From: Bradyrhizobium guangdongense
GTDB taxonomy: Bacteria > Pseudomonadota > Alphaproteobacteria > Rhizobiales > Xanthobacteraceae
Length of the DNA: 64,000 nucleotides
Direction of reading: 5' to 3'
Assembly: GCF_004114975.1 (NCBI RefSeq)
Contig: NZ_CP030052.1
Span: 868,001 to 932,000 of the forward strand
Part shown: one piece after another, positions 1-64,000 of the stretch
Layout: the number at the start of each line of letters is the position of its first letter
Numbering within the stretch: position 1 is the first letter of the stretch
The notes under the pieces: model-generated
The model's input: only the letters and a program-made list of their open reading frames with translations
What the model was told of the DNA's origin: nothing
Database searches by the model: none
Position numbers and translations under genes: made by a program

Positions 1-138
1 CCCTAACCGCGAGCACACCTCCCAAGCCACCAGCGGCACCAGGATCAGCGCGATACGAGCCATCGGTATCGCGAGACCGGACGAGGCTGGGGACCGAGTA
101 TATCGCTGCAGACGGATGCCGGATGTGTCCACGCTCAT
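1..138 (-). CDS. ABC transporter permease, N-terminal part (cut by window edge)
   Basis: The minus strand is open from an ATG at 138 to the window edge, giving 46 residues that begin MSVDTSGIRLQ and run into a hydrophobic first membrane helix (ALILVPLVAWEV). The ATG overlaps the stop of the upstream permease gene in an ATGA junction at 135-138, which signals translational coupling. A second permease beside the first is common in TauC/SsuC-type importers, and this start of a first membrane span fits that, so I infer a second TauC/SsuC permease. The rest of the gene, and probably the ATPase gene, lie to the left of the window. Confidence 0.7.
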   Translation of the reverse strand, partial: MSVDTSGIRLQRYTRSPASSGLAIPMARIALILVPLVAWEVCSRLG

Positions 139-1004
139 CGATGGCTACCCACTTTTCCGTTACCGTGCCAGCGGTGAATGGTAAGTGCTTCGAGCGAGCC
201 AAACACGCCACGTTCGATAAGGAGACCGATCAGGGCCAGGCATACGATGCCGACGAACATCGTGGATACGTCCATATAGGAACGCGCCGCGAATATCATG
301 AATCCGAGGCCATGGGTCAACGCAGCTAGCATTTCGGCCGCGACCAGCGTGCGCCACGAATGCGCCATTCCAAGCTTCAGCCCCGAGATCAGCGCCGGCA
401 GCGCACCGGGTAACAGCACACGCCGAAAGATATCAAACCGGCTTGCGCCCATGCTGCGCACGACCCACAAGGAGTGTCGGCCGATTGCGCGCACGCCCTG
501 GATAGTACTGTACAGAATCGGAAAGAAGGCACCGAGGAAACAGACAGCAATGATCGTGATATCGCCTTGACCGAAAATGACCAGGAAGATCGGAGCCCAG
601 GCAACTGCCGGTAGCGGCAGTAACAGGCTCAGGAGTGGGGAAGCAATCAGATAGGCCGTCCTGTTGAGGCCCAGGAAGAGGCCCATTGGGATGGCCAGCA
701 CGCATGCCAGAGCGAACGAACTCAGCGCACGCCACAAACTAACGACAATATGCGTCAGCAATATGCTCTTGGCGGGATCGGCTGGATCAAGCAGCACCCA
801 CGCGCGCCGCGCGATATTTGATGGCGAAGGCAGGATCGTCGCATTGATCCAGCCGAGACGTACCGTTGTCTCCCATATTAACAGGAAGACGATGATTGGC
901 AGCGCGAACAAGAATGCCGATGCCGCCCCGCGGTACAAGATGCTACGCAGCCTCTGCTCGTCGGCAACACCCGCGAACGGCGCCGACGGCGTCGCGTTAG
1001 ACAT
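135..1004 (-). CDS. ABC transporter permease, TauC/SsuC/NrtB type
   Basis: Inner-membrane permease of an importer for small organic anions (the taurine/sulfonate/nitrate/pyrimidine-precursor group). From the ATG at 1004 it has 289 residues, normal for the family, with about six membrane helices and the cytoplasmic EAA loop near the C-terminus (RSMGASRFDIFRRVLLPGAL), which docks on the ATPase. A start upstream at 1052 is possible, but it would overlap the binding-protein gene, whose stop lies 10 bases before the chosen ATG. It belongs to an operon with the FAD enzyme, the binding protein and a second permease. The substrate cannot be read from the sequence. Confidence 0.85.
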   Translation of the reverse strand: MSNATPSAPFAGVADEQRLRSILYRGAASAFLFALPIIVFLLIWETTVRLGWINATILPSPSNIARRAWVLLDPADPAKSILLTHIVVSLWRALSSFALACVLAIPMGLFLGLNRTAYLIASPLLSLLLPLPAVAWAPIFLVIFGQGDITIIAVCFLGAFFPILYSTIQGVRAIGRHSLWVVRSMGASRFDIFRRVLLPGALPALISGLKLGMAHSWRTLVAAEMLAALTHGLGFMIFAARSYMDVSTMFVGIVCLALIGLLIERGVFGSLEALTIHRWHGNGKVGSHR

Positions 1005-1014
1005 GATGGAGCCC

Positions 1015-2010
1015 TTAGTTGGTAGATGACGCGAGTTTCGCCGCTTCCTCATAGAATTGATTGCGCACGAGGCTCTTGAAGTCCGGAATGTTGGGAATCT
1101 TTCCGGCCGCCTTCATAGACTCGGCAACCGGCATGAGCTCGTCGGTCATCGCGTCGGTCAGCTTTGGATCGACGTTGATCCGCGTCAAGGCAAGCTCCAG
1201 CGCCTTTGGATCGATGTCCACGCCCTGCTTGCTGATATCGGCTGCAACCTTGCTGGCGGCATCGTCCGGTTGCGTCTTCATGTACGTGCCGGCATCGATC
1301 AACGTGGCAAGATATCGCGCCACGGCCTCGGGATGCTCATCAGCAAACTTGCGGCGCACCAGCACAAGGTTCGGCGATTCACTTACGCCCTTCATCGACT
1401 GAATACGCTTTACCACGCCCATCGTCTCGCCAATCGCAACATGCGGCTCCCATGCCACTGCAGCGTCGACAACACCTTGCTGCACGGCGGCTCGCAGGTC
1501 CTCAACCTTCATATTGACGATCTGGAAGTCGCCTTCCTTCATCCCGTTCTTGTCTAAAAAGACACGGAAAGTGCTGAAAGAGCCGGATCCGGCAACCGCG
1601 CCGATCTTCCTTCCTTTGAGTTCAGCCACCGCTTTGACAGATGAATGGTTCGCGACAATTACGCCGTAGCGATCGCCCCCATACTGATCGGCGGCAATAA
1701 TGTAGAACAGATTGGGCTGCATCGCAGCCATAGTGATTAGTCGACCTGAGCCTCCGTTGCCGATATCGATTTGCCCGGCGACAAACGCCTTGAGTATTTC
1801 GCTTCCAGAGCTATAGCTCCCGATGTCAACCTTAAGGTTGTACTTTGCGCCCCAATCCTTGGTGCGATAAACGTCGTCGGTTGGAACGGCTTGCAGACCT
1901 ATCTTTATTGTCAGCGCATCTTTGGACGTGGCGTGCGCTGGAATCAGCATCACGCAGGATGCCACAACAAATGCTACACGACGCAACTTGTTTTGGATTG
2001 AGCGAGCCAT
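1015..2010 (-). CDS. ABC transporter periplasmic substrate-binding protein, SsuA/TauA/NrtA-like
   Basis: Exported solute-binding protein of 331 residues. A signal peptide occupies about the first 29 residues: a basic start MARSIQNKLRR, a hydrophobic core and an AHA-type cleavage site. The mature part has the features of the NMT1/SsuA-like fold: GSEILKAFVAGQIDIGNGG near residue 70, and the VEDLRAAVQQGVVDAAVAWEPH segment that closes over the ligand in sulfonate, nitrate and taurine binders. A strong ribosome site (GGGAGG) precedes the ATG. The gene is 54 bases after the FAD-enzyme gene and 10 bases before the permease, so it delivers ligand to that permease. Ligand identity is unknown; an organic sulfonate or carboxylate is an inference from family and neighbours. 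Confidence 0.85.
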   Translation of the reverse strand: MARSIQNKLRRVAFVVASCVMLIPAHATSKDALTIKIGLQAVPTDDVYRTKDWGAKYNLKVDIGSYSSGSEILKAFVAGQIDIGNGGSGRLITMAAMQPNLFYIIAADQYGGDRYGVIVANHSSVKAVAELKGRKIGAVAGSGSFSTFRVFLDKNGMKEGDFQIVNMKVEDLRAAVQQGVVDAAVAWEPHVAIGETMGVVKRIQSMKGVSESPNLVLVRRKFADEHPEAVARYLATLIDAGTYMKTQPDDAASKVAADISKQGVDIDPKALELALTRINVDPKLTDAMTDELMPVAESMKAAGKIPNIPDFKSLVRNQFYEEAAKLASSTN

Positions 2011-2064
2011 TTTTGTGCCTCCCTGTCGGCAGTTTATGATGCAGTTTGTTCTGCAACTTATTGA

Positions 2065-3573
2065 TCAGGCCGCTGAACGGCTCTTGCTTGCAGCGACTGC
2101 CGCAGCAGCGCTCTCACCTGCGATCTTCCCGAATACAGCGCCTGAAGTGAGCCCCGTGCCACCTGGATAGTTATGATAGAACAGCCCCCCGACCAGCTCT
2201 CCAGCTGCGAACAAGCCGGGAATCGGAAGGCCGGCTGTATCCTGCACCTGACCGCTCTGGTCAATCTTGAGTCCACCGAATGTGAAGGTGACACCGCACG
2301 TGACGGCATAAGCCTCGAATGGTCCTGTATCAATCGTGTTGGCCCAATGGGACTTGCGCGGCGAACTCTCCGCGGAGCGGCCATCTTTCGCATTCGGGTT
2401 GAAGGGAACGTCCTGCCGCACCGATGCGTTAAATTCAGCGACGGTCTTGAGAAAGGCGTTGCGATCAACGCCTTCGAGTTGGTCGGCGAGACCCTCCAGG
2501 GTATCCGACGTAATCTTGGTGATTTGCCGGATCCTGTATTCGTCGCGCAAAAGGTGATGCACCTTAGCATCGAATACCTGCCAAGCGAACTGGCCGGGTT
2601 GCGCTAGGATTTCGCGACCATACTTGGCATAGGTATAATTGCGAAAATCGGCTCCCTCATCAAGGAAGCGTTGGCCTCGGGAATTGACCATGATGCCGAA
2701 TGGGTAGCTGTGCTTCTGGTAGGCATCCCCTACTGCGAGATCGCCGAACGCCGGAGCATTTTGGTCCCAGCCGACGGCATGTGCTCCGGACCAATGTCCA
2801 CATGGCATTGCACCAATCGCAAGCGCCATTTGGATTCCAGCGCCGGTATTGAAGCGTGTGCCACGAACTTTCGCCAGGTCCCAGTTTGGTCCGAGATACC
2901 GCGCGCGCATTTCCGTATTAGACTCGAAGCCTCCGCACGCCAGGATGACAGCATTTGAATGCAGATCGCGCTCCTTGCCTTGATGCCGGACGCGAACTCC
3001 AACGACCCCGCTATTGTCATTGATCAAACTGACCGCGGCAGTTTCGTAAAGAAACTGGATACCCTTCCCTTCCGCGGACTCTAGCAGCATGTCCACGAGA
3101 CCGGGACCACCACCCCACACTTCCACACTGAGCCCACCCCAGAATTGGAACCGTCCGTTCACTTTGTAGGCTTGCCGCCCATGACTAGTTTGAAACCTAA
3201 CGCCTTGCTCTCGCATCCACCGAAGCGTCGGCAAGCTGCGCTTGACTAAAATCTCGCATAAGTCAGGATCGGTCCTGAATTGCGTCACGCGAAACATGTC
3301 ATCGAAAAATTGGTCCTCGGTGTAAGTGCCGAAATCAGTATTGGCTAACGTATCGGGATTGATGTCCGGCACTACGCTTAGCACGTCCTCCACACCATTG
3401 AAGACGTATCGCATGGCGCCCGCCGTATAGGTCGAGTTCCCTCCCCGCTCGTCCCGAGGCGCCGCCTCAAGCATGAGGACAGTCGCGCCATTATTGCTGG
3501 CGGATATGGCCGCACAAGCGGCAGCATTTCCTGCCCCTACCACGATGACGTCAGCGTCGAATTCACGAGGCAT
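2065..3573 (-). CDS. FAD-dependent dehydrogenase, tricarballylate dehydrogenase (TcuA)/fumarate reductase flavoprotein family
   Basis: Cytoplasmic flavoprotein of 502 residues that probably oxidises or reduces a carbon-carbon bond next to a carboxylate. The N-terminus is a classical FAD Rossmann fold (ADVIVVGAGNAAACAAISA, residues 8-26, followed by an acidic residue at the end of strand 2, LMLEAAPRDERGGNS). The C-terminus has the second FAD contact (GLFAAGELVGGLFYHNYPGGTGLTSGAVFGKIAG). Overall it resembles TcuA, which turns tricarballylate into cis-aconitate; the family also covers succinate and steroid dehydrogenases, so the substrate is not settled. It is first in the operon with the ABC importer. 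Its promoter region holds the operator shared with the PrpD-PrpF-ComA operon 13 kb away, which carries aconitate-type enzymes. Confidence 0.8.
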   Translation of the reverse strand: MPREFDADVIVVGAGNAAACAAISASNNGATVLMLEAAPRDERGGNSTYTAGAMRYVFNGVEDVLSVVPDINPDTLANTDFGTYTEDQFFDDMFRVTQFRTDPDLCEILVKRSLPTLRWMREQGVRFQTSHGRQAYKVNGRFQFWGGLSVEVWGGGPGLVDMLLESAEGKGIQFLYETAAVSLINDNSGVVGVRVRHQGKERDLHSNAVILACGGFESNTEMRARYLGPNWDLAKVRGTRFNTGAGIQMALAIGAMPCGHWSGAHAVGWDQNAPAFGDLAVGDAYQKHSYPFGIMVNSRGQRFLDEGADFRNYTYAKYGREILAQPGQFAWQVFDAKVHHLLRDEYRIRQITKITSDTLEGLADQLEGVDRNAFLKTVAEFNASVRQDVPFNPNAKDGRSAESSPRKSHWANTIDTGPFEAYAVTCGVTFTFGGLKIDQSGQVQDTAGLPIPGLFAAGELVGGLFYHNYPGGTGLTSGAVFGKIAGESAAAAVAASKSRSAA

Positions 3574-3637
3574 AATACGAGTTCTTTCCTGGCGGGGTCT
3601 TGGGCTCGCAGATTCCGCCTTCCCTGCTTCCTGGAAT

Positions 3638-3677
3638 ATGGTAGTAGCATGAGATACTATCCTTCAACAGATGTCAA
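3638..3677 (-). promoter_or_regulatory. Promoter and operator of the FAD-enzyme/ABC operon (site A)
   Basis: On the plus strand 3638-3661 reads ATGGTAGTAG-N7-TACTATC, an imperfect inverted repeat (GGTAGTA against GATAGTA). On the minus strand a perfect TTGACA sits at 3677-3672, with the operator covering the expected -10 region, about 65 bases before the start codon of the FAD enzyme. The same half-sites with the same seven-base spacer, again next to TTGACA, occur at 16394-16434 before the PrpD operon. The layout suits a repressor that blocks RNA polymerase. Confidence 0.65.
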
Positions 3678-3703
3678 CTGCTGCAATTGTTGAGGAAACC
3701 CTG

Positions 3704-4453
3704 ATGAAGGTCTTAGTGCCGGTAAAGCGGGTGGTCGATTACAATGTCAAGGTCCGCGTCAAGGGCGATGGATCGGGCGTTGAACTCGCCAACGTCAAGA
3801 TGTCGATGAACCCCTTCGACGAAATCGCGGTTGAGGAAGCGCTGCGCCTGAAGGAAGCCGGCAAGGCGGCCGAAGTCGTGGTGGTCTCCATTGGACCGGC
3901 GCAGGCGTCGGAGACGATCCGCACCGGTCTTGCCATGGGCGCCGATCGCGGCATCCTGGTGAAGGCCGAAGGCACCGTCGAGCCGCTCGCCGTCGCCAAG
4001 ATCCTCAAGAAGGTTGCAGAAGAAGAGCAGCCCGGCCTGATCATTCTCGGCAAGCAGGCGATCGACGACGACAGCAATCAGACCGGCCAGATGCTGGCTG
4101 CGCTGCTGGGCTGGTCGCAGGCGACGTTTGCCTCGAAGCTCGAGGTCGAAGGCTCCGACTTCAAGGTCACCCGTGAAGTCGACGGCGGCCTGCAGACCGT
4201 CAAGCTCAAGGGACCGGCGATCGTCACCACCGATCTGCGTCTCAACGAGCCGCGCTATGCCTCGCTGCCCAACATCATGAAGGCCAAGAAGAAGCCGATC
4301 GCGGAGAAGACCGTTGCCGATTACGGTGTCGACGTCACTGCGCGCCTCGAAGTTTTGAAGACGGCTGAGCCCGCGGGCCGCAAGGCCGGCGTCAAGGTGA
4401 AGGACGTCGCCGAGCTGGTGTCGAAGCTCAAGAACGAAGCCGGGGTGCTCTGA
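3704..4453 (+). CDS. etfB: Electron transfer flavoprotein beta subunit
   Basis: Small subunit of the ETF that accepts electrons from acyl-CoA and related dehydrogenases and passes them to ETF-quinone oxidoreductase. The start at [14 protein letters not shown] (ATG 3704) gives 249 residues, the usual size; the frame is open a little further upstream to 3671, but that extension is not conserved-looking. The AMP-site signature is present ([22 protein letters not shown], about residues 120-140). It is followed directly by etfA with overlapping stop and start. The very even GC-rich codon use differs from the AT-richer accessory genes around it and resembles core-genome rhizobial genes. Confidence 0.93.
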
Positions 4454-5391
4454 TGACTGCGTTGTTGATTGCTGAACACGAACAGGAGGTCCTCAAGGAC
4501 TCCACCAACAAGGCGCTGACCGCGGCGTCCCAGCTCGGCGGCGACGTCCACGTGCTGGTCGCTGGCGGCGGGCAGGGCACCAAGGCTGCGGCCGAGGTCG
4601 CCGCGAAGCTCGCTGGTGTTGCCAAGGTGCTGGTCGCCGAAGGCGAGGCCTACGCGCACGATCTGGCCGAGCCGCTGGCCGCGCTGATCGTTTCGCTGGC
4701 CCCGTCCTACGATGCGATCGTCGCGCCCGCGACCTCGCGCTTCAAGAACGTGATGCCGCGCGTCGCGGCGCTGCTCGACGTCATGCAGGTCTCGGAGATC
4801 ACCAAGGTGGTCGCGCCCGACACCTATGAGCGTCCGATCTATGCCGGCAACGCCATCCAGACGGTGAAGTCGAAGGACGCCAAGAAGGTCATCACGGTCC
4901 GCACCTCGACCTTTGCGGCGGCAGCTGCCGGTGGCAACGCGCCGGTCGAAAGCGTCGCTGCCGCGGCCGATCCCGGCCTGTCGACCTTTGTCGGTGAGGA
5001 AGTTGCCAAGAGCGACCGTCCCGAGCTGACCTCGGCCAAGATCATCGTCTCTGGTGGCCGGGCCATGCAGAGCCGCGAGAACTTCGCCAAATACATCGAG
5101 CCGCTCGCCGACAAGCTGGGCGCCGGCGTCGGTGCCTCGCGTGCGGCGGTGGACGCCGGCTATGCGCCGAACGACTGGCAGGTCGGCCAGACCGGCAAGG
5201 TCGTGGCCCCCGAGCTCTATGTCGCCGTCGGCATTTCCGGTGCGATCCAGCATCTGGCCGGCATGAAGGACTCCAAGGTGATCGTCGCGATCAACAAGGA
5301 CGAGGACGCGCCGATCTTCCAGGTGGCCGATTACGGCCTGGTCGCCGACCTCTACCAGGCGGTTCCGGAGCTGACCGACGCGCTCTCATAA
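4453..5391 (+). CDS. etfA: Electron transfer flavoprotein alpha subunit
   Basis: Large ETF subunit, 312 residues, carrying the FAD. The C-terminal FAD-binding domain is clear: [13 protein letters not shown] (about 199-211), [41 protein letters not shown] and [14 protein letters not shown]. The start codon overlaps the stop of etfB, so the two subunits are translationally coupled. After the gene the chromosome-like sequence ends within about 230 bases at an IS91-like element. In many bradyrhizobia I would expect a hydroxyacyl-CoA dehydrogenase gene next, so the element may have cut the original neighbourhood; that is inference. Confidence 0.93.
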
Positions 5392-5626
5392 CCCCGCTCC
5401 ACAAGCTTGGTGAGGCGACCGAGAAACGCCTGCAAGTTAAAGTCTGCTGGTGTCTCAGAACAGCCAAACGCCATCCGCGACCACCTCAAAGGCCTCTCGC
5501 TCCTGCGCAGGCCACTGTTATATCGACGGCGCCTAGCACTACTTTGGCAGATTGTTGATTTTGCCGCGTTTTATAGGATTGAACGAAGCCGCTGGCGCGG
5601 CATGTAGGGAGGCATAGCAAGGATTG

Positions 5627-5680
5627 CCTCCTGTCTGAGAGGATTGCGGGTTTTCGAAGCCCAACCCTTCAGACAGGAGG
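5627..5680. repeat. Inverted repeat covering the recombinase ribosome-binding site
   Basis: CCTCCTGTCTGA at 5627-5638 is repeated inverted and perfectly at 5669-5680 (TCAGACAGGAGG), with a 30-base loop. The right arm contains the AGGAGG ribosome-binding site, 7 bases before the ATG of the tyrosine recombinase at 5688. In RNA the hairpin would hide that site. It may also mark the left end of the IS91-like element. Confidence 0.75.
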
Positions 5681-5687
5681 TTTTCCG

Positions 5688-6548
5688 ATGGCTGAGATCA
5701 GCCCACTTCGCCGCCGCATGATCGAGGACATGACGGTCCGCAATCTGTCACCGGCGACGCAGCAATCCTACCTCAACGCCGTAGCGAAGTTGAGCCGGTA
5801 TTTCGGTCGCTCTCCCGACCGCCTTGACCTGGAGGATATCCGTGCCTTCCAGGTTCATCTGGTGGCGACGGGGATGTCCTGGCCGGCGCTGAACCAGATC
5901 GTGTGCGCGCTGCGGTTCTTCTACGGTGTGACGCTTGGTCATGACACCGTTCCGGAGCGCATCGCCTATGCGCGCCAACCGCGCAAACTTCCGGTCGTGC
6001 TGAGCGCCGACGAGGTCGTGCGCTTCCTGGAAGCAGTCCCGAGCCTGAAGAGCCGTACCGCGCTGACCACGGTCTATGCCGCCGGACTACGCGTATCGGA
6101 ACTGGTCCTCTTGAAGGTTGTCGACATCGACAGCCAACGGATGCTGATCCGGGTCGAGCACGGGAAGGGCGGCAAGGACCGTTACGTTATGCTCTCGCCG
6201 CAGCTTTTGAGGATTCTGCGGACGTATTGGCGGCTCACTCGGCCAAAGCGATGGTTGTTTCCCGGCCGCGACGACGAGCGTCCGCTCGTCCCGAACGTGC
6301 TGCACGCCGCCTGCCGTTCAGCTTGTGCGGCGGCCGGCTTGAGCAAGTCGGTGACGGTGCACACGTTGCGGCACACATTCGCGACCCATCTCCTGGAGAG
6401 CGGGGCCGACGTGCGCATCATCCAGGTGCTGCTCGGCCATGCCAGCCTGGCCAGCACGGCGCGCTATACCCAGGTCGCCACCAAGACCATCAGCAATACG
6501 CCAAGTCCGCTGGACCGGCTCCACCTGGAGGTCGTGCCGCCCGGCTGA
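5688..6548 (+). CDS. Tyrosine recombinase/integrase of the IS91-like element
   Basis: DNA strand-exchange enzyme of 286 residues. An N-terminal SAM-like core-binding domain (about 1-95) precedes the catalytic domain with the expected tetrad: Arg in AAGLRVSEL (about 130), HTLRHTF (His-x-x-Arg, about 228-231) and the nucleophile Tyr in GHASLASTARYTQ (about 262). The AGGAGG ribosome site lies inside a hairpin. It sits 9 bases before the IS91 transposase and reads as one operon with it. IS91 relatives often carry such a recombinase-like gene; its role in transposition is not settled. Confidence 0.88.
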   Translation: MAEISPLRRRMIEDMTVRNLSPATQQSYLNAVAKLSRYFGRSPDRLDLEDIRAFQVHLVATGMSWPALNQIVCALRFFYGVTLGHDTVPERIAYARQPRKLPVVLSADEVVRFLEAVPSLKSRTALTTVYAAGLRVSELVLLKVVDIDSQRMLIRVEHGKGGKDRYVMLSPQLLRILRTYWRLTRPKRWLFPGRDDERPLVPNVLHAACRSACAAAGLSKSVTVHTLRHTFATHLLESGADVRIIQVLLGHASLASTARYTQVATKTISNTPSPLDRLHLEVVPPG

Positions 6549-6557
6549 GCGGGCGCC

Positions 6558-7736
6558 ATGGCTCCGGTTCTGGAAGTGGCGGATATCTTCCGCCGCCACG
6601 GCGAAGTGTTTCGACAAGCCCGTGCCGAGCATCTGGGCCGCGTCGAGCGGCGCGTCATGGGCGCGATCACGGCATGCCGGACGGCTGTGCTCGGCGGCCA
6701 CGTCGAGCAGTGCGATGACTGCGGCGCCACACGCATTGCCTACAACTCCTGCCGCAATCGGCATTGCCCGAAGTGCCAGGGCGCGGCGCGCGCGCAATGG
6801 CTCGCCGAACGGCAAGCTGAACTCCTTCCCGTACCGTATTTCCACGTCGTCTTCACCATGCCGGCCCTCGCCGGAGGGATCGCCTTCCAGAACAAGGCCG
6901 TCGTCTATGCCATCCTGTTCCGCTGCGCAGCCGAAACGCTCACCACCATCGCAGCCGACCCCAAGCATCTCGGCGCTCAGCTCGGCGTGACTGCCGTCCT
7001 CCATACCTGGGGCCAGACCCTGCAACACCATCCGCATATCCACTGCGTCGTGCCGGGCGGTGGACCCTCGCTCGACGGCACACGCTGGGTCGCTTGCCGG
7101 CCCGGCTTCTTCCTGCCAGTGCGCGTCCTCTCCCGGCTGTTCCGCCGCCTGTTTCTGCAAGAGCTGCAAGCTGCCTACGCGGCTGGCCAGCTGAGCTTCT
7201 TTGGCGCTCTCGCCCATCTCACCGATCCCGCTGCATTCGCCGCGCGCCTTAATCAACTTCGACGGACCGACTGGGTCGTCTATGCCAAGCCACCATTTGG
7301 CGGGCCCGAACAGGTGCTGGCTTATCTCGGCCGCTATACGCACCGCGTCGCCATCGCCAACAGTCGGCTGATCTCGCTTGCCGACGGCAAGGTGAGCTTT
7401 CCCTGGAAGGACTATCGGCAGAATCGTAAAGCCAAAGTGATGACGCTTGATGCCGATGAGTTCATTCGGCGCTTTCTGCTACACACCCTGCCGGACGGCT
7501 TCCATCGCATCCGCCACTATGGCTTCCTCGCCAATGGCGGACGCAACGATAAAATCGCTCTCTGCCGTCAACTCCTTGCTGTCCGCAACGCGCCGACTGA
7601 TCAAGAAGCCGGCGACGATCCCCTCACCACATGTCAGATCCCCGTCTGCCCGCATTGCGGCGGCACCATGCGCCGCGTCGATGTCGTCCCGCGAGCCCGT
7701 GCCCACGACCATCCGTTTCGTTGTGATACGTCATGA
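6558..7736 (+). CDS. IS91-family (HUH, Y1/Y2) transposase
   Basis: Rolling-circle transposase of 392 residues. The N-terminal zinc-binding domain has CDDCGATRIAYNSCRNRHCPKC (about 53-74). The metal-binding HUH motif is HPHIHCVVPGGG (about 156-167). The nucleophilic tyrosine region is YLGRYTHRVAIANSRL (about 255-270). A second CPHCGGTMRR zinc knuckle is near the C-terminus. The length fits the family, whose members are about 400 residues, and no frameshift is visible. It is coupled to the recombinase gene upstream. Confidence 0.92.
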   Translation: MAPVLEVADIFRRHGEVFRQARAEHLGRVERRVMGAITACRTAVLGGHVEQCDDCGATRIAYNSCRNRHCPKCQGAARAQWLAERQAELLPVPYFHVVFTMPALAGGIAFQNKAVVYAILFRCAAETLTTIAADPKHLGAQLGVTAVLHTWGQTLQHHPHIHCVVPGGGPSLDGTRWVACRPGFFLPVRVLSRLFRRLFLQELQAAYAAGQLSFFGALAHLTDPAAFAARLNQLRRTDWVVYAKPPFGGPEQVLAYLGRYTHRVAIANSRLISLADGKVSFPWKDYRQNRKAKVMTLDADEFIRRFLLHTLPDGFHRIRHYGFLANGGRNDKIALCRQLLAVRNAPTDQEAGDDPLTTCQIPVCPHCGGTMRRVDVVPRARAHDHPFRCDTS

Positions 7737-8146
7737 CCAGCGCCTGCACCATCCACCTCTTCTGTGATCACCTTCGCGGTGGCAACGTCCGAAGTCGCCG
7801 TGGCCGCACTCGTCTCCGAACACCCGGCCAATCGTTCGGCCACGCATCCCAGCGCAGCAAATCGCTCGCTGGATCGCGCCCTTGGCCCGATCAATCCGGC
7901 CGCTCACATCCGATGAACGTCTCGCCGACGCCCGGCGACCACAGGCGCGCCTTCCCCGCAGCCGCACCCGCTGCACTATTCCCATAGCGCCCACAACTCC
8001 GCAGCTTCGTTCAATCCGGCTTCTATGAGGTCGCACCCACGACCGAGCGCGCGGCTCGCGCCTGCCACGCGACCTCACAGAACCCTCAAGATTCCCGAAT
8101 CAATTTTTCAATGATTCATGGGTGGTCGGCTCTTGGAGGGCTGACC

Positions 8147-9120
8147 ATGCCAGGATGGGAAGACGAACTCGAACGCTGGTTGATGCCGTTCTTGGACCGG
8201 CTGGGTCATAAGACCCGGCAGCGGATGTGTCCTCTGTATGTTGCGGGATTGATCGGTCCCGGCGATCGTAAGAGCGTTCAGCCGATGGCGGAACGCCTTG
8301 CCACCAGCACCTACGACCAGTTGCACCATTTCATTGCGGACGGTGTCTGGGACGCGACGCCGCTGGGGACAGAGTTGCTCAACCAGGCGGATCGACTTGT
8401 CGGCGGCAGGGCTGCGGTGCTGGTTATTGATGACACCTCACTTCCCAAGAAGGGTGAGCGCTCGGTCGGTGTTGGGGCTCAATACGCCTCGGCACTCGGT
8501 AAAACGGCAAATTGCCAGACACTGGTGTCTTTGACGCTTGCGAGCGGCGAAGTGCCCGTGATGGTCGCGTTACGTCTCTTTCTGCCTGACAGTTGGACAA
8601 GCGACGTATCTCGTTTGAAGCGCGCTCGCGTGCCAGTCGAACATCGAACGCCACGGTCCAAGCCGGAGATTGCTTTGGCCGAGATTGACCGCGCGATAGC
8701 AGCCAACGTGCGCTTTGGATATGTGCTGGCGGTGCAGGATACGGTCTCAGCGTACCGTTTCGACTAGGGCTAACAGAGCGCGGGCTGGTCTGGGCTGTCG
8801 GAATCCCTCGGCACCTGAAAGTGTACCCGGTCGATGTGAAGCTCATTTGGCCGATTACCAAAGCCCGCGGGAAACCACGAAAGCACCACGTGCCTGATAT
8901 CTTGTCGATTGGCGCAGAACAAATGCTGGCCAGCGCCAAATGGAAAGCCGTGAGCTGGCGCAGCGGGACCAAAGGTCGGCTGACAGCCCGCTTTGCTGCT
9001 CTCCGTGTCCGCACCGCCGACGGCCCTCCTCAGCGGATTTGGGATAAGGGTCAGCAGCATCTCCCGGGCGACGAAGCTTGGCTCATTGGCGAGCAACGTG
9101 CCTCAGGGGATCGGAGGAGG
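8147..9120 (+). pseudogene. IS701-family transposase, frameshifted and truncated
   Basis: The first frame (8147-8767) reads MPGWEDELERWLMPFLDRLG and contains the first DDE aspartate region (VLVIDDTSLPKKG). A one-base deletion near 8732 (expected LADAGYG, seen as GCG-GTGCA) moves the homology into the next frame, where it continues as GLSVPFRLGLTERGLVW and HLKVYPVDVKLIWPITKARG to about 9120 (DEAWLIGEQRASGD). There the similarity stops before the C-terminal catalytic glutamate region. A GGAGGG ribosome site precedes the ATG. The copy is dead: it has both an internal frameshift and a missing C-terminus. Confidence 0.8.
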
Positions 9121-9173
9121 TTCACATTCCCGGGACTTGAGGACGTCGCAAAAGCTCGACGTCGCGCTAGTCC

Positions 9174-9470
9174 TTATCCTCGTCGCGTTTCCTGCGACGG
9201 ATCTGGGATCAGCTTGAGGCGTATCGCCTTGATGATACCCTGGACGCGGGTCCTCGTAGCAAGCTTTCGCAGGGCGTTCTTATGATAATTGACCGTATTC
9301 TCGCTGATCTTCAGTTCCCTCCCAATTGCCCAAGACGATCTCCCTTCTGCCGCGAACTGCAGGCATTGTTTTTCGCGCTCGGATAGCTTTATTGACGTAT
9401 CGTGGCTCATGTTTGAGGCGCTCCGTATCAAGATCAGATCGCAATGCCGAGACAGCAAGCCCCATGCCAA
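9174..9470 (-). pseudogene. LuxR-type helix-turn-helix fragment (quorum-sensing regulator C-terminus)
   Basis: A 98-residue frame whose residues 27-88 are a GerE/LuxR DNA-binding domain: IKLSEREKQCLQFAAEGRSSWAIGRELKISENTVNYHKNA, shown here only as the region, followed by KLATRTRVQGIIKAIRLKLI. The style (NTVNYHKNALRKL) is that of acyl-homoserine-lactone LuxR proteins, which normally have about 170 further N-terminal residues. None are visible upstream in any frame. I call it a truncated gene; a stand-alone helix-turn-helix protein is possible. The right-hand end of the broken IS701 copy abuts its 3' side. Confidence 0.6.
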
Positions 9471-11141
9471 TGGGGGGTTGAGAAAATCAGGCGGGAGGAA
9501 ATGATTGAGAAAGGGCGGACGATCGATTTGCGTCCCCTTAGCGGTCGAAGCATTACGACATAGGTCGGAAGCTCAACGTCCCCTTTGCAGCATCGGCTAC
9601 AATGATCGATATCGATCAAGAAGAGCGCGGCCTAGAACGGGACCGTTTTGCTCTCTTCTTCTGCGGCGACAGCGCGGTGTGTAACTGAACAGTGTCCGCT
9701 GCGTTCACGAGGATATGAAAGCTCCCTACCACGATACGTGCTGGAAGATGCGTCGCACCATCATGAGCAAGTCGCGAACTCGGATCGTCTCGAGGCTGAC
9801 CAGAGCTAAGACTGCTGAGTCGATTAGGATTACCGGTTGCCGAATGGATGCGCCTTTTTGACTTTCTGCCACCCAGATCCACCATCCTGTCATCCGCCGC
9901 GATCGGCTCGCGGCGGAAATACGCCATGCTTGGGTCATAGGGCATATGGTGCAGCTGCATAAGGCCGGATGCTTATAGTAGGGGTAGACGTTCGCGCCCG
10001 TGGTCCACAGCACGATCCTGGCGTCGACCCGGTCCGCAAGCTCACAAACCTGCCAAAGCGCGATTGCGCCGCCTCCTGGTCCGGCTTAAGTTGCGGAAGC
10101 CGTGGAAATACCAGGAAGATTTGCTCTATTGGCTTGGCCCTGGACTTGCAATTCAGAGAAGTAGCAGGATTCTCCACCGTCTTGAGCTCGAGGTTGATGA
10201 AGGTGTCGGTTCGACGTTCGGCGAGCTCCCGTCGTGAAGTTCGACCTCGACAGCAGCGCCGCTTAGTTGGTGTAGGAAGGTCAGTGGGTTTCCTTCATCG
10301 CGTTGGCATAGACGCCGCTGAATGTCCTCCGGCGTTATGGCATGAAAGGCGCGACGTTCTCCTCACGAACTCCGAATCCGAGTAGTCGTGGATTGCCTAA
10401 AATCGCTGGTGCAGCTTTGAGTCCGGCTCGGACAGGTTGGTGCGGTCCTCGGCAAGCGCAGGTCCTTCCTTTCCGTGTAACCGGACAGGCAGACGTCGGC
10501 GATCAGTGCGGTCAGGATCTGTAAGGGTGCTTGCGCAGCCAGCGAAGCGACAGGAGCGTTGAGCAAGCGGGCGATCCTGCTTCTGGCTCTGCTCGCATCA
10601 TTATCAATGCGGAAGGGGGTTGCCGAAACCTCGAAGGTGTCTAGTGCATGCGCCCTATTGCATTGTCGTATATCCTGGCAAAGAAACCGAACCGCTTCGG
10701 CCATGGGAGGGCCGCGGGCTATCGGCCAAAGTGCGGTACCGCTGACCTCGCCCTGTCCCTTGACGGCAGCGTGAGTAAGCGCCAGCACAATGCATATGCT
10801 CCCATCGGCATTCCCATTGTTAAAACGGAAAGCAACTTCGGTTGGTCATGTGAAGCGTACGATACAATTTTTGCTGAGCTAACTCAGAGCGCAGCTGGCT
10901 TCTAAGAGCGTCTTGCGCCATTCGTCGCAGATCAAAGCATGATCGAGATCTCACATGATATCAAACGCTGGTTGCTGGTCCTGGTTTCCAAATTGCTTTA
11001 CATCTCCCGCCATGTCGACGAGTTCAGAATGTTGCGCTTCAAATCTCGCAGATCAAGCGCGTCTCATTGCGACGAGAAGCCAAAAAGCCGGAAGGTCTAG
11101 TGGCTCTGCACAGTGATTTTGACGTGTTGCGCGTCCGGCGG
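9471..11141. other. 1.7-kb stretch with no supportable gene
   Basis: Only short overlapping frames occur here. The minus strand has two patches that read slightly like coding sequence: about 9700-10060, with LWTTGANVYPYYKH followed in the next frame by MQLHHMPYDPSMAYF, and about 10430-10700. They are broken by frame changes and I do not recognise them. A decayed minus-strand gene is the most I would suggest. No RNA gene or terminator was seen. Confidence 0.4.
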
Positions 11142-11399
11142 TCAGATTAGCTCCGGCAGGCTCTTGGGATCAACGAGGACCTCGATGCTGCGGGGTATCC
11201 TTGGCTGCCGTCTGATTAGGCCAGCTCGTTCCAGAGTCAGCACCATCTGGTGAACCGAAGGCGGGCTGACGCGAAAATACTCTTGCATGTCGGTTTCCGC
11301 CGGGGCCCTGCGGTGCAGCCGCGTATAGAGGTGGATGAAGGCAAGGTATTGCCCCTGTTTGGGCGTGAAGGTTTTTGCCGAAGGACTCACGCCGGCCAT
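11142..11399 (-). CDS. LexA-type winged-helix DNA-binding protein, small
   Basis: The ATG at 11399 ([19 protein letters not shown]) gives 85 residues. The body matches the LexA N-terminal winged helix: [53 protein letters not shown], then the wing ([13 protein letters not shown]). It has no LexA protease domain. Such single-domain proteins are usually annotated as LexA- or MarR-like regulators of unknown target. It is back-to-back with the broken IS630 transposase on the other strand, so it could be a passenger of that element; that is inference. Confidence 0.7.
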
Positions 11400-11419
11400 C
11401 CGATTCAGTTGTACGTGCG

Positions 11420-12533
11420 TGCCTCGATCAAGGAAACTCAGCCAAGTCGAGCGCACCGAACTCAAGACCCTGCTCAGCGGCGGCAAGCATGCGTCCCGCA
11501 AGCTCAAGCGAGCGCAGATTTTGCTGGCTGCCGATGCCGGGGTCGGCGACGAGGAGATCGCCAGAAGTGTCGGCGTGGGCGGCTCGACCGTGTACCGGAC
11601 TAAGCGACGCTTCGTGGAACGCAATCTGGAGCGGGCGCTGAGCGAAGAGCCGCGTCCCGGGGCGGAGCGCAAACTCACGGGCAAGGAAGAAGCCTTGCTG
11701 GTGGCCACCGCCTGTGCCGGTCCGCCGGAGGGCCGTGCCCGCTGGACGCTCAAGCTGCTGGCAGGTGCGCTGGTCAAGCTCACCGAGCACAAGAGCCTGT
11801 CGCACGAGACGGTTCGGCGGCGCCTGGTCGAAAATGACCTCAAACCCTGGCGCAAGGACATGTGGTGCATTCCGCAGATCGATGGCGAATACGTCGCCCG
11901 CATGGAGGACGTGCTGGATCTTTACGCCAAGCCGTCCAATCCCGAGCGGCCGGTGGTGTGCTTCGATGAAAGCCCGGTGCAGCTCATCGGCGAGGCGCGC
12001 TAGCCAATCCCGGCCGAGCCCGGGCGGCTCAAACGTTACGATTACGAGTATCGTCGCAACGGTACGGTCAGTCTCTTCGTCCTGCTTGACGTGCATCGTC
12101 CCTGGCGCAAGGTCAAAGTCACCGAGCGGCGCGCGGCAGAAGACTACGCCCAATGCATGCGCGAGCTCGTCGACATCCATTATCCGACGCCGAGACCATC
12201 CGGGTCGTCCAGGACAATCTATCGACTCATTCTGCCGGCGCCCTCTATCAGGCGTTCCCGCCTGCCGAAGCCCGACGGATCTTGCGGCGGCTCGAGTTCC
12301 ACTACACCCCCAAACGCGCAAGCTGGCTCAACATGGTCGAGATCGAGATCGGCGTCTTGCGGGGACAGTGCCTCGATCGCAGGATCGATGACCCCAAGCG
12401 GCTGCGCCGCGAAATCGCCATTTGGGAACGCCAGAGGAATGCCGCACGCTCCCGCATCAAATGGATGTTCACGACAGACAGGGCCCGCGCCAAAATGGGC
12501 CGCGCCTATCCCGACACTTCCAAAGAGTCATAA
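11420..12533 (+). pseudogene. IS630-family transposase, broken by a stop and a frameshift
   Basis: Homology starts around 11440 ([26 protein letters not shown]) with the paired helix-turn-helix region, then reaches the first DDE aspartate ([11 protein letters not shown], about 11960). An in-frame TAG at 12001-12003 stands where the family has Gln (EAR-Q-PIPAEPGR). After PIPAEPGR the frame stays open to about 12180, where one base is missing (HYP-DAETIRVVQDN). The rest, with VQDNLSTH and the Glu region SWLNMVEIEIGVL, lies in the next frame to 12533. All three catalytic residues survive, but in a gene that cannot be read through. Confidence 0.85.
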
Positions 12534-12944
12534 TAATTGTGCAGAGACACTAGTACGGCCAGCACACTATCTGGCAAACGGGGACGAACTCGCAAAAGTT
12601 CCGCAGCTGACCGCCACCCATTGCGCGCGCAGTCAAACCGGCTGGCCGCCGCAGATTCCGAGTGCGTACGTCAGATCGTGGACGGCATGCTGCGAGAGGC
12701 CAAACCCGACAATAACACGATCTACAGCCTGGCTGGCAAGGAGATAACCACAGCGCGATCTGCCGAGCTGGCGACTAAGCCTAACGCATTCAAGCGTGGA
12801 GCACGGAATGGCGGCGACGATAGAGCACGTCGCCACCTTCATGCGCCGAGGACTCGGCCCTACGTTGCAAACAACGTCAATTTCCTGCGCGCCGCATTTG
12901 CCGTCGCTGAACTTTGTTCGCAGTGATGCTGTGACTTAAGCGTA
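12534..12944. other. Intergenic, nothing recognised
   Basis: This stretch lies between the IS630 remnant and the stop of the ComA-like gene. A plus-strand frame of 129 codons spans most of it, but it has no ribosome site, no recognisable domain and a composition like neighbouring noncoding sequence. I see no gene. Confidence 0.4.
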
Positions 12945-13742
12945 TCACTCGGCGAGAATGGAATAATTGACAGCGCGACCTATCCCGCGACGCAAACCCT
13001 CCAGTCTCAGGGCCTGCCCGGGCGCGATATTGGCAAGATTGACATCCGGGCCGAAATCCTGCAGCAGGCCGACATGTTGTTTTGGGTAGCGGTACGGATC
13101 AGCCTCAATCAAAATTCGTTCGAACCAAGGCGCGGCCGCCAGCGCCTTGAGCAGATCGGGCGCGCTTTTTGCAGCCATGTCTATCTCGGACTGCTCCACG
13201 ATAATATGGTCGACGCCTCGATTGGTTAACGAAGTGACGAGACCTTCAAGTTCTTCCATCCGCATCGGCTGCTCGGGGTTCTTACGCCCAAATTCGTAGA
13301 TAACCGAAAGCCCAAGGCGCTGAAAGCGCTCGATGAACGAAAGACGCTCGTTGTCGTTCAGCGTGATGTAATTTTCCGAAATCTCCAGAGAAGTGAAGCC
13401 GATCGAACACAGATGACTACTGAAGCGATCGATTTCGTTGCGCTGATAAGCATATTCGAACAGAATGCCGCCTGAATAGCAGTTCACTCCCGAGTCGCGG
13501 TACAGTTTGACGATCCGCTGCACGACCGGTTTTGGCAAAAGCAGTGCGTTCATCGCATAGATCTTGGCGAAGTCGATATACTCGGCCGCGCAATCAAGCA
13601 GATCGGCCACGCCTCGCTCTCCCGTCCAACCGAAGCCGTCCGGACCGTAGTCGATAACCGCTGTCATCCCTCGCTTGCGGGGTTTCCCCTGGCGCGCGGG
13701 GGGAACAAAGCCATCGTCGTGCGATTGCATCTCACTCATCAA
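12945..13742 (-). CDS. Phosphosulfolactate synthase (ComA) family protein
   Basis: A TIM-barrel enzyme of 265 residues in the ComA family, whose characterised members add sulfite to phosphoenolpyruvate to make phosphosulfolactate (coenzyme M or sulfolactate synthesis). Family landmarks are KPRKRGMTAVIDYGPD (about 21-36), YIDFAKIYAMNALLL, the YSGGILFEYA strand, LEISENYITL, VIYEFGRK, VEQSEIDMAA and ILIEADPYRYPKQHV. It is last in a three-gene minus-strand operon, its start overlapping the stop of prpF by four bases (ATGA at 13739-13742). No other coenzyme M genes are present, so the reaction here is unknown; a carbon-sulfur bond-making or bond-breaking lyase is the natural guess. Confidence 0.75.
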   Translation of the reverse strand: MMSEMQSHDDGFVPPARQGKPRKRGMTAVIDYGPDGFGWTGERGVADLLDCAAEYIDFAKIYAMNALLLPKPVVQRIVKLYRDSGVNCYSGGILFEYAYQRNEIDRFSSHLCSIGFTSLEISENYITLNDNERLSFIERFQRLGLSVIYEFGRKNPEQPMRMEELEGLVTSLTNRGVDHIIVEQSEIDMAAKSAPDLLKALAAAPWFERILIEADPYRYPKQHVGLLQDFGPDVNLANIAPGQALRLEGLRRGIGRAVNYSILAE

Positions 13743-14941
13743 GCTATCTTTCTGGCCAGAGCAGCGGCCAGCTCCTCAAACTTCCGTCGGCGAATATACA
13801 CGGCCCCATCCATAATGATCCGTGCCGTACGCTCGATTTGCGCGCTCTCGATGATCGGGCCACTTGCTCCCTGAGCGATACTCGAGGCTACTCGCAGCAC
13901 GCCGCTCGGATGGCCAAGTCGGACGTTCTGCAACGGCTTGCCGATGGCTGCCGCAACTACCGAGTTCGGGACCGAGCAGGCCACTGCGGTACACACCGCA
14001 CCGGTGACGGCGAGCGCCTTGTGGGGGCGCTGCATGGCGAGCTGCCGAACGCAGATATCGATGTCCGATGCCGCGACCTCATGGCCACCAATAGCCGAAT
14101 AGGACCTCGGCGGCGAGACCATTATTACACGCGGAATGTTTGGGCTTTTGGTGCGGGCCTCGGCTTGATCTGTCACCAGACCGAGTTTAACAGCCGCCCA
14201 TCCCCTAACCTGCTCCAAGCGGGACATTAGCATTTCGTTGATGCGTAGCGCGTCCGGCGACTCGGTGCCGACTGCCCCGACATCGACCGCGTTGACAAAA
14301 ACGAATGGTGTGGCCGCGTCGATCAGTGACACTTCAATGGTCTTGCCATCGATCGATATAGCTTCGCGAGCGCGCCCCGTGGGCAATAGCTTGCCTGATA
14401 CGGCGCCGGCACAATTGCCGAAATCTAAACGGATCGGCGCCCCCGTATCGGGCACACCGGCGATTGCGCAGTCGCCGTCTGACAGCGGCTCACCATCGCG
14501 AACCGGAATGCGGGATACCACGACCTGCCGAGTATTGGTGTTATATATCCGCACAATCGTTTCTGGCTCGACCGCATCGATCAAACCGCGACGGATAGCG
14601 AACGGCCCGACCGCGGCAAGCATGTTACCGCAGTTGCCACCTGTCGAAACCGAAGGATTATCAATGCCGACTTGGTAGAATGTATACTCGATCTCGGCAT
14701 CCGGGCGCGACGACAACTTCACGACGGCGGCCTTGCTGGTCAGTGGATCTGCGCCACCGATACCATCGATCTGGCGGTCGTCCGGCGATCCATACGCCGC
14801 GAGCAGGACGGCAGCCCGTTGGACTTCATCCTGCGGCAGATCGTCGTCCAGGAACACGCCCCCCCGACTGGATCCCCCGCGCATAAATGTGCAGCGGATC
14901 GGGATTTGATCTCCGCCGCCCGCATTCATTGCGGACGGCAT
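13739..14941 (-). CDS. PrpF-family isomerase (aconitate isomerase/oxalomesaconate tautomerase type)
   Basis: The enzyme has 400 residues from the ATG at 14941 (MPSAMNAGGGDQIPIRCTFMRGG); the frame extends further upstream but into the PrpD gene. PrpF proteins have a diaminopimelate-epimerase-like fold and move double bonds or change cis/trans geometry in tricarboxylates. Landmarks are FMRGGSSRGGVFLDDDLP near the start, GIGGADPLTSKAAVV, SVSTGGNCGNMLAAVGPFAI with the conserved Cys, and RLGHPSGVLRVAS near the end. It starts 19 bases after the PrpD stop and overlaps the ComA-like gene, so all three should be co-transcribed from the promoter at 16.4 kb. Confidence 0.85.
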   Translation of the reverse strand: MPSAMNAGGGDQIPIRCTFMRGGSSRGGVFLDDDLPQDEVQRAAVLLAAYGSPDDRQIDGIGGADPLTSKAAVVKLSSRPDAEIEYTFYQVGIDNPSVSTGGNCGNMLAAVGPFAIRRGLIDAVEPETIVRIYNTNTRQVVVSRIPVRDGEPLSDGDCAIAGVPDTGAPIRLDFGNCAGAVSGKLLPTGRAREAISIDGKTIEVSLIDAATPFVFVNAVDVGAVGTESPDALRINEMLMSRLEQVRGWAAVKLGLVTDQAEARTKSPNIPRVIMVSPPRSYSAIGGHEVAASDIDICVRQLAMQRPHKALAVTGAVCTAVACSVPNSVVAAAIGKPLQNVRLGHPSGVLRVASSIAQGASGPIIESAQIERTARIIMDGAVYIRRRKFEELAAALARKIA

Positions 14942-14960
14942 GACCGGATCGACGTTTGCG

Positions 14961-16373
14961 TTATGCTGCTCGAAGCGACGGCCCATTATCCACCACGGCA
15001 GCTTGAGGAACGACATCGGCCTTGGGTTGCTTTTCGAGCGACATCATGAGGTCGCTGATTCGACGTGCTTGCTTCTCTTCGATCACCATAGTCGTCATCG
15101 CCAAGAACTTCGCTTCCAGCTCGTCGGAGGTGAGAGGATTGGACGGTTCACCCTTCGGCTCGAGGGAGCTGCGAGTCACGACTTTGCCGTTCTTCAGCGC
15201 GATGTCGATCTGAGCCTGACGTCCGCCCAGTCCATAGGCCGCCTCCTTCTGCAACTCGATCTTCCCCATGCCCTCGTGGACAGCCGCCTGCTTGTAGCCG
15301 TCCCAATATTCCTTCAGGCCATTCTTTCCGGAGGCCAACGCCAGCGCGATGCTAAATTGCGTGCTGCCCATCGCCGCATTGAGGTTGGTAACTTTTGGCT
15401 TTGACGCCTGACGAATCGCAAGCTCGCTCATATGAACGGTAACACGATCGACATTGTCGAGACGCACGCCGTCGAGCGCGAACGCATCCTGCGCGAGGTC
15501 GATCGGGCCGTGGGCATATCGGCACGCCGCATGTGGCTTGAATCCGACTTCCATGATCGCGAAATGCTTGCCGAGGTTGTCTTGCAAGTCGTCGAGGCGG
15601 ACACTGTCCGTGAAGGCATTCAAGAAGCCCTCGCGCGACTCTAGCACTTTCTTAGGACCGCTGAAGCCGCGGCTCGCCATGATCGCCGCGAGAACGCCGT
15701 TAAAGGCGGACTTACCGGGGCTAAAGGGTTTTGCCATGCAAGGATCGTCGAGATATGACTGAATGCCCGCCGACTGCATGCAAGCCAATCCGATGGCCCA
15801 GGCGATCTGTTCAGCATTGCAGCCCAGAAGCTTCGCGCACATAGCAGCAGCACCGATGGCTGAAACGGTTCCAGTCGTGTGATAACCGCGCTGGCGGTGA
15901 CCGGGATTGATCGCTTTCGCGATTCGGATTGCCACGTCATAGCCTGCAACAACCGCCGTGAGGACGTCTTTACCTGAAGCGCCCGACAGTTCCGAAATTG
16001 CAAAGGCTGCCGGAACGAGAACGGAACCGGCCTTTATCAATCCAGAGCCATGCGCGTCGTCCAGCTCGATTCCGTGCCCCATCATCGCATTAACGAGCGC
16101 AGCATTGGGCGTCGGCACTTTCATGCCATGGCCAATGATGGTGCTCTGCGGCGTGCCGGCCCACTCTTTGACAAGCTCGATGACTTTATTTGCTGGCTCG
16201 CTGATAGCGGATGCAGCAATTTCATTACCAACGCCATCGCGCAGGATCAGCTTCGCCTTGTTGCTGACGTCAGCGGGAATTTCCTCGAACTTGAGCAAAG
16301 CAACGTGCTCAGCGAAACGCATCGTTAGGCCGATGAGGGCCTCAGATTGCTGGGGGGTCGACACAGAGGTCAT
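14961..16373 (-). CDS. MmgE/PrpD family protein (2-methylcitrate dehydratase/aconitate decarboxylase type)
   Basis: The ATG at 16373 (MTSVSTPQQSE) gives 470 residues with a GGAG ribosome site 8 bases before. Family features are DGVGNEIAASA near residue 50, GHGIELDDAHGSGLIKAGSVLVPAA (about 105-130), GYDVAIRIAKAINPGHRQRGYHTTGTVSAIGAAA, KPFSPGKSAFNGVLAA and KPHAACRYAHGPID. Members dehydrate 2-methylcitrate or act on cis-aconitate and other polycarboxylates. It is the first gene of the operon with PrpF and the ComA-like enzyme and lies directly behind operator site B. True methylcitrate-cycle function is unlikely because prpB and prpC are absent here. Confidence 0.87.
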   Translation of the reverse strand: MTSVSTPQQSEALIGLTMRFAEHVALLKFEEIPADVSNKAKLILRDGVGNEIAASAISEPANKVIELVKEWAGTPQSTIIGHGMKVPTPNAALVNAMMGHGIELDDAHGSGLIKAGSVLVPAAFAISELSGASGKDVLTAVVAGYDVAIRIAKAINPGHRQRGYHTTGTVSAIGAAAMCAKLLGCNAEQIAWAIGLACMQSAGIQSYLDDPCMAKPFSPGKSAFNGVLAAIMASRGFSGPKKVLESREGFLNAFTDSVRLDDLQDNLGKHFAIMEVGFKPHAACRYAHGPIDLAQDAFALDGVRLDNVDRVTVHMSELAIRQASKPKVTNLNAAMGSTQFSIALALASGKNGLKEYWDGYKQAAVHEGMGKIELQKEAAYGLGGRQAQIDIALKNGKVVTRSSLEPKGEPSNPLTSDELEAKFLAMTTMVIEEKQARRISDLMMSLEKQPKADVVPQAAVVDNGPSLRAA

Positions 16374-16393
16374 CGAAAGGCTCCACAAAGATG

Positions 16394-16434
16394 ATGGTAG
16401 TAGTGCATAATACTATCATTTGGCGATGTGTCAA
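16394..16434 (-). promoter_or_regulatory. Promoter and operator of the PrpD-PrpF-ComA operon (site B)
   Basis: On the minus strand TTGACA (16434-16429) and TATTAT (16412-16407) are separated by 16 bases, a good sigma-70 promoter. The inverted repeat ATGGTAGTAG-N7-TACTATC (16394-16417) overlaps the -10 element; its flanking bases extend the arms to ATGGTAGTA against ATGATAGTA. The same half-sites, spacer length and TTGACA occur at site A (3638-3677). The binding protein is unknown; the IclR regulator at 18.6 kb is one candidate. Confidence 0.7.
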
Positions 16435-16573
16435 CGCTATCGGGTCTGAGCTCATGATGCGATCTCGCCCGCGGATTTCAGACGTGGCTCTGCTACAACT
16501 ACTCATCTTGGCCTTTTAAGCTATCGGAACTGAACTTCCCGATGACGAAGCCATTGAAGGAGACGTCGCAAAT

Positions 16574-17175
16574 CTAAGAAAAAGAGCGTGCGAGCGCCTT
16601 CAGGCAAGCATCGGCGGATATCGAAAGCTCCGCTGGGGCCGCTCTTTGATGCGTCGTTGCTGTGATTTTTCTGTGCGCATCCAGAAGACCCCAGATAGCG
16701 CAGGTAACGCTCGTCAGGGAGCGACGATGGCTTGCTGAGAGGCCTTCAATTCCACAGCAGCTGGTCGGCGACTCTGTTGGCTGGACGCACAAGTAGCCGC
16801 GCAGGACGTCCGAGAGCCACGCTTTGGGATCATCATCGGTCATCTTGCAGGTTCGATGATCGTGTAGACGCCCTCTAGCACGGTGATTACCGGCGTCTGA
16901 GCCGGCGAAGGTCGAGTTTCATCTGCCGGCCGACACCCTCGCGCTGTTCAGCAGCGTTGTTGGTGAGGGAAGCGGGTGAACGCGGCCCACCGGTTCAGCA
17001 GCAAGTTGATCGCTTTCGCGATGTCGGCGCGGTGCGCCGTTCGCCGGCGAATCCCTCGATCACCCCCGCGGTCGCCAGCGCAGTCGACGAACAGCTTGTC
17101 GCCGGCCGCACGCGACTGGCGCATCGCAAACCTCTCCGTCAGCATCCCGGAATTGTAGCGAGATCGTGTCGGCAT
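16574..17175 (-). pseudogene. Decayed IS66 tnpC tail joined to an IS21 istA fragment
   Basis: On the minus strand 17175-17080 reads MLTERFAMRQSRAAGDKLFVDCAGD, the segment before the first catalytic Asp region of IS21 transposases (AAGDKLFVDYAGD). It runs directly into IAKAINLLLNRWAAFTRF (about 17030-16970), which is the C-terminal part of IS66 TnpC. After a frame change MTDDDPKAWLSDVLRGYL at 16843 matches the IS66 DPQAWLADVL helix. Two different elements have therefore been joined and have decayed. The flanks to 16440 and 17370 hold no gene. Confidence 0.55.
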
Positions 17176-17394
17176 CTGAGCGACCGGCGAAGAAGCTGCG
17201 CTATCGCCGCTCCTACCAACAGCGCGGAGGTCGGCATGCGCGCGAGGACTGTGCGTAATCTCGATACTTCGCTCAGCCTCTTCATCCTGGAAATGGATTC
17301 CGAGATTCTATTCTCGGGCGACGTCGGCATACCAGGGCGGGCACGGGACGACGTTTTTAGAGTTTGACGATCTCGTGCAATCTGTGCTCCACTA

Positions 17395-17408
17395 CGTACA
17401 AATGTACG
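17395..17408. promoter_or_regulatory. Palindrome upstream of the Bug-protein gene, possible operator
   Basis: CGTACA-AA-TGTACG is a perfect six-base inverted repeat 24 bases before the ATG at 17432, followed by another ACGTACG at 17413-17419. A TTGACG sequence (17364-17369) upstream could be a -35 element. An operator for the nearby IclR regulator is plausible but untested. Confidence 0.4.
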
Positions 17409-17431
17409 CTGAACGTACGAGCGGAGACAGC

Positions 17432-18406
17432 ATGATTACGCGACGGTTATTCCACGTCGGCGTTATTGGGACGGCCGTCATGGCCAATGCGCCTTTTGCC
17501 CGGTCTGCCAGTTATCCGACCAGAACGATAAGGTTGGTCTGCCCATTCCCTGCCGGCGGCGTTGTCGACGTGCTGTCTCGGTCGCTAGGACAAACCCTTT
17601 CGACCGAGCTTGGCCAGACGGTGATCGTGGATAACCGCGCGGGAGCTGGGGGCATGATTGGCTCTTTAGAGGTCGCGCGCGCTAACCCTGATGGCCACAC
17701 CTTGCTCTTCAATTCGTCGAGCCTTGTACAGGCGCCGGCCGTTGCCGCCCAGAAACTCTATGATGCGGTGGACGATTTCACGACGATCGGCTCGCTCGGC
17801 CGGACCGTGATGCCACTCGTGGTCCCCGCCCTGTCTCCCGCCAACACGATGGAAGAATTTGTCGCCTACGCTCGCGGCAAAAGACTTGCATACGGCACTT
17901 TTGGCGCCGGCACCACGAGCCATGCTTTTCAGCAGCTATTTTCCGACTATAACAAGCTCGAGATGGTTCATGTGCCCTACAAGGGCGAAGCGCCGATGCT
18001 CAACGATCTGTTGAGTAACCAAGTGGCCTGCGCAATGGGCACGATGAGCACGATAGCGCCTCAAATCGAGGCCCGTACGGTCAAAGCTTTGGCGATGCTA
18101 TCGCCCGATGAAGTCGACGGCTTTGCAAACATTCCGACATTTAAGAACCTGGGCTATCCTGCCGAATTCGATTGGCGAGGCGGCTTCATTGGCCTGTTTG
18201 GTCCGGCAAAGCTTCCCGCGGAGATAACGGATATCCTCGAGAAGACTTTTACCAAGATCGTTTCAACCAGCGCGATGCAAAATATCATGAAGCAGAATTT
18301 CGTCGTCGGCAAGCCAAGCGTTGGTCGTGATGCCGCCTCCGAGGTCGCCGCGACGCAAGAAGCATGGACAAGTCTTGTCTCGCGGCTTGGCCTGGTTATT
18401 AACTGA
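17432..18406 (+). CDS. Tripartite tricarboxylate transporter (Bug/TctC) periplasmic binding protein
   Basis: Periplasmic binding protein of 324 residues from the ATG at 17432. The signal peptide begins MITRRLFHVGVIGTAVM, with a twin-arginine-like TRRLF and cleavage near ARSAS. Bug-family signatures are YPTRTIRLVCPFPAGGVVDVLSR, VIVDNRAGAGGMIGSLEVARANPDGHTLL and HVPYKGEAPMLNDLLSNQV. Bug proteins bind carboxylates, amino acids or nicotinate and usually feed TctAB permeases, but many rhizobial copies are orphans, as here. It precedes the IclR and hydantoinase genes and probably senses or imports the substrate of that pathway. Confidence 0.88.
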   Translation: MITRRLFHVGVIGTAVMANAPFARSASYPTRTIRLVCPFPAGGVVDVLSRSLGQTLSTELGQTVIVDNRAGAGGMIGSLEVARANPDGHTLLFNSSSLVQAPAVAAQKLYDAVDDFTTIGSLGRTVMPLVVPALSPANTMEEFVAYARGKRLAYGTFGAGTTSHAFQQLFSDYNKLEMVHVPYKGEAPMLNDLLSNQVACAMGTMSTIAPQIEARTVKALAMLSPDEVDGFANIPTFKNLGYPAEFDWRGGFIGLFGPAKLPAEITDILEKTFTKIVSTSAMQNIMKQNFVVGKPSVGRDAASEVAATQEAWTSLVSRLGLVIN

Positions 18407-18595
18407 AACTCAACAACCCGCCAGGAGTGAACTCCGTAATCTCGTAGAACGCCACGAGCGCAAAATGGACTTTGGCTGGTTGTCAGACGTCAGCTTCGAC
18501 CCATGCAGGCACCTGCCGAATCACTGCACGCCGCAGATCGTCGTAGCCGACGCGGCAGAGACCCGGGGCTTCCGTCCAGCCGCGGAGAATGCAAT

Positions 18596-19396
18596 ATGAC
18601 GAAGTTGCGAGCCGAAGACACCGAAAGACGTCAGGCAGCGGGCCGCGGGCCCGATTTCCTCGAAGTGCTATCGCGCAGCCTGAGCGTCATCGAGACACTT
18701 GGCAATCATCGCGAGCCTCCGACTATCAGCGATCTGGCAAGGGCGACGGATCTTCCCAAGCCGAGCGTCCGCAGGATCCTGCACACCCTGACCACGCTTG
18801 GCTATGCAGAGACTTCGGGTCGTACTTTCAGGCTGACGCCAAAGGTCGTCCGTTTTGCGACGTCCTACCTTGCGAGCGGCGGTCACGCCCAGGTGCTGCA
18901 GCCTGCCTGTGAAGAGCTCTCGCGGATCACAGGACAATCCTGTCTGGTCGGCGTCCTCGACGGCGCAGAGGTGCTCGTCGTCGCCTACACGATGCCCGAA
19001 CAACTGATGTCGCGATCGCTAGGGGTGGGCACGCGGTTTCCCGCCTACTGCACCGCGGCCGGTCGCGTGCTGCTGGGCCAGAAGACCGAAAACGAGCTCA
19101 CCTCCTACTTGGCGAAACTGAAGCCGGTCGCACAGACAGAGGCGACGCAGACCGATAAAGCAGTCATCAAGTCCGAGATCATGGCCGCGCGCAAACGCGG
19201 CTACAGCGTGATGGAAGACGAGTTCGTCATGGGATGGCGCACAGTTGCGTTCCCTTTGTATCGGCACGACGGCTCGATCTTCGGAACGCTTAATCTCAAC
19301 TGCAAAAAATCGCCTACGCTGACCAATGACGAATTCGACCGCTTCGTCGGATTGTGCGGACGGAAAGCGGAATCATTGAAGTCGCTTCTCATATGA
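18596..19396 (+). CDS. IclR-family transcriptional regulator
   Basis: The ATG at 18596 (MTKLRAEDTERR) after a GGAG site gives 266 residues. The N-terminal winged helix is FLEVLSRSLSVIETLGNHREPPTISDLARATDLPKPSVRRILHTL (region 18-62). The effector-binding domain follows, with FPAYCTAAGRVLLGQ, RKRGYSVMEDEFVMGWRTVAFPLYRHDGSIFGTLNL and a terminal helix. The layout resembles the PcaR/PobR branch that controls aromatic and organic-acid catabolism. It lies 25 bases before the hydantoinase gene on the same strand and likely controls that cluster. It is also a candidate reader of the operators at 3.6 and 16.4 kb. Confidence 0.92.
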   Translation: MTKLRAEDTERRQAAGRGPDFLEVLSRSLSVIETLGNHREPPTISDLARATDLPKPSVRRILHTLTTLGYAETSGRTFRLTPKVVRFATSYLASGGHAQVLQPACEELSRITGQSCLVGVLDGAEVLVVAYTMPEQLMSRSLGVGTRFPAYCTAAGRVLLGQKTENELTSYLAKLKPVAQTEATQTDKAVIKSEIMAARKRGYSVMEDEFVMGWRTVAFPLYRHDGSIFGTLNLNCKKSPTLTNDEFDRFVGLCGRKAESLKSLLI

Positions 19397-19421
19397 GCAC
19401 CGGATCTGTCGGAGACATTCC

Positions 19422-22400
19422 TTGACCAAGAAGATCGAAACCCGCCTTGCCATTGACATCGGCGGCACGTTCACCGACGTGGTGCTCGATGGCCCCTTCG
19501 GCAGGGTCACCCGCAAGGTCCTCACTACGGTTGCGCAGCCCGAGGTCGGGTTGATGAACGGCGCGAAGCAGCTTCTCGCGACGGTCAACCTCGACTTCTC
19601 GAAAGTCGACGTCTTCATCCATGGCACGACGCTTGCGACGAACGCGGTGCTCGAACGTAAAGGCGCGAAGACGGCACTAATCGCGACCGCTGGCTTCCGC
19701 GACGTGTTGGAAGTCGGCAGTGAGGGGCGTTACGACCAGTACGATCTGCAACTAACCAAGCCTCTGCCGCTGATACCCAGAGAGCGCCGCTACACCGTGG
19801 CCGAGCGCATCGACGCAAAGGGCGACGTCAAGCTCGAACTGGATCTCGCGGAGCTCGCCGAAATCGTCAACAAACTCAGGAAAAGCCTTGTCGAGAGCGT
19901 GGCGATCGCTTTCCTGCATTCATATGCGAATTCGGAGCATGAACGGAAGGCCGCGCGCTTCCTCGCCGGGCAGATGCCCGACCTGTCGATCACAATGTCG
20001 TCCGACGTCTGCCCGGAAATCCGGGAGTACGAACGCACGTCAACAGCGGCCGCCAACGCCTACGTGAAGCCGCTCATCAACGGCTATCTTGAAAGGATGG
20101 AGGCGGCGCTCACGGCAGCGGGCTTCACCGGTCGGCTTTTCCTAGTGACGTCCGGAGGCGGTCTGACTTCCATCGAGACCGCCAAACGCTATCCGATCCG
20201 GCTGGTCGAGTCCGGCCCCGCGGGCGGAGCGATCTACGCCGCACAGCGCGCCCGCAGGCTTGGGGACAAGCGGGTCGTCTCTTTCGATATGGGCGGTACG
20301 ACCGCAAAGGTCTGCCTAATTCAGGACGGCGAGCCGGTCACCGCCAACTCGTTCGAGGTCGACCGGACGCACCGCTTTATGAAGGGCAGCGGGCTGCCGC
20401 TGCGGATCCCAGCCGTCGAGCTCGTCGAGATCGGAGCGGGCGGCGGATCCATCGCAGGCGTCGACCGGCTCCGCAGGGTCACCGTCGGTCCGCAGAGCGC
20501 GGGCTCGCAGCCGGGGCCGGCCTGTTACCCGGGTGGTGGGTCCGGGGCGACAGTGACCGACGCCGACCTCGCGCTAGGGCTCTTGGATCCCGGCGCGTTC
20601 GCGGGCGGACGAGTTCAACTCGATCCGCAGGCAGCCTCCCGTGCGCTCGACGCCGCCGTTGGCAAGAAGCTCGGCCTTTCGAGCAAAACGGCGGCCTTCG
20701 CCATCACCGAGACCGTGTGCGAAAGCATGGCGAGCGCGGTCCGCGTGCACGCAGCCGAACGCGGCGAGCCCATCGCCGACTATACGATGATCGCATTCGG
20801 CGGTGCGGCCCCACTGCACGCCGCTTGGGTTGCCGAGAAGGTCGGCATCCGCAAGGTGGTCGTGCCGCGCAACGCGGGCGTCGGCTCGGCGGTCGGATTC
20901 CTAGAGGCGCCGATCTCCTTTGAACTGATCCGGAGCAAGCACGTCAATCTCGCTTCCGTCGATCCAGCCGAGATCGGCGCTTTTCTCGACGCCTTGGCGG
21001 CCGACACCATCGCCCTGGTGAAGACCGAGGGCGCAGAGCTCGTCGAGCGTTGCGTGGCGCACATGCGCTACGTGGGCCAGGGTCATGAAATCTCGGTTGT
21101 CCTGCCGGACCGGTCCAAGCCTCTGACGGGCACCGTGCTGCGCGAATGGTTTGAGGATCTCTACGGACGCCTCTTCACCCGGTTCATTCCGGGCGCTGCC
21201 ATCGAGGTCCTGAGCTGGTCGGTGACTGTCTCGACGACGCGCAAATCCGTCGAACCGACAGCTCTCATTTGGAACATCGGCGAGCCATCGGATGCAGGCG
21301 TGCGCGAGGTCTTTGATGGCACGGCCTCGAAGTCCATCGTTGTCCCCGCCTACAATCGTTCGCAGATGGCAAATGGATTGACCATCCGCGGCCCGGCACT
21401 CATCGTGGAGGACGAGACCACGACCTTCATCACATCACGCTTCTCCGCCTCCATCGACGGGGACGGCAGCATCGTCATGCAGCGGATCGCCGCCTCGGAA
21501 CAGGCGGTCGAAACCCGAAATCTAAATTCCGCGATCCACCATCAAGTCCTCTGGAATCGTCTGCTGGCCCTCGTTGAGGAGCAGGCGCAGATTCTGATCC
21601 GCACCGCCTTCAGTCCACTAGTCCGCGCCTGCGGCGACGTCTCGGTCGGCGTATTCGACCTTTACGGCCGGATGTTGGCGCAGGCCGTGACCGGCACGCC
21701 GGGCCACGTGAACACGATGGCAGAGTCCGTGAAACACTTTCTGGGTCGCTTTCCGACCACAACGATGAAGCCGGGCGACGCCTATATCACCAACGACCCG
21801 TGGCTCGGAACCGGCCACCTCAACGACTTCGTCGTTGTCACGCCTTGCTTCCACAAAGACAAGTGTGTCGCTCTGTTCGCCTGCACCAGCCATCTCATGG
21901 ACATTGGCGGGCTGGGCGCGGGGACTGAAGCTCCGGACGTATTTGCGGAAGGTCTCTACATTCCGTTGATCAAGCTAATCGACGCCGGCACGGTCAACGA
22001 GACGCTCATGGCGGTGATCGAAGCTAACACGCGGCTTCCGGTCGACACCATCGGGGATACCTACTCGCTCGCGGCGTGCAACGATGTCGGCGTCAGGCGG
22101 CTTCAAGAGACAATGACAGAGTTTCGCCTCGATGATCTTTCGGAGCTCGCCGACTTCATTCTCGAGCGCTCCCGCCAAGCGGTGCTTAAGGAGATCGTGT
22201 CGCTTCCGAAGGGAACTTGGAGAAACGAGATGATCGTCGACGGCTACAACGAGCCGCTGACGCTCCGGGCCGCACTGACGATTAACGAGGACGGCATCGT
22301 TGTCGACTTTGCCGGCAGCGCCCCCGCGGTGATTAAGGGCATCAACGTTCCCTTGACTTACGCGACCGCCTACACGTCCTTCGCCATCAGTTGCGCCATC

Positions 22401-23177
22401 GCTGACGACATTCCCAACAATGCCGGATCTCTGTCCCTGTTGAAGGTCCTCGCGCCGGAGGGTTGCATCGTCAACGCCAGGAAGCCCTCGCCCGTCGGAG
22501 CGCGGCACGTGATCGGCCAGATGCTGCCGGATCTGGTGTTTGGCTGCCTCTTGCAAATCCTGCCGGAGCGCATCCCCGCCGAGGGCAGTTCGTGCATGTG
22601 GAATATCGCACTGCGCGGGACCTTCACAGTCGGAGAGCGCAAGGGGCGCAACTACTCGTTGACGGTTACCACCAGCGGCGGTATGGGAGCCCGCTTCACA
22701 AAGGACGGCTTGTCGGCGACAGCGTTCCCAACGGGCATCCAGTGCATGCCAATCGAGATCGCGGAAACGCAGATCCCCTTCGTGTTCTGGCGCAAGGAGC
22801 TCCGCATAGACAGCGGCGGTCCGGGGCGCACGCGCGGTGGTCTCGGCCAAATCATCGAGGTCGAGAACGCCGACGGCACCGCGTTCCGGCTCAGCGCCGC
22901 CTTCGAGCGCGTCAAGAATCCGGCGCGAGGACGCCTGGGCGGCGAGAACGGCGGGGCGGGCTATGTCGGCCTCGCGTCCGGACGGCCGATCGCCGGCAAG
23001 GGGCTTCAGACGATCGAGGCGGGCGACCGGCTGGTGATCCATACGCCCGGCGGTGGTGGTCTCGGCAACCCGAAGGAACGACCGGCGGCGTTGATCGAGA
23101 GGGACGTCTTCGAAGGACGTCTGTCGCAGGAAGCGGCCGCTCGTCTTTACGGCCACCGCGACCGCGAAGCTTCATGA
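19422..23177 (+). CDS. Fused HyuA-HyuB hydantoinase/5-oxoprolinase family protein
   Basis: A 1251-residue fusion. Residues 1 to about 695 are HyuA: LAIDIGGTFTDVVLDGPFG (the ATP-binding phosphate loop of the actin-like fold), THGTTLATNAVLERKG-type motif around 65-80, and FDMGGTTAKVCLIQDGE (about 289). Residues from about 703 are HyuB: VEEQAQILIRTAFSPLVRACGD, TGTPGHVNTMAES, GDAYITNDPWLGTGHLND and HLMDIGG. The family hydrolyses cyclic imides or 5-oxoproline with ATP, or carboxylates ketones. Translation appears to begin at a TTG (19422) 7 bases after GGAG, since no ATG or GTG precedes IDIGGTF. It sits between the IclR gene and an RraA aldolase gene. Substrate unknown. Confidence 0.88.
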   Translation: MTKKIETRLAIDIGGTFTDVVLDGPFGRVTRKVLTTVAQPEVGLMNGAKQLLATVNLDFSKVDVFIHGTTLATNAVLERKGAKTALIATAGFRDVLEVGSEGRYDQYDLQLTKPLPLIPRERRYTVAERIDAKGDVKLELDLAELAEIVNKLRKSLVESVAIAFLHSYANSEHERKAARFLAGQMPDLSITMSSDVCPEIREYERTSTAAANAYVKPLINGYLERMEAALTAAGFTGRLFLVTSGGGLTSIETAKRYPIRLVESGPAGGAIYAAQRARRLGDKRVVSFDMGGTTAKVCLIQDGEPVTANSFEVDRTHRFMKGSGLPLRIPAVELVEIGAGGGSIAGVDRLRRVTVGPQSAGSQPGPACYPGGGSGATVTDADLALGLLDPGAFAGGRVQLDPQAASRALDAAVGKKLGLSSKTAAFAITETVCESMASAVRVHAAERGEPIADYTMIAFGGAAPLHAAWVAEKVGIRKVVVPRNAGVGSAVGFLEAPISFELIRSKHVNLASVDPAEIGAFLDALAADTIALVKTEGAELVERCVAHMRYVGQGHEISVVLPDRSKPLTGTVLREWFEDLYGRLFTRFIPGAAIEVLSWSVTVSTTRKSVEPTALIWNIGEPSDAGVREVFDGTASKSIVVPAYNRSQMANGLTIRGPALIVEDETTTFITSRFSASIDGDGSIVMQRIAASEQAVETRNLNSAIHHQVLWNRLLALVEEQAQILIRTAFSPLVRACGDVSVGVFDLYGRMLAQAVTGTPGHVNTMAESVKHFLGRFPTTTMKPGDAYITNDPWLGTGHLNDFVVVTPCFHKDKCVALFACTSHLMDIGGLGAGTEAPDVFAEGLYIPLIKLIDAGTVNETLMAVIEANTRLPVDTIGDTYSLAACNDVGVRRLQETMTEFRLDDLSELADFILERSRQAVLKEIVSLPKGTWRNEMIVDGYNEPLTLRAALTINEDGIVVDFAGSAPAVIKGINVPLTYATAYTSFAISCAIADDIPNNAGSLSLLKVLAPEGCIVNARKPSPVGARHVIGQMLPDLVFGCLLQILPERIPAEGSSCMWNIALRGTFTVGERKGRNYSLTVTTSGGMGARFTKDGLSATAFPTGIQCMPIEIAETQIPFVFWRKELRIDSGGPGRTRGGLGQIIEVENADGTAFRLSAAFERVKNPARGRLGGENGGAGYVGLASGRPIAGKGLQTIEAGDRLVIHTPGGGGLGNPKERPAALIERDVFEGRLSQEAAARLYGHRDREAS

Positions 23178-23193
23178 TCGAAAGAGAGCGGCG

Positions 23194-25143
<1,950 letters not shown>

Positions 25144-25277
25144 GTCGGTTGTTGCGGGCGCCCAGGGTACGCACCTCAAGCCGCTACTCGCGCAGTTCGT
25201 CGCAAAAGTTAGTCGTCCGTGAAGAGCGGCTAAACGACTGAGCTGGGATCGCATTATTCGTTGTTGCCTGTTTTGGG

Positions 25278-25318
25278 ATTGCAGGGTTTTGATGCTTCGG
25301 GCATCGGAACCCTGCAAT
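25278..25318. repeat. Hairpin in the left end of the IS5-family element
   Basis: ATTGCAGGGTT (25278-25288) is perfectly inverted at 25308-25318 (AACCCTGCAAT), with further pairing of GATGC and GCATC around a TTCGG loop. It lies about 60 bases before the transposase start and could stop or slow transcription entering from outside. Confidence 0.6.
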
Positions 25319-25373
25319 TTCGTTTTGAGGATTCCATCGAATCGCCAGTCATGATTCCGTCCTCGCATCGGAG

Positions 25374-26726
25374 GTGGCGATGCGACCGAAGAAGCCCAAA
25401 GCGACGGGATCGGGCGATCTGTTCCGGGCCAGGCTGGACCAGATCATCAACATGAAGCACGAGCTGGTTCAGCTCGCCGGCAAGGTCGACTGGGACTGGA
25501 TCGACGGCGAGATCGCGCCGCTCTACAGCGAGAACGGTCGGCCGGGCATCGCGACCCGCTTCATGATCGGGCTCTTGCTGCTCAAGCACATTTACGGCCT
25601 GTCCGATGAGGGGGTGTGCGAGCGCTGGGTCCACGACCCGTATTTCCAGTACTTCACCGGCGAAGAGTTCTTCCAGCACGCCTTCCCGCACGAGCGCTCG
25701 GACCTGAGCCACTGGCGCAAGCGGCTCGGCGACAAGCTGGAGCTGCTGTTGGCCGAGAGCCTGCGGGTGGCGCACGAGGCCGGCGCGTTACGCAGCCAGG
25801 ACCTCAAGCGGGTCACAGTCGACACCACGGTGCAGCCAAAGGCCATCACCTTCCCGACCGATGCCAAGCTGCTGCACGCGGCAATCAAGGGGCTCAACCG
25901 CCTGGCGAGGAAGCACGGGGTCAAGCTGCGGCAGTCCTATCTTCGCATTGCCAAGACCGCGGCGATGATGGCGGGACGCTACGCCCACGCCAAGCAATTC
26001 AAGCGGCATCAGCGGCAGTTGCGCATCCTGCGCAGCCGGTTGGGCCGGATCATCCGCGATATCCGCCGCAAGATCGAAGGTCAGGCCGTGCTCGAGAACG
26101 CCTTCGCCCTGCCGCTCGGCAGGGCCTCGCAGATCCGCTCGCAGCAGCAGCGCCAGCGCGGCTGGAAGCTGTATTCCTTCCATGCTCCAGAGGTCGAGTG
26201 CATCGGCAAGGGCAAGGCCGCCGCACCCTACGAGTTCGGTGTCAAAGCCTCCATCGTCACCAACAACCGCCGTGCTCCAGGCGGCCTGTTCGTGCTGCAC
26301 GCCAGGGCGCTACCCGATAACCCGTACGACGGTCACACCTTGCGGGACGTCATCGACCGCACCGAGACACTCACCGGCTGTGCGATCGAGCGGGCCTATG
26401 TCGACAAGGGATACCGCGGCCATGACGCGCAAAATCCTCGTCGCGTCTTCATTTCCGGCCAGAAGCGCGGCGTCTTCGGTGTCATCAAGCGCGAGTTGCG
26501 CCGCCGCTCCGCCATCGAGCCCATCATCGGACACCTGAAGACCGATGGTCACCTCGGCCGATGCTACCTCAAAGGCCGCCCCGGCGATGCGGCTAACGTC
26601 ATCCTCTCCGCCGTCGGTCACAACTTCCGCCGGGTCCTCGCCTGGCTGAGGGCTCTTTGGTGCCTGATCCTGACCACCTTCATCGCGGCCGCCAGCGACC
26701 GCTCATCGCTACAATCGGCTTCTTAA
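25374..26726 (+). CDS. IS5-family transposase
   Basis: DDE transposase of 450 residues. The N-terminal domain (DUF772-like) reads LVQLAGKVDWDWIDGEIAPLY, RFMIGLLLLKHIYGLSDEGVCERWVHDPYFQYFTGEEFF. The first Asp is in VTVDTTVQPKAI (about 142), the second in AYVDKGYRGHDAQ (about 342) and the Glu in RRRSAIEPIIGHLKTDG (about 385). The start is GTG at 25374 or ATG two codons later (25380). No frameshift is visible. Confidence 0.93.
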   Translation: MAMRPKKPKATGSGDLFRARLDQIINMKHELVQLAGKVDWDWIDGEIAPLYSENGRPGIATRFMIGLLLLKHIYGLSDEGVCERWVHDPYFQYFTGEEFFQHAFPHERSDLSHWRKRLGDKLELLLAESLRVAHEAGALRSQDLKRVTVDTTVQPKAITFPTDAKLLHAAIKGLNRLARKHGVKLRQSYLRIAKTAAMMAGRYAHAKQFKRHQRQLRILRSRLGRIIRDIRRKIEGQAVLENAFALPLGRASQIRSQQQRQRGWKLYSFHAPEVECIGKGKAAAPYEFGVKASIVTNNRRAPGGLFVLHARALPDNPYDGHTLRDVIDRTETLTGCAIERAYVDKGYRGHDAQNPRRVFISGQKRGVFGVIKRELRRRSAIEPIIGHLKTDGHLGRCYLKGRPGDAANVILSAVGHNFRRVLAWLRALWCLILTTFIAAASDRSSLQSAS

Positions 26727-26900
26727 CGGACGACAAGTTAAGGACAATGTGATTGCGACCGCGCCGCCGGCCGCCATTGCGGCAATCGTCGCCTTGTTTT
26801 TGGTCATATCTTCGGCTAACGGCCCGCCTTCTTCAGTCAGGCCGTGACATCGTGAATTCGAAAACACGATTTTACGCGCAGACTCAATACTTCGACCGCC

Positions 26901-28310
26901 TCACTCCGCGGCTTCGGCAGGCGCGCTCTTAAGCTCCGCAAATTTCGCAGCCATTGTCGGATTGCCCCGAGTTAGCTTCTTAATCGTCACGTCCTGTGCC
27001 TTGTCATTGGCAAGACGCAGGTTGCGATCCGCACCGATCAAGGCATCCTTCGTCTTCTGCAGATGATCGATCGACTTGTCGATCTCCGTAAGAGCCGTCT
27101 GAAAGTGCCGGGAAGCAAGATCATAGTTCTTTGAGAATGCGGTTTTGAACGATTCGAGCTGGTTCTCAAACTGGGTTATATCGACATTCTGCGCTTTCAC
27201 GAGCGCAAGCTCGGTTTTGTACTTCAGCGAATTGACTGCCGCGTTCCTTAGGAGCGTAATCATAGGCAGGAAGAACTGCGGCCGGATGACATACATTTTT
27301 GGGTAGCGGTGGAAGACGTCGACGATGCCGGCATTGTAAAGCTCGTTGTCCGGTTCAAGCAATGAGACCAAGATAGCGTACTCGCAGCCCTTCTCGATGC
27401 GATCCCGGTCAAGTTCTTTGAGAAAGTCTTCGTTTTTGCTTTTCGTCGCGGTCTTATCGCTCTCGTTCTTCATCTCGAACATGATCGAAATGATTTCAGT
27501 GCCTGCCTCGTCCGAGTCGCGGAAAATGTAATCGCCCTTGCTGCCGGTCCGCGCGTCGTTGTCCTTCTCGAAATAAGCGCGCGGAAAAGCCATCGACCGG
27601 ACCCGGTTAAACTCAGTCTCGCAGTGTTGCTCGAGGGTCTCGCCCACCATCTTGGTCGAGAGGCGGGCCTTCATATCCTTGAGACGCTCGATGGCGTCGT
27701 CGCGATCTTTGATCTGGGTTTCGTACTTATCCTTCAACGATTGCTCGGAGAGCTGCTTTTCGAGCTGTACTCGACTGATGCCGCTTTTCAGCTCATCACG
27801 CTCTTTTTCGAGGGCACCTACCGCTTCAGTCACGGCGAGCTTCTTCTCAAGCTCAACTGCCTGAACCTTCGCCTTCAGATCCTGGATCTCCCTTTCCTTG
27901 GCAGTAGCAATCTTGTGCTGCTCGCTCGCCAGGAGCGCGTCAGCAAGCTCCGAGGCCGCCTTCTTTTCGCGCTCGGACTCAGCTAGCGCGTTCGCGAGTC
28001 TATCCCGCTCCTTTTCGACGGCGCTGAGCGCTTCAGCAACCGCGAGCTTCTGGGCAACGCCGCTCCCCTCAAGCTTGGACTTTAATTCCTGGATTTCAGC
28101 GTCCTTAGCAGCCGTGGTCTTCTGCAGATCGCTGCTTACCTGGGCCTTGGCCAATTCAACGGCGCTCTGCTTGTCACGCTCGGCCAGCTCCAACCGTTCG
28201 TGGAGCTGCTGAGCGAAATCCGCGTCACGGACTTGCTTCAGGATGTCCGCGTAACCGGCTTCATCAACCTTGAAGGCCTTGTCACAGTGGGGACAGATGA
28301 TCTCGTGCAT
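26901..28310 (-). CDS. DUF2130 coiled-coil protein with a nuclease-like C-terminal core
   Basis: The protein has 469 residues. Residues 1-20 carry a CPHC knuckle ([13 protein letters not shown]). Residues 30-225 are an almost pure charged coiled coil that contains a repeated block ([17 protein letters not shown] at 89 and [17 protein letters not shown] at 158). The DUF2130 domain follows from about 220: [23 protein letters not shown] (256-265), FEMKNE (278-283) and [17 protein letters not shown] spacing. The order Glu231, Asp260, Glu279-x-Lys281 matches a PD-(D/E)xK nuclease active site. No activity has been assigned to the family that I know of. It is a lone gene between two mobile elements; function unknown. 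Confidence 0.85.
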
Positions 28311-28794
28311 GGTTCCTGGCCGGATCGTGGCGCTGCTGTTGTCATTGAAAAGGGACGGACCGGCAGAATCGGACCCCAGGAGAACAAAATTAGAACGAGC
28401 GAACTTGGAACGTCAAGTCAAGCCCAGCAAGTTCTGGGCGCTTTGCTTGGACTATCCCCCGCTTTCATGAACGCCATAGGTCGGCCCAGATCACGACATT
28501 CGCTTTGATGACCACCAGTGCTCATGTCAATCAGAGTGTCCATTCCGAATCGTCCTTGCGGCAGGGCGGTATTGATCCCGACTGTGTTCGCGTCGCTGCT
28601 TTGCGCCGCGCTAAAACACGACACGGCCACGCTCCCCTCCGGCCAGCGCATCCAGATCGACCTTCGCCTGGCGGCACGAGCATCGACAATAAGTACGCCT
28701 CGATCGCGCGGATCGTCGCGCAGCGCCGCGATGCTCATGCGCTATTTCGAGCATATCGCGGCCGCGCCTGCTACGTTCAAAGTAGCTTTCGAGT

Positions 28795-29515
28795 CATTCT
28801 GCCGCAGTTGTCCCGCCGCCTGCGGGCGCCGTGCTTCTTCCGGACGGACTAACCTCCAATCCAGCCCCTCGAAAAAGGCCGCGAACATCGCCCGCGACAT
28901 CCGCATCACGCCGTCCGCAATCGTTGGCCTCGGTTCGATCGGAACACGAAGGCCGCGCCGAGGAACGGGTCGAGACGAAGCATCTCCTGCACCTCCGTCG
29001 CAAGCCCATCATGGCCGCCGCGGAAGTCGATCGGCCGCGTTGCAAATCCGCACCAGCCGCGATCATCGTGACGCTCGCACCGCACGGATTACCCGGGACA
29101 GCTGCTCGGCATCAATGGCCATATCCGTCCGCAGCACGACATCGCCGATCGCGATCTCAAGCTTGATCGCCGGAACCTGACGCTCCTCCAACGCACCTTC
29201 CACGACCAGCGGCGCGAATGTCGGCTGCGACGCTTCGCACGGCGGCAACATGTCTCGCTGTCGCAACCCCCTCGCCAATCGTAGATCTGCCAGCGCGTCG
29301 CTCCGTGCTTGCGCGCCACCTCGGACACCTGAGCACCGGGCAACAGACTCTCGGCGACGATCCGAGCTCTCTCTGTCGCGCGGCGATCAGGGTGGATGGC
29401 GCCACCACCGTGCATTCGTGGCCGAGCGATTGGATCAGACGATAAAGGCCATGGCCCGTCGGGCCGGCCTCGTAACAGAAGTGGATGCGATTAAACCGGC
29501 TGGCGAATCCACACT
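28795..29515 (-). pseudogene. IS110 N-terminal scrap fused to decayed IS66 tnpA and tnpB
   Basis: Reading the minus strand from 29515, FNRIHFCYEAGPTGHGLYRL and HECTVVAPS match the N-terminal domain of IS110 transposases. At about 29400 this changes to ARIVAESLLPGAQVSEVARKHGATRWQIYDW, the helix-turn-helix of IS66 TnpA. A frameshift near 29265 moves TnpA to the frame ending SRVIRAVRASR at 29063. IS66 TnpB starts there (MIAAGADL, overlapping ATGA) but loses frame after about 20 residues. None of the three can make a protein. Sequence from 28311 to 28794 holds no recognisable gene. Confidence 0.65.
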
Positions 29516-29988
29516 ATAATACAATACGGCGCACGTTAACGTCCGAAGCATCGACTTCACCGAAGAAGCGAACCCCTCCCTCCCAGCCTGCCTCCGCAAT
29601 CGCGACGGCATTTCTCAGTTTGGCGACACGATTCCAACAAATGCTTCCCTATAATCCGCCACGGCGCCTCGGCTCGGACCTAAGCAACCTCGGACACGCA
29701 GTGTAGGGCGAACGACCCCACCGGCAGAGACGGACATGCGGTCTTACAATCAATTCCTGCCATGACGATGAGATCAATCTATTCCTTTACCGCTTGGAGC
29801 GATGAGGCCGGCTTCGACCAGCAGTTTTCCCCGAGAGAGTTCCATCACCCATGTCGTGAGCCTGACTACCATCTCGGGATATATACTCCTGCGAACGTTT
29901 AGCATGGCGCCTTGCGCCGCCTAGTGCAAGGCGCACTGGCCCGGCACTCGCGACGTTCTGACCACAACGTTCTGCGTAAGCGGCCCCC
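29516..29988. other. Intergenic, nothing recognised
   Basis: This is about 470 bases between the IS110/IS66 debris and the small exported peptide gene. There are only short frames without ribosome sites or recognisable sequence, and no repeats or hairpins of note. Confidence 0.4.
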
Positions 29989-30204
29989 CTAGTGTCGGCA
30001 CGCCCCCGGGTAACTGTTGCAAACATACTGGCCAAATGGATATGGAGCAAGATCTTCACATCCATTAGGGTCGCCGACGCAAGGACTTGATGGTCCGGCT
30101 CCGAGTGCATCGGCGTTGAGATGCTGTCTTGCGACGTAGACGAAAGACGTCGCCGCCAGCGCGAGGGCGAGGACGATCGCCGATATAATCCAAACGTTCT
30201 TCAT
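29989..30204 (-). CDS. Small exported or membrane-anchored peptide with four cysteines
   Basis: A 71-residue frame starting MKNVWIISAIVLALALAATSFVYVA. Residues 4-26 form one hydrophobic segment, either a signal peptide or an N-terminal anchor. The outside part (SSPCVGDPNGCEDLAPYP and YVCNSYPGACRH) has four cysteines in two pairs and ends at Cys-Arg-His. A purine-rich AAGGAAG lies 15-20 bases upstream, further than ideal. I do not recognise the family. It lies downstream of virK on the same strand, 331 bases away, and could be in the same regulon. Confidence 0.55.
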   Translation of the reverse strand: MKNVWIISAIVLALALAATSFVYVARQHLNADALGAGPSSPCVGDPNGCEDLAPYPFGQYVCNSYPGACRH

Positions 30205-30535
30205 TCCAGCCGTAACTTCCTTAGGTTGACTCGGTGACGCTTAGCCAAATGGTAACAACGCGGAGCTCAACTCGAGCGCAATTGAGCTTTCATTTCTTGG
30301 CTGCTCCACACCTCGGCCTTTGTGATGGCGAGGCTCTTCGCGTCTCCGGCTTGCGACCAGTCAGCGGCAGTCGACTCCGAACGGGTAAGTCGAGCTGCAA
30401 ACCACGTTCTCATCTGCTCCGGTCAGCAAATCTCTTGAGATCGCGCCGATCACGATCTCTGTTGCGCTTCTTTGCTGACGCCCCGGGTGGCCGATGCCGA
30501 ACGGCAGCTCGGCCCCTCGACGGCGGCTATTGCCC

Positions 30536-30976
30536 TTACCAAAGGAACTTCGCGCCGTCTGGCAGCTCGCAGACAAATTCACCCTGGATCACGGCTTCGG
30601 CCGCGCCAGCAACCAACTTTGAGGCCTTTACCTTGAGCTTGCCTTCGCGGTTAAGGCTGTGGCGGATGTATTCGGTAACAGGGTGTCCTGAGTCGTCCAA
30701 GGTTTGATGCACATTGGCGAAGCTGATTCCGTTCTGCGCGCTAACCCTGAAGGCGCTGATAATCAGACCACCTTGCATGGCTGGTCCGGGCTGACCGCCA
30801 TCAACGGTTGTGCAACGATCGAGATCTAGTATTAGCGTTACTACCTTGCCGGCCCGCAGGGCACTTAGCACGTCTACATATTTTGCAGAAGGCTCGCCGG
30901 CCTTCGCTGTCGTGCTTACGCTTGCCACTAAAAGCAAGGAAGACAGTCTCGTTAGACATGTGATATTGAGCCGCAT
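30536..30976 (-). CDS. virK: VirK-family exported protein
   Basis: The ATG at 30976 (MRLNITCLTRLSSLLLVAS) with GGAG upstream gives 146 residues; the frame is open further upstream to 31177, but that part is non-coding in style and enters an IS. A signal peptide ends near TTAKA. The mature part has the VirK signature order: YVDVLSALRAGKVVTLILDLDRCT, GGLIISAFRV, GISFANVHQTLDDSGHPVTEYIRH and GEFVCELPDGAKFLW. VirK was named in Agrobacterium, where it is in the VirG regulon and its function is unclear; relatives occur in plant-associated bacteria. An IS4-family element sits 194 bases before the start and may have changed its promoter. Confidence 0.8.
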   Translation of the reverse strand: MRLNITCLTRLSSLLLVASVSTTAKAGEPSAKYVDVLSALRAGKVVTLILDLDRCTTVDGGQPGPAMQGGLIISAFRVSAQNGISFANVHQTLDDSGHPVTEYIRHSLNREGKLKVKASKLVAGAAEAVIQGEFVCELPDGAKFLW

Positions 30977-31170
30977 ATGCTCTTCTCCAATACAAGACTC
31001 ACATACGTAGCAGTACCCGTCTCGTCTCGTGCTCGGAGACTTTGGCGGGCACCGAACGTCAGGCGAACGTCGCCGTTGCGATAAACAGCATGCGCTACTA
31101 CCGTACGCAAGTGGTTGCGAACGCAAACCTAACGTCACAATCTCGTATGTAAGGTACGCATACGACGAAG

Positions 31171-32780
31171 CTTTCAATTACCCACATTTCCAGCCGCTGC
31201 AATTTCGGCACCGAGTTTGATATCTGTGAGTCTCGAGAGACAGCGCCAGATGACAACATTTCCCGGTGGCGGATCGGCTGCCCGGGCCAAGTAGCCCCCT
31301 AATCGTGCAAGTTTGGTAAGATAAAATGCAAGGGTTCCAGGCCGACATCGTCGATGGCTGGCGCCGCTGATGAGTTGATCGAGCAATGCGATCTCGGTGT
31401 CTGTCAGTGCGAGCTTCGGTGACGCGTTTGGGGCGAGGCGATTGAGCATGGTGAGCCAGAGGACGCGCCAGCTGAGAATGCAGAAGACTGCCATTAGATT
31501 GGCAAGTCGCTCCGCGGTCCGGAGTTTTGAGTCTTCCGCCTTACAACCCGATTTCAGGATCTTGTGGAACGCCTCGATTTTCCACCGCATGGCGTACCAG
31601 TTGATCTTCTCGATTGCCTCCGAGCGCCTGCGGACGGCTAGGTCCGTGATGAGCTTCCACTCAATCGGTTTACGGCCCTTTGGCGTACCGCGCTCAGTGG
31701 CATGGATTATAGTAAGGTCGAGGGCTGGATAATGTTTCTGCTTCCCGATGGGAGGCAAGACCGCGATCCGCTTGAACTTGATTTCCAGCGCGGCCTTCGT
31801 CGTCTCGCCCTTGTCGTTGCGCACGTCGATGTAATGCAAGCCTTTGACGCTGGTCTCTTCCATCTCGGTTGCAATCGTATGACCGCCATCGCCTGCCAGC
31901 CGATCGACGCAGGCGCGGACAAGGAAGTGAGCGCCAAGCTCTTGCGTCAGGCAATACAATTCGTCGATGTCGCTTTCACGGTCACCGATATGAATGCAAC
32001 GCTCCGGCTGTCGGAGCCGCTCGATCGATTGCCTGAGATTGTCGAGCCAGCGAACGCTCTCCTTCTTCTCGATCGGAACGCGGGTCGGGTTGATCTTCTT
32101 CTTGAGCTGCGCCCTGCCTTTGAACTTTTTTCGTGTCCAGAACTTCACCGCCGCCAATCCCAGCGGCAAGCCTCGACAGTCACAGCGAGACTGGAATGCA
32201 TCAGCATTCCGCAGACCGTGTGATGGCGCCAACGACCGTCCTTGTTCCGACCGCTGTTGACGCTCTTGGTTAGGCCAATGGCGCTCGTGTTCGCGCGTTG
32301 ATAGGAGAATTCCGTCGTGTCCTGAATGAGGAGAATTGGGCCTGTACAATCATCGTAACGTGCGCGTGTGGCGGCGAAGTGGCCGCTGAGGATGTCGGCT
32401 TCCTCCACGCGCTCGTTGGCGAAGAAGCGGTAGGCCGCCTTCGTGTTCGCCCAGTCCTGACGCGCGAACGGTATGCTCCCGCCCATACCGTCACCAATTT
32501 GCTTCAACAGCTCGCCAAATCGTTGACCAAGACGAGCATCCTTGAAAGCTGTCTTGTCGATCTCGCGCTCCGTCCAGTGTTCGACGGCGCTTTCATCACC
32601 ATCATCCTGGCGACCATCCGGGCCGGCCGACCAACGAGATGTCGTTCCACTTGAACACATCAAGGCACCTCGCCGTCGCGATTCAGGTGCTCGACAATGA
32701 ATCACAAGCGATTCATCCGATTCAAGATTTTTCGATCAGGGCTACCGCAATCGAATAAAGCATTCGTGGGTAATTGAAAG
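31171..32780 (-). mobile_element. IS4-family insertion sequence with exact ends and 9-bp target duplication
   Basis: The terminal inverted repeats are CTTTCAATTACCCAC (31171-31185) and GTGGGTAATTGAAAG (32766-32780), perfect over 15 bases. The nine bases ACGACGAAG flank both sides (31162-31170 and 32781-32789), a direct target duplication of the length used by the IS50 group of IS4. The element is 1610 bp. Intact ends and duplication show that it inserted as a unit, although its transposase gene now has a frameshift. Confidence 0.92.
31174..32660 (-). pseudogene. IS4-family (IS50/Tn5-like) transposase, single frameshift
   Basis: The N-terminal part (32660 to about 32170) has the Tn5-like DNA-binding domain (HWTEREIDKTAFKDARLGQRF) and the first catalytic Asp (LLIQDTTEFSYQ). 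A one-base loss near 32170 (expected LAVTVEGLPLGLAAVKFW) moves the rest to the next frame, ending at 31174. That part carries the second Asp (HIGDRESDIDELY) and the Y-x-x-RW-x-I-E-x-FHK-x-LK signature with the Glu (WYAMRWKIEAFHKILKSGCK). The total would be about 480 residues. It could be a programmed or recent mutation; I favour a mutation because no slippery heptamer is obvious. Confidence 0.85.
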
Positions 32781-32850
32781 ACGACGAAGGTCGCCTGATT
32801 GACGCATGCGCGCGGGGGCCGGGTAGCGCTATGATAGCGCTGCGTGAAGG

Positions 32851-33340
32851 TTAGGCAGCTTGCTGATCGGTAGGTTCGTCGGCTTGGCGCGGGAGCTTCC
32901 ATTCCCAGGGCAGCAGTTCGTGCAGACGCGAAGCGGGAAGATCGACGATCCGGGCGAGGACGTCGGCAAGCCCGGCTTTGGGATCGACATCGTTAAGACG
33001 ACAGGTAGTGATCATCGTCAGCATGATGGCGGCGCGTTCGGCGCCGCGCAGGCTGCCGGCGAAGGTTCAATTGCGCCTTCCCAAGGCGATGCCGCAGCGC
33101 TCTTTCGGCGGCATTGTTGCTGAGGCAGATCCTGCCATCGTCGAGGAAGCGCGCAAAGTCGGCCCAGCGCCTGAGCATGTAATTCATAGGCTTCAGGACC
33201 TCGGAAGAGCGCGAGAGGGTTTCTCGCTCGCGCAGCAGCCAGGCGTGCATGTCGTCGAGCAGCAGCTTGCTTCGCGGTGTGCGCCGCTTGAACTTCTCCC
33301 TTGGCATCACAACGACTGGTTCCTGCAGTTCTCTACAAGA
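32851..33340 (-). pseudogene. IS66 tnpC C-terminal fragment
   Basis: The minus strand has LLLDDMHAWLLRERETLSRSSEVLKPMNYMLRRW, then FARFLDDGRICLSNNAAERALR, the C-terminal part of TnpC with the catalytic Glu. A frame change near 33110 leads to the tail ending DQQAA at 32851. About two thirds of TnpC are missing; the sequence at 33340-33650 between this and tnpB is unrelated and unrecognised. Confidence 0.75.
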
Positions 33341-33699
33341 GCCTGTATCCAGATCGCGTCCCCTAAACGCCGGTCGCCATCCGCGCAGTAATCCAGGCGT
33401 CTCACGGATTGATCTCAGGGATGGCACGCGCCCCTGATTTTGGCGACGCCTTAGTAATTTTCGACGCGTCATCGGAAGATTTGCTTTCGCTCGCCTTCTG
33501 GATACGTACCTGCCCCGTAAACCCGGGACTTTTGCAACACTTGCTGATGACCGCGCCTTTTAAACGAAGCCACAGTGTCGTGGTTTTGCACCTGCGCCTG
33601 GAACACCGATGCAGGAGGGCCGTCCTCCATCTCTCATAAAGCTGTACGCATCAAATTCGGATATTCACCTCCTTCATGCTCTGCAGCACACCGTGCCAG

Positions 33700-33870
33700 A
33701 TCACCTTTCACAAGATCGCTTCGGCGACCACGGAAGACGAACAGGTGACCGCTGAGCGGGTCCTTGCGCAGCACCTCCTGCACTTGGCGCGCCAAGGACG
33801 GAAAGCCTCGGCGCATATCCGTGTGGCCGGTCGCCAGCCACACTCGCGCACCCGCCGGAACCGGAATCAT
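33700..33870 (-). pseudogene. IS66 tnpB, truncated
   Basis: [23 protein letters not shown] through [13 protein letters not shown] matches the first half of IS66 TnpB (usual length about 115). After that the reading frame is lost ([10 protein letters not shown] in place of the IWHDGQGL strand). It directly follows tnpA on the minus strand, as in a normal IS66. Confidence 0.75.
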
Positions 33871-34295
33871 CGGCGCACCAAAGCATCGAGAACACGACGC
33901 AGCGCGTCTCCATCACCATCCCTGGAATGCGCACTCCATCAACCTCGCCATCGATCCGGATGCGGGGTCCGGTACCAAGATCAATCTCGATGATGCCTTG
34001 GCTCTTCCGTCGACGCCCCGATGTCGTCGCCAAAGGGGCTTCGGCAACCTCCCGCGGCGGCACAGACGGCCGACTCTCGACCGGCACGAACGGCCGCTAT
34101 ACTCGCTTCACCGTGCTTACAAAGCTCTTTGCGCCACCGGAACAGCTGGCTCACATGAAGGCCGGCCGTGCGAGCCACCTCGGAAACATTGGCTCCGGGC
34201 TCGAGCGATGCTGCAACTAGCCGTTCCTTCTCATCCCGCGACCACCGGCGCCGCCGCTCGACCGATGTGATCACCTCCGCCCTCGAAATCGTCAT
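33868..34295 (-). pseudogene. IS66 tnpA, frameshifted
   Basis: From the ATG at 34295 the reading is MTISRAEVITSVERRRRWSRDEKERLV, then AASLEPGANVSEVARTAGLHVSQLFRWRKEL, the helix-turn-helix of TnpA. A frameshift near 34080 moves the C-terminal part (IIEIDLGTGPRIRIDGEVDG) to another frame. This remnant, tnpB and the tnpC scrap are one decayed element spanning 32.85-34.3 kb. Confidence 0.75.
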
Positions 34296-34379
34296 AGCGC
34301 TTCTCCTAGGATTACCCCTAGGACCTGCAGCGTTCGCCTCCGTCAAACAAGGCGGCCCTCAACGGAGGAATACTATGTA

Positions 34380-36338
34380 AGTGTTACGAGCGGCACACAC
34401 TTTGCAATATCGTTCGGCACTATCAATCCGGCGAAAGGCGAAGGGCAGCACGCGCACTAAACGACGAGGTCGATGATCTTCTATGTCAGCGCCAGGGGAC
34501 TTACCTAATTCCGCATTGAAGATTAGCCTCTGCATCCGCGCTCGTGCTTGACGCGAGACGATTCATGATCCCGTAAGTCGAGTAACGATACGGAGGTCAG
34601 CCGTCGTGCTCTCTTGATCCCTAAATTGCATCCTCTCGACACGACGCCCCACTAGACGCGGCAAGCTCAGAAGCGTGACATTGAGGACACTTGGCGCCAC
34701 ATCGCTCACCTCGTCCACGACATCCAGCCTCGCGAATGCACCTGAATGCATTTCGACAACGCTTGCGAACACCCAAGTGGTCCGGACATAAAGCGCTATG
34801 TGACAAACAGAAAGCCGGCCTTAGCGGCTGGTTTCTTGAAGGCGACTAACCAATTTGCATCCAGATTGCTTGTTCTTAGGGTCGCCAGCCCCGATGCTAT
34901 CCGTTTCCGTTCGGAAGTCTAAAGCCTGGCGCATCTTGACATGGGCACAGCGGACCTTGACGGCTTGATTAGACGAACGGCCACGGCGCTGGCCCCAAGC
35001 GCACTTGCGCGGGCCCACAAAAATGTTGGCCAAACCGTCTTCTCCCGCCTATTGCAAGGAGAATACAGCATATCAGTCCACTCGCCTGCTGCGCGCATTC
35101 AGCGTCATTAAAATCGGCCTTTGTGAACTTCAGCGCTTGGGCTCCGCCCCTTGCACGACGAACCCGCCCGGCTGCGACATGGCGACGAGGCGCGCCGCCG
35201 GCGGAGGAGCTGGCTAGTGACCTATTGTGGGTACCTTGGCTGATAGGCCTCGATCCGATCGAGGCAAGTTGAGAAAGCAGTGCCGCATCTGCGACTTCGC
35301 GACATCGCCAAGCCGCCAGCTTTCGCGGATAATGTCGAGGAGGTCTCCATCTTGACAGCGTCGGTCCATTTGCTGGCGCCCCCTTGCGCGAGGCCGTCGG
35401 CCGACCATTCTATGGCTCCCTTGGCGCCGACCGTTGGACGGACAATAGCGGCACGTGCCAAGTCAAGCGGCTGGCGTCCAACGCTCGGCTACCCCTCCTG
35501 TGCAACTCGAGCTGTCTGCACGCGTACACATCTTAGAAACGTTGCCAGCTACCTTCCCAAAGGCAGCTACCAATCCCGAGAAGCTCCGGGGTATCGCCGA
35601 TATAGGAAACGTGAATCAAATTCTGGCCCGAATGAGCGAGCCAATTCAACAAAGGAATTGGACTTCAGTTGGTCGGAGGCATCTAGGCGGTTTGCCTTGA
35701 GCAGATCGACAAGACCGAATTAATCTCCATGGCGCTGCCTAAAATTACGGCGAGCGTCAAGGCTTGCAGGTAGACAGCGAGCTATACGGAGAGCAGAAGG
35801 GGCGCTGTGGACGAGAACGTTAGGACAGCCACCAGCCTTACAATCGGATGGCTCGAGCACATGACAAACCTGAGGAGAGCGATCCGGATCGAACCGCCGG
35901 CACGCTCTCGCGATTGGCTCACACTAGCCCGTCCACCCTCTTCCTCTCCATCAGAAGGAGCCGCTCAAAAGGCTTTCGCCCGGCCCTTTCCGGAACGACA
36001 CACGGCCTCCTCAAAATCCCTGAGACTCAGCAATGCCCCGCGGCCATCCGTCCACCGTTTGGTTTTGCACTCCTCTGCCACTCGCCGCGGCAATCCAGAT
36101 TGTAGCATTGCCGCCAACGAGGAGGACCGCTAAAAGCACGATACGCCATTGATTTACTATGTGAGCGTACGATTTCTACCATGTAAGAGAACTATACGAA
36201 GGTTTGTAATGCGCCTTTTTTTTTGGCTATGCTGATTTCGGCGGCCGACGTAGAAAGCGCTCAGGAGCGCTTGTCCGGCGGCTCGAACAAATTCCTGCAT
36301 TTTAATCATCCCGCCAGAAGGGCCGGACGGATACAAGC
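34380..36338. other. 2-kb stretch with no supportable gene
   Basis: Frames of 60-147 codons occur on both strands but none has a ribosome site, recognisable motifs or convincing codon bias. The AT-richer last 200 bases, including a run of nine T residues near 36219, probably hold the promoter of the sensor kinase at 36339. No transposase piece was recognised. Confidence 0.4.
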
Positions 36339-38984
36339 ATGTTTAATTGGCTCATCGCGTTTGGACGTTCATCGGCGCAATTTATTTTGGCTAGCATTAC
36401 GCTCGCGGCATTGACGCTAGCTTCCTTGTATCTTCATAGCCCTTTCGCAGCCACAGCGCTTGTCTATTTGGTCGTGATTTTGGTGTTTTCGCTGATTGGC
36501 ACTTTCGTCGCATCGTTGGCGCTTTCCATAGTCGCCGTCAGCGCTTTAATTTACGTCCTCACGTTCAATCCCCAGATCGACGCCCCTCACGAGCTTTTGG
36601 TGATTATCGCTTTCCTTACTGCGTCCATCATCGGAACGCGCCTGATCGCAAAACTCCGCTACGAAAAGGAAGCAGCGCGTGAGGTCGCCGCCGAGCTAAG
36701 GCACAGCGCGGACGATCTGCGCAACCGAGAGAAACTCTGGCGCGAGATCTTTGAGCATAACCCGGCCATGTACTTCATGGTCAATGAAACCGGAACCGTC
36801 CTGAACGTCAATAGTTTCGGCGCGATCCACCTCGGCTATACGCCCGCGGAACTGATCGGCCAATCGGTGTTCAGAGTCTTTCTGAAAGACGATCGCGAGG
36901 TCGTTCGCAAATCCATCGAGCGATGCCTTACATATATCGGCCAATCGCGTACATGGGAAATCCAGAAAGTCCGTAGGAACGGCTCGGTGCTGTGGGTGCG
37001 CGAGACTGCCAAGGCGATCTTGTGGGCCGACGATAAGCCCATCGTCCTCATTGCCTGCGAAGATATCACCGAACAGAAGCGGACGGTTCTTGCTCTTCAG
37101 CGGAGCGAAGCGCATTTGGCTCAGGCGCAAGAATTGAGCCACACAGGCAGCTTTGGCTGGAACGTGGCCACCGGCGAGGTCTTTTGGTCGAAGGAAAGCT
37201 TTCGGATATTCCAGTATGATCCAGAGACCAAAGTAACGGCGCAACACGTCATTGACCGCACTCACCCAGAAGACAAGACTTCTGTCCAAGACACTTTGAA
37301 TCGGGCCCTTCGAGGCGAGCATTTCGAGCACGAATACCGATTGCTGATGCCCGACGGCTCGATAAAGTACATTCACGCGGTGGCACGTGCTACGAGAACC
37401 GCGTCCGGGAATATCGAGTTTGTCGGGGCGGCCACGGACGTCACGACAGCAAAGCAGACGGAACAACAACTGCGCCGTAGCGAGGCCTATCTGGTCGACG
37501 CGCAGCAGCTCAGTCGCACGAGCACCTGGTCGTGGGACTGCAACCGTCGCTGTTTTGCTTATCGCTCCGCCGAAGTCAGTCGTCTATTTGGCTTTGACCC
37601 GGATGAGCCGGTGACCATTGAGGCCATCCGATCGCGGATTCATCCAGACGACTTGCCGCGGCAACAGGAAATCCAACGTCAGGCCATTGAACAAAAAACA
37701 GGGAATTTTGAATACGATTTCCGAATCTGTCTTCCCGACGGCGCGATACGACACATACATGCTGTTGCGCACGCCGTGCTGGCAAGCGATGGCTCAACTG
37801 TCGAACTCGTCGGAACGCACATGGATGTCACTGAGCAGCACGCAGCCAAACAACAATTGGAAGACACTCTTGCTGCGCTACGCGAGAGCGAGCAGCGCTT
37901 TCGTGACTACGCCGCAACTGCTTCTGACTGGTTATGGGAGACCGGGCCGGATCACCGGTACACCTTGTCGGAGCACACCAACGCTACGGACCTCTTGGCA
38001 AGAGCGGTCATCGGCCTGCGTTGCTGGGAGATTGCGAGCGACGTTGAAGAAGAGCCCGAGAAGTGGCGGCAGCATGAAATAACGCTAAATGCCCATCTTC
38101 CATTTCGCGATCTGGTCTATCGTACCGTGGGGAGGACCAGGTCACCAATCTACTTCCAGAGCAGCGGCAGGCCCTTATTTGATGTAAGCGGCCATTTTCT
38201 CGGCTACCGAGGCGTGGCCACTGATATCACGGCGAAAGTTCGCGCCGATCAGGCTGAACAAGGACTGCGAAAGGCACAGGCGGATCTTGCGCATGTGACG
38301 CGCCTGACGGCGCTGGGGGAACTAACAGCCTCTATCGCCCACGAAGTGAACCAACCGCTCACGGCCATAATCAGCAACGCCGATGCGTGCCTTGGCTGGC
38401 TACGTCGCGAAGCTCCCGACATTTCCGCCGTGCACAGATCCGTAGAGTGGATCATTGATGACGCTATGCGCGCAAGCGAAGTGATTCGCAGGGTCCGCAC
38501 ACTCGCGAGGAACGGTGATATCGAGATGGTAGCGCTAGACATTAATGAGGTTGTGAACGACTCTATCGCGCTGGTAACGCGTGAGCTGATTAACCACCAA
38601 GTGACCTTGCGAACTGAGCTAGCACCATCACTTCCCAAAATTCTCGGTGACCGGGTTCAGCTGCAACAAGTAATCATCAATCTGGTGATGAACGGAGTAG
38701 AGGCCATGCAAGCTGTTGACGACAGAGCGCGCGAACTGATGATTCAGTCATCCAGAGACAATGAGAGCCGCGTGCAGCTCTCCGTGACTGATAGCGGCGT
38801 CGGCATCGCTGAGGGTGATAGGATCCGAGTCTTAGATCCGTTCTTCACCACCAAATCTACCGGCCTTGGAATGGGTCTGTCGATCTGCCGCTCGATCGTA
38901 GAAGCTCACGGAGGCCGCCTGTCGATCGTCCAGAAGCAAGAGCCGGGCGCATCCTTTCAATTTGTCCTGCCAGTCGTGTCATGA
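36339..38984 (+). CDS. Multi-PAS sensor histidine kinase, NodV/NwsA-like
   Basis: The protein has 881 residues. Three or four membrane helices (about 10-105; [37 protein letters not shown] region) resemble the KdpD-type sensor anchor. Four PAS/PAC units follow at about 127-240, 250-370, 378-495 and 515-635. The HisKA domain has His668 in [14 protein letters not shown], and the ATPase domain has the N box [10 protein letters not shown] (about 780) and the G box GLGMGLSI. Size and layout match NodV and NwsA, sensors of plant flavonoids in Bradyrhizobium. Their partner regulators (NodW/NwsB) are normally adjacent, but no response-regulator gene follows here, so the pairing is unknown. Confidence 0.85.
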
Positions 38985-40023
38985 TTGGAATTTGACTAGC
39001 CGTGTGAAATCGGGTCGACAAGTACGATCGTGCTTATTGTCGAAAGCTAAACGGCTCGATGCCTCGACGAAACTTTCGCTCGGCATATCTGGATATCGCC
39101 GCATTCGGATCGGCTCACGGAATGCTGCAGGGCACACCTTCGGGTCGCATGGCCATCGGGTTCTTGACACCGACTGCTGGGACCGTGAGTTTGTATCTAA
39201 CCTGGCGAAGTTGAATGTTCACCCCGCATGAACCTCAAACTGAGGAAGGCGAAGCGTTCGATCGGATCGCAACAGAATCGAAGCTGAGCAGACGATCACG
39301 ACGCCTCGCTGGCAAGCAGCTTTGGCACTGGGCACCACCGGCTCCGATTCAGGGCGCTTTCGCGTGCTTCCCGCTCGACGGCCCGAATGCCGCTTCCGTC
39401 CGCAGAAGGATGCACGAGCTGAGCAGCAGACCACTCGTTAGATAGCGAAGCGCTGGCGATTAGCCGCAGTCTCAAGAGCTAACGCTGCGGGTTCCCTAGT
39501 CACACCGCCGGCGCCTTCAGGGCCTTGAGTGACGGCCTTAACCGCTTTCCGGCCAGATTCGCCACAAATTCCATCGGTACTTTTTGAAGGGGTCGATCCC
39601 TTTCGGGGTGTCAGCCCTAAGAAGCTGAGTTCCTTCAGCAAGCGCGTCGTGCCGCTTCGGCTTGACCGTACAAGCTGATCAGCTTGGACTTGCACGCGTT
39701 GCTGTACGAAATCCCCGGCGCCGCGATACGATTATTACGGCTCCTCGATCTGGCCGAAGCGGAAAGAGGACGAGACGTTCGAGGCCCCCTCCTTCAAAGC
39801 GTTGAGCCGATGGGACGTCCTGGGCCATAGCGGAACACATTGACGCACAATCGAGCGCCGGCACCCAACCTGCGCGTCAACAGCGACGCCCGATGCTCGC
39901 GGTTCTGTTTTTCGACGCGGCAAGCCAACGCATAAGAGCGTTGCTGCTTCCGCTTATTCATCGGCTCGCGGCGAGCTAGGCGCTGACTCTCCGCGCCGCT
40001 ACGTGCATTCCCTTTGCAACCTA
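38985..40023. other. 1-kb stretch with no supportable gene; one weak tts-box-like match
   Basis: TTGTCGAAAGCTAA at 39037-39050 equals the core of a tts box, but the left half (GTCAGC) is missing. A 76-codon frame at 39215-39445 follows it; it has no recognisable features. The remainder to the nod box shows only short frames. Confidence 0.35.
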
Positions 40024-40070
40024 TTCGCGGCTTGGATGAACACTATCAAGAAAATTGATTTTTCGATCCT
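40024..40070 (+). promoter_or_regulatory. nod box upstream of ttsI
   Basis: The segment contains GGATG (40034-40038) followed by ATCAAGAAAATTGATTTT and CGATC (40045-40067), which lines up with the 3' half of the nod-box consensus (ATC-N-AAACAATCGATTTTACCAATC) with few mismatches. NodD bound to flavonoids activates transcription from nod boxes. Placement about 190 bases before ttsI agrees with the known arrangement in other rhizobia. Confidence 0.75.
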
Positions 40071-40255
40071 ACCTGAAGCCTCGTAAGTCGTATCCGTTCT
40101 TTACAAGGAGGACGCAGCTACTCGTGCGGTTCGATTTTCTCTTCAGTCAAATGCTCGACAATTGCAGCTGCTCGACCAGGCGGGGGGATCATCGTAGCTC
40201 CGTGCCGACAGTGATGCGCTCAGGCCTCGACACAATCGCACTATAGGCGACCACA

Positions 40256-40954
40256 ATGCGAATCCTACTGGTCGATCAGGACGCCGCCTTCGTGCGAGCC
40301 GCCAAGAAAACCCTGTTCGTTCGCGGTTTTGCCGTGGACCTCATCTCTACTCTTGACGAAGCGGAGACCGCGCTGAGTTGTGCCAGCTATCACATTCTCT
40401 TGCTCGAGTTGGCTCTGCCGGACGGAAATGGATTGGACTGGTTGAAACAGTTGAGACGTGAAGGATATTCAATGCCTGCCATGATGATGAGCAGCCTGAG
40501 CGATCTTGAGACCAGGATCGCGATATTCAATGGTGGCGCCGACGATTTTCTTCCTAAGCCGGTGTCTATCGATGAGCTTATTGCTCGAATGCGCGCCATT
40601 TTGCGACGATCGACGCAATTGACGGCACCCGTGATCACCTTCGGGAACTTACATTTCGATCCTATTGGCCGGCAAGTCTCAGTTGACGGTCGGCCACTCA
40701 GAATTGCGCGCCGCGAAGTCTGCATTCTCGAACATCTGCTCAGCCGAGCAGGCCGCACCGTGCCGCGAGCGTTGCTAGAGGAAAGCCTCTATGCGTTTGA
40801 CGATGAAGTCTCGACCAATGCCTTAGAAGTCGGGATCTATCGATTGCGCACACATTTGAGCAAGTCCGGCACAACGCTACGAATCAAAACCGCGCGCGGC
40901 GTCGGCTACGCGCTTGAACTGAAGAACGATCCGCTGCCTTGCCGCCACACTTGA
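40256..40954 (+). CDS. ttsI: TtsI, activator of type III secretion genes
   Basis: An OmpR-type response regulator of 232 residues: receiver domain 1-120 and winged-helix DNA-binding domain 125-222 (RREVCILEHLLSRAGRTVPRALLEESLY, TNALEVGIYRLRTHLSK, TARGVGYAL). TtsI binds tts boxes and switches on the T3SS and effector genes. The phosphate-accepting Asp is replaced by Glu51 (HILLLELALPDG), as described for rhizobial TtsI, while the acidic pair (VDQD) and the Lys (PKPVS) remain; it may act without phosphorylation. It lies behind a nod box and 13 bases before rhcC2, with which it is probably co-transcribed. Confidence 0.93.
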   Translation: MRILLVDQDAAFVRAAKKTLFVRGFAVDLISTLDEAETALSCASYHILLLELALPDGNGLDWLKQLRREGYSMPAMMMSSLSDLETRIAIFNGGADDFLPKPVSIDELIARMRAILRRSTQLTAPVITFGNLHFDPIGRQVSVDGRPLRIARREVCILEHLLSRAGRTVPRALLEESLYAFDDEVSTNALEVGIYRLRTHLSKSGTTLRIKTARGVGYALELKNDPLPCRHT

Positions 40955-40967
40955 AAACGACGCTCAG

Positions 40968-42425
40968 TTGAAGTTCCCCCTTGATGTTCGCAGCTGCCGA
41001 TGGCCGACGGCGGTCACCTCAGCTATTCGCTCGCGCCTTCTGTATGTCGTTTGCTCGCTTCCTCTCGTGCTGCCGCCCACTACCGCAGCTCAGATAAAGC
41101 GCGACCCTAATCAGGCGTCGCCACGGTCAACAACTGACAGCCTTAGCGGGGTCTTGAATCTTTCCTCCTCTCAGGGCCAGACGATTCATCTTCCGGCGCC
41201 GGCGGCCAGCATATTCGTTGCCGACCCAACGATAGCCGACTACCAGGCCCCATCGAATACAACCATCTTCGTCTTTGGAAAACAGTCGGGACGGACCAGC
41301 CTATTTGCTTTGAACGACAATGGAGAAGCGTTAGCCGAGTTACGTGTTGTCGTTACCCAGCCTATCGAGGATTTGCGTGCTGCACTAAAGGCTGAGCTCG
41401 GGGACCATCCGATCCAAGTCACCTATACGCCACGCGGCGCAATTCTGAGAGGGACAGCACCAAGTGTCGACGTCGTTGAGCGCGCCAAGAAGATTACCGA
41501 GCAATTTCTGGGCGCGGGCGCGCTGGTCGTCAACAACATCCAAGTGGCCGGCTCATTGCAAGTGACGCTTAGCGTGCGCGTGGCGGAAGTCTCGCGCAGC
41601 GCCGTGAAGGAGCTTGGCATCAACCTCTCTGCATCGGGCCAAAACGGAGCGGTCATTTTCGGGTTTAGCAGTGGCAAGCCTGGCGGTTCCGGTGCGAGCC
41701 GGGGTGGCGGCACGGCAAGTGTCGGAGTCGGCGTTGGCAGCACGAACATCAGTGCTGTACTTGACGCCCTCGCCAACGAGCATCTCGCGTCGGTATTGGC
41801 GGAGCCAACTCTTACCGCGATGTCCGGCGAATCAGCAAGCTTCCTGGCAGGCGGCGAATTTCCAATTCCGGTCATGCAGGACAATCGTCAACTCTCAGTT
41901 CAATTCCGTCAATTCGGAATCAGTCTGGAGTTCGTTCCGACCGTTCTCAGCAACAATCAGATCAATATCCACGTCAAGCCTGAAGTCAGTGAGTTATCCA
42001 AAGAAGGTGAAGTCAATATCAACGGAATGTCTCTGCCTGGCCTCTCCACGCGACGTGCCAGTACTGTTGTCGAGCTTGCCAGCGGTCAGAGCTTTGCAAT
42101 CGGCGGGCTCATAAGACGCAATTTCAACACCGACATCAGCACGTTTCCCGGGTTAGGCGATGTCCCGATCCTTGGTGCACTGTTTCGGTCCTCCTCATTT
42201 CAGAAGCAGGAGACGGAGCTTGTCATCGTCGTTACCCCTTACATCGTGCGGCCAGCATCATCTGCCGCCAAGATAAGCGCGCCGACTGACCGCCTCCGGC
42301 CGCCATCAGACGGGGGGCGCATTTTAACGAATACGTTGGCGCGTCCCCCGCGAAGCCGCGAGGCTCCCGCACCGAACCAGACGCGACCGGCGGAGCCGGC
42401 TTTGTTATCGAATGAGGACCGCTAA
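40968..42425 (+). CDS. rhcC2: RhcC2, secretin C-terminal half of the type III outer-membrane ring
   Basis: The protein has 485 residues. A signal peptide runs to about residue 41 (SRLLYVVCSLPLVLPPTTAA). A BON-like/N-domain region is followed by the secretin core: VTLSVRVAEVSRSAVKELGINL, EPTLTAMSGESASFLAGGEFPIPV, VSELSKEGEVNINGMSLPGLSTRRASTVVELASGQSFAIGGL and VPILGALFRSSSFQKQETELVIVVTPYIV. In rhizobia the secretin is split; RhcC1/NolW (52.1 kb) supplies the N-terminal domains. The start appears to be TTG at 40968, since no ATG or GTG lies upstream in frame before the signal peptide. It overlaps the next gene at TAATG. Confidence 0.93.
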   Translation: MKFPLDVRSCRWPTAVTSAIRSRLLYVVCSLPLVLPPTTAAQIKRDPNQASPRSTTDSLSGVLNLSSSQGQTIHLPAPAASIFVADPTIADYQAPSNTTIFVFGKQSGRTSLFALNDNGEALAELRVVVTQPIEDLRAALKAELGDHPIQVTYTPRGAILRGTAPSVDVVERAKKITEQFLGAGALVVNNIQVAGSLQVTLSVRVAEVSRSAVKELGINLSASGQNGAVIFGFSSGKPGGSGASRGGGTASVGVGVGSTNISAVLDALANEHLASVLAEPTLTAMSGESASFLAGGEFPIPVMQDNRQLSVQFRQFGISLEFVPTVLSNNQINIHVKPEVSELSKEGEVNINGMSLPGLSTRRASTVVELASGQSFAIGGLIRRNFNTDISTFPGLGDVPILGALFRSSSFQKQETELVIVVTPYIVRPASSAAKISAPTDRLRPPSDGGRILTNTLARPPRSREAPAPNQTRPAEPALLSNEDR

Positions 42426-43057
42426 TGACCTTGCGAAACCTGGGCCACTTGATTGCCGTAGCGGCAACCGTAGGCGGATGCACACATAATGCTGCGATCT
42501 ATTCTGAGCCGACTGATCAAGCGATTCAAGTGGAGCAGAAGACCAGTATCTTGCGACTACAGAGCCTTCGTCGCGCCGAGAGGTATGGTCTGCGTAATTT
42601 CATTGCGAACGCCAGCCGCGGTCGGCGGGATGCACTCCATCTGGACGTCAGTGGTTCGCCCCGGCTCATTACGCAGGTGGCTCATGAGGCCCGCGAGATG
42701 GGCGTTCCCGCCTATAATATTCGCCGGTCCGCTTCCCCCGTAGATCTGCCCAGCCATTTCGGTGTCCAAATCGAGGCGATCATTTACGAAGCACGTCCTC
42801 CGCTCTGTCCATCCCTTTCAATCATCGGCCCTTCAGTAGACGACAATTCTTTCAATCCAACGCTCGGCTGTTCGATCCGCAATAACCTCGCGGTCACGGT
42901 CAACGATCCCGGCGACTTGCTCGAGAACAGAGCTATCTTGCCAACCAGTGGTGACCGTGCGGTGCTTCCGCTTACCGCACGGGGAGGTCTCGCCGCAGGC
43001 AACAAGAGCCACTTGGAAAGTGACACTCATAATCGCATTGCGTCAGAAGCCCAATGA
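42425..43057 (+). CDS. CpaD-like lipoprotein (y4xK type) coupled to rhcC2
   Basis: The protein has 210 residues. A lipoprotein signal is present (LIAVAATVGGC, Cys19). The remainder resembles pilus-assembly CpaD proteins: RLQSLRRAERYGLRNFIANASRGRRDALHLDVSG, LITQVAHEAREMGVPAYNI and PLCPSLSIIG, with FNPTLGCSIRNNLAVTVNDPGDLL. In Tad pili CpaD pairs with the CpaC secretin; here the gene overlaps rhcC2 by one base (TAATG). NGR234 has a similar gene after rhcC2, which I believe is y4xK. It probably helps to insert or stabilise the secretin. Confidence 0.8.
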   Translation: MTLRNLGHLIAVAATVGGCTHNAAIYSEPTDQAIQVEQKTSILRLQSLRRAERYGLRNFIANASRGRRDALHLDVSGSPRLITQVAHEAREMGVPAYNIRRSASPVDLPSHFGVQIEAIIYEARPPLCPSLSIIGPSVDDNSFNPTLGCSIRNNLAVTVNDPGDLLENRAILPTSGDRAVLPLTARGGLAAGNKSHLESDTHNRIASEAQ

Positions 43058-43223
43058 GCACTCTCAATGGCTGAGCGGCAAGAGCATTGGCGATACTCTG
43101 GCGGCCAACTTCCGCAGACGCCACGATCTGCTTCCGCCTTTCCAGACGACGTGACTTACAGATCAAGTAGCGACTGGACGTCTTTGACTAACACGCCCGA
43201 ATGCATCGCATTGCCGCGCCAAG

Positions 43224-44261
43224 CTAGACCAGGCCAGCGGCAAAGACTGCCTTTGCAACCCCCTCGAAACAGTCCTTCGGAACGGCCTTGCCCATTATTC
43301 CCTTTCGGATCAGCTGACGCGCCAAAGCAGGTTCCTGAATAATGCTCAGATGCAGCGCCCTCGCCTGATCAAACAACTGTGAAGCAAGTTCGTCCTCACC
43401 GCGGCATACCAAAACCGGCACTCCGGTCTGTCCACGAACGTAGCGCAGTCCAACTAACATCGCGGGGCCCGTCAGTATCAATGTGGCCCGATTGACTCCG
43501 AGCGGCGGCTCACTCGCCGATTCCCGACGAAGCCGGCGGTGTTCGCCCTTTACATGTGGGTTGCCTTCCTGCTCCTTAGACTCGCGCTTCGCTTCACTCT
43601 CCGTCATGCGCATGTCACGCAAGAATAGCCAGCGCTGAATTAGCAGGTCGGTCAAGCCGCCGATCAGAAACGCCCCAGCAGCAATTTCAATTAAGAATTT
43701 GACCTCTTTGAATACAAAGCTGAAACAACCCAAACCGCAGACAGGCAGGTACACCAGCGCCTTCCAACTTGCGAGTGAGGTGAAAAACAGCGTTACGCCG
43801 AGAAGGAACACTTTGATCAACGACTTACCAAGCTCGACAAGCGACTTCTGAGAGACAATCCGTTTGAGCCCTTTGATTGGATCCAATTTCTTAAGGCTTG
43901 GTTTCAGCGGCTCCACGGAGAACGTCAGCCCACCAGCAGCCAAGACACTGGCTAGAATGCCTGCAGCCACGGCCGCTCCAATGATTGGGGCAACGCTCGT
44001 CAACGAAAGTTCGATCAATCCGACCAGTGCCTGCTGGACCGCACTGTTGAAGGGCTGCCCCTGCAGCTTGTCGACGAGCCGCACCCCCTCACGCCATACG
44101 CCCTCGATCGCGCCCGCTCGGAAACATAGACAGCCGAATGCGGCGCAAATGCTAAGCGCGCTCACAAAATCGGCGCTGCGCGGGATCTGTCCCTTCTTAC
44201 GCGCCTGCCGTAGCTTCTTGGGAGTTGGCGGACGCTTCTTCTCTTCGCTCGAGTCGCTCAT
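43224..44261 (-). CDS. rhcU: RhcU (SctU/FlhB family), export-apparatus switch protein, NPTH motif absent
   Basis: The ATG at 44261 ([24 protein letters not shown]) overlaps the rhcT stop (ATGA) and gives 345 residues. It has four membrane helices (about 30-200) and a cytoplasmic tail from about 210. SctU proteins normally cut themselves between Asn and Pro in NPTH to switch from needle to effector export. Here the matching place reads TGPA (residues 264-267, in [19 protein letters not shown]), so the usual cleavage should not occur. The downstream CD2 segment ([14 protein letters not shown]) is intact. It is the last gene of the nolB-rhcU operon. Confidence 0.92.
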
Positions 44262-45073
44262 TTTAGGAACTTCCCGAGCCACTCCAGCACTCCGTAGGAC
44301 TGGATAATCTCCGTTCCCATGTATTCCATGAGGAAGACGGTGTAACTCACCATGATGATGCCAAAGGCGGCGTTCTTGATGGTGGGGGAGAGGTCGTTCA
44401 GCTTAATTTGCGGCGCAAACCGCCCTAGCAACATGAGGGATATCTCAATCAGGAGCAGCAGAGCCAGCACGGGTCCGGAAAATAGCAGGGCCGTGTGCAT
44501 GATATGATCGAGAAGCGCTACAACTTCCATTGCCCCTTGCATTGTCAGAGGAGGTAGTAGCCGGTACACGGGCCAGATCAGATAGCTGCCATACAGGCAC
44601 CGAACCATCGTCTGTAGACCTCCAGACGCAACGAAAATAGTAACCCCAGCAGTTCCGAGAAAGAGACCCGTGGCGGAGGCCTGGCTGCGCGTCGCAGGAT
44701 CGTCCAACTGGCTTGAAACGCTCCGTTGCGTGTCAATGATGTCGCCAACTGCCTGGATGCTCCATAGCGGTATACTTAGGAACATCCCGAACAGCAGGCC
44801 GACGAATATCTCTTTGAGACCGAGGAACGCGACCGCGGCCAGACGGGTGGCCGGATCTAGAGTCTGCAGACCGGCCTTGACATGCGCAAGGCATGGCAGT
44901 CCAATCACGATCGTCAAGCTTGTGCGGATCATCCCGCTAATCTGCGGCCGCGTGAATACGGGAAGCACCAACATAATGCCTAAGGCCCGCGCAGCGCTAA
45001 GGCCCGCTGCAACGACGAACTCGACAGCACTCTGAATTAGAGCTTGCGCCTCGGTGGGTGACAAAGCATGCAT
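44258..45073 (-). CDS. rhcT: RhcT (SctT), inner-membrane export-apparatus protein
   Basis: The protein has 271 residues and about six to eight hydrophobic segments typical of SctT/Fli[25 protein letters not shown] near the start, [35 protein letters not shown] (about 83-117), and C-terminal [24 protein letters not shown]. It helps to form the export gate with RhcR and RhcS. It follows rhcS after an unusual gap of 263 bases and overlaps rhcU by four bases. Confidence 0.93.
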
Positions 45074-45098
45074 TCGCGGCGCTCGTTGTTCGCCTCAG

Positions 45099-45404
45099 CT
45101 AATCTAACCGGTTCCGCTCGCCGTGCCTTAATGTTTGACGCCAAGGCCGCAAATAGTCGGCGGTGTTCGTTCTAATAGCGCTCAACGAGAGCACCAGCCG
45201 CACTGCGAGCCCGCAGGGTAGGCCGTCGATCCCCATACTCTCATGCTCGCTCGACAAACTGGCCAGCCACTTTGGTAATTCACCGGTGATGTCGATGGGC
45301 GGTTTTGTCCTCACAAACTCGGCCTTCGGTTCCTCACTAATACCTCGATGTGAGAGAGGGGAACTCCGTGAAGATATGTTTGGCCTGTTCGATAAGCGGC
45401 GCAC
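45099..45404 (-). CDS. Possible small gene between rhcS and rhcT
   Basis: A 101-codon frame overlaps the last 68 bases of rhcS and fills most of the 263-base space before rhcT. The part beyond rhcS (ITGELPKWLASLSSEHESMGIDGLPCGLAVRLVL) reads moderately like protein, but there is no good ribosome site and I recognise no family. SctRST genes are usually contiguous, so the space is odd. It may be noncoding or a decayed insert. Confidence 0.25.
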   Translation of the reverse strand: MRRLSNRPNISSRSSPLSHRGISEEPKAEFVRTKPPIDITGELPKWLASLSSEHESMGIDGLPCGLAVRLVLSLSAIRTNTADYLRPWRQTLRHGERNRLD

Positions 45405-45612
45405 TCAGCACCCGAGAAAACAGAACGAGCACGGCGACGACGACGAGGAGCCTCACGGTTAGGGGCAAGGTTTGATCCTGGAGCTGCGTTGCCGCCTGTA
45501 TTATGCCAACACCCAAGCCGGCCACGAGAGCTGCTAGGAGCGGTGGCAGAACCCACATCATGAAGAGGACGAGCGATCGGGTCAAATGCGTGAGGATGCT
45601 GGTCTCGTCCAT
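45337..45612 (-). CDS. rhcS: RhcS (SctS), inner-membrane export-apparatus protein
   Basis: The protein has 91 residues with two membrane helices (LVLFMMWVLPPLLAALVAGLGVGIIQAATQLQDQTLPL and LLVVVAVLVLFSRVLSAPLIEQAKHIF regions), exactly the SctS/FliQ layout including the charged tail. A GGAGG ribosome site precedes the ATG and the rhcR stop is one base away. It packs with RhcR and RhcT in the export gate. Confidence 0.93.
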   Translation of the reverse strand: MDETSILTHLTRSLVLFMMWVLPPLLAALVAGLGVGIIQAATQLQDQTLPLTVRLLVVVAVLVLFSRVLSAPLIEQAKHIFTEFPSLTSRY

Positions 45613-45613
45613 A

Positions 45614-46279
45614 TTAACCTCCGGCCGTGGCGTAACTTAACACCAACCCGTGCATGAGCCGCGACCATCCGTCGATCGTGACGAACAGAAAGAGCTTAAA
45701 AGGAACAGATATCATTGTGGGCGATACCATTGACATGCCCATGGCCATCAGAATCGTCGTTACAATCAGATCAATCGTGATGAATGGAAGATAGAGAAGG
45801 AAGCCGATTTCAAAGGCACGCTTTAATTCCGAGATCAGAAAGGACGGTACAAGAATCGCAAAATCATCCGCTGTAGCGTTTGCCCGCATCTCCTCTGACC
45901 AAACATGTTCTGTGGATGACAGGAAGAACGTGCGCTGCTCCTCACTGCTGAACTTTTTCAGGTGAGCGCGCAGCGGCTCGCTTCCCTCCTTAGCGGCTGT
46001 CGCCCAGTCATCGAGCGTTTGGTAGTGAAGTTGCGGGGCGGTAACGTGGTTGTAGATCTGCTCCAGCACTGGAGCACCAATGAAGACCGTAAGGATCAAT
46101 GCAGCGCCATACAGAACGATGTTCGGGGGTATGGATTGGGTTCCGAGCGCGTTGCGCACGAGGAAGAGAACGACGGAAACTTTTATGAATGCCGTCGTCG
46201 TGACAACTGCGAACGCCAGCAGACCGAGACCGACCGTCGCTGCAAGAAGTGCAGGAATGCCTGGCTGAATGTCAGTCAT
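45614..46279 (-). CDS. rhcR: RhcR (SctR), inner-membrane export-apparatus protein
   Basis: The ATG at 46279 (MTDIQPGIPALLAATVG) gives 221 residues, the family size; an upstream start at 46327 would overlap rhcQ needlessly. Landmarks are FIKVSVVLFLVRNALGTQSIPPNIVLYG, the periplasmic stretch, VPSFLISELKRAFEIGFLLYLPFITIDLIVTTILMAMGM and SVPFKLFLFVTIDGWSRL. It overlaps the end of rhcQ by eight bases. It forms the core of the export gate with RhcS and RhcT. Confidence 0.95.
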   Translation of the reverse strand: MTDIQPGIPALLAATVGLGLLAFAVVTTTAFIKVSVVLFLVRNALGTQSIPPNIVLYGAALILTVFIGAPVLEQIYNHVTAPQLHYQTLDDWATAAKEGSEPLRAHLKKFSSEEQRTFFLSSTEHVWSEEMRANATADDFAILVPSFLISELKRAFEIGFLLYLPFITIDLIVTTILMAMGMSMVSPTMISVPFKLFLFVTIDGWSRLMHGLVLSYATAGG

Positions 46280-47390
46280 TGACCGCCAACCCACCACGTA
46301 GCCTGATGGCCAGTTCCTCCCCGACACGCACGATGTCGCCGTGGCCGATCAATCGACCATTGGCAACAATGTCAACCGGACGGTCAACGGGACGGCCAAG
46401 TTCAAAGACATGCCCTTCGTTGACGCTCCTCAACGTACCCAGCGGGATAGGCCAACGGCCGCATTCGAACACGAGCGTAATCTCAATGCTGTCGATGTCG
46501 GTTTCCGAGGGCAGGGTCGATGGCTGGGTTTGGGGTCGTGTTGTCATATATGCACTCTTGAGAGGGTGGGGTTGCAGGCGGAAGGGTCCCCGCAAGATTA
46601 GTCTGTCGCCAGCAATCTCCGCCGGCGCCCACAATTTGTCCGCAGTCAGGATGACCTGACCGCTCGCAAAGGGAATGACGTCCGGCAACAGCGCATCGCC
46701 AGTTTGTGCTTGGCGAAGAAGCCCGACGGACACGCGCAGCGAGCTAATCTCGCTGGCAACCATGATGGGCAACTCCGGGGAAAGCTTGCGCATTTCTCGG
46801 GGCAATTGGCCAAGCATCTCGCCTAACTTACAGAAGGCAGCCGGAACCGGACCCTCAAGAGACGAGAATAGGAACAGCCGCGCCTTGCCCACGAGCGCCC
46901 CGTAGACGATGTCGAGTTCCAGATAAGGACCTTCCATCGTTGCTTCGTCGATGCGGATAATTTGCAAATCCTGCGCTAGCAGATGCTCTACTCGAGTGAA
47001 CCATGGTTCAAGCGCAAGTTCGAGGACGAAAGAGCGGGCTGGGTCCGAAGGTAACGTAAGGCCATGCTGCACTGTCGAAATCAATGCCTCCGCCAACTGG
47101 CGCGGCACCGACAAGACGGCCATTTCGGCTCCGACGCGAAATACACAATCAAGCATCGGCGCGGTCGATTGCTGCGCCTGCCACACAAGCCGGTTAATAC
47201 ATATCGAGACCGGCGTATCGCCAAGGCGGCTCTTCAGAACCGTTCGCCGGGGGGCCATCAAATTGAGGCACGAGACCGCGCTATGCGACAATCTTAGCCG
47301 CGGCACGAATCGTGCCGGTTCACCGACCGCATTTTCCGCGCTCATGTTCACGGGGTCGGCAGTTCGCGCCGACATAAGAGAAGCAGCCAT
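46272..47390 (-). CDS. rhcQ: RhcQ (SctQ), cytoplasmic sorting-platform (C-ring) protein
   Basis: The protein has 372 residues. The N-terminal two thirds are poorly conserved. A SpoA (FliM/FliN) domain is at the C-terminus: DIDSIEITLVFECGRWPIPLGTLRSVNEGHVFELGRPVDRPVDIVANGRLIGHGDIVRVGEELAIRL. SctQ binds NolU (SctK) and NolV (SctL) and recruits chaperone-substrate complexes. The start overlaps the stop of the preceding gene by one base (TAATG). An internal start that would yield a separate SpoA fragment, common in the family, was not obvious. Confidence 0.9.
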   Translation of the reverse strand: MAASLMSARTADPVNMSAENAVGEPARFVPRLRLSHSAVSCLNLMAPRRTVLKSRLGDTPVSICINRLVWQAQQSTAPMLDCVFRVGAEMAVLSVPRQLAEALISTVQHGLTLPSDPARSFVLELALEPWFTRVEHLLAQDLQIIRIDEATMEGPYLELDIVYGALVGKARLFLFSSLEGPVPAAFCKLGEMLGQLPREMRKLSPELPIMVASEISSLRVSVGLLRQAQTGDALLPDVIPFASGQVILTADKLWAPAEIAGDRLILRGPFRLQPHPLKSAYMTTRPQTQPSTLPSETDIDSIEITLVFECGRWPIPLGTLRSVNEGHVFELGRPVDRPVDIVANGRLIGHGDIVRVGEELAIRLRGGLAVND

Positions 47391-47926
47391 TAAATCAAAA
47401 CGCCAATTGCCTGGCTTCGCGAGCCACTCTGATACCGGAGCAAGACCTCATCGTCCGTTTCGATTTGAGCTGCACACTCCGAGCAAGCGTTGGTCGAGCG
47501 CTGCACATCGCACTCAATCTGCTGCCATTTCTGGCTCGCCGCCGAACGCTTGGCCCACACGACCCGCGCCTCAACAACCGCCGCCTGGGCCTGCTGTTGA
47601 GCGATGCGCGCTTGCTCAAGCACCTGGCGTGCAGTTGCGATCTCAGCTGTGAGGCGTCCAATGACGAGATGAAGCCTACGGTCGAGTTCGGTGACGCACA
47701 TCCTGTTAGACGATGCGAGTTCTAAATAAAGTTCAGCTTCGAGGCTTGCGCGGCGTTTCTCGGCGCTGGCGGCATTCTTGGAAGCTTTCTCCATCGCTTT
47801 AACCGCAATTTGGCGTTCGGCTTGCGTATTGGATAATTGACGAAGCGCACTTCGCTCCCTCATGTCCTTCACCAGCCGCAATTTCGACGCTTGGCTGGGA
47901 TTCAGTCGGTAAGACGCGACATCCAC
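47390..47926 (-). CDS. YscO-like stalk protein (SctO, y4yJ type)
   Basis: The protein has 178 residues, almost entirely alpha-helical with heptad-like Ala/Leu/Gln/Glu spacing (IAVKAMEKASKNAASAEKRRASLEAELYLELASS and ATARQVLEQARIAQQQAQAAVVEA regions). SctO proteins are short coiled coils coded between the ATPase and SctQ, linking the ATPase to the export gate; position and character both fit. Its start overlaps the end of rhcN by 25 bases. The name y4yJ is the NGR234 label for the gene in this place. Confidence 0.8.
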   Translation of the reverse strand: MDVASYRLNPSQASKLRLVKDMRERSALRQLSNTQAERQIAVKAMEKASKNAASAEKRRASLEAELYLELASSNRMCVTELDRRLHLVIGRLTAEIATARQVLEQARIAQQQAQAAVVEARVVWAKRSAASQKWQQIECDVQRSTNACSECAAQIETDDEVLLRYQSGSRSQAIGVLI

Positions 47927-49257
47927 GTGATGGCCTCCTCAAAGCTGGACGGTTCATCCTGCCCCTGGCGCAAGAAATTCCGCAAGTCCTCGATCGACGC
48001 GATTGCTCGGTCGGTCAGCGGATCGCCCCCTGGCTTGTACTCACCGACCTTGATCAAAAATTCGGCCTCATCATAGCGCGAAAGAAGATCTCGAAAGAAA
48101 GAGGCGGCCTTTCGATGTGACACAGAGACGACCGCATCCATCACGCGACTTCGGCTCGACAACACGTCGATGGCCGGAAAATGCTCTCGCGATGCGAGCG
48201 CGCGTGAGAGAATGATATGACCATCGAGAATACCGCGCGACTCTTCGGCGATTGGATCGCCTGTCCCGTCACCTTCGACAAGTACGGTATAGAAGGCCGT
48301 GATCGAGCCCTGCTCGCCCATACCGGCACGTTCCAACAGAGCCGGCAGCAGCGCAAAGACGGAGGGAGGAAAGCCTCGCCGCGTCGGAGGTTCTCCCGCG
48401 GCTAGGCCGATTTCACGCATCGCGCGGCTGAAGCGCGTCAACGAATCCATCATGAGAACGACCCGCTGTCCCTGATCACGAAAGTACTCGGCGAGTGCCG
48501 TCGCCGTATGAGCACATTGCGCGCGCTCCATTGCCGACCGGTCGGAGGTCTCAACGACAGCGATCGTCCGATCGATGGCATTGCCAATATGGCGCTCGAT
48601 GAATTCACGCACCTCACGTCCGCGCTCTCCTATAAGCGCAACGACGGTGACCTCAGCGTCCGCGCCTTTAACAATCTGCGACATCAGCGTCGACTTGCCG
48701 CAACCAGCGTCTCCATAGATTCCGATCCGTTGGCCTTCGCCACACGTCAGAAGTCCGTCGAGCACGCGGACGCCGAGCGGAAAAGGCTGCTCGATCCCCC
48801 GCCGCCTCATTGGGTTGGGTGCCCTGCCGCGTAGGGGACGAGTGTGGGTCGTCTTTATTGGCCCCTTCCCGTCGAGCGGACGGCCGAAGCTATCGATGAC
48901 GCGGCCCAGCAAATCGGCACCGACCGCAACTTCCTGCATTCGCCCGGTCGGAACCACTTCCGCACGGCTAGACATGCCTACCATGTCGCCGATTGGCGTG
49001 AGCAATACTCCATCCGGCAGCAGACCGACCACCTCCGCATCAAGTGACCATCCCGTACTGTGATCCTGCAATAGGCACAGCTCCCCAACGTGGGCCCCGG
49101 GCAGCACGGCATGGACCAAGGTGCCGACGGCTCGGGTGACTCGTCCGCGCACAGCACGCGTATCGACATGCTTTGCCGTAGATTTCAGAGATGATAATGC
49201 TGCGTGCACCGCGCCTTCAGCAGCCGCATTGCCATAGCTTGGCCTTTGGGAAGTCAT
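47902..49257 (-). CDS. rhcN: RhcN (SctN), type III secretion ATPase
   Basis: Hexameric F1-like ATPase of 451 residues that unfolds and releases chaperones. Walker A is YGDAGCGKSTLMSQIV (about 163-178), Walker B is RVVLMMDSLTRFSRAMREIGLAAGEPPTRRGFPPSVFALLP with the type III-specific GEPPTRRG segment, and ERGREVREFIERH lies between them. The start overlaps the end of nolV in an ATGA junction. It is complete with no missing key residue. Confidence 0.96.
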   Translation of the reverse strand: MTSQRPSYGNAAAEGAVHAALSSLKSTAKHVDTRAVRGRVTRAVGTLVHAVLPGAHVGELCLLQDHSTGWSLDAEVVGLLPDGVLLTPIGDMVGMSSRAEVVPTGRMQEVAVGADLLGRVIDSFGRPLDGKGPIKTTHTRPLRGRAPNPMRRRGIEQPFPLGVRVLDGLLTCGEGQRIGIYGDAGCGKSTLMSQIVKGADAEVTVVALIGERGREVREFIERHIGNAIDRTIAVVETSDRSAMERAQCAHTATALAEYFRDQGQRVVLMMDSLTRFSRAMREIGLAAGEPPTRRGFPPSVFALLPALLERAGMGEQGSITAFYTVLVEGDGTGDPIAEESRGILDGHIILSRALASREHFPAIDVLSSRSRVMDAVVSVSHRKAASFFRDLLSRYDEAEFLIKVGEYKPGGDPLTDRAIASIEDLRNFLRQGQDEPSSFEEAITWMSRLTD

Positions 49258-49877
49258 TGTTCGTCCTCCTGAACAGGCGGAGCAAGGGCGAGGCGCAGTG
49301 TGCGGAGCTGCGCGGCAAGTCCTAGATCGACATTACCAAACTCACTCCACAAAACGCATTGGTCCGGCGTTAGAGCCGGGTCCGGATCAATTCTGACCTT
49401 CGGACGCCCATGCGTTCCATGGAATGACGCGAACTCGCATGTCATGGCATCGACGTTCACAGGAGACACATGAAGGCGCAATTCCGCACCGCCATATCTT
49501 TGCTCGATAGCGTGACGAACCGACCTCACTAACATCTCGCCCGGATCGAACGAGCCCACCAAGTCGTTCAGGACCTCAATGACAAGTTGTGGCAGCTCCT
49601 GTTCCAGCACGGCTTTTCGCCGCGCCAGCTCAGAAGCAGCTCGAGCAACCAGCCGCGCCATTTCGTCCGAGCCTGTCTTCAGGCCTTCGGAGTGCCCGCG
49701 CGCCTGCTCGCGATGATAAGCGTTCCTTGCCCAGTTGCGAACCTGCTGTAGATACCGCTGAGCTAGCGCGCGCGTCTGTACCACATCGCACCAGATCCCA
49801 AGTTCCGAGGCTGGTATGACTGGACCCACCGGACGTATCTGCGGGCGTTCTGGCAATGCTGGCTCACCCGCGGTCAT
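49254..49877 (-). CDS. nolV: NolV (SctL), ATPase regulator/stator
   Basis: The protein has 207 residues in the HrpE/YscL/FliH family. The N-terminus is loosely conserved. A charged helix spans about 45-110 (AYHREQARGHSEGLKTGSDEMARLVARAASELARRKAVLEQELP). The C-terminal domain has VIEVLNDLVGSFDPGEMLVRSVRHAIEQRYG and VRIDPDPALTPDQCVLWSEFGNVDLGLAAQL. It binds RhcN and RhcQ. It overlaps nolU and rhcN by four bases each. Confidence 0.92.
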   Translation of the reverse strand: MTAGEPALPERPQIRPVGPVIPASELGIWCDVVQTRALAQRYLQQVRNWARNAYHREQARGHSEGLKTGSDEMARLVARAASELARRKAVLEQELPQLVIEVLNDLVGSFDPGEMLVRSVRHAIEQRYGGAELRLHVSPVNVDAMTCEFASFHGTHGRPKVRIDPDPALTPDQCVLWSEFGNVDLGLAAQLRTLRLALAPPVQEDEQ

Positions 49878-50527
49878 GCCGGCCGTGTCTCTGCGGCCAA
49901 ATGGGTCATCACCAAAGACATCAATTGGCCCGCGGCTTTGTGATGTTCGGCGGCTGGACTCTCCGCGGCAGTCCCGACAGGCAAGCAGAGAAGCACGCGC
50001 GTACGGTCGAGTTCTGAGGCTCGCTTGAGGAAAGCGCCAAGGCAGGCATATCCGTCATGTGCAATCCGCTGCGAAAGTTGCTCCGGATCGACAATCAATT
50101 GGGTTTCGACGGCGCTGGATACATGTCGGATAGCGAAAGCATGTGCTTCCGCACCAATATTTCCGATCAGTGGAGCAAGATCATGCTTTGACACCAGCTT
50201 CAGTACCGAACGGGCATGCCAAATGCCGCCAGCGAGCAATGCCGCACGATGCGGATCATGCCCAAGCAAAGCGCCCCTTCCCCAGCTACTTCCCTTCAAG
50301 ACCAGTTCACTGCCTAGGAGCAGTTCGACTAGTCTTTCCTGTAGTCTGGGAGTTTTCTGCAGTTGCAGCACTGTAGACGCCGCCAGCGACGCATCAAGAC
50401 GTTCAGCAAAACGGCTTGGATGGATTATCGCAGCAAGCTCCCGCGGCCGACCGGAATGTTGGTTGAGCAAATGATTTGGTTCGTTGGATGTCATCGTTGC
50501 GGACATTGCATTCGGCCTATCTCGCAT
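49874..50527 (-). CDS. nolU: NolU (SctK), sorting-platform protein
   Basis: Up to 217 residues, close to the usual NolU size. SctK links the inner-membrane ring (SctD) to SctQ. Recognisable parts are HPSRFAERLDASLAASTVLQLQKTPRLQERLVELLLG, the Ala-rich middle, and CLGAFLKRASELDRTRVLLCLPVGTAAE. It sits in the canonical nolT-nolU-nolV order. The start is not certain: ATG 50527 overlaps the nolT stop by 11 bases, with alternatives at 50506 and 50494. Confidence 0.88.
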   Translation of the reverse strand: MRDRPNAMSATMTSNEPNHLLNQHSGRPRELAAIIHPSRFAERLDASLAASTVLQLQKTPRLQERLVELLLGSELVLKGSSWGRGALLGHDPHRAALLAGGIWHARSVLKLVSKHDLAPLIGNIGAEAHAFAIRHVSSAVETQLIVDPEQLSQRIAHDGYACLGAFLKRASELDRTRVLLCLPVGTAAESPAAEHHKAAGQLMSLVMTHLAAETRPA

Positions 50528-51386
50528 CGGAGTTCCGCTTTTTGCCAGCGGCTAGGACGGCGGGCATACTCGCCGCTGTGTCAATATTCGGCACTTTCCG
50601 CCAGAATTGACCTAGCTGGCGCACACGTGTGCTCAGCAGCACGTAAGATAGAATGCCGACCGCGGCGCCGACACCCCCGACCACGATCGCAAGAAAGGTG
50701 GCTGACGTGAACTTGGTCGGGTGGATCGAAGCAGCTGCTGGTGCAGAGAACATCTCATGCTGCGCTCGCTCAACCGGCACGAAAACGACGGCCACCTTGT
50801 CGTATGATAGTCCTTCAATGCCATTGGCGACGAGCATCTTGATTTGGGGCAACAAGGCTGAGAGGTTCGCATTGGAACCATGTCGAATGAAGACCGACGC
50901 CGAGGACGGGGTCGCATCCTGTCGCAAAAGGTCGTTCTTCGGCAAGACAACATGAACCCGGGCGGAGAGAACCCCATCGATATCATTGATTGTGCGCGAC
51001 AATTCTTCGCTTAGGGCATAAACGTAACGAGCGCGCTCCTCAACTGGGGACGCAACCAGGCCGGATCCCTTGAACACCTCCCCAAGATTCTTAAACACCT
51101 GGCGCGGCAAGCCCTGGCCATTCAGCAGTTCTATCGAAACGGCCAATTGCTTTTCTTCGACCTGAATCGTGCTGCTACCGTCCTTAGCGACAACACGGAC
51201 TGCATCGACACCCTTACTAAGGAGAAGGGCAAGCATCTCGTTGGCTTCACGCTCCTGAACTTTCGTATAGAGATCGGCCTTGCAGCCGGCTAGCAACAGC
51301 ACAAGCGGCAATAGGAGAACGGCATGCACCTGCCTTCCAGAAGTCGCGCCGCGACCGATCTTTCTTTGCGCGAAAAGAACCATCAA
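50517..51386 (-). CDS. nolT: NolT/RhcJ (SctJ), inner-membrane ring lipoprotein
   Basis: The protein has 289 residues. A lipoprotein signal peptide ends in LVLLLAGC (Cys35). Two ring-building domains follow: LYTKVQEREANEMLALLLSKGVDAVRV and ELSRTINDIDGVLSARVHVVLPKNDLLRQDATPSSASVFIRHG with LSALLPQIKMLVANGIEGLSYDKVAVVFVP. A C-terminal membrane helix is at about 232-258 (FLAIVVGGVGAAVGILSYVLL). This is the standard SctJ architecture. It starts seven bases after nolB. Confidence 0.95.
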   Translation of the reverse strand: MMVLFAQRKIGRGATSGRQVHAVLLLPLVLLLAGCKADLYTKVQEREANEMLALLLSKGVDAVRVVAKDGSSTIQVEEKQLAVSIELLNGQGLPRQVFKNLGEVFKGSGLVASPVEERARYVYALSEELSRTINDIDGVLSARVHVVLPKNDLLRQDATPSSASVFIRHGSNANLSALLPQIKMLVANGIEGLSYDKVAVVFVPVERAQHEMFSAPAAASIHPTKFTSATFLAIVVGGVGAAVGILSYVLLSTRVRQLGQFWRKVPNIDTAASMPAVLAAGKKRNSDAR

Positions 51387-51393
51387 CCGCCGC

Positions 51394-51909
51394 TCAGCCC
51401 GCTGATAGCAGCTTATTCAGAGATGAACCGACGGCGCCAGCACTCTTGGAGATGAGCGAAACCTGAATGACGCCGTTGTAAACATCCCGCAGATTCTGCA
51501 ACGTCGACTCGAAATTGTCGGCACCTTCTGGTTTTCCGATAACATGGACATCGACTCCGTCCAAGCGCGAGATAGGCCGCGCGGCGGGCCCAAGCTGGAC
51601 GCTCTTCGAAGGGCCCGGCTCGCCGATCGAAGGGAGTCCGGTCGAAGGATATGGTTTGCCTAAGTGCGCTCCAAAAAGATTCTGCAGAATGCGATCGCCC
51701 AGTGGACCTGTCTGCGCGACTGCACGCTGAACCTCCGGTACAGGTGGCGCCAACGCGCTGTCGGCCACCAAAGAGGCGGCGCCTTGTTTCGATGCCGCCT
51801 TTGCAAGATGCTCATGAAAGTTGCCCGGCGCCGATGAACACCCCTCGGTGAGACACTCGCCGAGGTTGGCAGAGATCGGCATCGCGCCAAACATCACGGA
51901 AGGAATCAT
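51394..51909 (-). CDS. nolB: NolB (putative SctI, inner rod)
   Basis: The ATG at 51909 (MIPSVMFGAMPISANLGE) gives 171 residues, similar to the usual 164; the frame continues upstream to 51993, but without a ribosome site. It is the first gene of the minus-strand nolB-rhcU operon. The C-terminal helix (NFESTLQNLRDVYNGVIQVSLISKSAGAVGSSLNKLLSAG) looks like the hydrophobic C-terminus of inner-rod proteins. The N-terminal two thirds are Pro/Gly/Ser-rich and probably disordered, as expected of an exported subunit. Confidence 0.88.
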   Translation of the reverse strand: MIPSVMFGAMPISANLGECLTEGCSSAPGNFHEHLAKAASKQGAASLVADSALAPPVPEVQRAVAQTGPLGDRILQNLFGAHLGKPYPSTGLPSIGEPGPSKSVQLGPAARPISRLDGVDVHVIGKPEGADNFESTLQNLRDVYNGVIQVSLISKSAGAVGSSLNKLLSAG

Positions 51910-52116
51910 TGCTCTCGCGTCTATTAGCTGTCGTTGCCGGGAACGGCTCGGCACCCTAGCGAGCCGAGCTGACCAAAACCTGACGTGGATCAAGAGCTAC
52001 GTCATCCAAAAATCACGATTGGCTTCCAATTTGCGACGAAGTTCGTCTTCCAACTTTGGAAGAGTACCAGCGCATGACCGCCTGGAATACTCAACCACAC
52101 CACGAGGCTGCACACG

Positions 52117-52788
52117 TTGAAGAACATTCTAATTGTTGGTGTTTTCATCTCCTTGAGCGCGGTTAGGGCGCTCGGCGCCACTCTAGAGCTGCCATCCACG
52201 CCTTATACTTACACAGTTCTGGATCAGGATCTCGCGGCCGCACTGCAGGAGTTCGGCAACAATTTGAATATTCGAATCAATGTCAGCACCCATGTAAAGG
52301 GGCGGATTCGCGGGCGCATGCCGGATCTCGCGCCGCGAGATTTCCTCGAACGCGTGACCACTCTTTATAATCTTCAGTGGTACTATGACGGGCTGGTGCT
52401 GTACGTATCCGACGCGCACGAGGCGGAAAGTCGCCTGCTTGTCTTAAACCCGGTCACTTTCGATGCATTCAAGGCGGCACTCGATGCACTCAAAATTTCC
52501 GATGAACGCTACGTCGTGAGAGCCGCACCGGAAGATGGACTGGTCTTCGCTTCTGGTCCGCCTCGCTTCATCGCGCTCGTCGACCAAATGCTCAACGGCC
52601 TAGTGGCGGAGGCCCAGGCGCGACGAACTCTTACGACAACCGCAAAGCCGGCGCCCGCGTCGGTCTTGATGTTGTTTCGGGGCTCCTCAAGTACGGTTAT
52701 TCGTGATGGACGACCGGAGGGACCTGTTTTGCCCGAGGCGACGCATCAAGATAACGTGGCTCACGCGCCCGGCCCAAGCCAGAGATGA
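52117..52788 (+). CDS. nolW: RhcC1/NolW, secretin N-terminal half
   Basis: The protein has 223 residues. A signal peptide ends near LGATLE. The N0/N1 domains of a type III secretin follow: YTYTVLDQDLAAALQEFGNNLNIRINVS, GRIRGRMPDLAPRDFLERVTTLYNLQWYYDGLVLYVS and LDALKISDERYVVRAAPEDGLVFASGPPRFIALVDQML. It lacks the membrane-pore domain, which RhcC2 provides. The start is TTG at 52117 with GAGG upstream; no ATG precedes the signal peptide in frame. It faces away from nolB, with 207 bases between them. Confidence 0.92.
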   Translation: MKNILIVGVFISLSAVRALGATLELPSTPYTYTVLDQDLAAALQEFGNNLNIRINVSTHVKGRIRGRMPDLAPRDFLERVTTLYNLQWYYDGLVLYVSDAHEAESRLLVLNPVTFDAFKAALDALKISDERYVVRAAPEDGLVFASGPPRFIALVDQMLNGLVAEAQARRTLTTTAKPAPASVLMLFRGSSSTVIRDGRPEGPVLPEATHQDNVAHAPGPSQR

Positions 52789-52842
52789 ATTGGACAGCAA
52801 AAGTCGCTTACAACGGCGCTCAATGCGGTCGCGGCTTTCTTT

Positions 52843-52868
52843 GTGAGCATGTTGAAAGCTGATGCTGT
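52843..52868 (+). promoter_or_regulatory. tts-box-like sequence downstream of nolW
   Basis: GTGAGCATGTTGAAAGCTGA followed by TGCTG agrees with about 17 of 20 fixed positions of the tts box as judged from the two good boxes in this window. It lies 400-440 bases upstream of the strong nopX box. A 135-codon plus-strand frame (52895-53302) follows but is not convincing. It may be a duplicated, decayed box. Confidence 0.4.
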
Positions 52869-53282
52869 CGGCATGAGAGCCCGAGACCTAGACGGTGATG
52901 CCTTCAACTGGAAAGGTGGGCAGCATCATTCTTGCGCTGGCTACGGCTTTAGCTCCACTCAACGATCGACGATCTCAACCGTTTGAGTACATTTGCCGGC
53001 AAACGGTGACTGATCCCATAATGCTTCATGGCGCTGACGGAGCAGACGCTAACCCTCTCGTAACGGGCCGTAAGCGCGCCCACTCGCCATCGCCAGACGA
53101 CGCGGCAGTATCATTTAATTTTGTTGCACGAACCCGCGCCGATCTTCCGCGGATTGCAGGCCCGAGTTCCCATTTTTGCCATCTGCCGCGTGAGGACGCG
53201 ACGGAGTGGCAGACACTTTTGGGGGGATGCGGGTATTGCGCAACACCGCATTCATGTCCGTTCGCGCATTCCGCTGAGCGCC
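52869..53282. other. Region between nolW and the nopX tts box
   Basis: No recognised gene. A frame opens at 52895 and runs to 53302, ending inside the nopX tts box; its sequence (GRKRAHSPSPDDAAVSF and a cysteine-rich end) has no known family and no clear ribosome site. It could be a small secreted protein controlled by the weak tts box upstream, but the support is thin. Confidence 0.3.
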
Positions 53283-53312
53283 GTCAGCTTCTCGAAAGCT
53301 AACTCCCGCTAC
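53283..53312 (+). promoter_or_regulatory. tts box of nopX
   Basis: GTCAGCTTCTCGAAAGCTAA followed by CTCCCGCTA matches the TtsI-binding consensus at every fixed position. It lies about 190 bases before the nopX start codon and points toward it. Confidence 0.9.
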
Positions 53313-53503
53313 TATAAAAGGGGGTGAATATCTAGCAGGCAATGAGCCTGTTGATCGGGACCTGAGCACTGGACGCTCACTCAGCCGCCGGGAGCAGCCG
53401 CCAGGAGTTGTTGGATCTGCCCATCAACACTTGGTGTTCGTCGCGAACTCGGGCTGCACGGTGTGACAGGACGGTGGCGCAATCTCACAGCACAGGATGT
53501 ATA

Positions 53504-55297
53504 ATGTCAGTCAACAACCTATCCCTCGCCGCCAACTCGAACGTGGCTTTGTCCGGGCTTGCCCCCGGGCTCACTCCGGCGCAAGAGCTGTCAAGTTTCG
53601 AGGCGGTGCTTGCGAGCTACGCCTTAAATGACACGACCGGCGATCATTCCGCACCACAGGATTCGGCCTCGGAGTCGACTAAGAACCTGACGGAGGAGCT
53701 CATACAGCTGACGGGGAATATCGTGCCACCCGACGTTAGGGCTGCATTGGACGCAGAAGCGTATAGCCAGCCCCCGCAGTCAACCTCTGCTGCGGCCTCC
53801 ACTGCGATTGCAGCGGCGCCAGTACCCAGCTCACGGATTACATGGAACAGTGGCACTCTGACTGACACCGAGTTGCAGATTGTGTCGGTGCTGAACCGTC
53901 ATAAAGATAAATGCCCCCTAGATTGGAAGTCGCTCGTAGATTTGGCGACGGACCCCTCCACACCGCCGGATCTGAAGACGGCGATCGAAGCATTGCAGCA
54001 GGATCCGGAGCTCTTCTATGCGATAGGCTCACAAGGCGATGGCCGCTGCGGGGGGACAATCAAGGCAGGAGATCTCTCCGGCTTCTCCGATCATCACTCA
54101 CAAGTGGCTGCATTCCAGGAGCAGCAGGCGCGGCGCTACGAGCATAACTACGTTCCGTCGGACGGCACCGGAAACGGCCAGCCCTGCGTTATGACCCAGA
54201 CCGACGCACTGCGTGAGCTCTATCGCTATTCTGATAATTTGCCCAAGAACCTGAGCCTCGCGGATTTCAGGCAGATCGTTGATGGCGAGGCTAAAACGGG
54301 TAAATGCCCACCTCAGGTTCTCGCAGCCGCGAGATACTTCCTCAATCATCCAGAGGAATGGAAACAGTTGTATGGCGGCTCGGTAGATAAGGTCCACAAA
54401 GAGGACTTCTTGCAGATGGCTTCGTCATCGATGAACCTCACGCATGCCGAGTTGGATACGCTAGGTACGATCAATAAGAACCAAGCGGCTTTTTTCGGGA
54501 AGGGTGACCTGACCCGGGAGACGCTCACTAGTATGGTCGATGACAAGAGTCTCGCCCCGGACGTGCGAAAGGCGGCCTCCCAGCTGTTGTCGGATCCTCT
54601 CTTGTTCGGATTGCTGAACAACTCGATCACAGGCTACAAGACCCACCACAAGTTCTTCGACTTCGGCGGCGGCCATACGGTCGATTCCGGCAACATCAGC
54701 AGTAACGATTTCACCCATTTCTTCAGCAACATGTCCGGCGCGAACCGCACCGCTCACCAATTGAAGCAGCACGCTGTTCAGCCGGCTGCCGACCAGGCGG
54801 CCGTCAAGGACATGATGACGGGCGTGGCGGACCAGCCGGACGTCAAGTCACCCAAGAAAAACGGAGGTGCCTTCATGCACGCCTTTGATGAAGTGCTCAA
54901 GGTGGGCTCCAACGTGCTTGACTGGGCTGCGACGGCAGTTGGTGTACTCGGCTTCATTCCAGGTTTGGGGGAATTGACCGATCTCGCGTCAATGATACTC
55001 GAGAGCGAGGCGCAAGCAGCAAATCTTCTGCACACAGCCATCACAGGCGGCAACATAAAGCAGGCGCTGGAAGAAGCGGGACTCAATCTTGCGGCACAGG
55101 CGGTGGGTTGTATCGGCGGCCCGGAGGTCAAACTAGCCATGCGCGAAGGCTTGACGAAGCAGGCAATTCAAGAAGCCGCGACGGCCGGCGTCAACCTTCC
55201 GGTCTCGATGGCACAATCTTACGCGGAGGACTATTTGAACTCCCTAAAGGAGCGGATTGAGTCCGCGGACATGCAAGCTGCAGGCGTTTACAGCTAG
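53504..55297 (+). CDS. nopX: NopX (NolX), type III translocon protein, HrpF-like
   Basis: The ATG at 53504 (MSVNNLSLAANSNVAL) with AGGA upstream gives 597 residues, the NopX size. The N-terminal 110 residues are Ser/Ala/Thr-rich, as in secreted proteins. The middle has repeats also seen in HrpF (LVDLATDPSTPPDLKTAIEALQQDPELFYAIG and SMVDDKSLAPDVRKAASQLLSDPLLFGLL). The C-terminal part has hydrophobic stretches (VLDWAATAVGVLGFIPGLGELTDLASMIL; LNLAAQAVGCIGG) that can enter the host membrane. It is secreted under TtsI control and forms part of the pore for effectors. The internal pair at about 150-185 and 365-400 suggests a duplicated module. Confidence 0.94.
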   Translation: MSVNNLSLAANSNVALSGLAPGLTPAQELSSFEAVLASYALNDTTGDHSAPQDSASESTKNLTEELIQLTGNIVPPDVRAALDAEAYSQPPQSTSAAASTAIAAAPVPSSRITWNSGTLTDTELQIVSVLNRHKDKCPLDWKSLVDLATDPSTPPDLKTAIEALQQDPELFYAIGSQGDGRCGGTIKAGDLSGFSDHHSQVAAFQEQQARRYEHNYVPSDGTGNGQPCVMTQTDALRELYRYSDNLPKNLSLADFRQIVDGEAKTGKCPPQVLAAARYFLNHPEEWKQLYGGSVDKVHKEDFLQMASSSMNLTHAELDTLGTINKNQAAFFGKGDLTRETLTSMVDDKSLAPDVRKAASQLLSDPLLFGLLNNSITGYKTHHKFFDFGGGHTVDSGNISSNDFTHFFSNMSGANRTAHQLKQHAVQPAADQAAVKDMMTGVADQPDVKSPKKNGGAFMHAFDEVLKVGSNVLDWAATAVGVLGFIPGLGELTDLASMILESEAQAANLLHTAITGGNIKQALEEAGLNLAAQAVGCIGGPEVKLAMREGLTKQAIQEAATAGVNLPVSMAQSYAEDYLNSLKERIESADMQAAGVYS

Positions 55298-56076
55298 TCA
55301 GAGTGACTTGGGGCTCTCGGCTCACAACTGCGTGGCTAGACGAGCTTGCGCAGCCCTCGTGCGGTTGGGTCTCCACTCCAAACCGGTAGGGGCTCGCAAG
55401 CTTTGCCAGCATGTTCGAGCTCCTTACCCACATCCGACGACTTTGCTTCGCCGGTTTTCACCATGGCCCGCTTTATGTTTGGCTGGACTCGACCGGTGCT
55501 TCGAGAGCAGCCCCAAATGCGGCACGTCGTCGCAACAGTTCGATAGGCGGCCGTCCGGTTCCAACAGCCGACGCTGAACTTGTCGACTTTCTTAACACCG
55601 GGACAGAACGAGATGATGTCGACGAGAAGGCACACGCCGCACTGAGATGCGCAATAGGGCAGAACGAATGAGACCAAGGGCGACCGCTCGAGGCTTGCCC
55701 TTTGCCCGCTCAGCGGGAAAGTGCTCGATGACGCTGAGGGCTTAGCAGACTTGGCGGATTTGCCTTGACGCTCTAATCGCTTCAGCACGCTTAACATTCC
55801 AGGTCGTGTTTGATCCGATCTAGGCACATCGCCGCCTGCGCTTGGCAGGGAGAAATGTCTTAATGCCTTACCTGATGGAGATGCCGCCGGCGACGGCGAG
55901 CGGGACGTTATAGCATCTCGGCCTCAAAGCCTGATGATCAACGAGACCGCCCGATCAACCGGCTTCATAACATGATCGTCTTTCTTGGTGCCAACTGTCT
56001 GATCTCCACACGTGGCCGATGCACCAATCACGTCGAATTCGTTAATCCGCCAAAACCGGTTGAATTTCTGAGATCC
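55298..56076. other. Intergenic region between nopX and the nopC tts box
   Basis: A minus-strand frame of 163 codons (55336-55827) and shorter frames occur, none with a recognisable family or ribosome site. The composition is mixed and there are no clear repeats. I see no gene here. Confidence 0.4.
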
Positions 56077-56106
56077 GTCAGCTTGTCGAAAGCTAATGCT
56101 CGCACA
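56077..56106 (+). promoter_or_regulatory. tts box of the nopC-nopA-sctD-rhcV operon
   Basis: GTCAGCTTGTCGAAAGCTAA followed by TGCTCGCACA matches the TtsI-box consensus. It ends 50 bases before the nopC start codon. It should drive the whole needle operon. Confidence 0.9.
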
Positions 56107-56156
56107 GTGAGGAAAGCCACGACGGCATGACCACCTTGACATAGGAGACGCCTTTA

Positions 56157-56435
56157 ATGCGCATTCCGAGTTCAAGCGCCACTGCGCGCGTTGCTCCTGA
56201 CTTCCATGCTGCTCGTGGTGACAAGAACGGCTCCCGCACACCCGACGACAATGACAATCATGGTCAATCGCCTGGTACAAGCAGCGCTGGAAATGGCACG
56301 TCAACTCCGGACAGTAGCTCGCAAGAGGCCGCGTTGCGCCAAGCATTCAACGCCGCTCTCGGAGCCGCGGCTGTCCAAATGGCAAGTAATGCAATGGCTC
56401 GTTTCCATGAGGCCATTAGCGAGGAGGATTCCTGA
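56157..56435 (+). CDS. nopC: NopC-like small secreted protein
   Basis: The protein has 92 residues, first after the tts box, with an AGGAG ribosome site. The N-terminal 60 residues are Ser/Asp/Asn/Thr-rich and disordered (HGQSPGTSSAGNGTSTPDSSSQ). The last 35 form an amphipathic Ala-rich helix (EAALRQAFNAALGAAAVQMASNAMARFHEAI). NopC is secreted through the rhizobial T3SS and is coded just before nopA; size and position match. It may act as an effector as well as a needle-associated protein. Confidence 0.75.
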   Translation: MRIPSSSATARVAPDFHAARGDKNGSRTPDDNDNHGQSPGTSSAGNGTSTPDSSSQEAALRQAFNAALGAAAVQMASNAMARFHEAISEEDS

Positions 56436-56506
56436 CGCCGGATGTTGCGGCGTCGGGAAATAGGAGCCGCCAGGAGCGGCGACACCCGAACACACAGGAG
56501 AACAAT

Positions 56507-56740
56507 ATGCCTTCTAAAATTGGTGCGACTACTGCCTCGGTCGCAGGGGGGGCCGCTGGCACCGCTACGGCCGCAGTTGGTGCTGCAGCTGCTGAAGTCA
56601 CCGGAGACGCCGCTTGGCACGCCCAAATCGCCGCTCTGACTGCTGAAACCACCAAAGCGACTGAGAGGGATGTGCAACTTCGCATCGTTTCAACAGAGCT
56701 CACGACGATCAAGAAGGTCGCCGACGAGCGGGTGCAGTAA
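56507..56740 (+). CDS. nopA: NopA, type III needle/pilus subunit
   Basis: The protein has 77 residues, with AGGAG 7 bases before the ATG. It is a small, Ala/Gly/Thr-rich protein that is helical at the C-terminus (HAQIAALTAETTKATERDVQLRIVSTELTTIKKVADERVQ), typical of needle subunits. NopA is essential for secretion of the other Nops in other rhizobia. It is followed at once by a strong hairpin (56747-56773) before sctD. Confidence 0.82.
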   Translation: MPSKIGATTASVAGGAAGTATAAVGAAAAEVTGDAAWHAQIAALTAETTKATERDVQLRIVSTELTTIKKVADERVQ

Positions 56741-56746
56741 CGGAGG

Positions 56747-56773
56747 AGGTGGGACGACGTCGTCGTTCCACCT
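56747..56773 (+). terminator. Hairpin after nopA, likely attenuator
   Basis: AGGTGGGACGACG (56747-56759) pairs with CGTCGTTCCACCT (56761-56773) with one G-U pair, followed by TTCTTCG. The T tract is weak, so partial termination or protection of the upstream mRNA end is more likely than a full stop. It lies 6 bases after the nopA stop and 74 before sctD, between a highly expressed subunit and ring components needed in low amounts. Confidence 0.65.
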
Positions 56774-56846
56774 TTCTTCGCCTGCGTAAGCTGCAAAGCT
56801 CGCAACGAGCCGTACGGCTCTCTCGCTGTTCAGGAGACCGTCGACC

Positions 56847-57740
56847 GTGAATGAACCACACTCCCTGCATTTCGAGGTGCTGTCGGGGCTTTACTCCGGG
56901 CTGACCGGCAAATTGGGCTTTGGATCGAGCCTGATTGGTAGCGACCTGGATGCTGACTTGGTTTTCATCGAACAAGGGCTCGAACGTCATCACTTTCGTA
57001 TCACCCCCCATCACAATTCGATTGAAATCGAGCCTCTTGCGCCGCAAGTAAGGATAGAGGGACAACGGGCACTTCTCCCGAACGAGCGCGTTGCTGTTTC
57101 TCTTCCCGCCGTCATCCATGCGGGCGAGATGTCCATCCGTTGTTCCATAGAGGATTCCAAACAAGCTGGCTCCATCAGCCGCTGGCTCGGATCGACCGCG
57201 GTACTCGCCTCTGTCCTGATCAGTTCCGTCGCGGTCGGCGCCGTCTCAACGAGTTTCGTCGAGACGGACAGCGCTGTTGACGTGAACGCCGACTTGCACC
57301 GTAACGTCGACGTTGCACCTAAGCTGGCGCCCAACGCTCCTGATGCTCCGACCGCCGAAGCAGCTGCCACACGGCTGCAAGAGGAAGTTGATCGAGCGGG
57401 CCTTTTTGATATCAAAGTCCGATCTGAGCCGGGTGTTGTCGCTGCTGACGGTACCGTAACGCGCGCTTCTCTCCCAAAGTGGCGGGAAGTTCAAGAATGG
57501 TTCGATCGCGATCGAAAGGACGCATATGTTCTCGTCAATGCAGTCGCCATCAGGGAGGAGAAGACGCCGTCCTCGATTTCCGTCGAAGCCGTTTGGCGAG
57601 GAAGTGAGCCATATCTGGTCATCGCTGGTCAAAAGTATTTCGTGGGCGCGCTGTTGAATAACGGATGGACCGTCAATGGGATTGAGGAACGACGTCTGCT
57701 GCTGAGCAGGAACGGCCGGCTTGTTGCCCTCCCCTATTAG
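56847..57740 (+). CDS. SctD inner-membrane ring protein (y4yQ type)
   Basis: The protein has 297 residues. An FHA-like cytoplasmic domain (about 5-95: HFEVLSGLYSGLTGKLGFGSSLIGSDLDADLVF, HFRITPHHNSIEIEPLAPQVRIEGQRALLPNERVAVSLP) precedes one membrane helix (about 112-134: LGSTAVLASVLISSVAVGAVSTSFV). A periplasmic ring-building domain follows (LPKWREVQEWFDRDRKDAYVLVNAV). This is the SctD plan, though shorter than the roughly 400 residues of enteric homologues. It is third in the nopC operon. The NGR234 label for the gene is, I believe, y4yQ. Confidence 0.78.
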   Translation: MNEPHSLHFEVLSGLYSGLTGKLGFGSSLIGSDLDADLVFIEQGLERHHFRITPHHNSIEIEPLAPQVRIEGQRALLPNERVAVSLPAVIHAGEMSIRCSIEDSKQAGSISRWLGSTAVLASVLISSVAVGAVSTSFVETDSAVDVNADLHRNVDVAPKLAPNAPDAPTAEAAATRLQEEVDRAGLFDIKVRSEPGVVAADGTVTRASLPKWREVQEWFDRDRKDAYVLVNAVAIREEKTPSSISVEAVWRGSEPYLVIAGQKYFVGALLNNGWTVNGIEERRLLLSRNGRLVALPY

Positions 57741-57772
57741 AGTTTCAGCCCGCGAATAAGGAGGAAAGACTC

Positions 57773-58309
57773 ATGACTAGGCTGTCTGAGCATTCGCTTG
57801 AGCCCGGCGCCTCTTTTGAGGAGCTCAAGGTCGACGACAACCCACCTGCTATTACGCCGGCGACTGCTAGAGCCACGGAATCCGCAATCGAGAGAACTCA
57901 TGCAAATGGTGGCAAGAGCTTCGCGATTTTCCAGGATGATCCCCCGCAAGATCTGCCTGTTGTCTCCGCGATCGTAACCGCACTGGACCTTACCTCTATT
58001 GATCCCGTTTCGCGCGTCAATGTCAACGAGGCGCGCGGCGAGATTGGTGAGATCAAGCCAGGCTCAGAACTTGCTTGGCTTAATGGTCCCAGTCTCGCGG
58101 ACAACCTGCTCTCCTTTGTCACGCCGCGCCTATTTCATTCGCATGTTTTGCGCCCAGAGAAGCAGGGCATTCTTCTCGAGCGTTTGGCCGATACGCTCTC
58201 GGCCGCGCCAGAGAGTTCGGTGTCTCGTGAAGACCTCGCGATTGTGCAGTTGGAGCTGCGACGGTTAATTCTGCTCCGGCAGAATGACAACGGTTTAATC
58301 AAAGGCTAG
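57773..58309 (+). CDS. T3SS-operon protein of unknown function, 178 aa
   Basis: The start follows a strong AGGAGGAAAG site, 32 bases after sctD, and the stop is two bases before the next gene, so it is certainly part of the needle operon. The protein is soluble-looking: an acidic, Pro/Ala-rich first 60 residues, a middle with LPVVSAIVTALDLTSIDPVSRVNV, and a helical C-terminus (LLERLADTLSAAPESSVSREDLAIVQLELRRLILL). I do not recognise the family. Candidates by position are a gatekeeper (SctW-like), a needle-length factor or a chaperone. Confidence 0.75.
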   Translation: MTRLSEHSLEPGASFEELKVDDNPPAITPATARATESAIERTHANGGKSFAIFQDDPPQDLPVVSAIVTALDLTSIDPVSRVNVNEARGEIGEIKPGSELAWLNGPSLADNLLSFVTPRLFHSHVLRPEKQGILLERLADTLSAAPESSVSREDLAIVQLELRRLILLRQNDNGLIKG

Positions 58310-58311
58310 CA

Positions 58312-58734
58312 ATGGCCGCGCCTGACGGAGAGCAACACCTCACACCTGCTCCGCCGCCACACTTATCACGTGCCGGTGAGGTTTTGCACATCACAAGAAG
58401 GGAGCGTGATTTGCTCTGCGCGCTTTCGTATGTCCATCTTGCCTGCGGTCAGAGCGCACAGAGCCTGGCTCTGTTGCAAATCGTAGCTCACGAACATTCT
58501 TACGACGTCGAGCTGCTCCGCATTCTGGTCTACGCTCTGATCTCGGAGGGCCACGGTGACGACGCATTGGCGGCACTGGACAGGTTAGACAAGCTTGACG
58601 ACGACCCGTCTTCGCGCCTGCCTTTGATGGTCTTGCGCAGTCATGCGCTTCGTCAGGCCGGCCGCATGGCCGAGGCACGCGCACTCTTCAAGAGCTATGT
58701 TTCATTGCGGAGCGCTGCTCCAATCAAACAATAA
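58312..58734 (+). CDS. TPR-like protein of the needle operon (possible SctG-type chaperone)
   Basis: The protein has 140 residues with two to three helix pairs of TPR type: RERDLLCALSYVHLACGQSAQSLALLQIVAHEHSYDVELLRILVYALISEGHGDDALAALDRLDKL, then VLRSHALRQAGRMAEARALFKSY. It starts two bases after the previous stop and ends 10 bases before rhcV. Small TPR proteins next to needle genes in other systems (YscG/PscG) keep the needle subunit unpolymerised, and that role for NopA is an inference here. Confidence 0.75.
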   Translation: MAAPDGEQHLTPAPPPHLSRAGEVLHITRRERDLLCALSYVHLACGQSAQSLALLQIVAHEHSYDVELLRILVYALISEGHGDDALAALDRLDKLDDDPSSRLPLMVLRSHALRQAGRMAEARALFKSYVSLRSAAPIKQ

Positions 58735-58744
58735 CAGGCTTCTC

Positions 58745-60862
58745 ATGGCCAATACCCTGCATAGTCTCATCGTGCGCGCACCAGCTAACCCAGATTTGAT
58801 GGTCGCGTTGATGCTTCTTCTGGCGATCGGAATGATGATCATGCCGATCCCGATCGTATTGATCGACATGCTGATCGGCTTCAACCTCGGCTTTGCCATA
58901 CTGCTGCTGATGGTGGCCCTGTATCTCAAGACGCCGCTTGACTTTTCGTCCTTGCCAGGCGTCATCCTGATCTCGACCGTCTTTCGCCTAGCGCTTACCG
59001 TCGCGACGACGCGGTTGATTCTTGCGGAGGGGGATGCCGGCAGCATCATACATACATTCGGCGATTTCGTTATATCCGGCAATATCGCTGTTGGCATCGT
59101 CATATTCCTCATTGTGACCATGGTGCAATTCATGGTTCTCGCCAAAGGCGCAGAACGGGTCGCAGAAGTGTCGGCGCGTTTCACGCTCGACGCGCTTCCG
59201 GGCAAGCAGATGGCAATCGACGCGGAACTGCGCAACGGGCACATCGATCAGAACGAATCTCGCCGTCGGCGAGCGGCGCTGGAGCAAGAGAGCCAACTTC
59301 ACGGCGCTATGGATGGCGCTATGAAATTTGTGAAGGGCGACGCCATCGCCGGGCTCATAGTTATCTGCATTAACATGCTGGGCGGCATCACAATCGGCTT
59401 GCTCTCCAAGGGCATGCCCCTGGAGGAGACGCTGCATCAATATACGATCCTCACCATAGGTGATGCGCTAATTTCGCAGATCCCGGCTCTGCTGCTGTCA
59501 ATTACGGCTGCAACCATTGTCACTCGTGTCAATGGTCCTTTGCAGCTCAATCTGGGTGGCGATATTGTCAGCCAACTGACGGCCAGCACGCAAGCGCTGC
59601 GGTTGGCCGCCGGCGTCCTGATTGTGATGGGGCTCGTACCGGGTTTCCCTTTGCCTCCGTTCATCATGCTGGCCGTACTCTTCGGCGCGGCGAGCTTTGT
59701 CAATGTTGGCGTGCAGCGCGCCAAGAACGCCGCCAAGACGGAGGTCAGTAGCGCCGGTACGCCTCAAGCTCCATCGCAGGGTCAGAAACAGACCTTGCCT
59801 GCAGAGGCCCTTCCAATCGCGCTGTTCCTCGCACCAAACCTTGCAGGTGCAATCGACAAAGAGGAACTCGAGCAGGCAATCGTGCGAATATCGACACTGG
59901 TCTCATCTGATCTTGGTATCACAATTCCGCGCATACCAACCAAGATAGACCAGCTTTTACCTGAATCGCAATTCAGGGTAGACGTTGAGGGAGTGCCCGT
60001 TGGGCGAGATTTTGTGGATCCGACGCAACTCATGCTCAACGACGACGTAGCGAATATTGAATTGAGCGGTATCCCCTTTCGGCAAGACGTAGAGACAAAT
60101 CGGATTTGGATCGAACAACTTCATGCGCCGGCTCTCAAAGCAGCCGGGATAGGGTATCACCGTCCGAGCGAAGTCGTCGCCTTGCGCGTCCAGTCGACAT
60201 TGATGCGCTATGCACAGCGCCTGGTGGGCATTCAGGAGACCCGACAATTGCTGGGCCGAATGGAGCAGGAATATGCCGATCTGGTGAAGGAGGTGCTGCG
60301 CACGATGCCGGTTCCCCGGATCGCCGATGTCCTGCGCCGCTTACTGGACGAGGGCATCCCAATTCGCAACACTCGCTTGGTCCTGGAGGTGTTGGCAGAA
60401 TGGAGTGAGCGCGAACAAAATGTTGTGTTGCTTACCGAATATGTTCGCTCCGGTCTGAAACGGCAGATCTGTCATCGCTATGCCAACGCCCACCGTGTCG
60501 TGGCAGCCTTTATCGTAGAGCGCCACACCGAGGATATCGTGCGCGGTGCGGTGCGCGACACCGCCGTGGGTCCTTATCTCGTTTTGGACGATTGCGATAG
60601 CGAGATGCTGCTTTCGCAGTTTCGCAAGATCCATTCGAGCATCGCACGCGGTCAGAGCCAACCCGTCATTCTGGGTTCGATGGATATCCGGCGTTTCGTC
60701 CGGGGTTTTCTCACCCGCAACGGGATCGACCTTCCTGTTCTTTCGTATCAGGATCTCGCTGCGGATTTTACGGTTCAGCCGATTGGATCCGTCAAGCTAG
60801 AGGCTTCACAACATAAGACTTCCCCAGGAGAGCGTCGTGACCCGATCGCCGCAACCAGCTAA
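58745..60862 (+). CDS. rhcV: RhcV (SctV), major export-gate protein
   Basis: The ATG at 58745 (MANTLHSLIVRAPANPDLMVAL) gives 705 residues; the frame is open upstream to 58643 but that overlaps the TPR gene. The N-terminal half has about eight membrane helices with the FHIPEP-family signature (IVTMVQFMVLAKGAERVAEVSARFTLDALPGKQMAIDAELRNGHID, about 120-165). The C-terminal half is the cytoplasmic nonamer ring that binds chaperones (IPRIPTKIDQLLPESQFRVDVEGVPVG, VPRIADVLRRLLDEGIPIRNTRLVLEVLAEWSE, FLTRNGIDLPVLSYQDL). It is the last intact gene of the nopC operon. Confidence 0.96.
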   Translation: MANTLHSLIVRAPANPDLMVALMLLLAIGMMIMPIPIVLIDMLIGFNLGFAILLLMVALYLKTPLDFSSLPGVILISTVFRLALTVATTRLILAEGDAGSIIHTFGDFVISGNIAVGIVIFLIVTMVQFMVLAKGAERVAEVSARFTLDALPGKQMAIDAELRNGHIDQNESRRRRAALEQESQLHGAMDGAMKFVKGDAIAGLIVICINMLGGITIGLLSKGMPLEETLHQYTILTIGDALISQIPALLLSITAATIVTRVNGPLQLNLGGDIVSQLTASTQALRLAAGVLIVMGLVPGFPLPPFIMLAVLFGAASFVNVGVQRAKNAAKTEVSSAGTPQAPSQGQKQTLPAEALPIALFLAPNLAGAIDKEELEQAIVRISTLVSSDLGITIPRIPTKIDQLLPESQFRVDVEGVPVGRDFVDPTQLMLNDDVANIELSGIPFRQDVETNRIWIEQLHAPALKAAGIGYHRPSEVVALRVQSTLMRYAQRLVGIQETRQLLGRMEQEYADLVKEVLRTMPVPRIADVLRRLLDEGIPIRNTRLVLEVLAEWSEREQNVVLLTEYVRSGLKRQICHRYANAHRVVAAFIVERHTEDIVRGAVRDTAVGPYLVLDDCDSEMLLSQFRKIHSSIARGQSQPVILGSMDIRRFVRGFLTRNGIDLPVLSYQDLAADFTVQPIGSVKLEASQHKTSPGERRDPIAATS

Positions 60863-60908
60863 CAAAGGCACAGCAGTGGTCGTGAGATAGCAGTTGAATT
60901 TATGTAAA

Positions 60909-61451
60909 ATGAATGTCTGGCGGCGGTTGTTCTCACTTGATCCGAAGTTATACTCAGCCATCCTCGCTCCGCTTGCCATTCTGCTACTCGGAGGCTGCGC
61001 GAGCTCGCCTAAGCCCAGTCCTTCATCGCAGCAAGAGACCGCTCCAGAACGCTAGGCGACAAGGATATCGATCCTGCTATGCGCGACCGCATTGCCTACG
61101 CTCTCCAAGCGGACGCTGACGAGGAGACTTTTCGCGAAACGTTGAAACAACAACCGGGCAAGGTCAATGCGGCGATTCCTCTGGCGCGTGCCCTGCTGGT
61201 GCGCAAGCGCCCGGATGAGGCGCTTGATGTCCTCGACAAGGTCTTGCTCGCGGTCCCTGCAGACCTGCGCGCCCTGAATTGCGAAGGGAGTTGTGCTTGA
61301 CAGTGAAGGACGTCACCGTGAAGCACAAGCGCTATATCGGCAAGCTCTCGCAACGACCCTCGATAATCCGATGCTGCGCAACAACTTAAAGCTGTCGCTC
61401 GTACTTAATGAGAAGGCCAAAACAGGAAGCGCGAGCCTACAGCAGTTTTAG
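60909..61451 (+). pseudogene. TPR lipoprotein gene, two frameshifts
   Basis: The ATG at 60909 starts MNVWRRLFSLDPKLY and a lipoprotein signal (LAPLAILLLGGC) and runs to a TAG at about 61053. One missing base there would join it to GDKDIDPAMRDRIAYALQADADEE. That frame continues as NAAIPLARALLVRKRPDEALDVLDKVLLAVPADLRALNC to about 61286. One extra G there would restore VVLDSEGRHREAQALYRQALATTLDNPMLRNNLKLSLVL to the stop at 61451. The whole would be a TPR lipoprotein of about 180 residues, like TadD-type proteins, following rhcV by 46 bases. The gene cannot be read through. Confidence 0.75.
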
Positions 61452-62012
61452 CCGCCCATCAGGGGGCGCAATCTCGCTAGCGCCGTTGCTCGCTAACGAT
61501 ACATTTCCTGCAGGGTTTGGTAGGTTGAGCACGGCTCAGCCTGCATCCGCTGGGGTCCTTTTTCGGCTAACGGGTTAGTCGCGAGTCAATGTGCAGATGC
61601 TCTCTTATCCCCGAGGCTTGGGATTGCGTGTGCTGGTTCTGACACTCATGTCTGTCTTCCAGCGACCTAGTGTATGCGATGGAGAGAGCATTTGCTGGTT
61701 TTTCTCTACAGCAACGCCGAAGAAACATTACGCACGACGCAAGCAATTCGCATTGCTTGTCGCACCGGCCGCCGACGAACAACTTGATGGTATGCTCAGC
61801 ACGAGGTGGCTCGACATCTCTCCAGATTTGGCGTCTTCGATCGAAACGGCCGAAGACACACCATCAGATTCGCTCCTCAAACGGAAATCACTTTGGACCG
61901 TTCTGATGGTGGACATTGGCGCACACCGCGACTGGGCTGGAAACCGGCACGATGACGCGTGGCCCCCATGGCGTCAATCCGCGAATGATTCCTCCTCTCC
62001 GGATGCAAATGG
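61452..62012. other. Intergenic, nothing recognised
   Basis: A long plus-strand frame (61591-62280) crosses this region and the 3' end of the NopP-like gene on the other strand; its sequence has no recognisable motif and no ribosome site. I regard it as non-coding. Confidence 0.4.
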
Positions 62013-62040
62013 AAAGCCCCGGCTCGAAGCCGGGGCTTTT
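62013..62040 (+). terminator. Intrinsic terminator
   Basis: AAAGCCCCGGCT (62013-62024), loop CGA, AGCCGGGGCTTT (62028-62039): a perfect 12-base stem followed by T residues on the plus strand. The A run on the left would serve the minus strand equally, so it can end transcription from both the rhcV side and the NopP-like gene. Confidence 0.85.
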
Positions 62041-62139
62041 GTTGAGCTATCATCGCCGCGCAACTCTCATAGACCACGGTGCGGTTGTTACCAGGGATCT
62101 CATCCGGTCAAAGCGGTCGGCTTCGACCCGCCGAGGACT

Positions 62140-62170
62140 CAACGTAAGCCGACAATGTCGACTTACGTTG
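62140..62170. repeat. Large near-perfect palindrome
   Basis: CAACGTAAGCCGAC (62140-62153), loop AAT, GTCGACTTACGTTG (62157-62170): 14-base arms with one mismatch. It lies 40 bases beyond the stop of the NopP-like gene without a T run, so it is not a classical terminator. It could be a protein-binding site, an mRNA 3'-end stabiliser or the end of a lost element. Confidence 0.7.
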
Positions 62171-62210
62171 CTCCACCGCCCGCCGCGACACGAACGCTTG
62201 CAGATCCGCG

Positions 62211-63008
62211 CTACATAAAGTCACCGTCCTCGTCGGAATCTGCTGCAGCTTCAGTATCACTGTCCGCTTTGGAGAGATAGCGCCGAGAACTAGTTGCACG
62301 TTGCCATTCACCATCGCTGTTTAGCTCCCACTTTCCGGACTGGGTGGGATCGAGCACCATGTCGTCCTCATCCACTTCAACGAACCCCATTGCTTGCGCG
62401 CGGGCTTTCGCTTCTGGATTAGCAGGACGCCAATTCACCAACGGTCGTTCGCCGTCTTGCCGAAGTTGGTGCTCGAGCAGAATATCGCCAGCATTCGTGA
62501 CAAGCGGATGAGCCACCTGAAAGTCGACAACTGAGGTGACTTCACTTCTTCCGGGGAACTGGTCTCGCCACCTACCGCTTTCGAACTCAGTCATGCTGAA
62601 TCCGCGTTCAGTCCTTTGCAGGCCGACGCTCATATTTCCTAACTGGTAGCTGTAGTATCGGGCGTCCTCGGAATCTCTTCTGACGGCGTACTTCTCGGCA
62701 ACCTCTACCGTGCGCCTTGCTCTTTCAGATACAAGCTCAGAGTATTCGTGAGGATTGTTGGCGATTCGATTGATAGCTTCCCCATGATAGTTCCGCGCCT
62801 CTCTCCTGAATGTCGCTTGATCGATCTCAACCACGGGTGGCCTTGCAAGGAGGGCATATTGCGGATGCGAAGATGAGCTGCCGGCCGAATCTTGCAACTG
62901 CATTCTAGCGAACGCGTCCGCGAAGTCTTGGCTTTCGCAATTCGAATGCTCCGCATCTTGCCGATAATAAGTTTCGTTCTCGGAAAAATTGTTGATTCGA
63001 CCGTACAT
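62211..63008 (-). CDS. nopP: Type III effector candidate, NopP-like
   Basis: The ATG at 63008 (MYGRINNFSENETYY) with AGGAG upstream gives 265 residues. The N-terminal 55 residues are Ser/Asn/Gln-rich (SENETYYRQDAEHSNCES, SAGSSSSHP), as expected of a type III signal. The middle and C-terminus (ANPEAKARAQAMGFVEVDEDD, LDPTQSGKWELNSDGEWQRA) and the acidic tail resemble NopP as I remember it. NopP is a secreted, plant-kinase-phosphorylated effector that decides host range on some legumes. A degenerate tts box lies at 63071-63099. The family call is from memory of the sequence style, so moderate confidence; a T3SS effector of some kind is more certain. Confidence 0.6.
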   Translation of the reverse strand: MYGRINNFSENETYYRQDAEHSNCESQDFADAFARMQLQDSAGSSSSHPQYALLARPPVVEIDQATFRREARNYHGEAINRIANNPHEYSELVSERARRTVEVAEKYAVRRDSEDARYYSYQLGNMSVGLQRTERGFSMTEFESGRWRDQFPGRSEVTSVVDFQVAHPLVTNAGDILLEHQLRQDGERPLVNWRPANPEAKARAQAMGFVEVDEDDMVLDPTQSGKWELNSDGEWQRATSSRRYLSKADSDTEAAADSDEDGDFM

Positions 63009-63070
63009 GATGAGCACTCTCCTATGGTTCACATGTCTTGCATTGTGTCGGGCCGCTGACCAACCCACTC

Positions 63071-63099
63071 GTAGACCCCTAAGCTGTCCATACTCTGAC
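63071..63099 (-). promoter_or_regulatory. Degenerate tts box of the NopP-like gene
   Basis: On the minus strand GTCAGAGTATGGACAGCTTA followed by GGGG keeps the GTCAG start, the central T/G/A and the AGCT-N-A end of the tts box, about 14 of 21 positions. It lies about 62 bases before the start codon, in the right orientation. Confidence 0.45.
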
Positions 63100-63365
63100 A
63101 CCAGCCTATAAATGGAAGGGACCTGCTGCTGCGCGGTGCTGGTCAGCGAGTACAGTTTCGGCGCCATGCCTCGGAACCGGTTGATGAGCGCCGTAACGAA
63201 CAGGCCTCGCCTCCGCTAGGGCGAGGACCTTCCGAATAGAGTTGCATCATCCAAGCTCGCTCCTCCTCAGCATAGGATTAAATCAGACAATTCCCCTCTG
63301 ACGATGTCGATTCGGGAGAAACAACAGGCTCTAGATCGAGATCTTACTTGGCCTGTTTGGATCGT

Positions 63366-63436
63366 GGTCGAGTAGCTCAGCCATTTGGCTTTCGCCCTCA
63401 CAGATCCGGGCAGGCGGCTTTCCCGCACCCGGCTCT
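63366..63436 (-). ncRNA. Group II intron domains V and VI
   Basis: On the minus strand 63436-63399 reads AGAGCCGGGTGCGGGAAAGC then CGCCTGCCCGGATCTG, the domain V hairpin with its AGC triad-like start, GAAA tetraloop and two-base bulge region. The segment 63398-63366 (GGGCGAAAGCCAAATGGCTG, then AGCTACTCGAC) fits domain VI at the 3' end. Both lie directly after the maturase gene, as expected. The intron runs out of the window on its 5' side. Confidence 0.65.
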
Positions 63437-63454
63437 TCCCGAGAGTAACCCGCG

Positions 63455-64000
63455 TCATATCCGCGCCTGCGCCCAAGTGCGAGTGATGCCCGGACCGGGC
63501 AGACGGAAGTGTGTCGTCAGGGTCTCGAACTCCGACCAGCCCATGCGCCGACTTTTCTGGCTACGCCGTCTCAGACAGCGCATCCACGTCCGACGCACTT
63601 CGCGGTAGAAGCCGTTGAGCGCTGGATAATTGTGCGGCCTGCCGTAGTAGCCGTAGTGTCCACGCAGAACAGCGGCGAACCACTGGTGCTGCGTGGCCAG
63701 TGACTCGTGCATGAGCCGCCAGGCGTCCTGGCGCAACGCCGTCAGCTTGCGCGTCAGGCGTTTCCCGTCCGTCTTGTGCTTCACCATGAACCGGCCGTCC
63801 CGGGTCCGCCCGCAGTAGTGGGTGAAGCCGAGGAAGGCGAAGGTCTCGGGCCGCCGCTCGCCGCGCCGCTGACGCGAGAGGGCCTCAAACCGGCCAAACT
63901 CGATCAGCCGCGTCTTGCCCTCATGAAGCATCAGGCCAAAGCTGGCCAGCCGCACCTTGAGGGCCAAGAGCATCTCCTGCGCATCCGCCTTACTCTCGAA
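63455..64000 (-). CDS. Group II intron reverse transcriptase/maturase, C-terminal part (cut by window edge)
   Basis: The frame is open to the window edge (FESKADAQE precedes MLLALKVRLASFG). LMLHEGKTRLIEFGRF is the last palm/thumb segment of the reverse transcriptase. FAFLGFTHYCGRTRDGRFMVKHKTDGKRLTRKL is the start of the maturase (X) domain, and HYGYYGRPHNYPALNGFYREVRRTWMRCLRRRSQ its C-terminal (GIIM) part. The 182 residues seen show no frameshift. The YADD active site lies outside the window. Confidence 0.88.
   Translation of the reverse strand, partial: FESKADAQEMLLALKVRLASFGLMLHEGKTRLIEFGRFEALSRQRRGERRPETFAFLGFTHYCGRTRDGRFMVKHKTDGKRLTRKLTALRQDAWRLMHESLATQHQWFAAVLRGHYGYYGRPHNYPALNGFYREVRRTWMRCLRRRSQKSRRMGWSEFETLTTHFRLPGPGITRTWAQARI

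Follow-up and report, generated by a model that had tools for sequence, protein, structure and literature searches.

A ComA-like enzyme in a split Bradyrhizobium regulon, and the substituted succinate it may help to break down

Enzymes of the ComA family carry out the addition of sulfite to PEP. Phosphosulfolactate synthase (1qwg, 1u83) shares its fold, and the lysine at residue 137 of 1qwg, with a protein encoded in the 64,000-nucleotide stretch of Bradyrhizobium guangdongense DNA analyzed here (the window), with the difference that this protein lacks the RESG motif, carries an extra GPDxxGW segment and misses the equivalog cut-off. Its neighbors have likenesses elsewhere. One is a FAD dehydrogenase of the TcuA family, as in tcuABC of Salmonella; set against that system (PMC10468695), the window set adds an MmgE/PrpD protein, PrpF, the ComA-like enzyme and a TrmB-family regulator, and its operon has no TcuB. 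A PrpF-family isomerase recalls the AcnD/PrpF branch of the 2-methylcitrate cycle (PMC5690661), but the window proteins fall below the cut-offs of the PrpF and PrpD models, and acnD, prpB and prpC are not among the neighbors identified.

The MmgE/PrpD protein belongs to the family of iminodisuccinate epimerase (2hp0), which acts on a substituted succinate; unlike that enzyme it has lysine for the catalytic histidine, and adjoins a ComA-like enzyme. An itaconate/methylsuccinate cluster, ict-ich-ccl with mcd and an MmgE/PrpD gene (PMC12290011), resembles the locus in its MmgE/PrpD protein and substituted succinate, and in the CoA-transferase and CitE-type lyase that occur in the wider neighborhood of the window set. 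Here, too, the catalytic histidine of the window protein is lysine, instead, and the ComA-like enzyme and PrpF lie outside the cluster as the available text describes it. The sequence-only reading that preceded this work knew of no pathway with this combination of genes, and none turned up in the open-access literature listings.

Layout of the locus

All the genes named in that reading are full open frames close to where it placed them, according to the ORF list and profile scans. In window coordinates:

135–1052, minus strand: permease of an ABC importer (BPD_transp_1), by Pfam/NCBIfam match
1015–2010, minus strand: periplasmic substrate-binding protein, NMT1/SsuA-like, resembling taurine/sulfonate binders at scores under the curated cut-offs
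2065–3573, minus strand: TcuA-like FAD dehydrogenase, matching NF006130 above its cut-off
3638–3663, no strand: palindromic operator between tcuA and etfB, by pattern scan, with TTGACA on the tcuA side
3704–5391, plus strand: etfB-etfA, electron-transfer flavoprotein genes directly behind the operator; possible regulon members
5688–12926, plus strand: mobile-element genes and fragments, by Pfam (six ORFs of the stretch scanned)
12945–13742, minus strand: ComA-like TIM-barrel enzyme without the RESG motif, by Pfam, alignments and fold comparison
13739–15016, minus strand: isomerase of the PrpF family, nearest among solved structures to 3-methylitaconate isomerase; start codon uncertain
14961–16373, minus strand: MmgE/PrpD-family protein with Lys replacing the catalytic His, by Pfam and alignments
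16394–16419, no strand: palindromic operator, by pattern scan, overlapping the -10 box of the prpD promoter (TTGACA-16-TATTAT, 11/12)

The first operon extends past the left edge of the window, with a second permease and an ATPase at about 866473–868138 of contig C2. A TrmB-family regulator gene lies on the same contig at 860374–861303, and near it, at 862991–864097, is a YeiH-family gene (putative sulfate exporter). The replicon carrying both halves of the set is probably a megaplasmid of the repABC type. The sulfonate/taurine profile scan covered two importer proteins, the substrate-binding protein and the permease inside the window; they score below the cut-offs of TIGR01728 (141.5 versus 163.5), TIGR01729 (84.5 versus 304.25), TauC (141.3 versus 342) and SsuC (113.6 versus 347).

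Between the halves, 5688–12926 holds an integrase-type recombinase, an IS91-type transposase and pieces of DDE_5 and DDE_3 transposases, along with a small LuxR-type ORF on the minus strand. These mobile elements do separate the two operons, as had been claimed; that etfBA is a mere separator, as had also been claimed, is doubtful. The etfBA genes are 91% identical in nucleotides to a copy on contig C1 (99% in amino acids for EtfB), and this similarity begins at 3703, a single base ahead of the start codon (ATG) and 40 bp beyond the operator. Because it begins just behind the operator, we reject a plain insertion unrelated to the operator, and consider that etfBA may belong to the regulon.

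A shared operator and a joined operon

The operator, ATGRTAGTA-N8-TACTATCAT, occurs as two near-identical palindromic copies, one preceding the tcuA-like/ABC-importer genes and the other preceding prpD-prpF-comA. With up to three mismatches allowed, the pattern is found at these two places alone in the window (five match rows, when both strands and one shifted register are counted), against a mean of 0.01 in shuffles. With up to two, it is found at the same two places, and nowhere else, in the 8.44 Mb genome, which upholds the earlier claim that the operons share one operator. Looser sites in this genome lie upstream of an arylmalonate-decarboxylase/maleate-isomerase-like gene (malIso; 18/20 positions) and upstream of a CaiB-CitE pair (16/20).

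The operator recurs in other genera, upstream of genes of such sets. At 16/20 or better, 24 chosen loci yielded 36 match rows, every one of them lying upstream of a reference-list gene at a distance of about 450 bp or less; they represent 30 distinct sites, because L010, the window, L017 and shifted registers repeat some of them. The same threshold gave no matches in Markov shuffles (three per locus, one for the window) and five in 900 kb of 54 other loci. The pattern was derived from the sites themselves, and it is their position, rather than their existence, that is independent. Six of the 24 loci have no operator at this threshold, and a class-wide scan of 385 genomes, with one mismatch allowed, found the operator in six, the window's included, and a reversed control in eight.

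Among 22 site/direction pairs listed, 13 have TTGAC a short way upstream of the operator. A promoter scan found none at tcuA, TTGACA being present on that side of the operator nonetheless. No TTGAC occurs in the etfB, caiB or malIso direction of the respective sites, so it is the operator by itself that argues for the membership of these genes.

In Bradyrhizobium erythrophlei (G053) the set is whole: prpD-prpF-comA-tcuA-binding protein-permease-permease-ATPase, all eight contiguous. Because of this joined operon, and because the operator is both shared and recurrent, the two halves in the window are, on sequence evidence, one real regulon that happens to be split here, much as the sequence-only reading had proposed. 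Locus comparison links a TrmB-family gene to the operator. The window's genome has one TrmB homologue, scoring below the TrmB equivalog cut-offs (61.9 versus 650), and this protein probably represses the regulon, by predicted binding to operators that cover the -10 box.

Two peptide patterns, GGILFE[YH]A and [VI][IV]YEFGRK, were used to collect further loci, 75 in all. L091, a partial second match on a contig already represented, is left out of the count, which makes it 74, but it was among the 24 loci scanned for operators. Genes were identified with tblastn and homology-weighted calling. Where a locus is a short contig, as many are, the absence of a gene is uncertain. PrpD or PrpF accompanies the ComA-like gene in 18 of the 74. 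Sixteen of these 18 have a TcuA-like or TcuA gene, and the other two (L034, L088) stop at a contig end; eleven have a TrmB-family regulator gene; and nine have ABC genes, L034 and L061 solely by virtue of an ATPase (47–48%). A TctC transporter gene replaces the ABC importer in four of the 18, and a TcuA+TcuB pair replaces the TcuA-like gene in five of the 74, the one pair tested (L053) meeting the cut-offs.

The four enzyme families

The TcuA-like protein passes NF006130 (591.1 versus 369 bits), falls short of TIGR02485 (279.8 versus 372.55) and is 38% identical to the TcuA of L053. No TcuB gene adjoins it; the genome's one TcuB homologue sits beside another TcuA homologue, on C1. With that chromosomal TcuAB pair available, plain tricarballylate needs no second set.

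The MmgE/PrpD protein scores 35.4 against the 458 bits that TIGR02330 requires of a 2-methylcitrate dehydratase, and this score, together with alignments to solved relatives, leads us to reject that assignment and, with it, the earlier reading of PrpD as a hydratase of the 2-methylcitrate-dehydratase type. The relatives include IRG1 of B. subtilis and cis-aconitate decarboxylases. Read from alignments, the catalytic histidine of cis-aconitate decarboxylase (His103), IDS epimerase (H99) and methylsuccinate isomerase (His102) is absent, and lysine takes its place: K119 of the 475-aa ORF, or K114 of the 470-aa protein, and a lysine in all 120 of the homologues listed. In this family the 1,4-dicarboxylate core is bound by His, Asp/Glu, His, Lys and Lys, according to PMC12290011. 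The corresponding H105, E108, H170, K220 and K284 (475-aa numbering, again placed by reading alignments) are kept in 120 of 120.

PrpF is closest to 3-methylitaconate isomerase (3g7k), and falls below the cut-offs for 2-methylaconitate isomerase (TIGR02334; 278.1 versus 440.55 bits) and 4-oxalomesaconate tautomerase (NF033377; 348.5 versus 440).

The ComA-like protein matches Pfam ComA at 188.5 bits, and its model (pLDDT 83.7) has the TIM-barrel fold of the family, with a TM score of 0.75 against 1qwg. Its score for the phosphosulfolactate synthase equivalog TIGR03849 is 140.3 bits, the cut-off being 280. Alignments of 1qwg and 1u83, as we read them, have RESG in common, and our guess is that this motif serves in phosphate binding. 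Motif sharing within the 75 loci is a product of how they were selected, so residues were counted on 120 listed homologues, out of 536 matches, instead: RESG is found in none, and the lysine aligned with 1qwg residue 137 (K154) in 119. For want of RESG, and on the TIGR03849 score, we reject its assignment as a phosphosulfolactate synthase.

A candidate pathway and its alternatives

From what can be read directly, namely the protein families, an operator that is both shared and conserved, and an operon that is joined in another genome, we infer a substrate and an order of steps. We put at about even the chance that this is one regulon, split on a megaplasmid, for the uptake and breakdown of a tricarballylate-class substituted succinate, that is, a branched polycarboxylate; the dehydrogenation and double-bond shift proposed for such an acid from the outset fit the homologies. 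The ABC importer would bring the acid in. The MmgE/PrpD protein would act on the 1,4-dicarboxylate core at a carbon that adjoins a carboxylate, epimerizing or isomerizing the acid with Lys where its relatives use His. The TcuA-like flavoenzyme would form a C=C bond, with ETF (here) or TcuB as the electron acceptor, and PrpF would move that bond. The ComA-like enzyme would then add, or eliminate, a small group across it by way of a metal-stabilized enolate of a non-phosphorylated substrate. The cut may be completed, in this lineage, by the CoA-transferase and CitE-like lyase that follow another of the operator-like sites.

More tentatively, and at less than even odds, we suggest that the pathway is an undescribed one that pairs a His-to-Lys MmgE/PrpD enzyme with a non-phosphate subfamily of ComA-like proteins, the latter serving as lyase or hydratase for substituted succinates, possibly on a sulfonated substrate with release of sulfite. 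If the proposed pathway is true, many sequences of these kinds are misnamed, and their enolate chemistry on non-phosphorylated acids is new, and directly assayable. Two groups of proteins gain a defined, testable context from the regulon: a ComA-like subfamily whose members carry the database name phosphosulfolactate synthase, and a branch of MmgE/PrpD proteins that is altered in a catalytic residue and goes under the name 2-methylcitrate dehydratase in the sources.

A specifically sulfonated substituted succinate, one side of the first suggestion of a sulfonated or branched polycarboxylate, would require the ComA-like enzyme to catalyze the reverse of the family reaction, a beta-elimination that sets sulfite free. 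The sulfite chemistry of the family, the resemblance of binding protein and permease to sulfonate/taurine importers, the YeiH-family gene close to that for TrmB, and a short YeiH match before the joined operon of B. erythrophlei all lean this way, but the importer proteins miss the sulfonate and taurine cut-offs, YeiH scores 141.8 against 232.6 bits, TctC replaces the importer in the four loci mentioned, and the ComA-like protein lacks both score and motif of its namesake. We consider this substrate unlikely.

Distinctly improbable is a route from tricarballylate or aconitate to itaconate or citraconate and thence, by CaiB and the CitE-like lyase, to pyruvate and acetyl-CoA. It would suit the TcuA-like protein, the IRG1-type relatives of the MmgE/PrpD protein, a PrpF near an itaconate-type isomerase, and the operator-like site before CaiB-CitE, the CitE of that pair scoring best against the model for itaconate lyase RipC. 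Yet RipC (NF038242) scores 142 against 375 bits, the decarboxylase histidine is lysine, and among the 18 PrpD/PrpF loci CaiB (at least 30%) occurs in one and CitE in none; moreover, TcuAB is already present in the genome, and cis-aconitate normally feeds the TCA cycle directly.

Very improbable is a role for the ComA-like protein as a genuine phosphosulfolactate synthase in coenzyme M or sulfolactate synthesis, with its polycarboxylate neighbors incidental: Pfam match and fold agree with it, but the equivalog cut-off is missed by half, RESG is absent from the listed homologues, and a TcuA-like or TcuA gene is present in 38 of the 74 loci. Chance neighbors with an accidentally similar operator, for which the abundance of mobile-element genes in 5688–12926 might speak, are scarcely credible in view of contiguous orthologues in other genera and the recurring operator.

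Returning to the preferred regulon, its ComA-like subfamily ranges beyond this pathway, since 34 of the 74 loci have no PrpD, PrpF, Tcu or class II aldolase gene in the DNA examined, and 19 have TcuA and class II aldolase without PrpD or PrpF. In a ComA tree of 73 rows (L004–L007 and L023 were left out, and L034 and L085 are missing because no ComA ORF was called in either), those with PrpD/PrpF require three label changes, and several branches are long; the association may have had a single origin.

A regulon in split and joined forms

The genes and families named in the sequence-only reading are borne out by the window's open reading frames and by family models, and the single regulon it proposed is real and conserved: the genes form a joined operon elsewhere, and the operator recurs across species. 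In the window they lie in two half-operons, one of tcuA-like and ABC importer genes that extends beyond the left edge (a second permease, then the ATPase), the other prpD-prpF-comA. That reading suggested looking for the same genes joined, and this is how they occur in Bradyrhizobium erythrophlei (genome G053, locus L013). Here prpD, prpF, comA, tcuA, the binding protein and the permeases are consecutive; nucleotide similarity to the window genome runs on through the ATPase; and the comA and tcuA frames are 60 bp apart, a gap that in the window is filled by 9.4 kb of etfBA and mobile elements. The set is also split in Cereibacter johrii and Paracoccus versutus, into a comA-tcuA-ABC unit and a prpD-prpF unit with an operator each, and two Alcaligenaceae are likewise split, each part with its own operator. 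The cluster's role is likely catabolic; no description of this operon was found in open-access literature under phosphosulfolactate synthase with PrpF, sulfonate, tricarballylate, itaconate, Bradyrhizobium and related terms.

The same reading took etfBA for a mere separator, and this has to be corrected: the match to the copy on C1, the genome's other contig (91% DNA identity), starts at 3703, immediately ahead of the ATG. No similarity to the region upstream of the C1 copy was found at the window copy, and a promoter scan and −35 inspection in the direction of etfBA revealed no promoter. Among the loci scanned, none but the window's cluster and L017, from B. zhengyangense, has etfBA. Its product could link the TcuA-like enzyme to the respiratory chain as electron carrier.

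A putative sulfate-exporter gene of the YeiH family (PF03601) lies beside a LysR gene at C2:862991-864097 (L010 10991-12097, left of the window); in B. erythrophlei a short match to it adjoins the joined operon. Within the window, 17375-23895 is another catabolic module adjoining the regulon, with a TctC binding protein, an IclR/PcaR-like regulator, a fused hydantoinase A/B (1251 aa) and an RraA-like protein.

The operator and its regulator

The shared operator also stands: the palindrome occurs at two places in the window, against 0.01 expected, and at two mismatches these are the only matches in the whole genome. At three mismatches the symmetric consensus finds one place, C2:852629, upstream of an arylmalonate-decarboxylase/maleate-isomerase-like gene; a fourth, weaker site (16/20) precedes genes for a CaiB CoA-transferase and a CitE-like lyase. 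A degenerate pattern gave 36 rows, representing 30 distinct sites, in 24 chosen loci; each lies upstream, by no more than about 450 bp, of a gene from a reference list that takes in TctC relatives at low identity; six of the 24 (L018, L023, L037, L053, L061, L063) had no match. It was absent from shuffles and occurred five times in the 54 other loci (900 kb). A class-wide scan of 385 genomes at one mismatch showed no excess (six genomes versus eight for the reversed control). The motif is therefore a rare one, and what gives it weight is its placement rather than any enrichment across the class.

TTGAC lies shortly upstream of the operator in 13 of the 22 site/direction pairs listed. At prpD the promoter is TTGACA-16-TATTAT, its −10 element inside the operator, a geometry that suggests the operator would act by repression; a promoter scan at tcuA found none. 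The genome's single TrmB homologue is the likely regulator, though LysR genes are also nearby.

The gene behind the C2:852629 region's 18/20 operator copy (C2:851830-852591, in L010 and L098, outside the window) is followed leftwards by genes for an ABC importer, carboxyltransferase-domain proteins, a LamB/YcsF protein and a biotin carboxylase; this group may be an additional branch under TrmB control. In an Alcaligenaceae genome, a partial second match (L091, ~4966-10650) carries a second gene of the TrmB type (67% identity to that of the window genome) and two operator copies beside TctC, amidase and isochorismatase-family genes; TrmB-type regulators of this kind may control other pathways too.

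The enzymes and their likely substrate

The ComA family reaction is a conjugate addition of sulfite to PEP. The ComA-like protein is 29% identical to ComA (1qwg) over the fold, with a TM of 0.75; alignments show the family lysine kept (in 119 of 120 matches listed) and the RESG motif lost (in all 120), residues whose roles in ComA are presumed. The MmgE/PrpD protein is far from 2-methylcitrate dehydratase, its nearest solved relatives being B. subtilis 'IRG1' and IDS epimerase. A 2025 paper (PMC12290011) describes a 1,4-dicarboxylate core common to known substrates of this family, names the residues for that core, and holds another function probable for B. subtilis IRG1. Lys stands in for the catalytic His, with the binding residues intact, in the window protein, in that of G053, in all 15 PrpD proteins of the 74 ComA-like loci, and in 120 of 120 among the matches listed (968 hits in all); four more distant proteins (L078-L081) retain His. 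The chemistry first proposed is corrected for both ComA and PrpD. PrpF matches 3-methylitaconate isomerase best (321 bits versus 248 for PrpF).

A substituted succinate is the theme common to three independent families. Itaconate is PEP with CH2COO− replacing the phosphate, a likeness that would make a non-phosphate ComA relative acting on such acids chemically plausible. In four loci (Polynucleobacter and relatives) a TctC gene replaces the ABC importer, which favours a carboxylate without singling out a sulfonate. The sulfonated substrate first suggested is downgraded.

The TcuA-like protein scores above the cut-off of one TcuA model and below that of the other. L053 has a TcuA in its place (760 bits versus 369; 668 versus 372.55) with a partner TcuB (690 versus 524), and relatives of this pair, 54-74% identical, occupy the same place in L059, L063, L067 and L037. 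Roles of TcuA and TcuB in Salmonella are described in PMC10468695. C1 of the window genome already carries a TcuAB pair (59 and 52% identity to the L053 proteins), so the TcuA-like enzyme on C2 probably serves a different, tricarballylate-like acid.

Setting and distribution

The genome comprises 8.44 Mb in two contigs, of which C2 (982 kb) is probably a repABC-type megaplasmid; its RepC gene scores above the cut-off. The window corresponds to C2:868001-932000. The MmgE/PrpD protein is present in five of 146 genomes of the genus (E <= 1e-150) and ComA-like relatives of at least 86% identity in three of 100, the window's genome counted in both. Genomes G036, G484 and G545 each carry the MmgE/PrpD protein at 100% identity on a contig C2; in G036 the 60 kb around the cluster are 100% identical, and the B. 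zhengyangense record has the same genes. With few carriers and identical copies, the cluster is rare within the genus and looks mobile.

Across 74 ComA-like loci (L091 left out), many of them short contigs in which gene absence is uncertain, 18 have PrpD or PrpF. In 19 others, lacking both, a class II aldolase accompanies TcuA-like or TcuA; three have a TcuA-like gene alone, and 34 have none of these. The 18 comprise PrpD in 15, PrpF in 17, TcuA-like or TcuA in 16, TrmB in 11, TctC in four and ABC genes in nine, two of these via the ATPase only (47-48%); L034 and L088, which lack a Tcu gene, both stop at a contig end.

Nineteen Burkholderiales loci (among L021-L046, L086, L089) join the ComA-like/Tcu pair to a class II aldolase, without PrpD/PrpF; the stretch recurs and also holds glnE and genes for a class IV aminotransferase and a glycosyltransferase. 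In six Rhodospirillaceae-type loci (L078-L081, L083, L084) the ComA-like gene is paired with a malate/lactate-type dehydrogenase whose best model is sulfolactate dehydrogenase (below cut-off in L084); a CoA-transferase gene is present as well in five of these loci.
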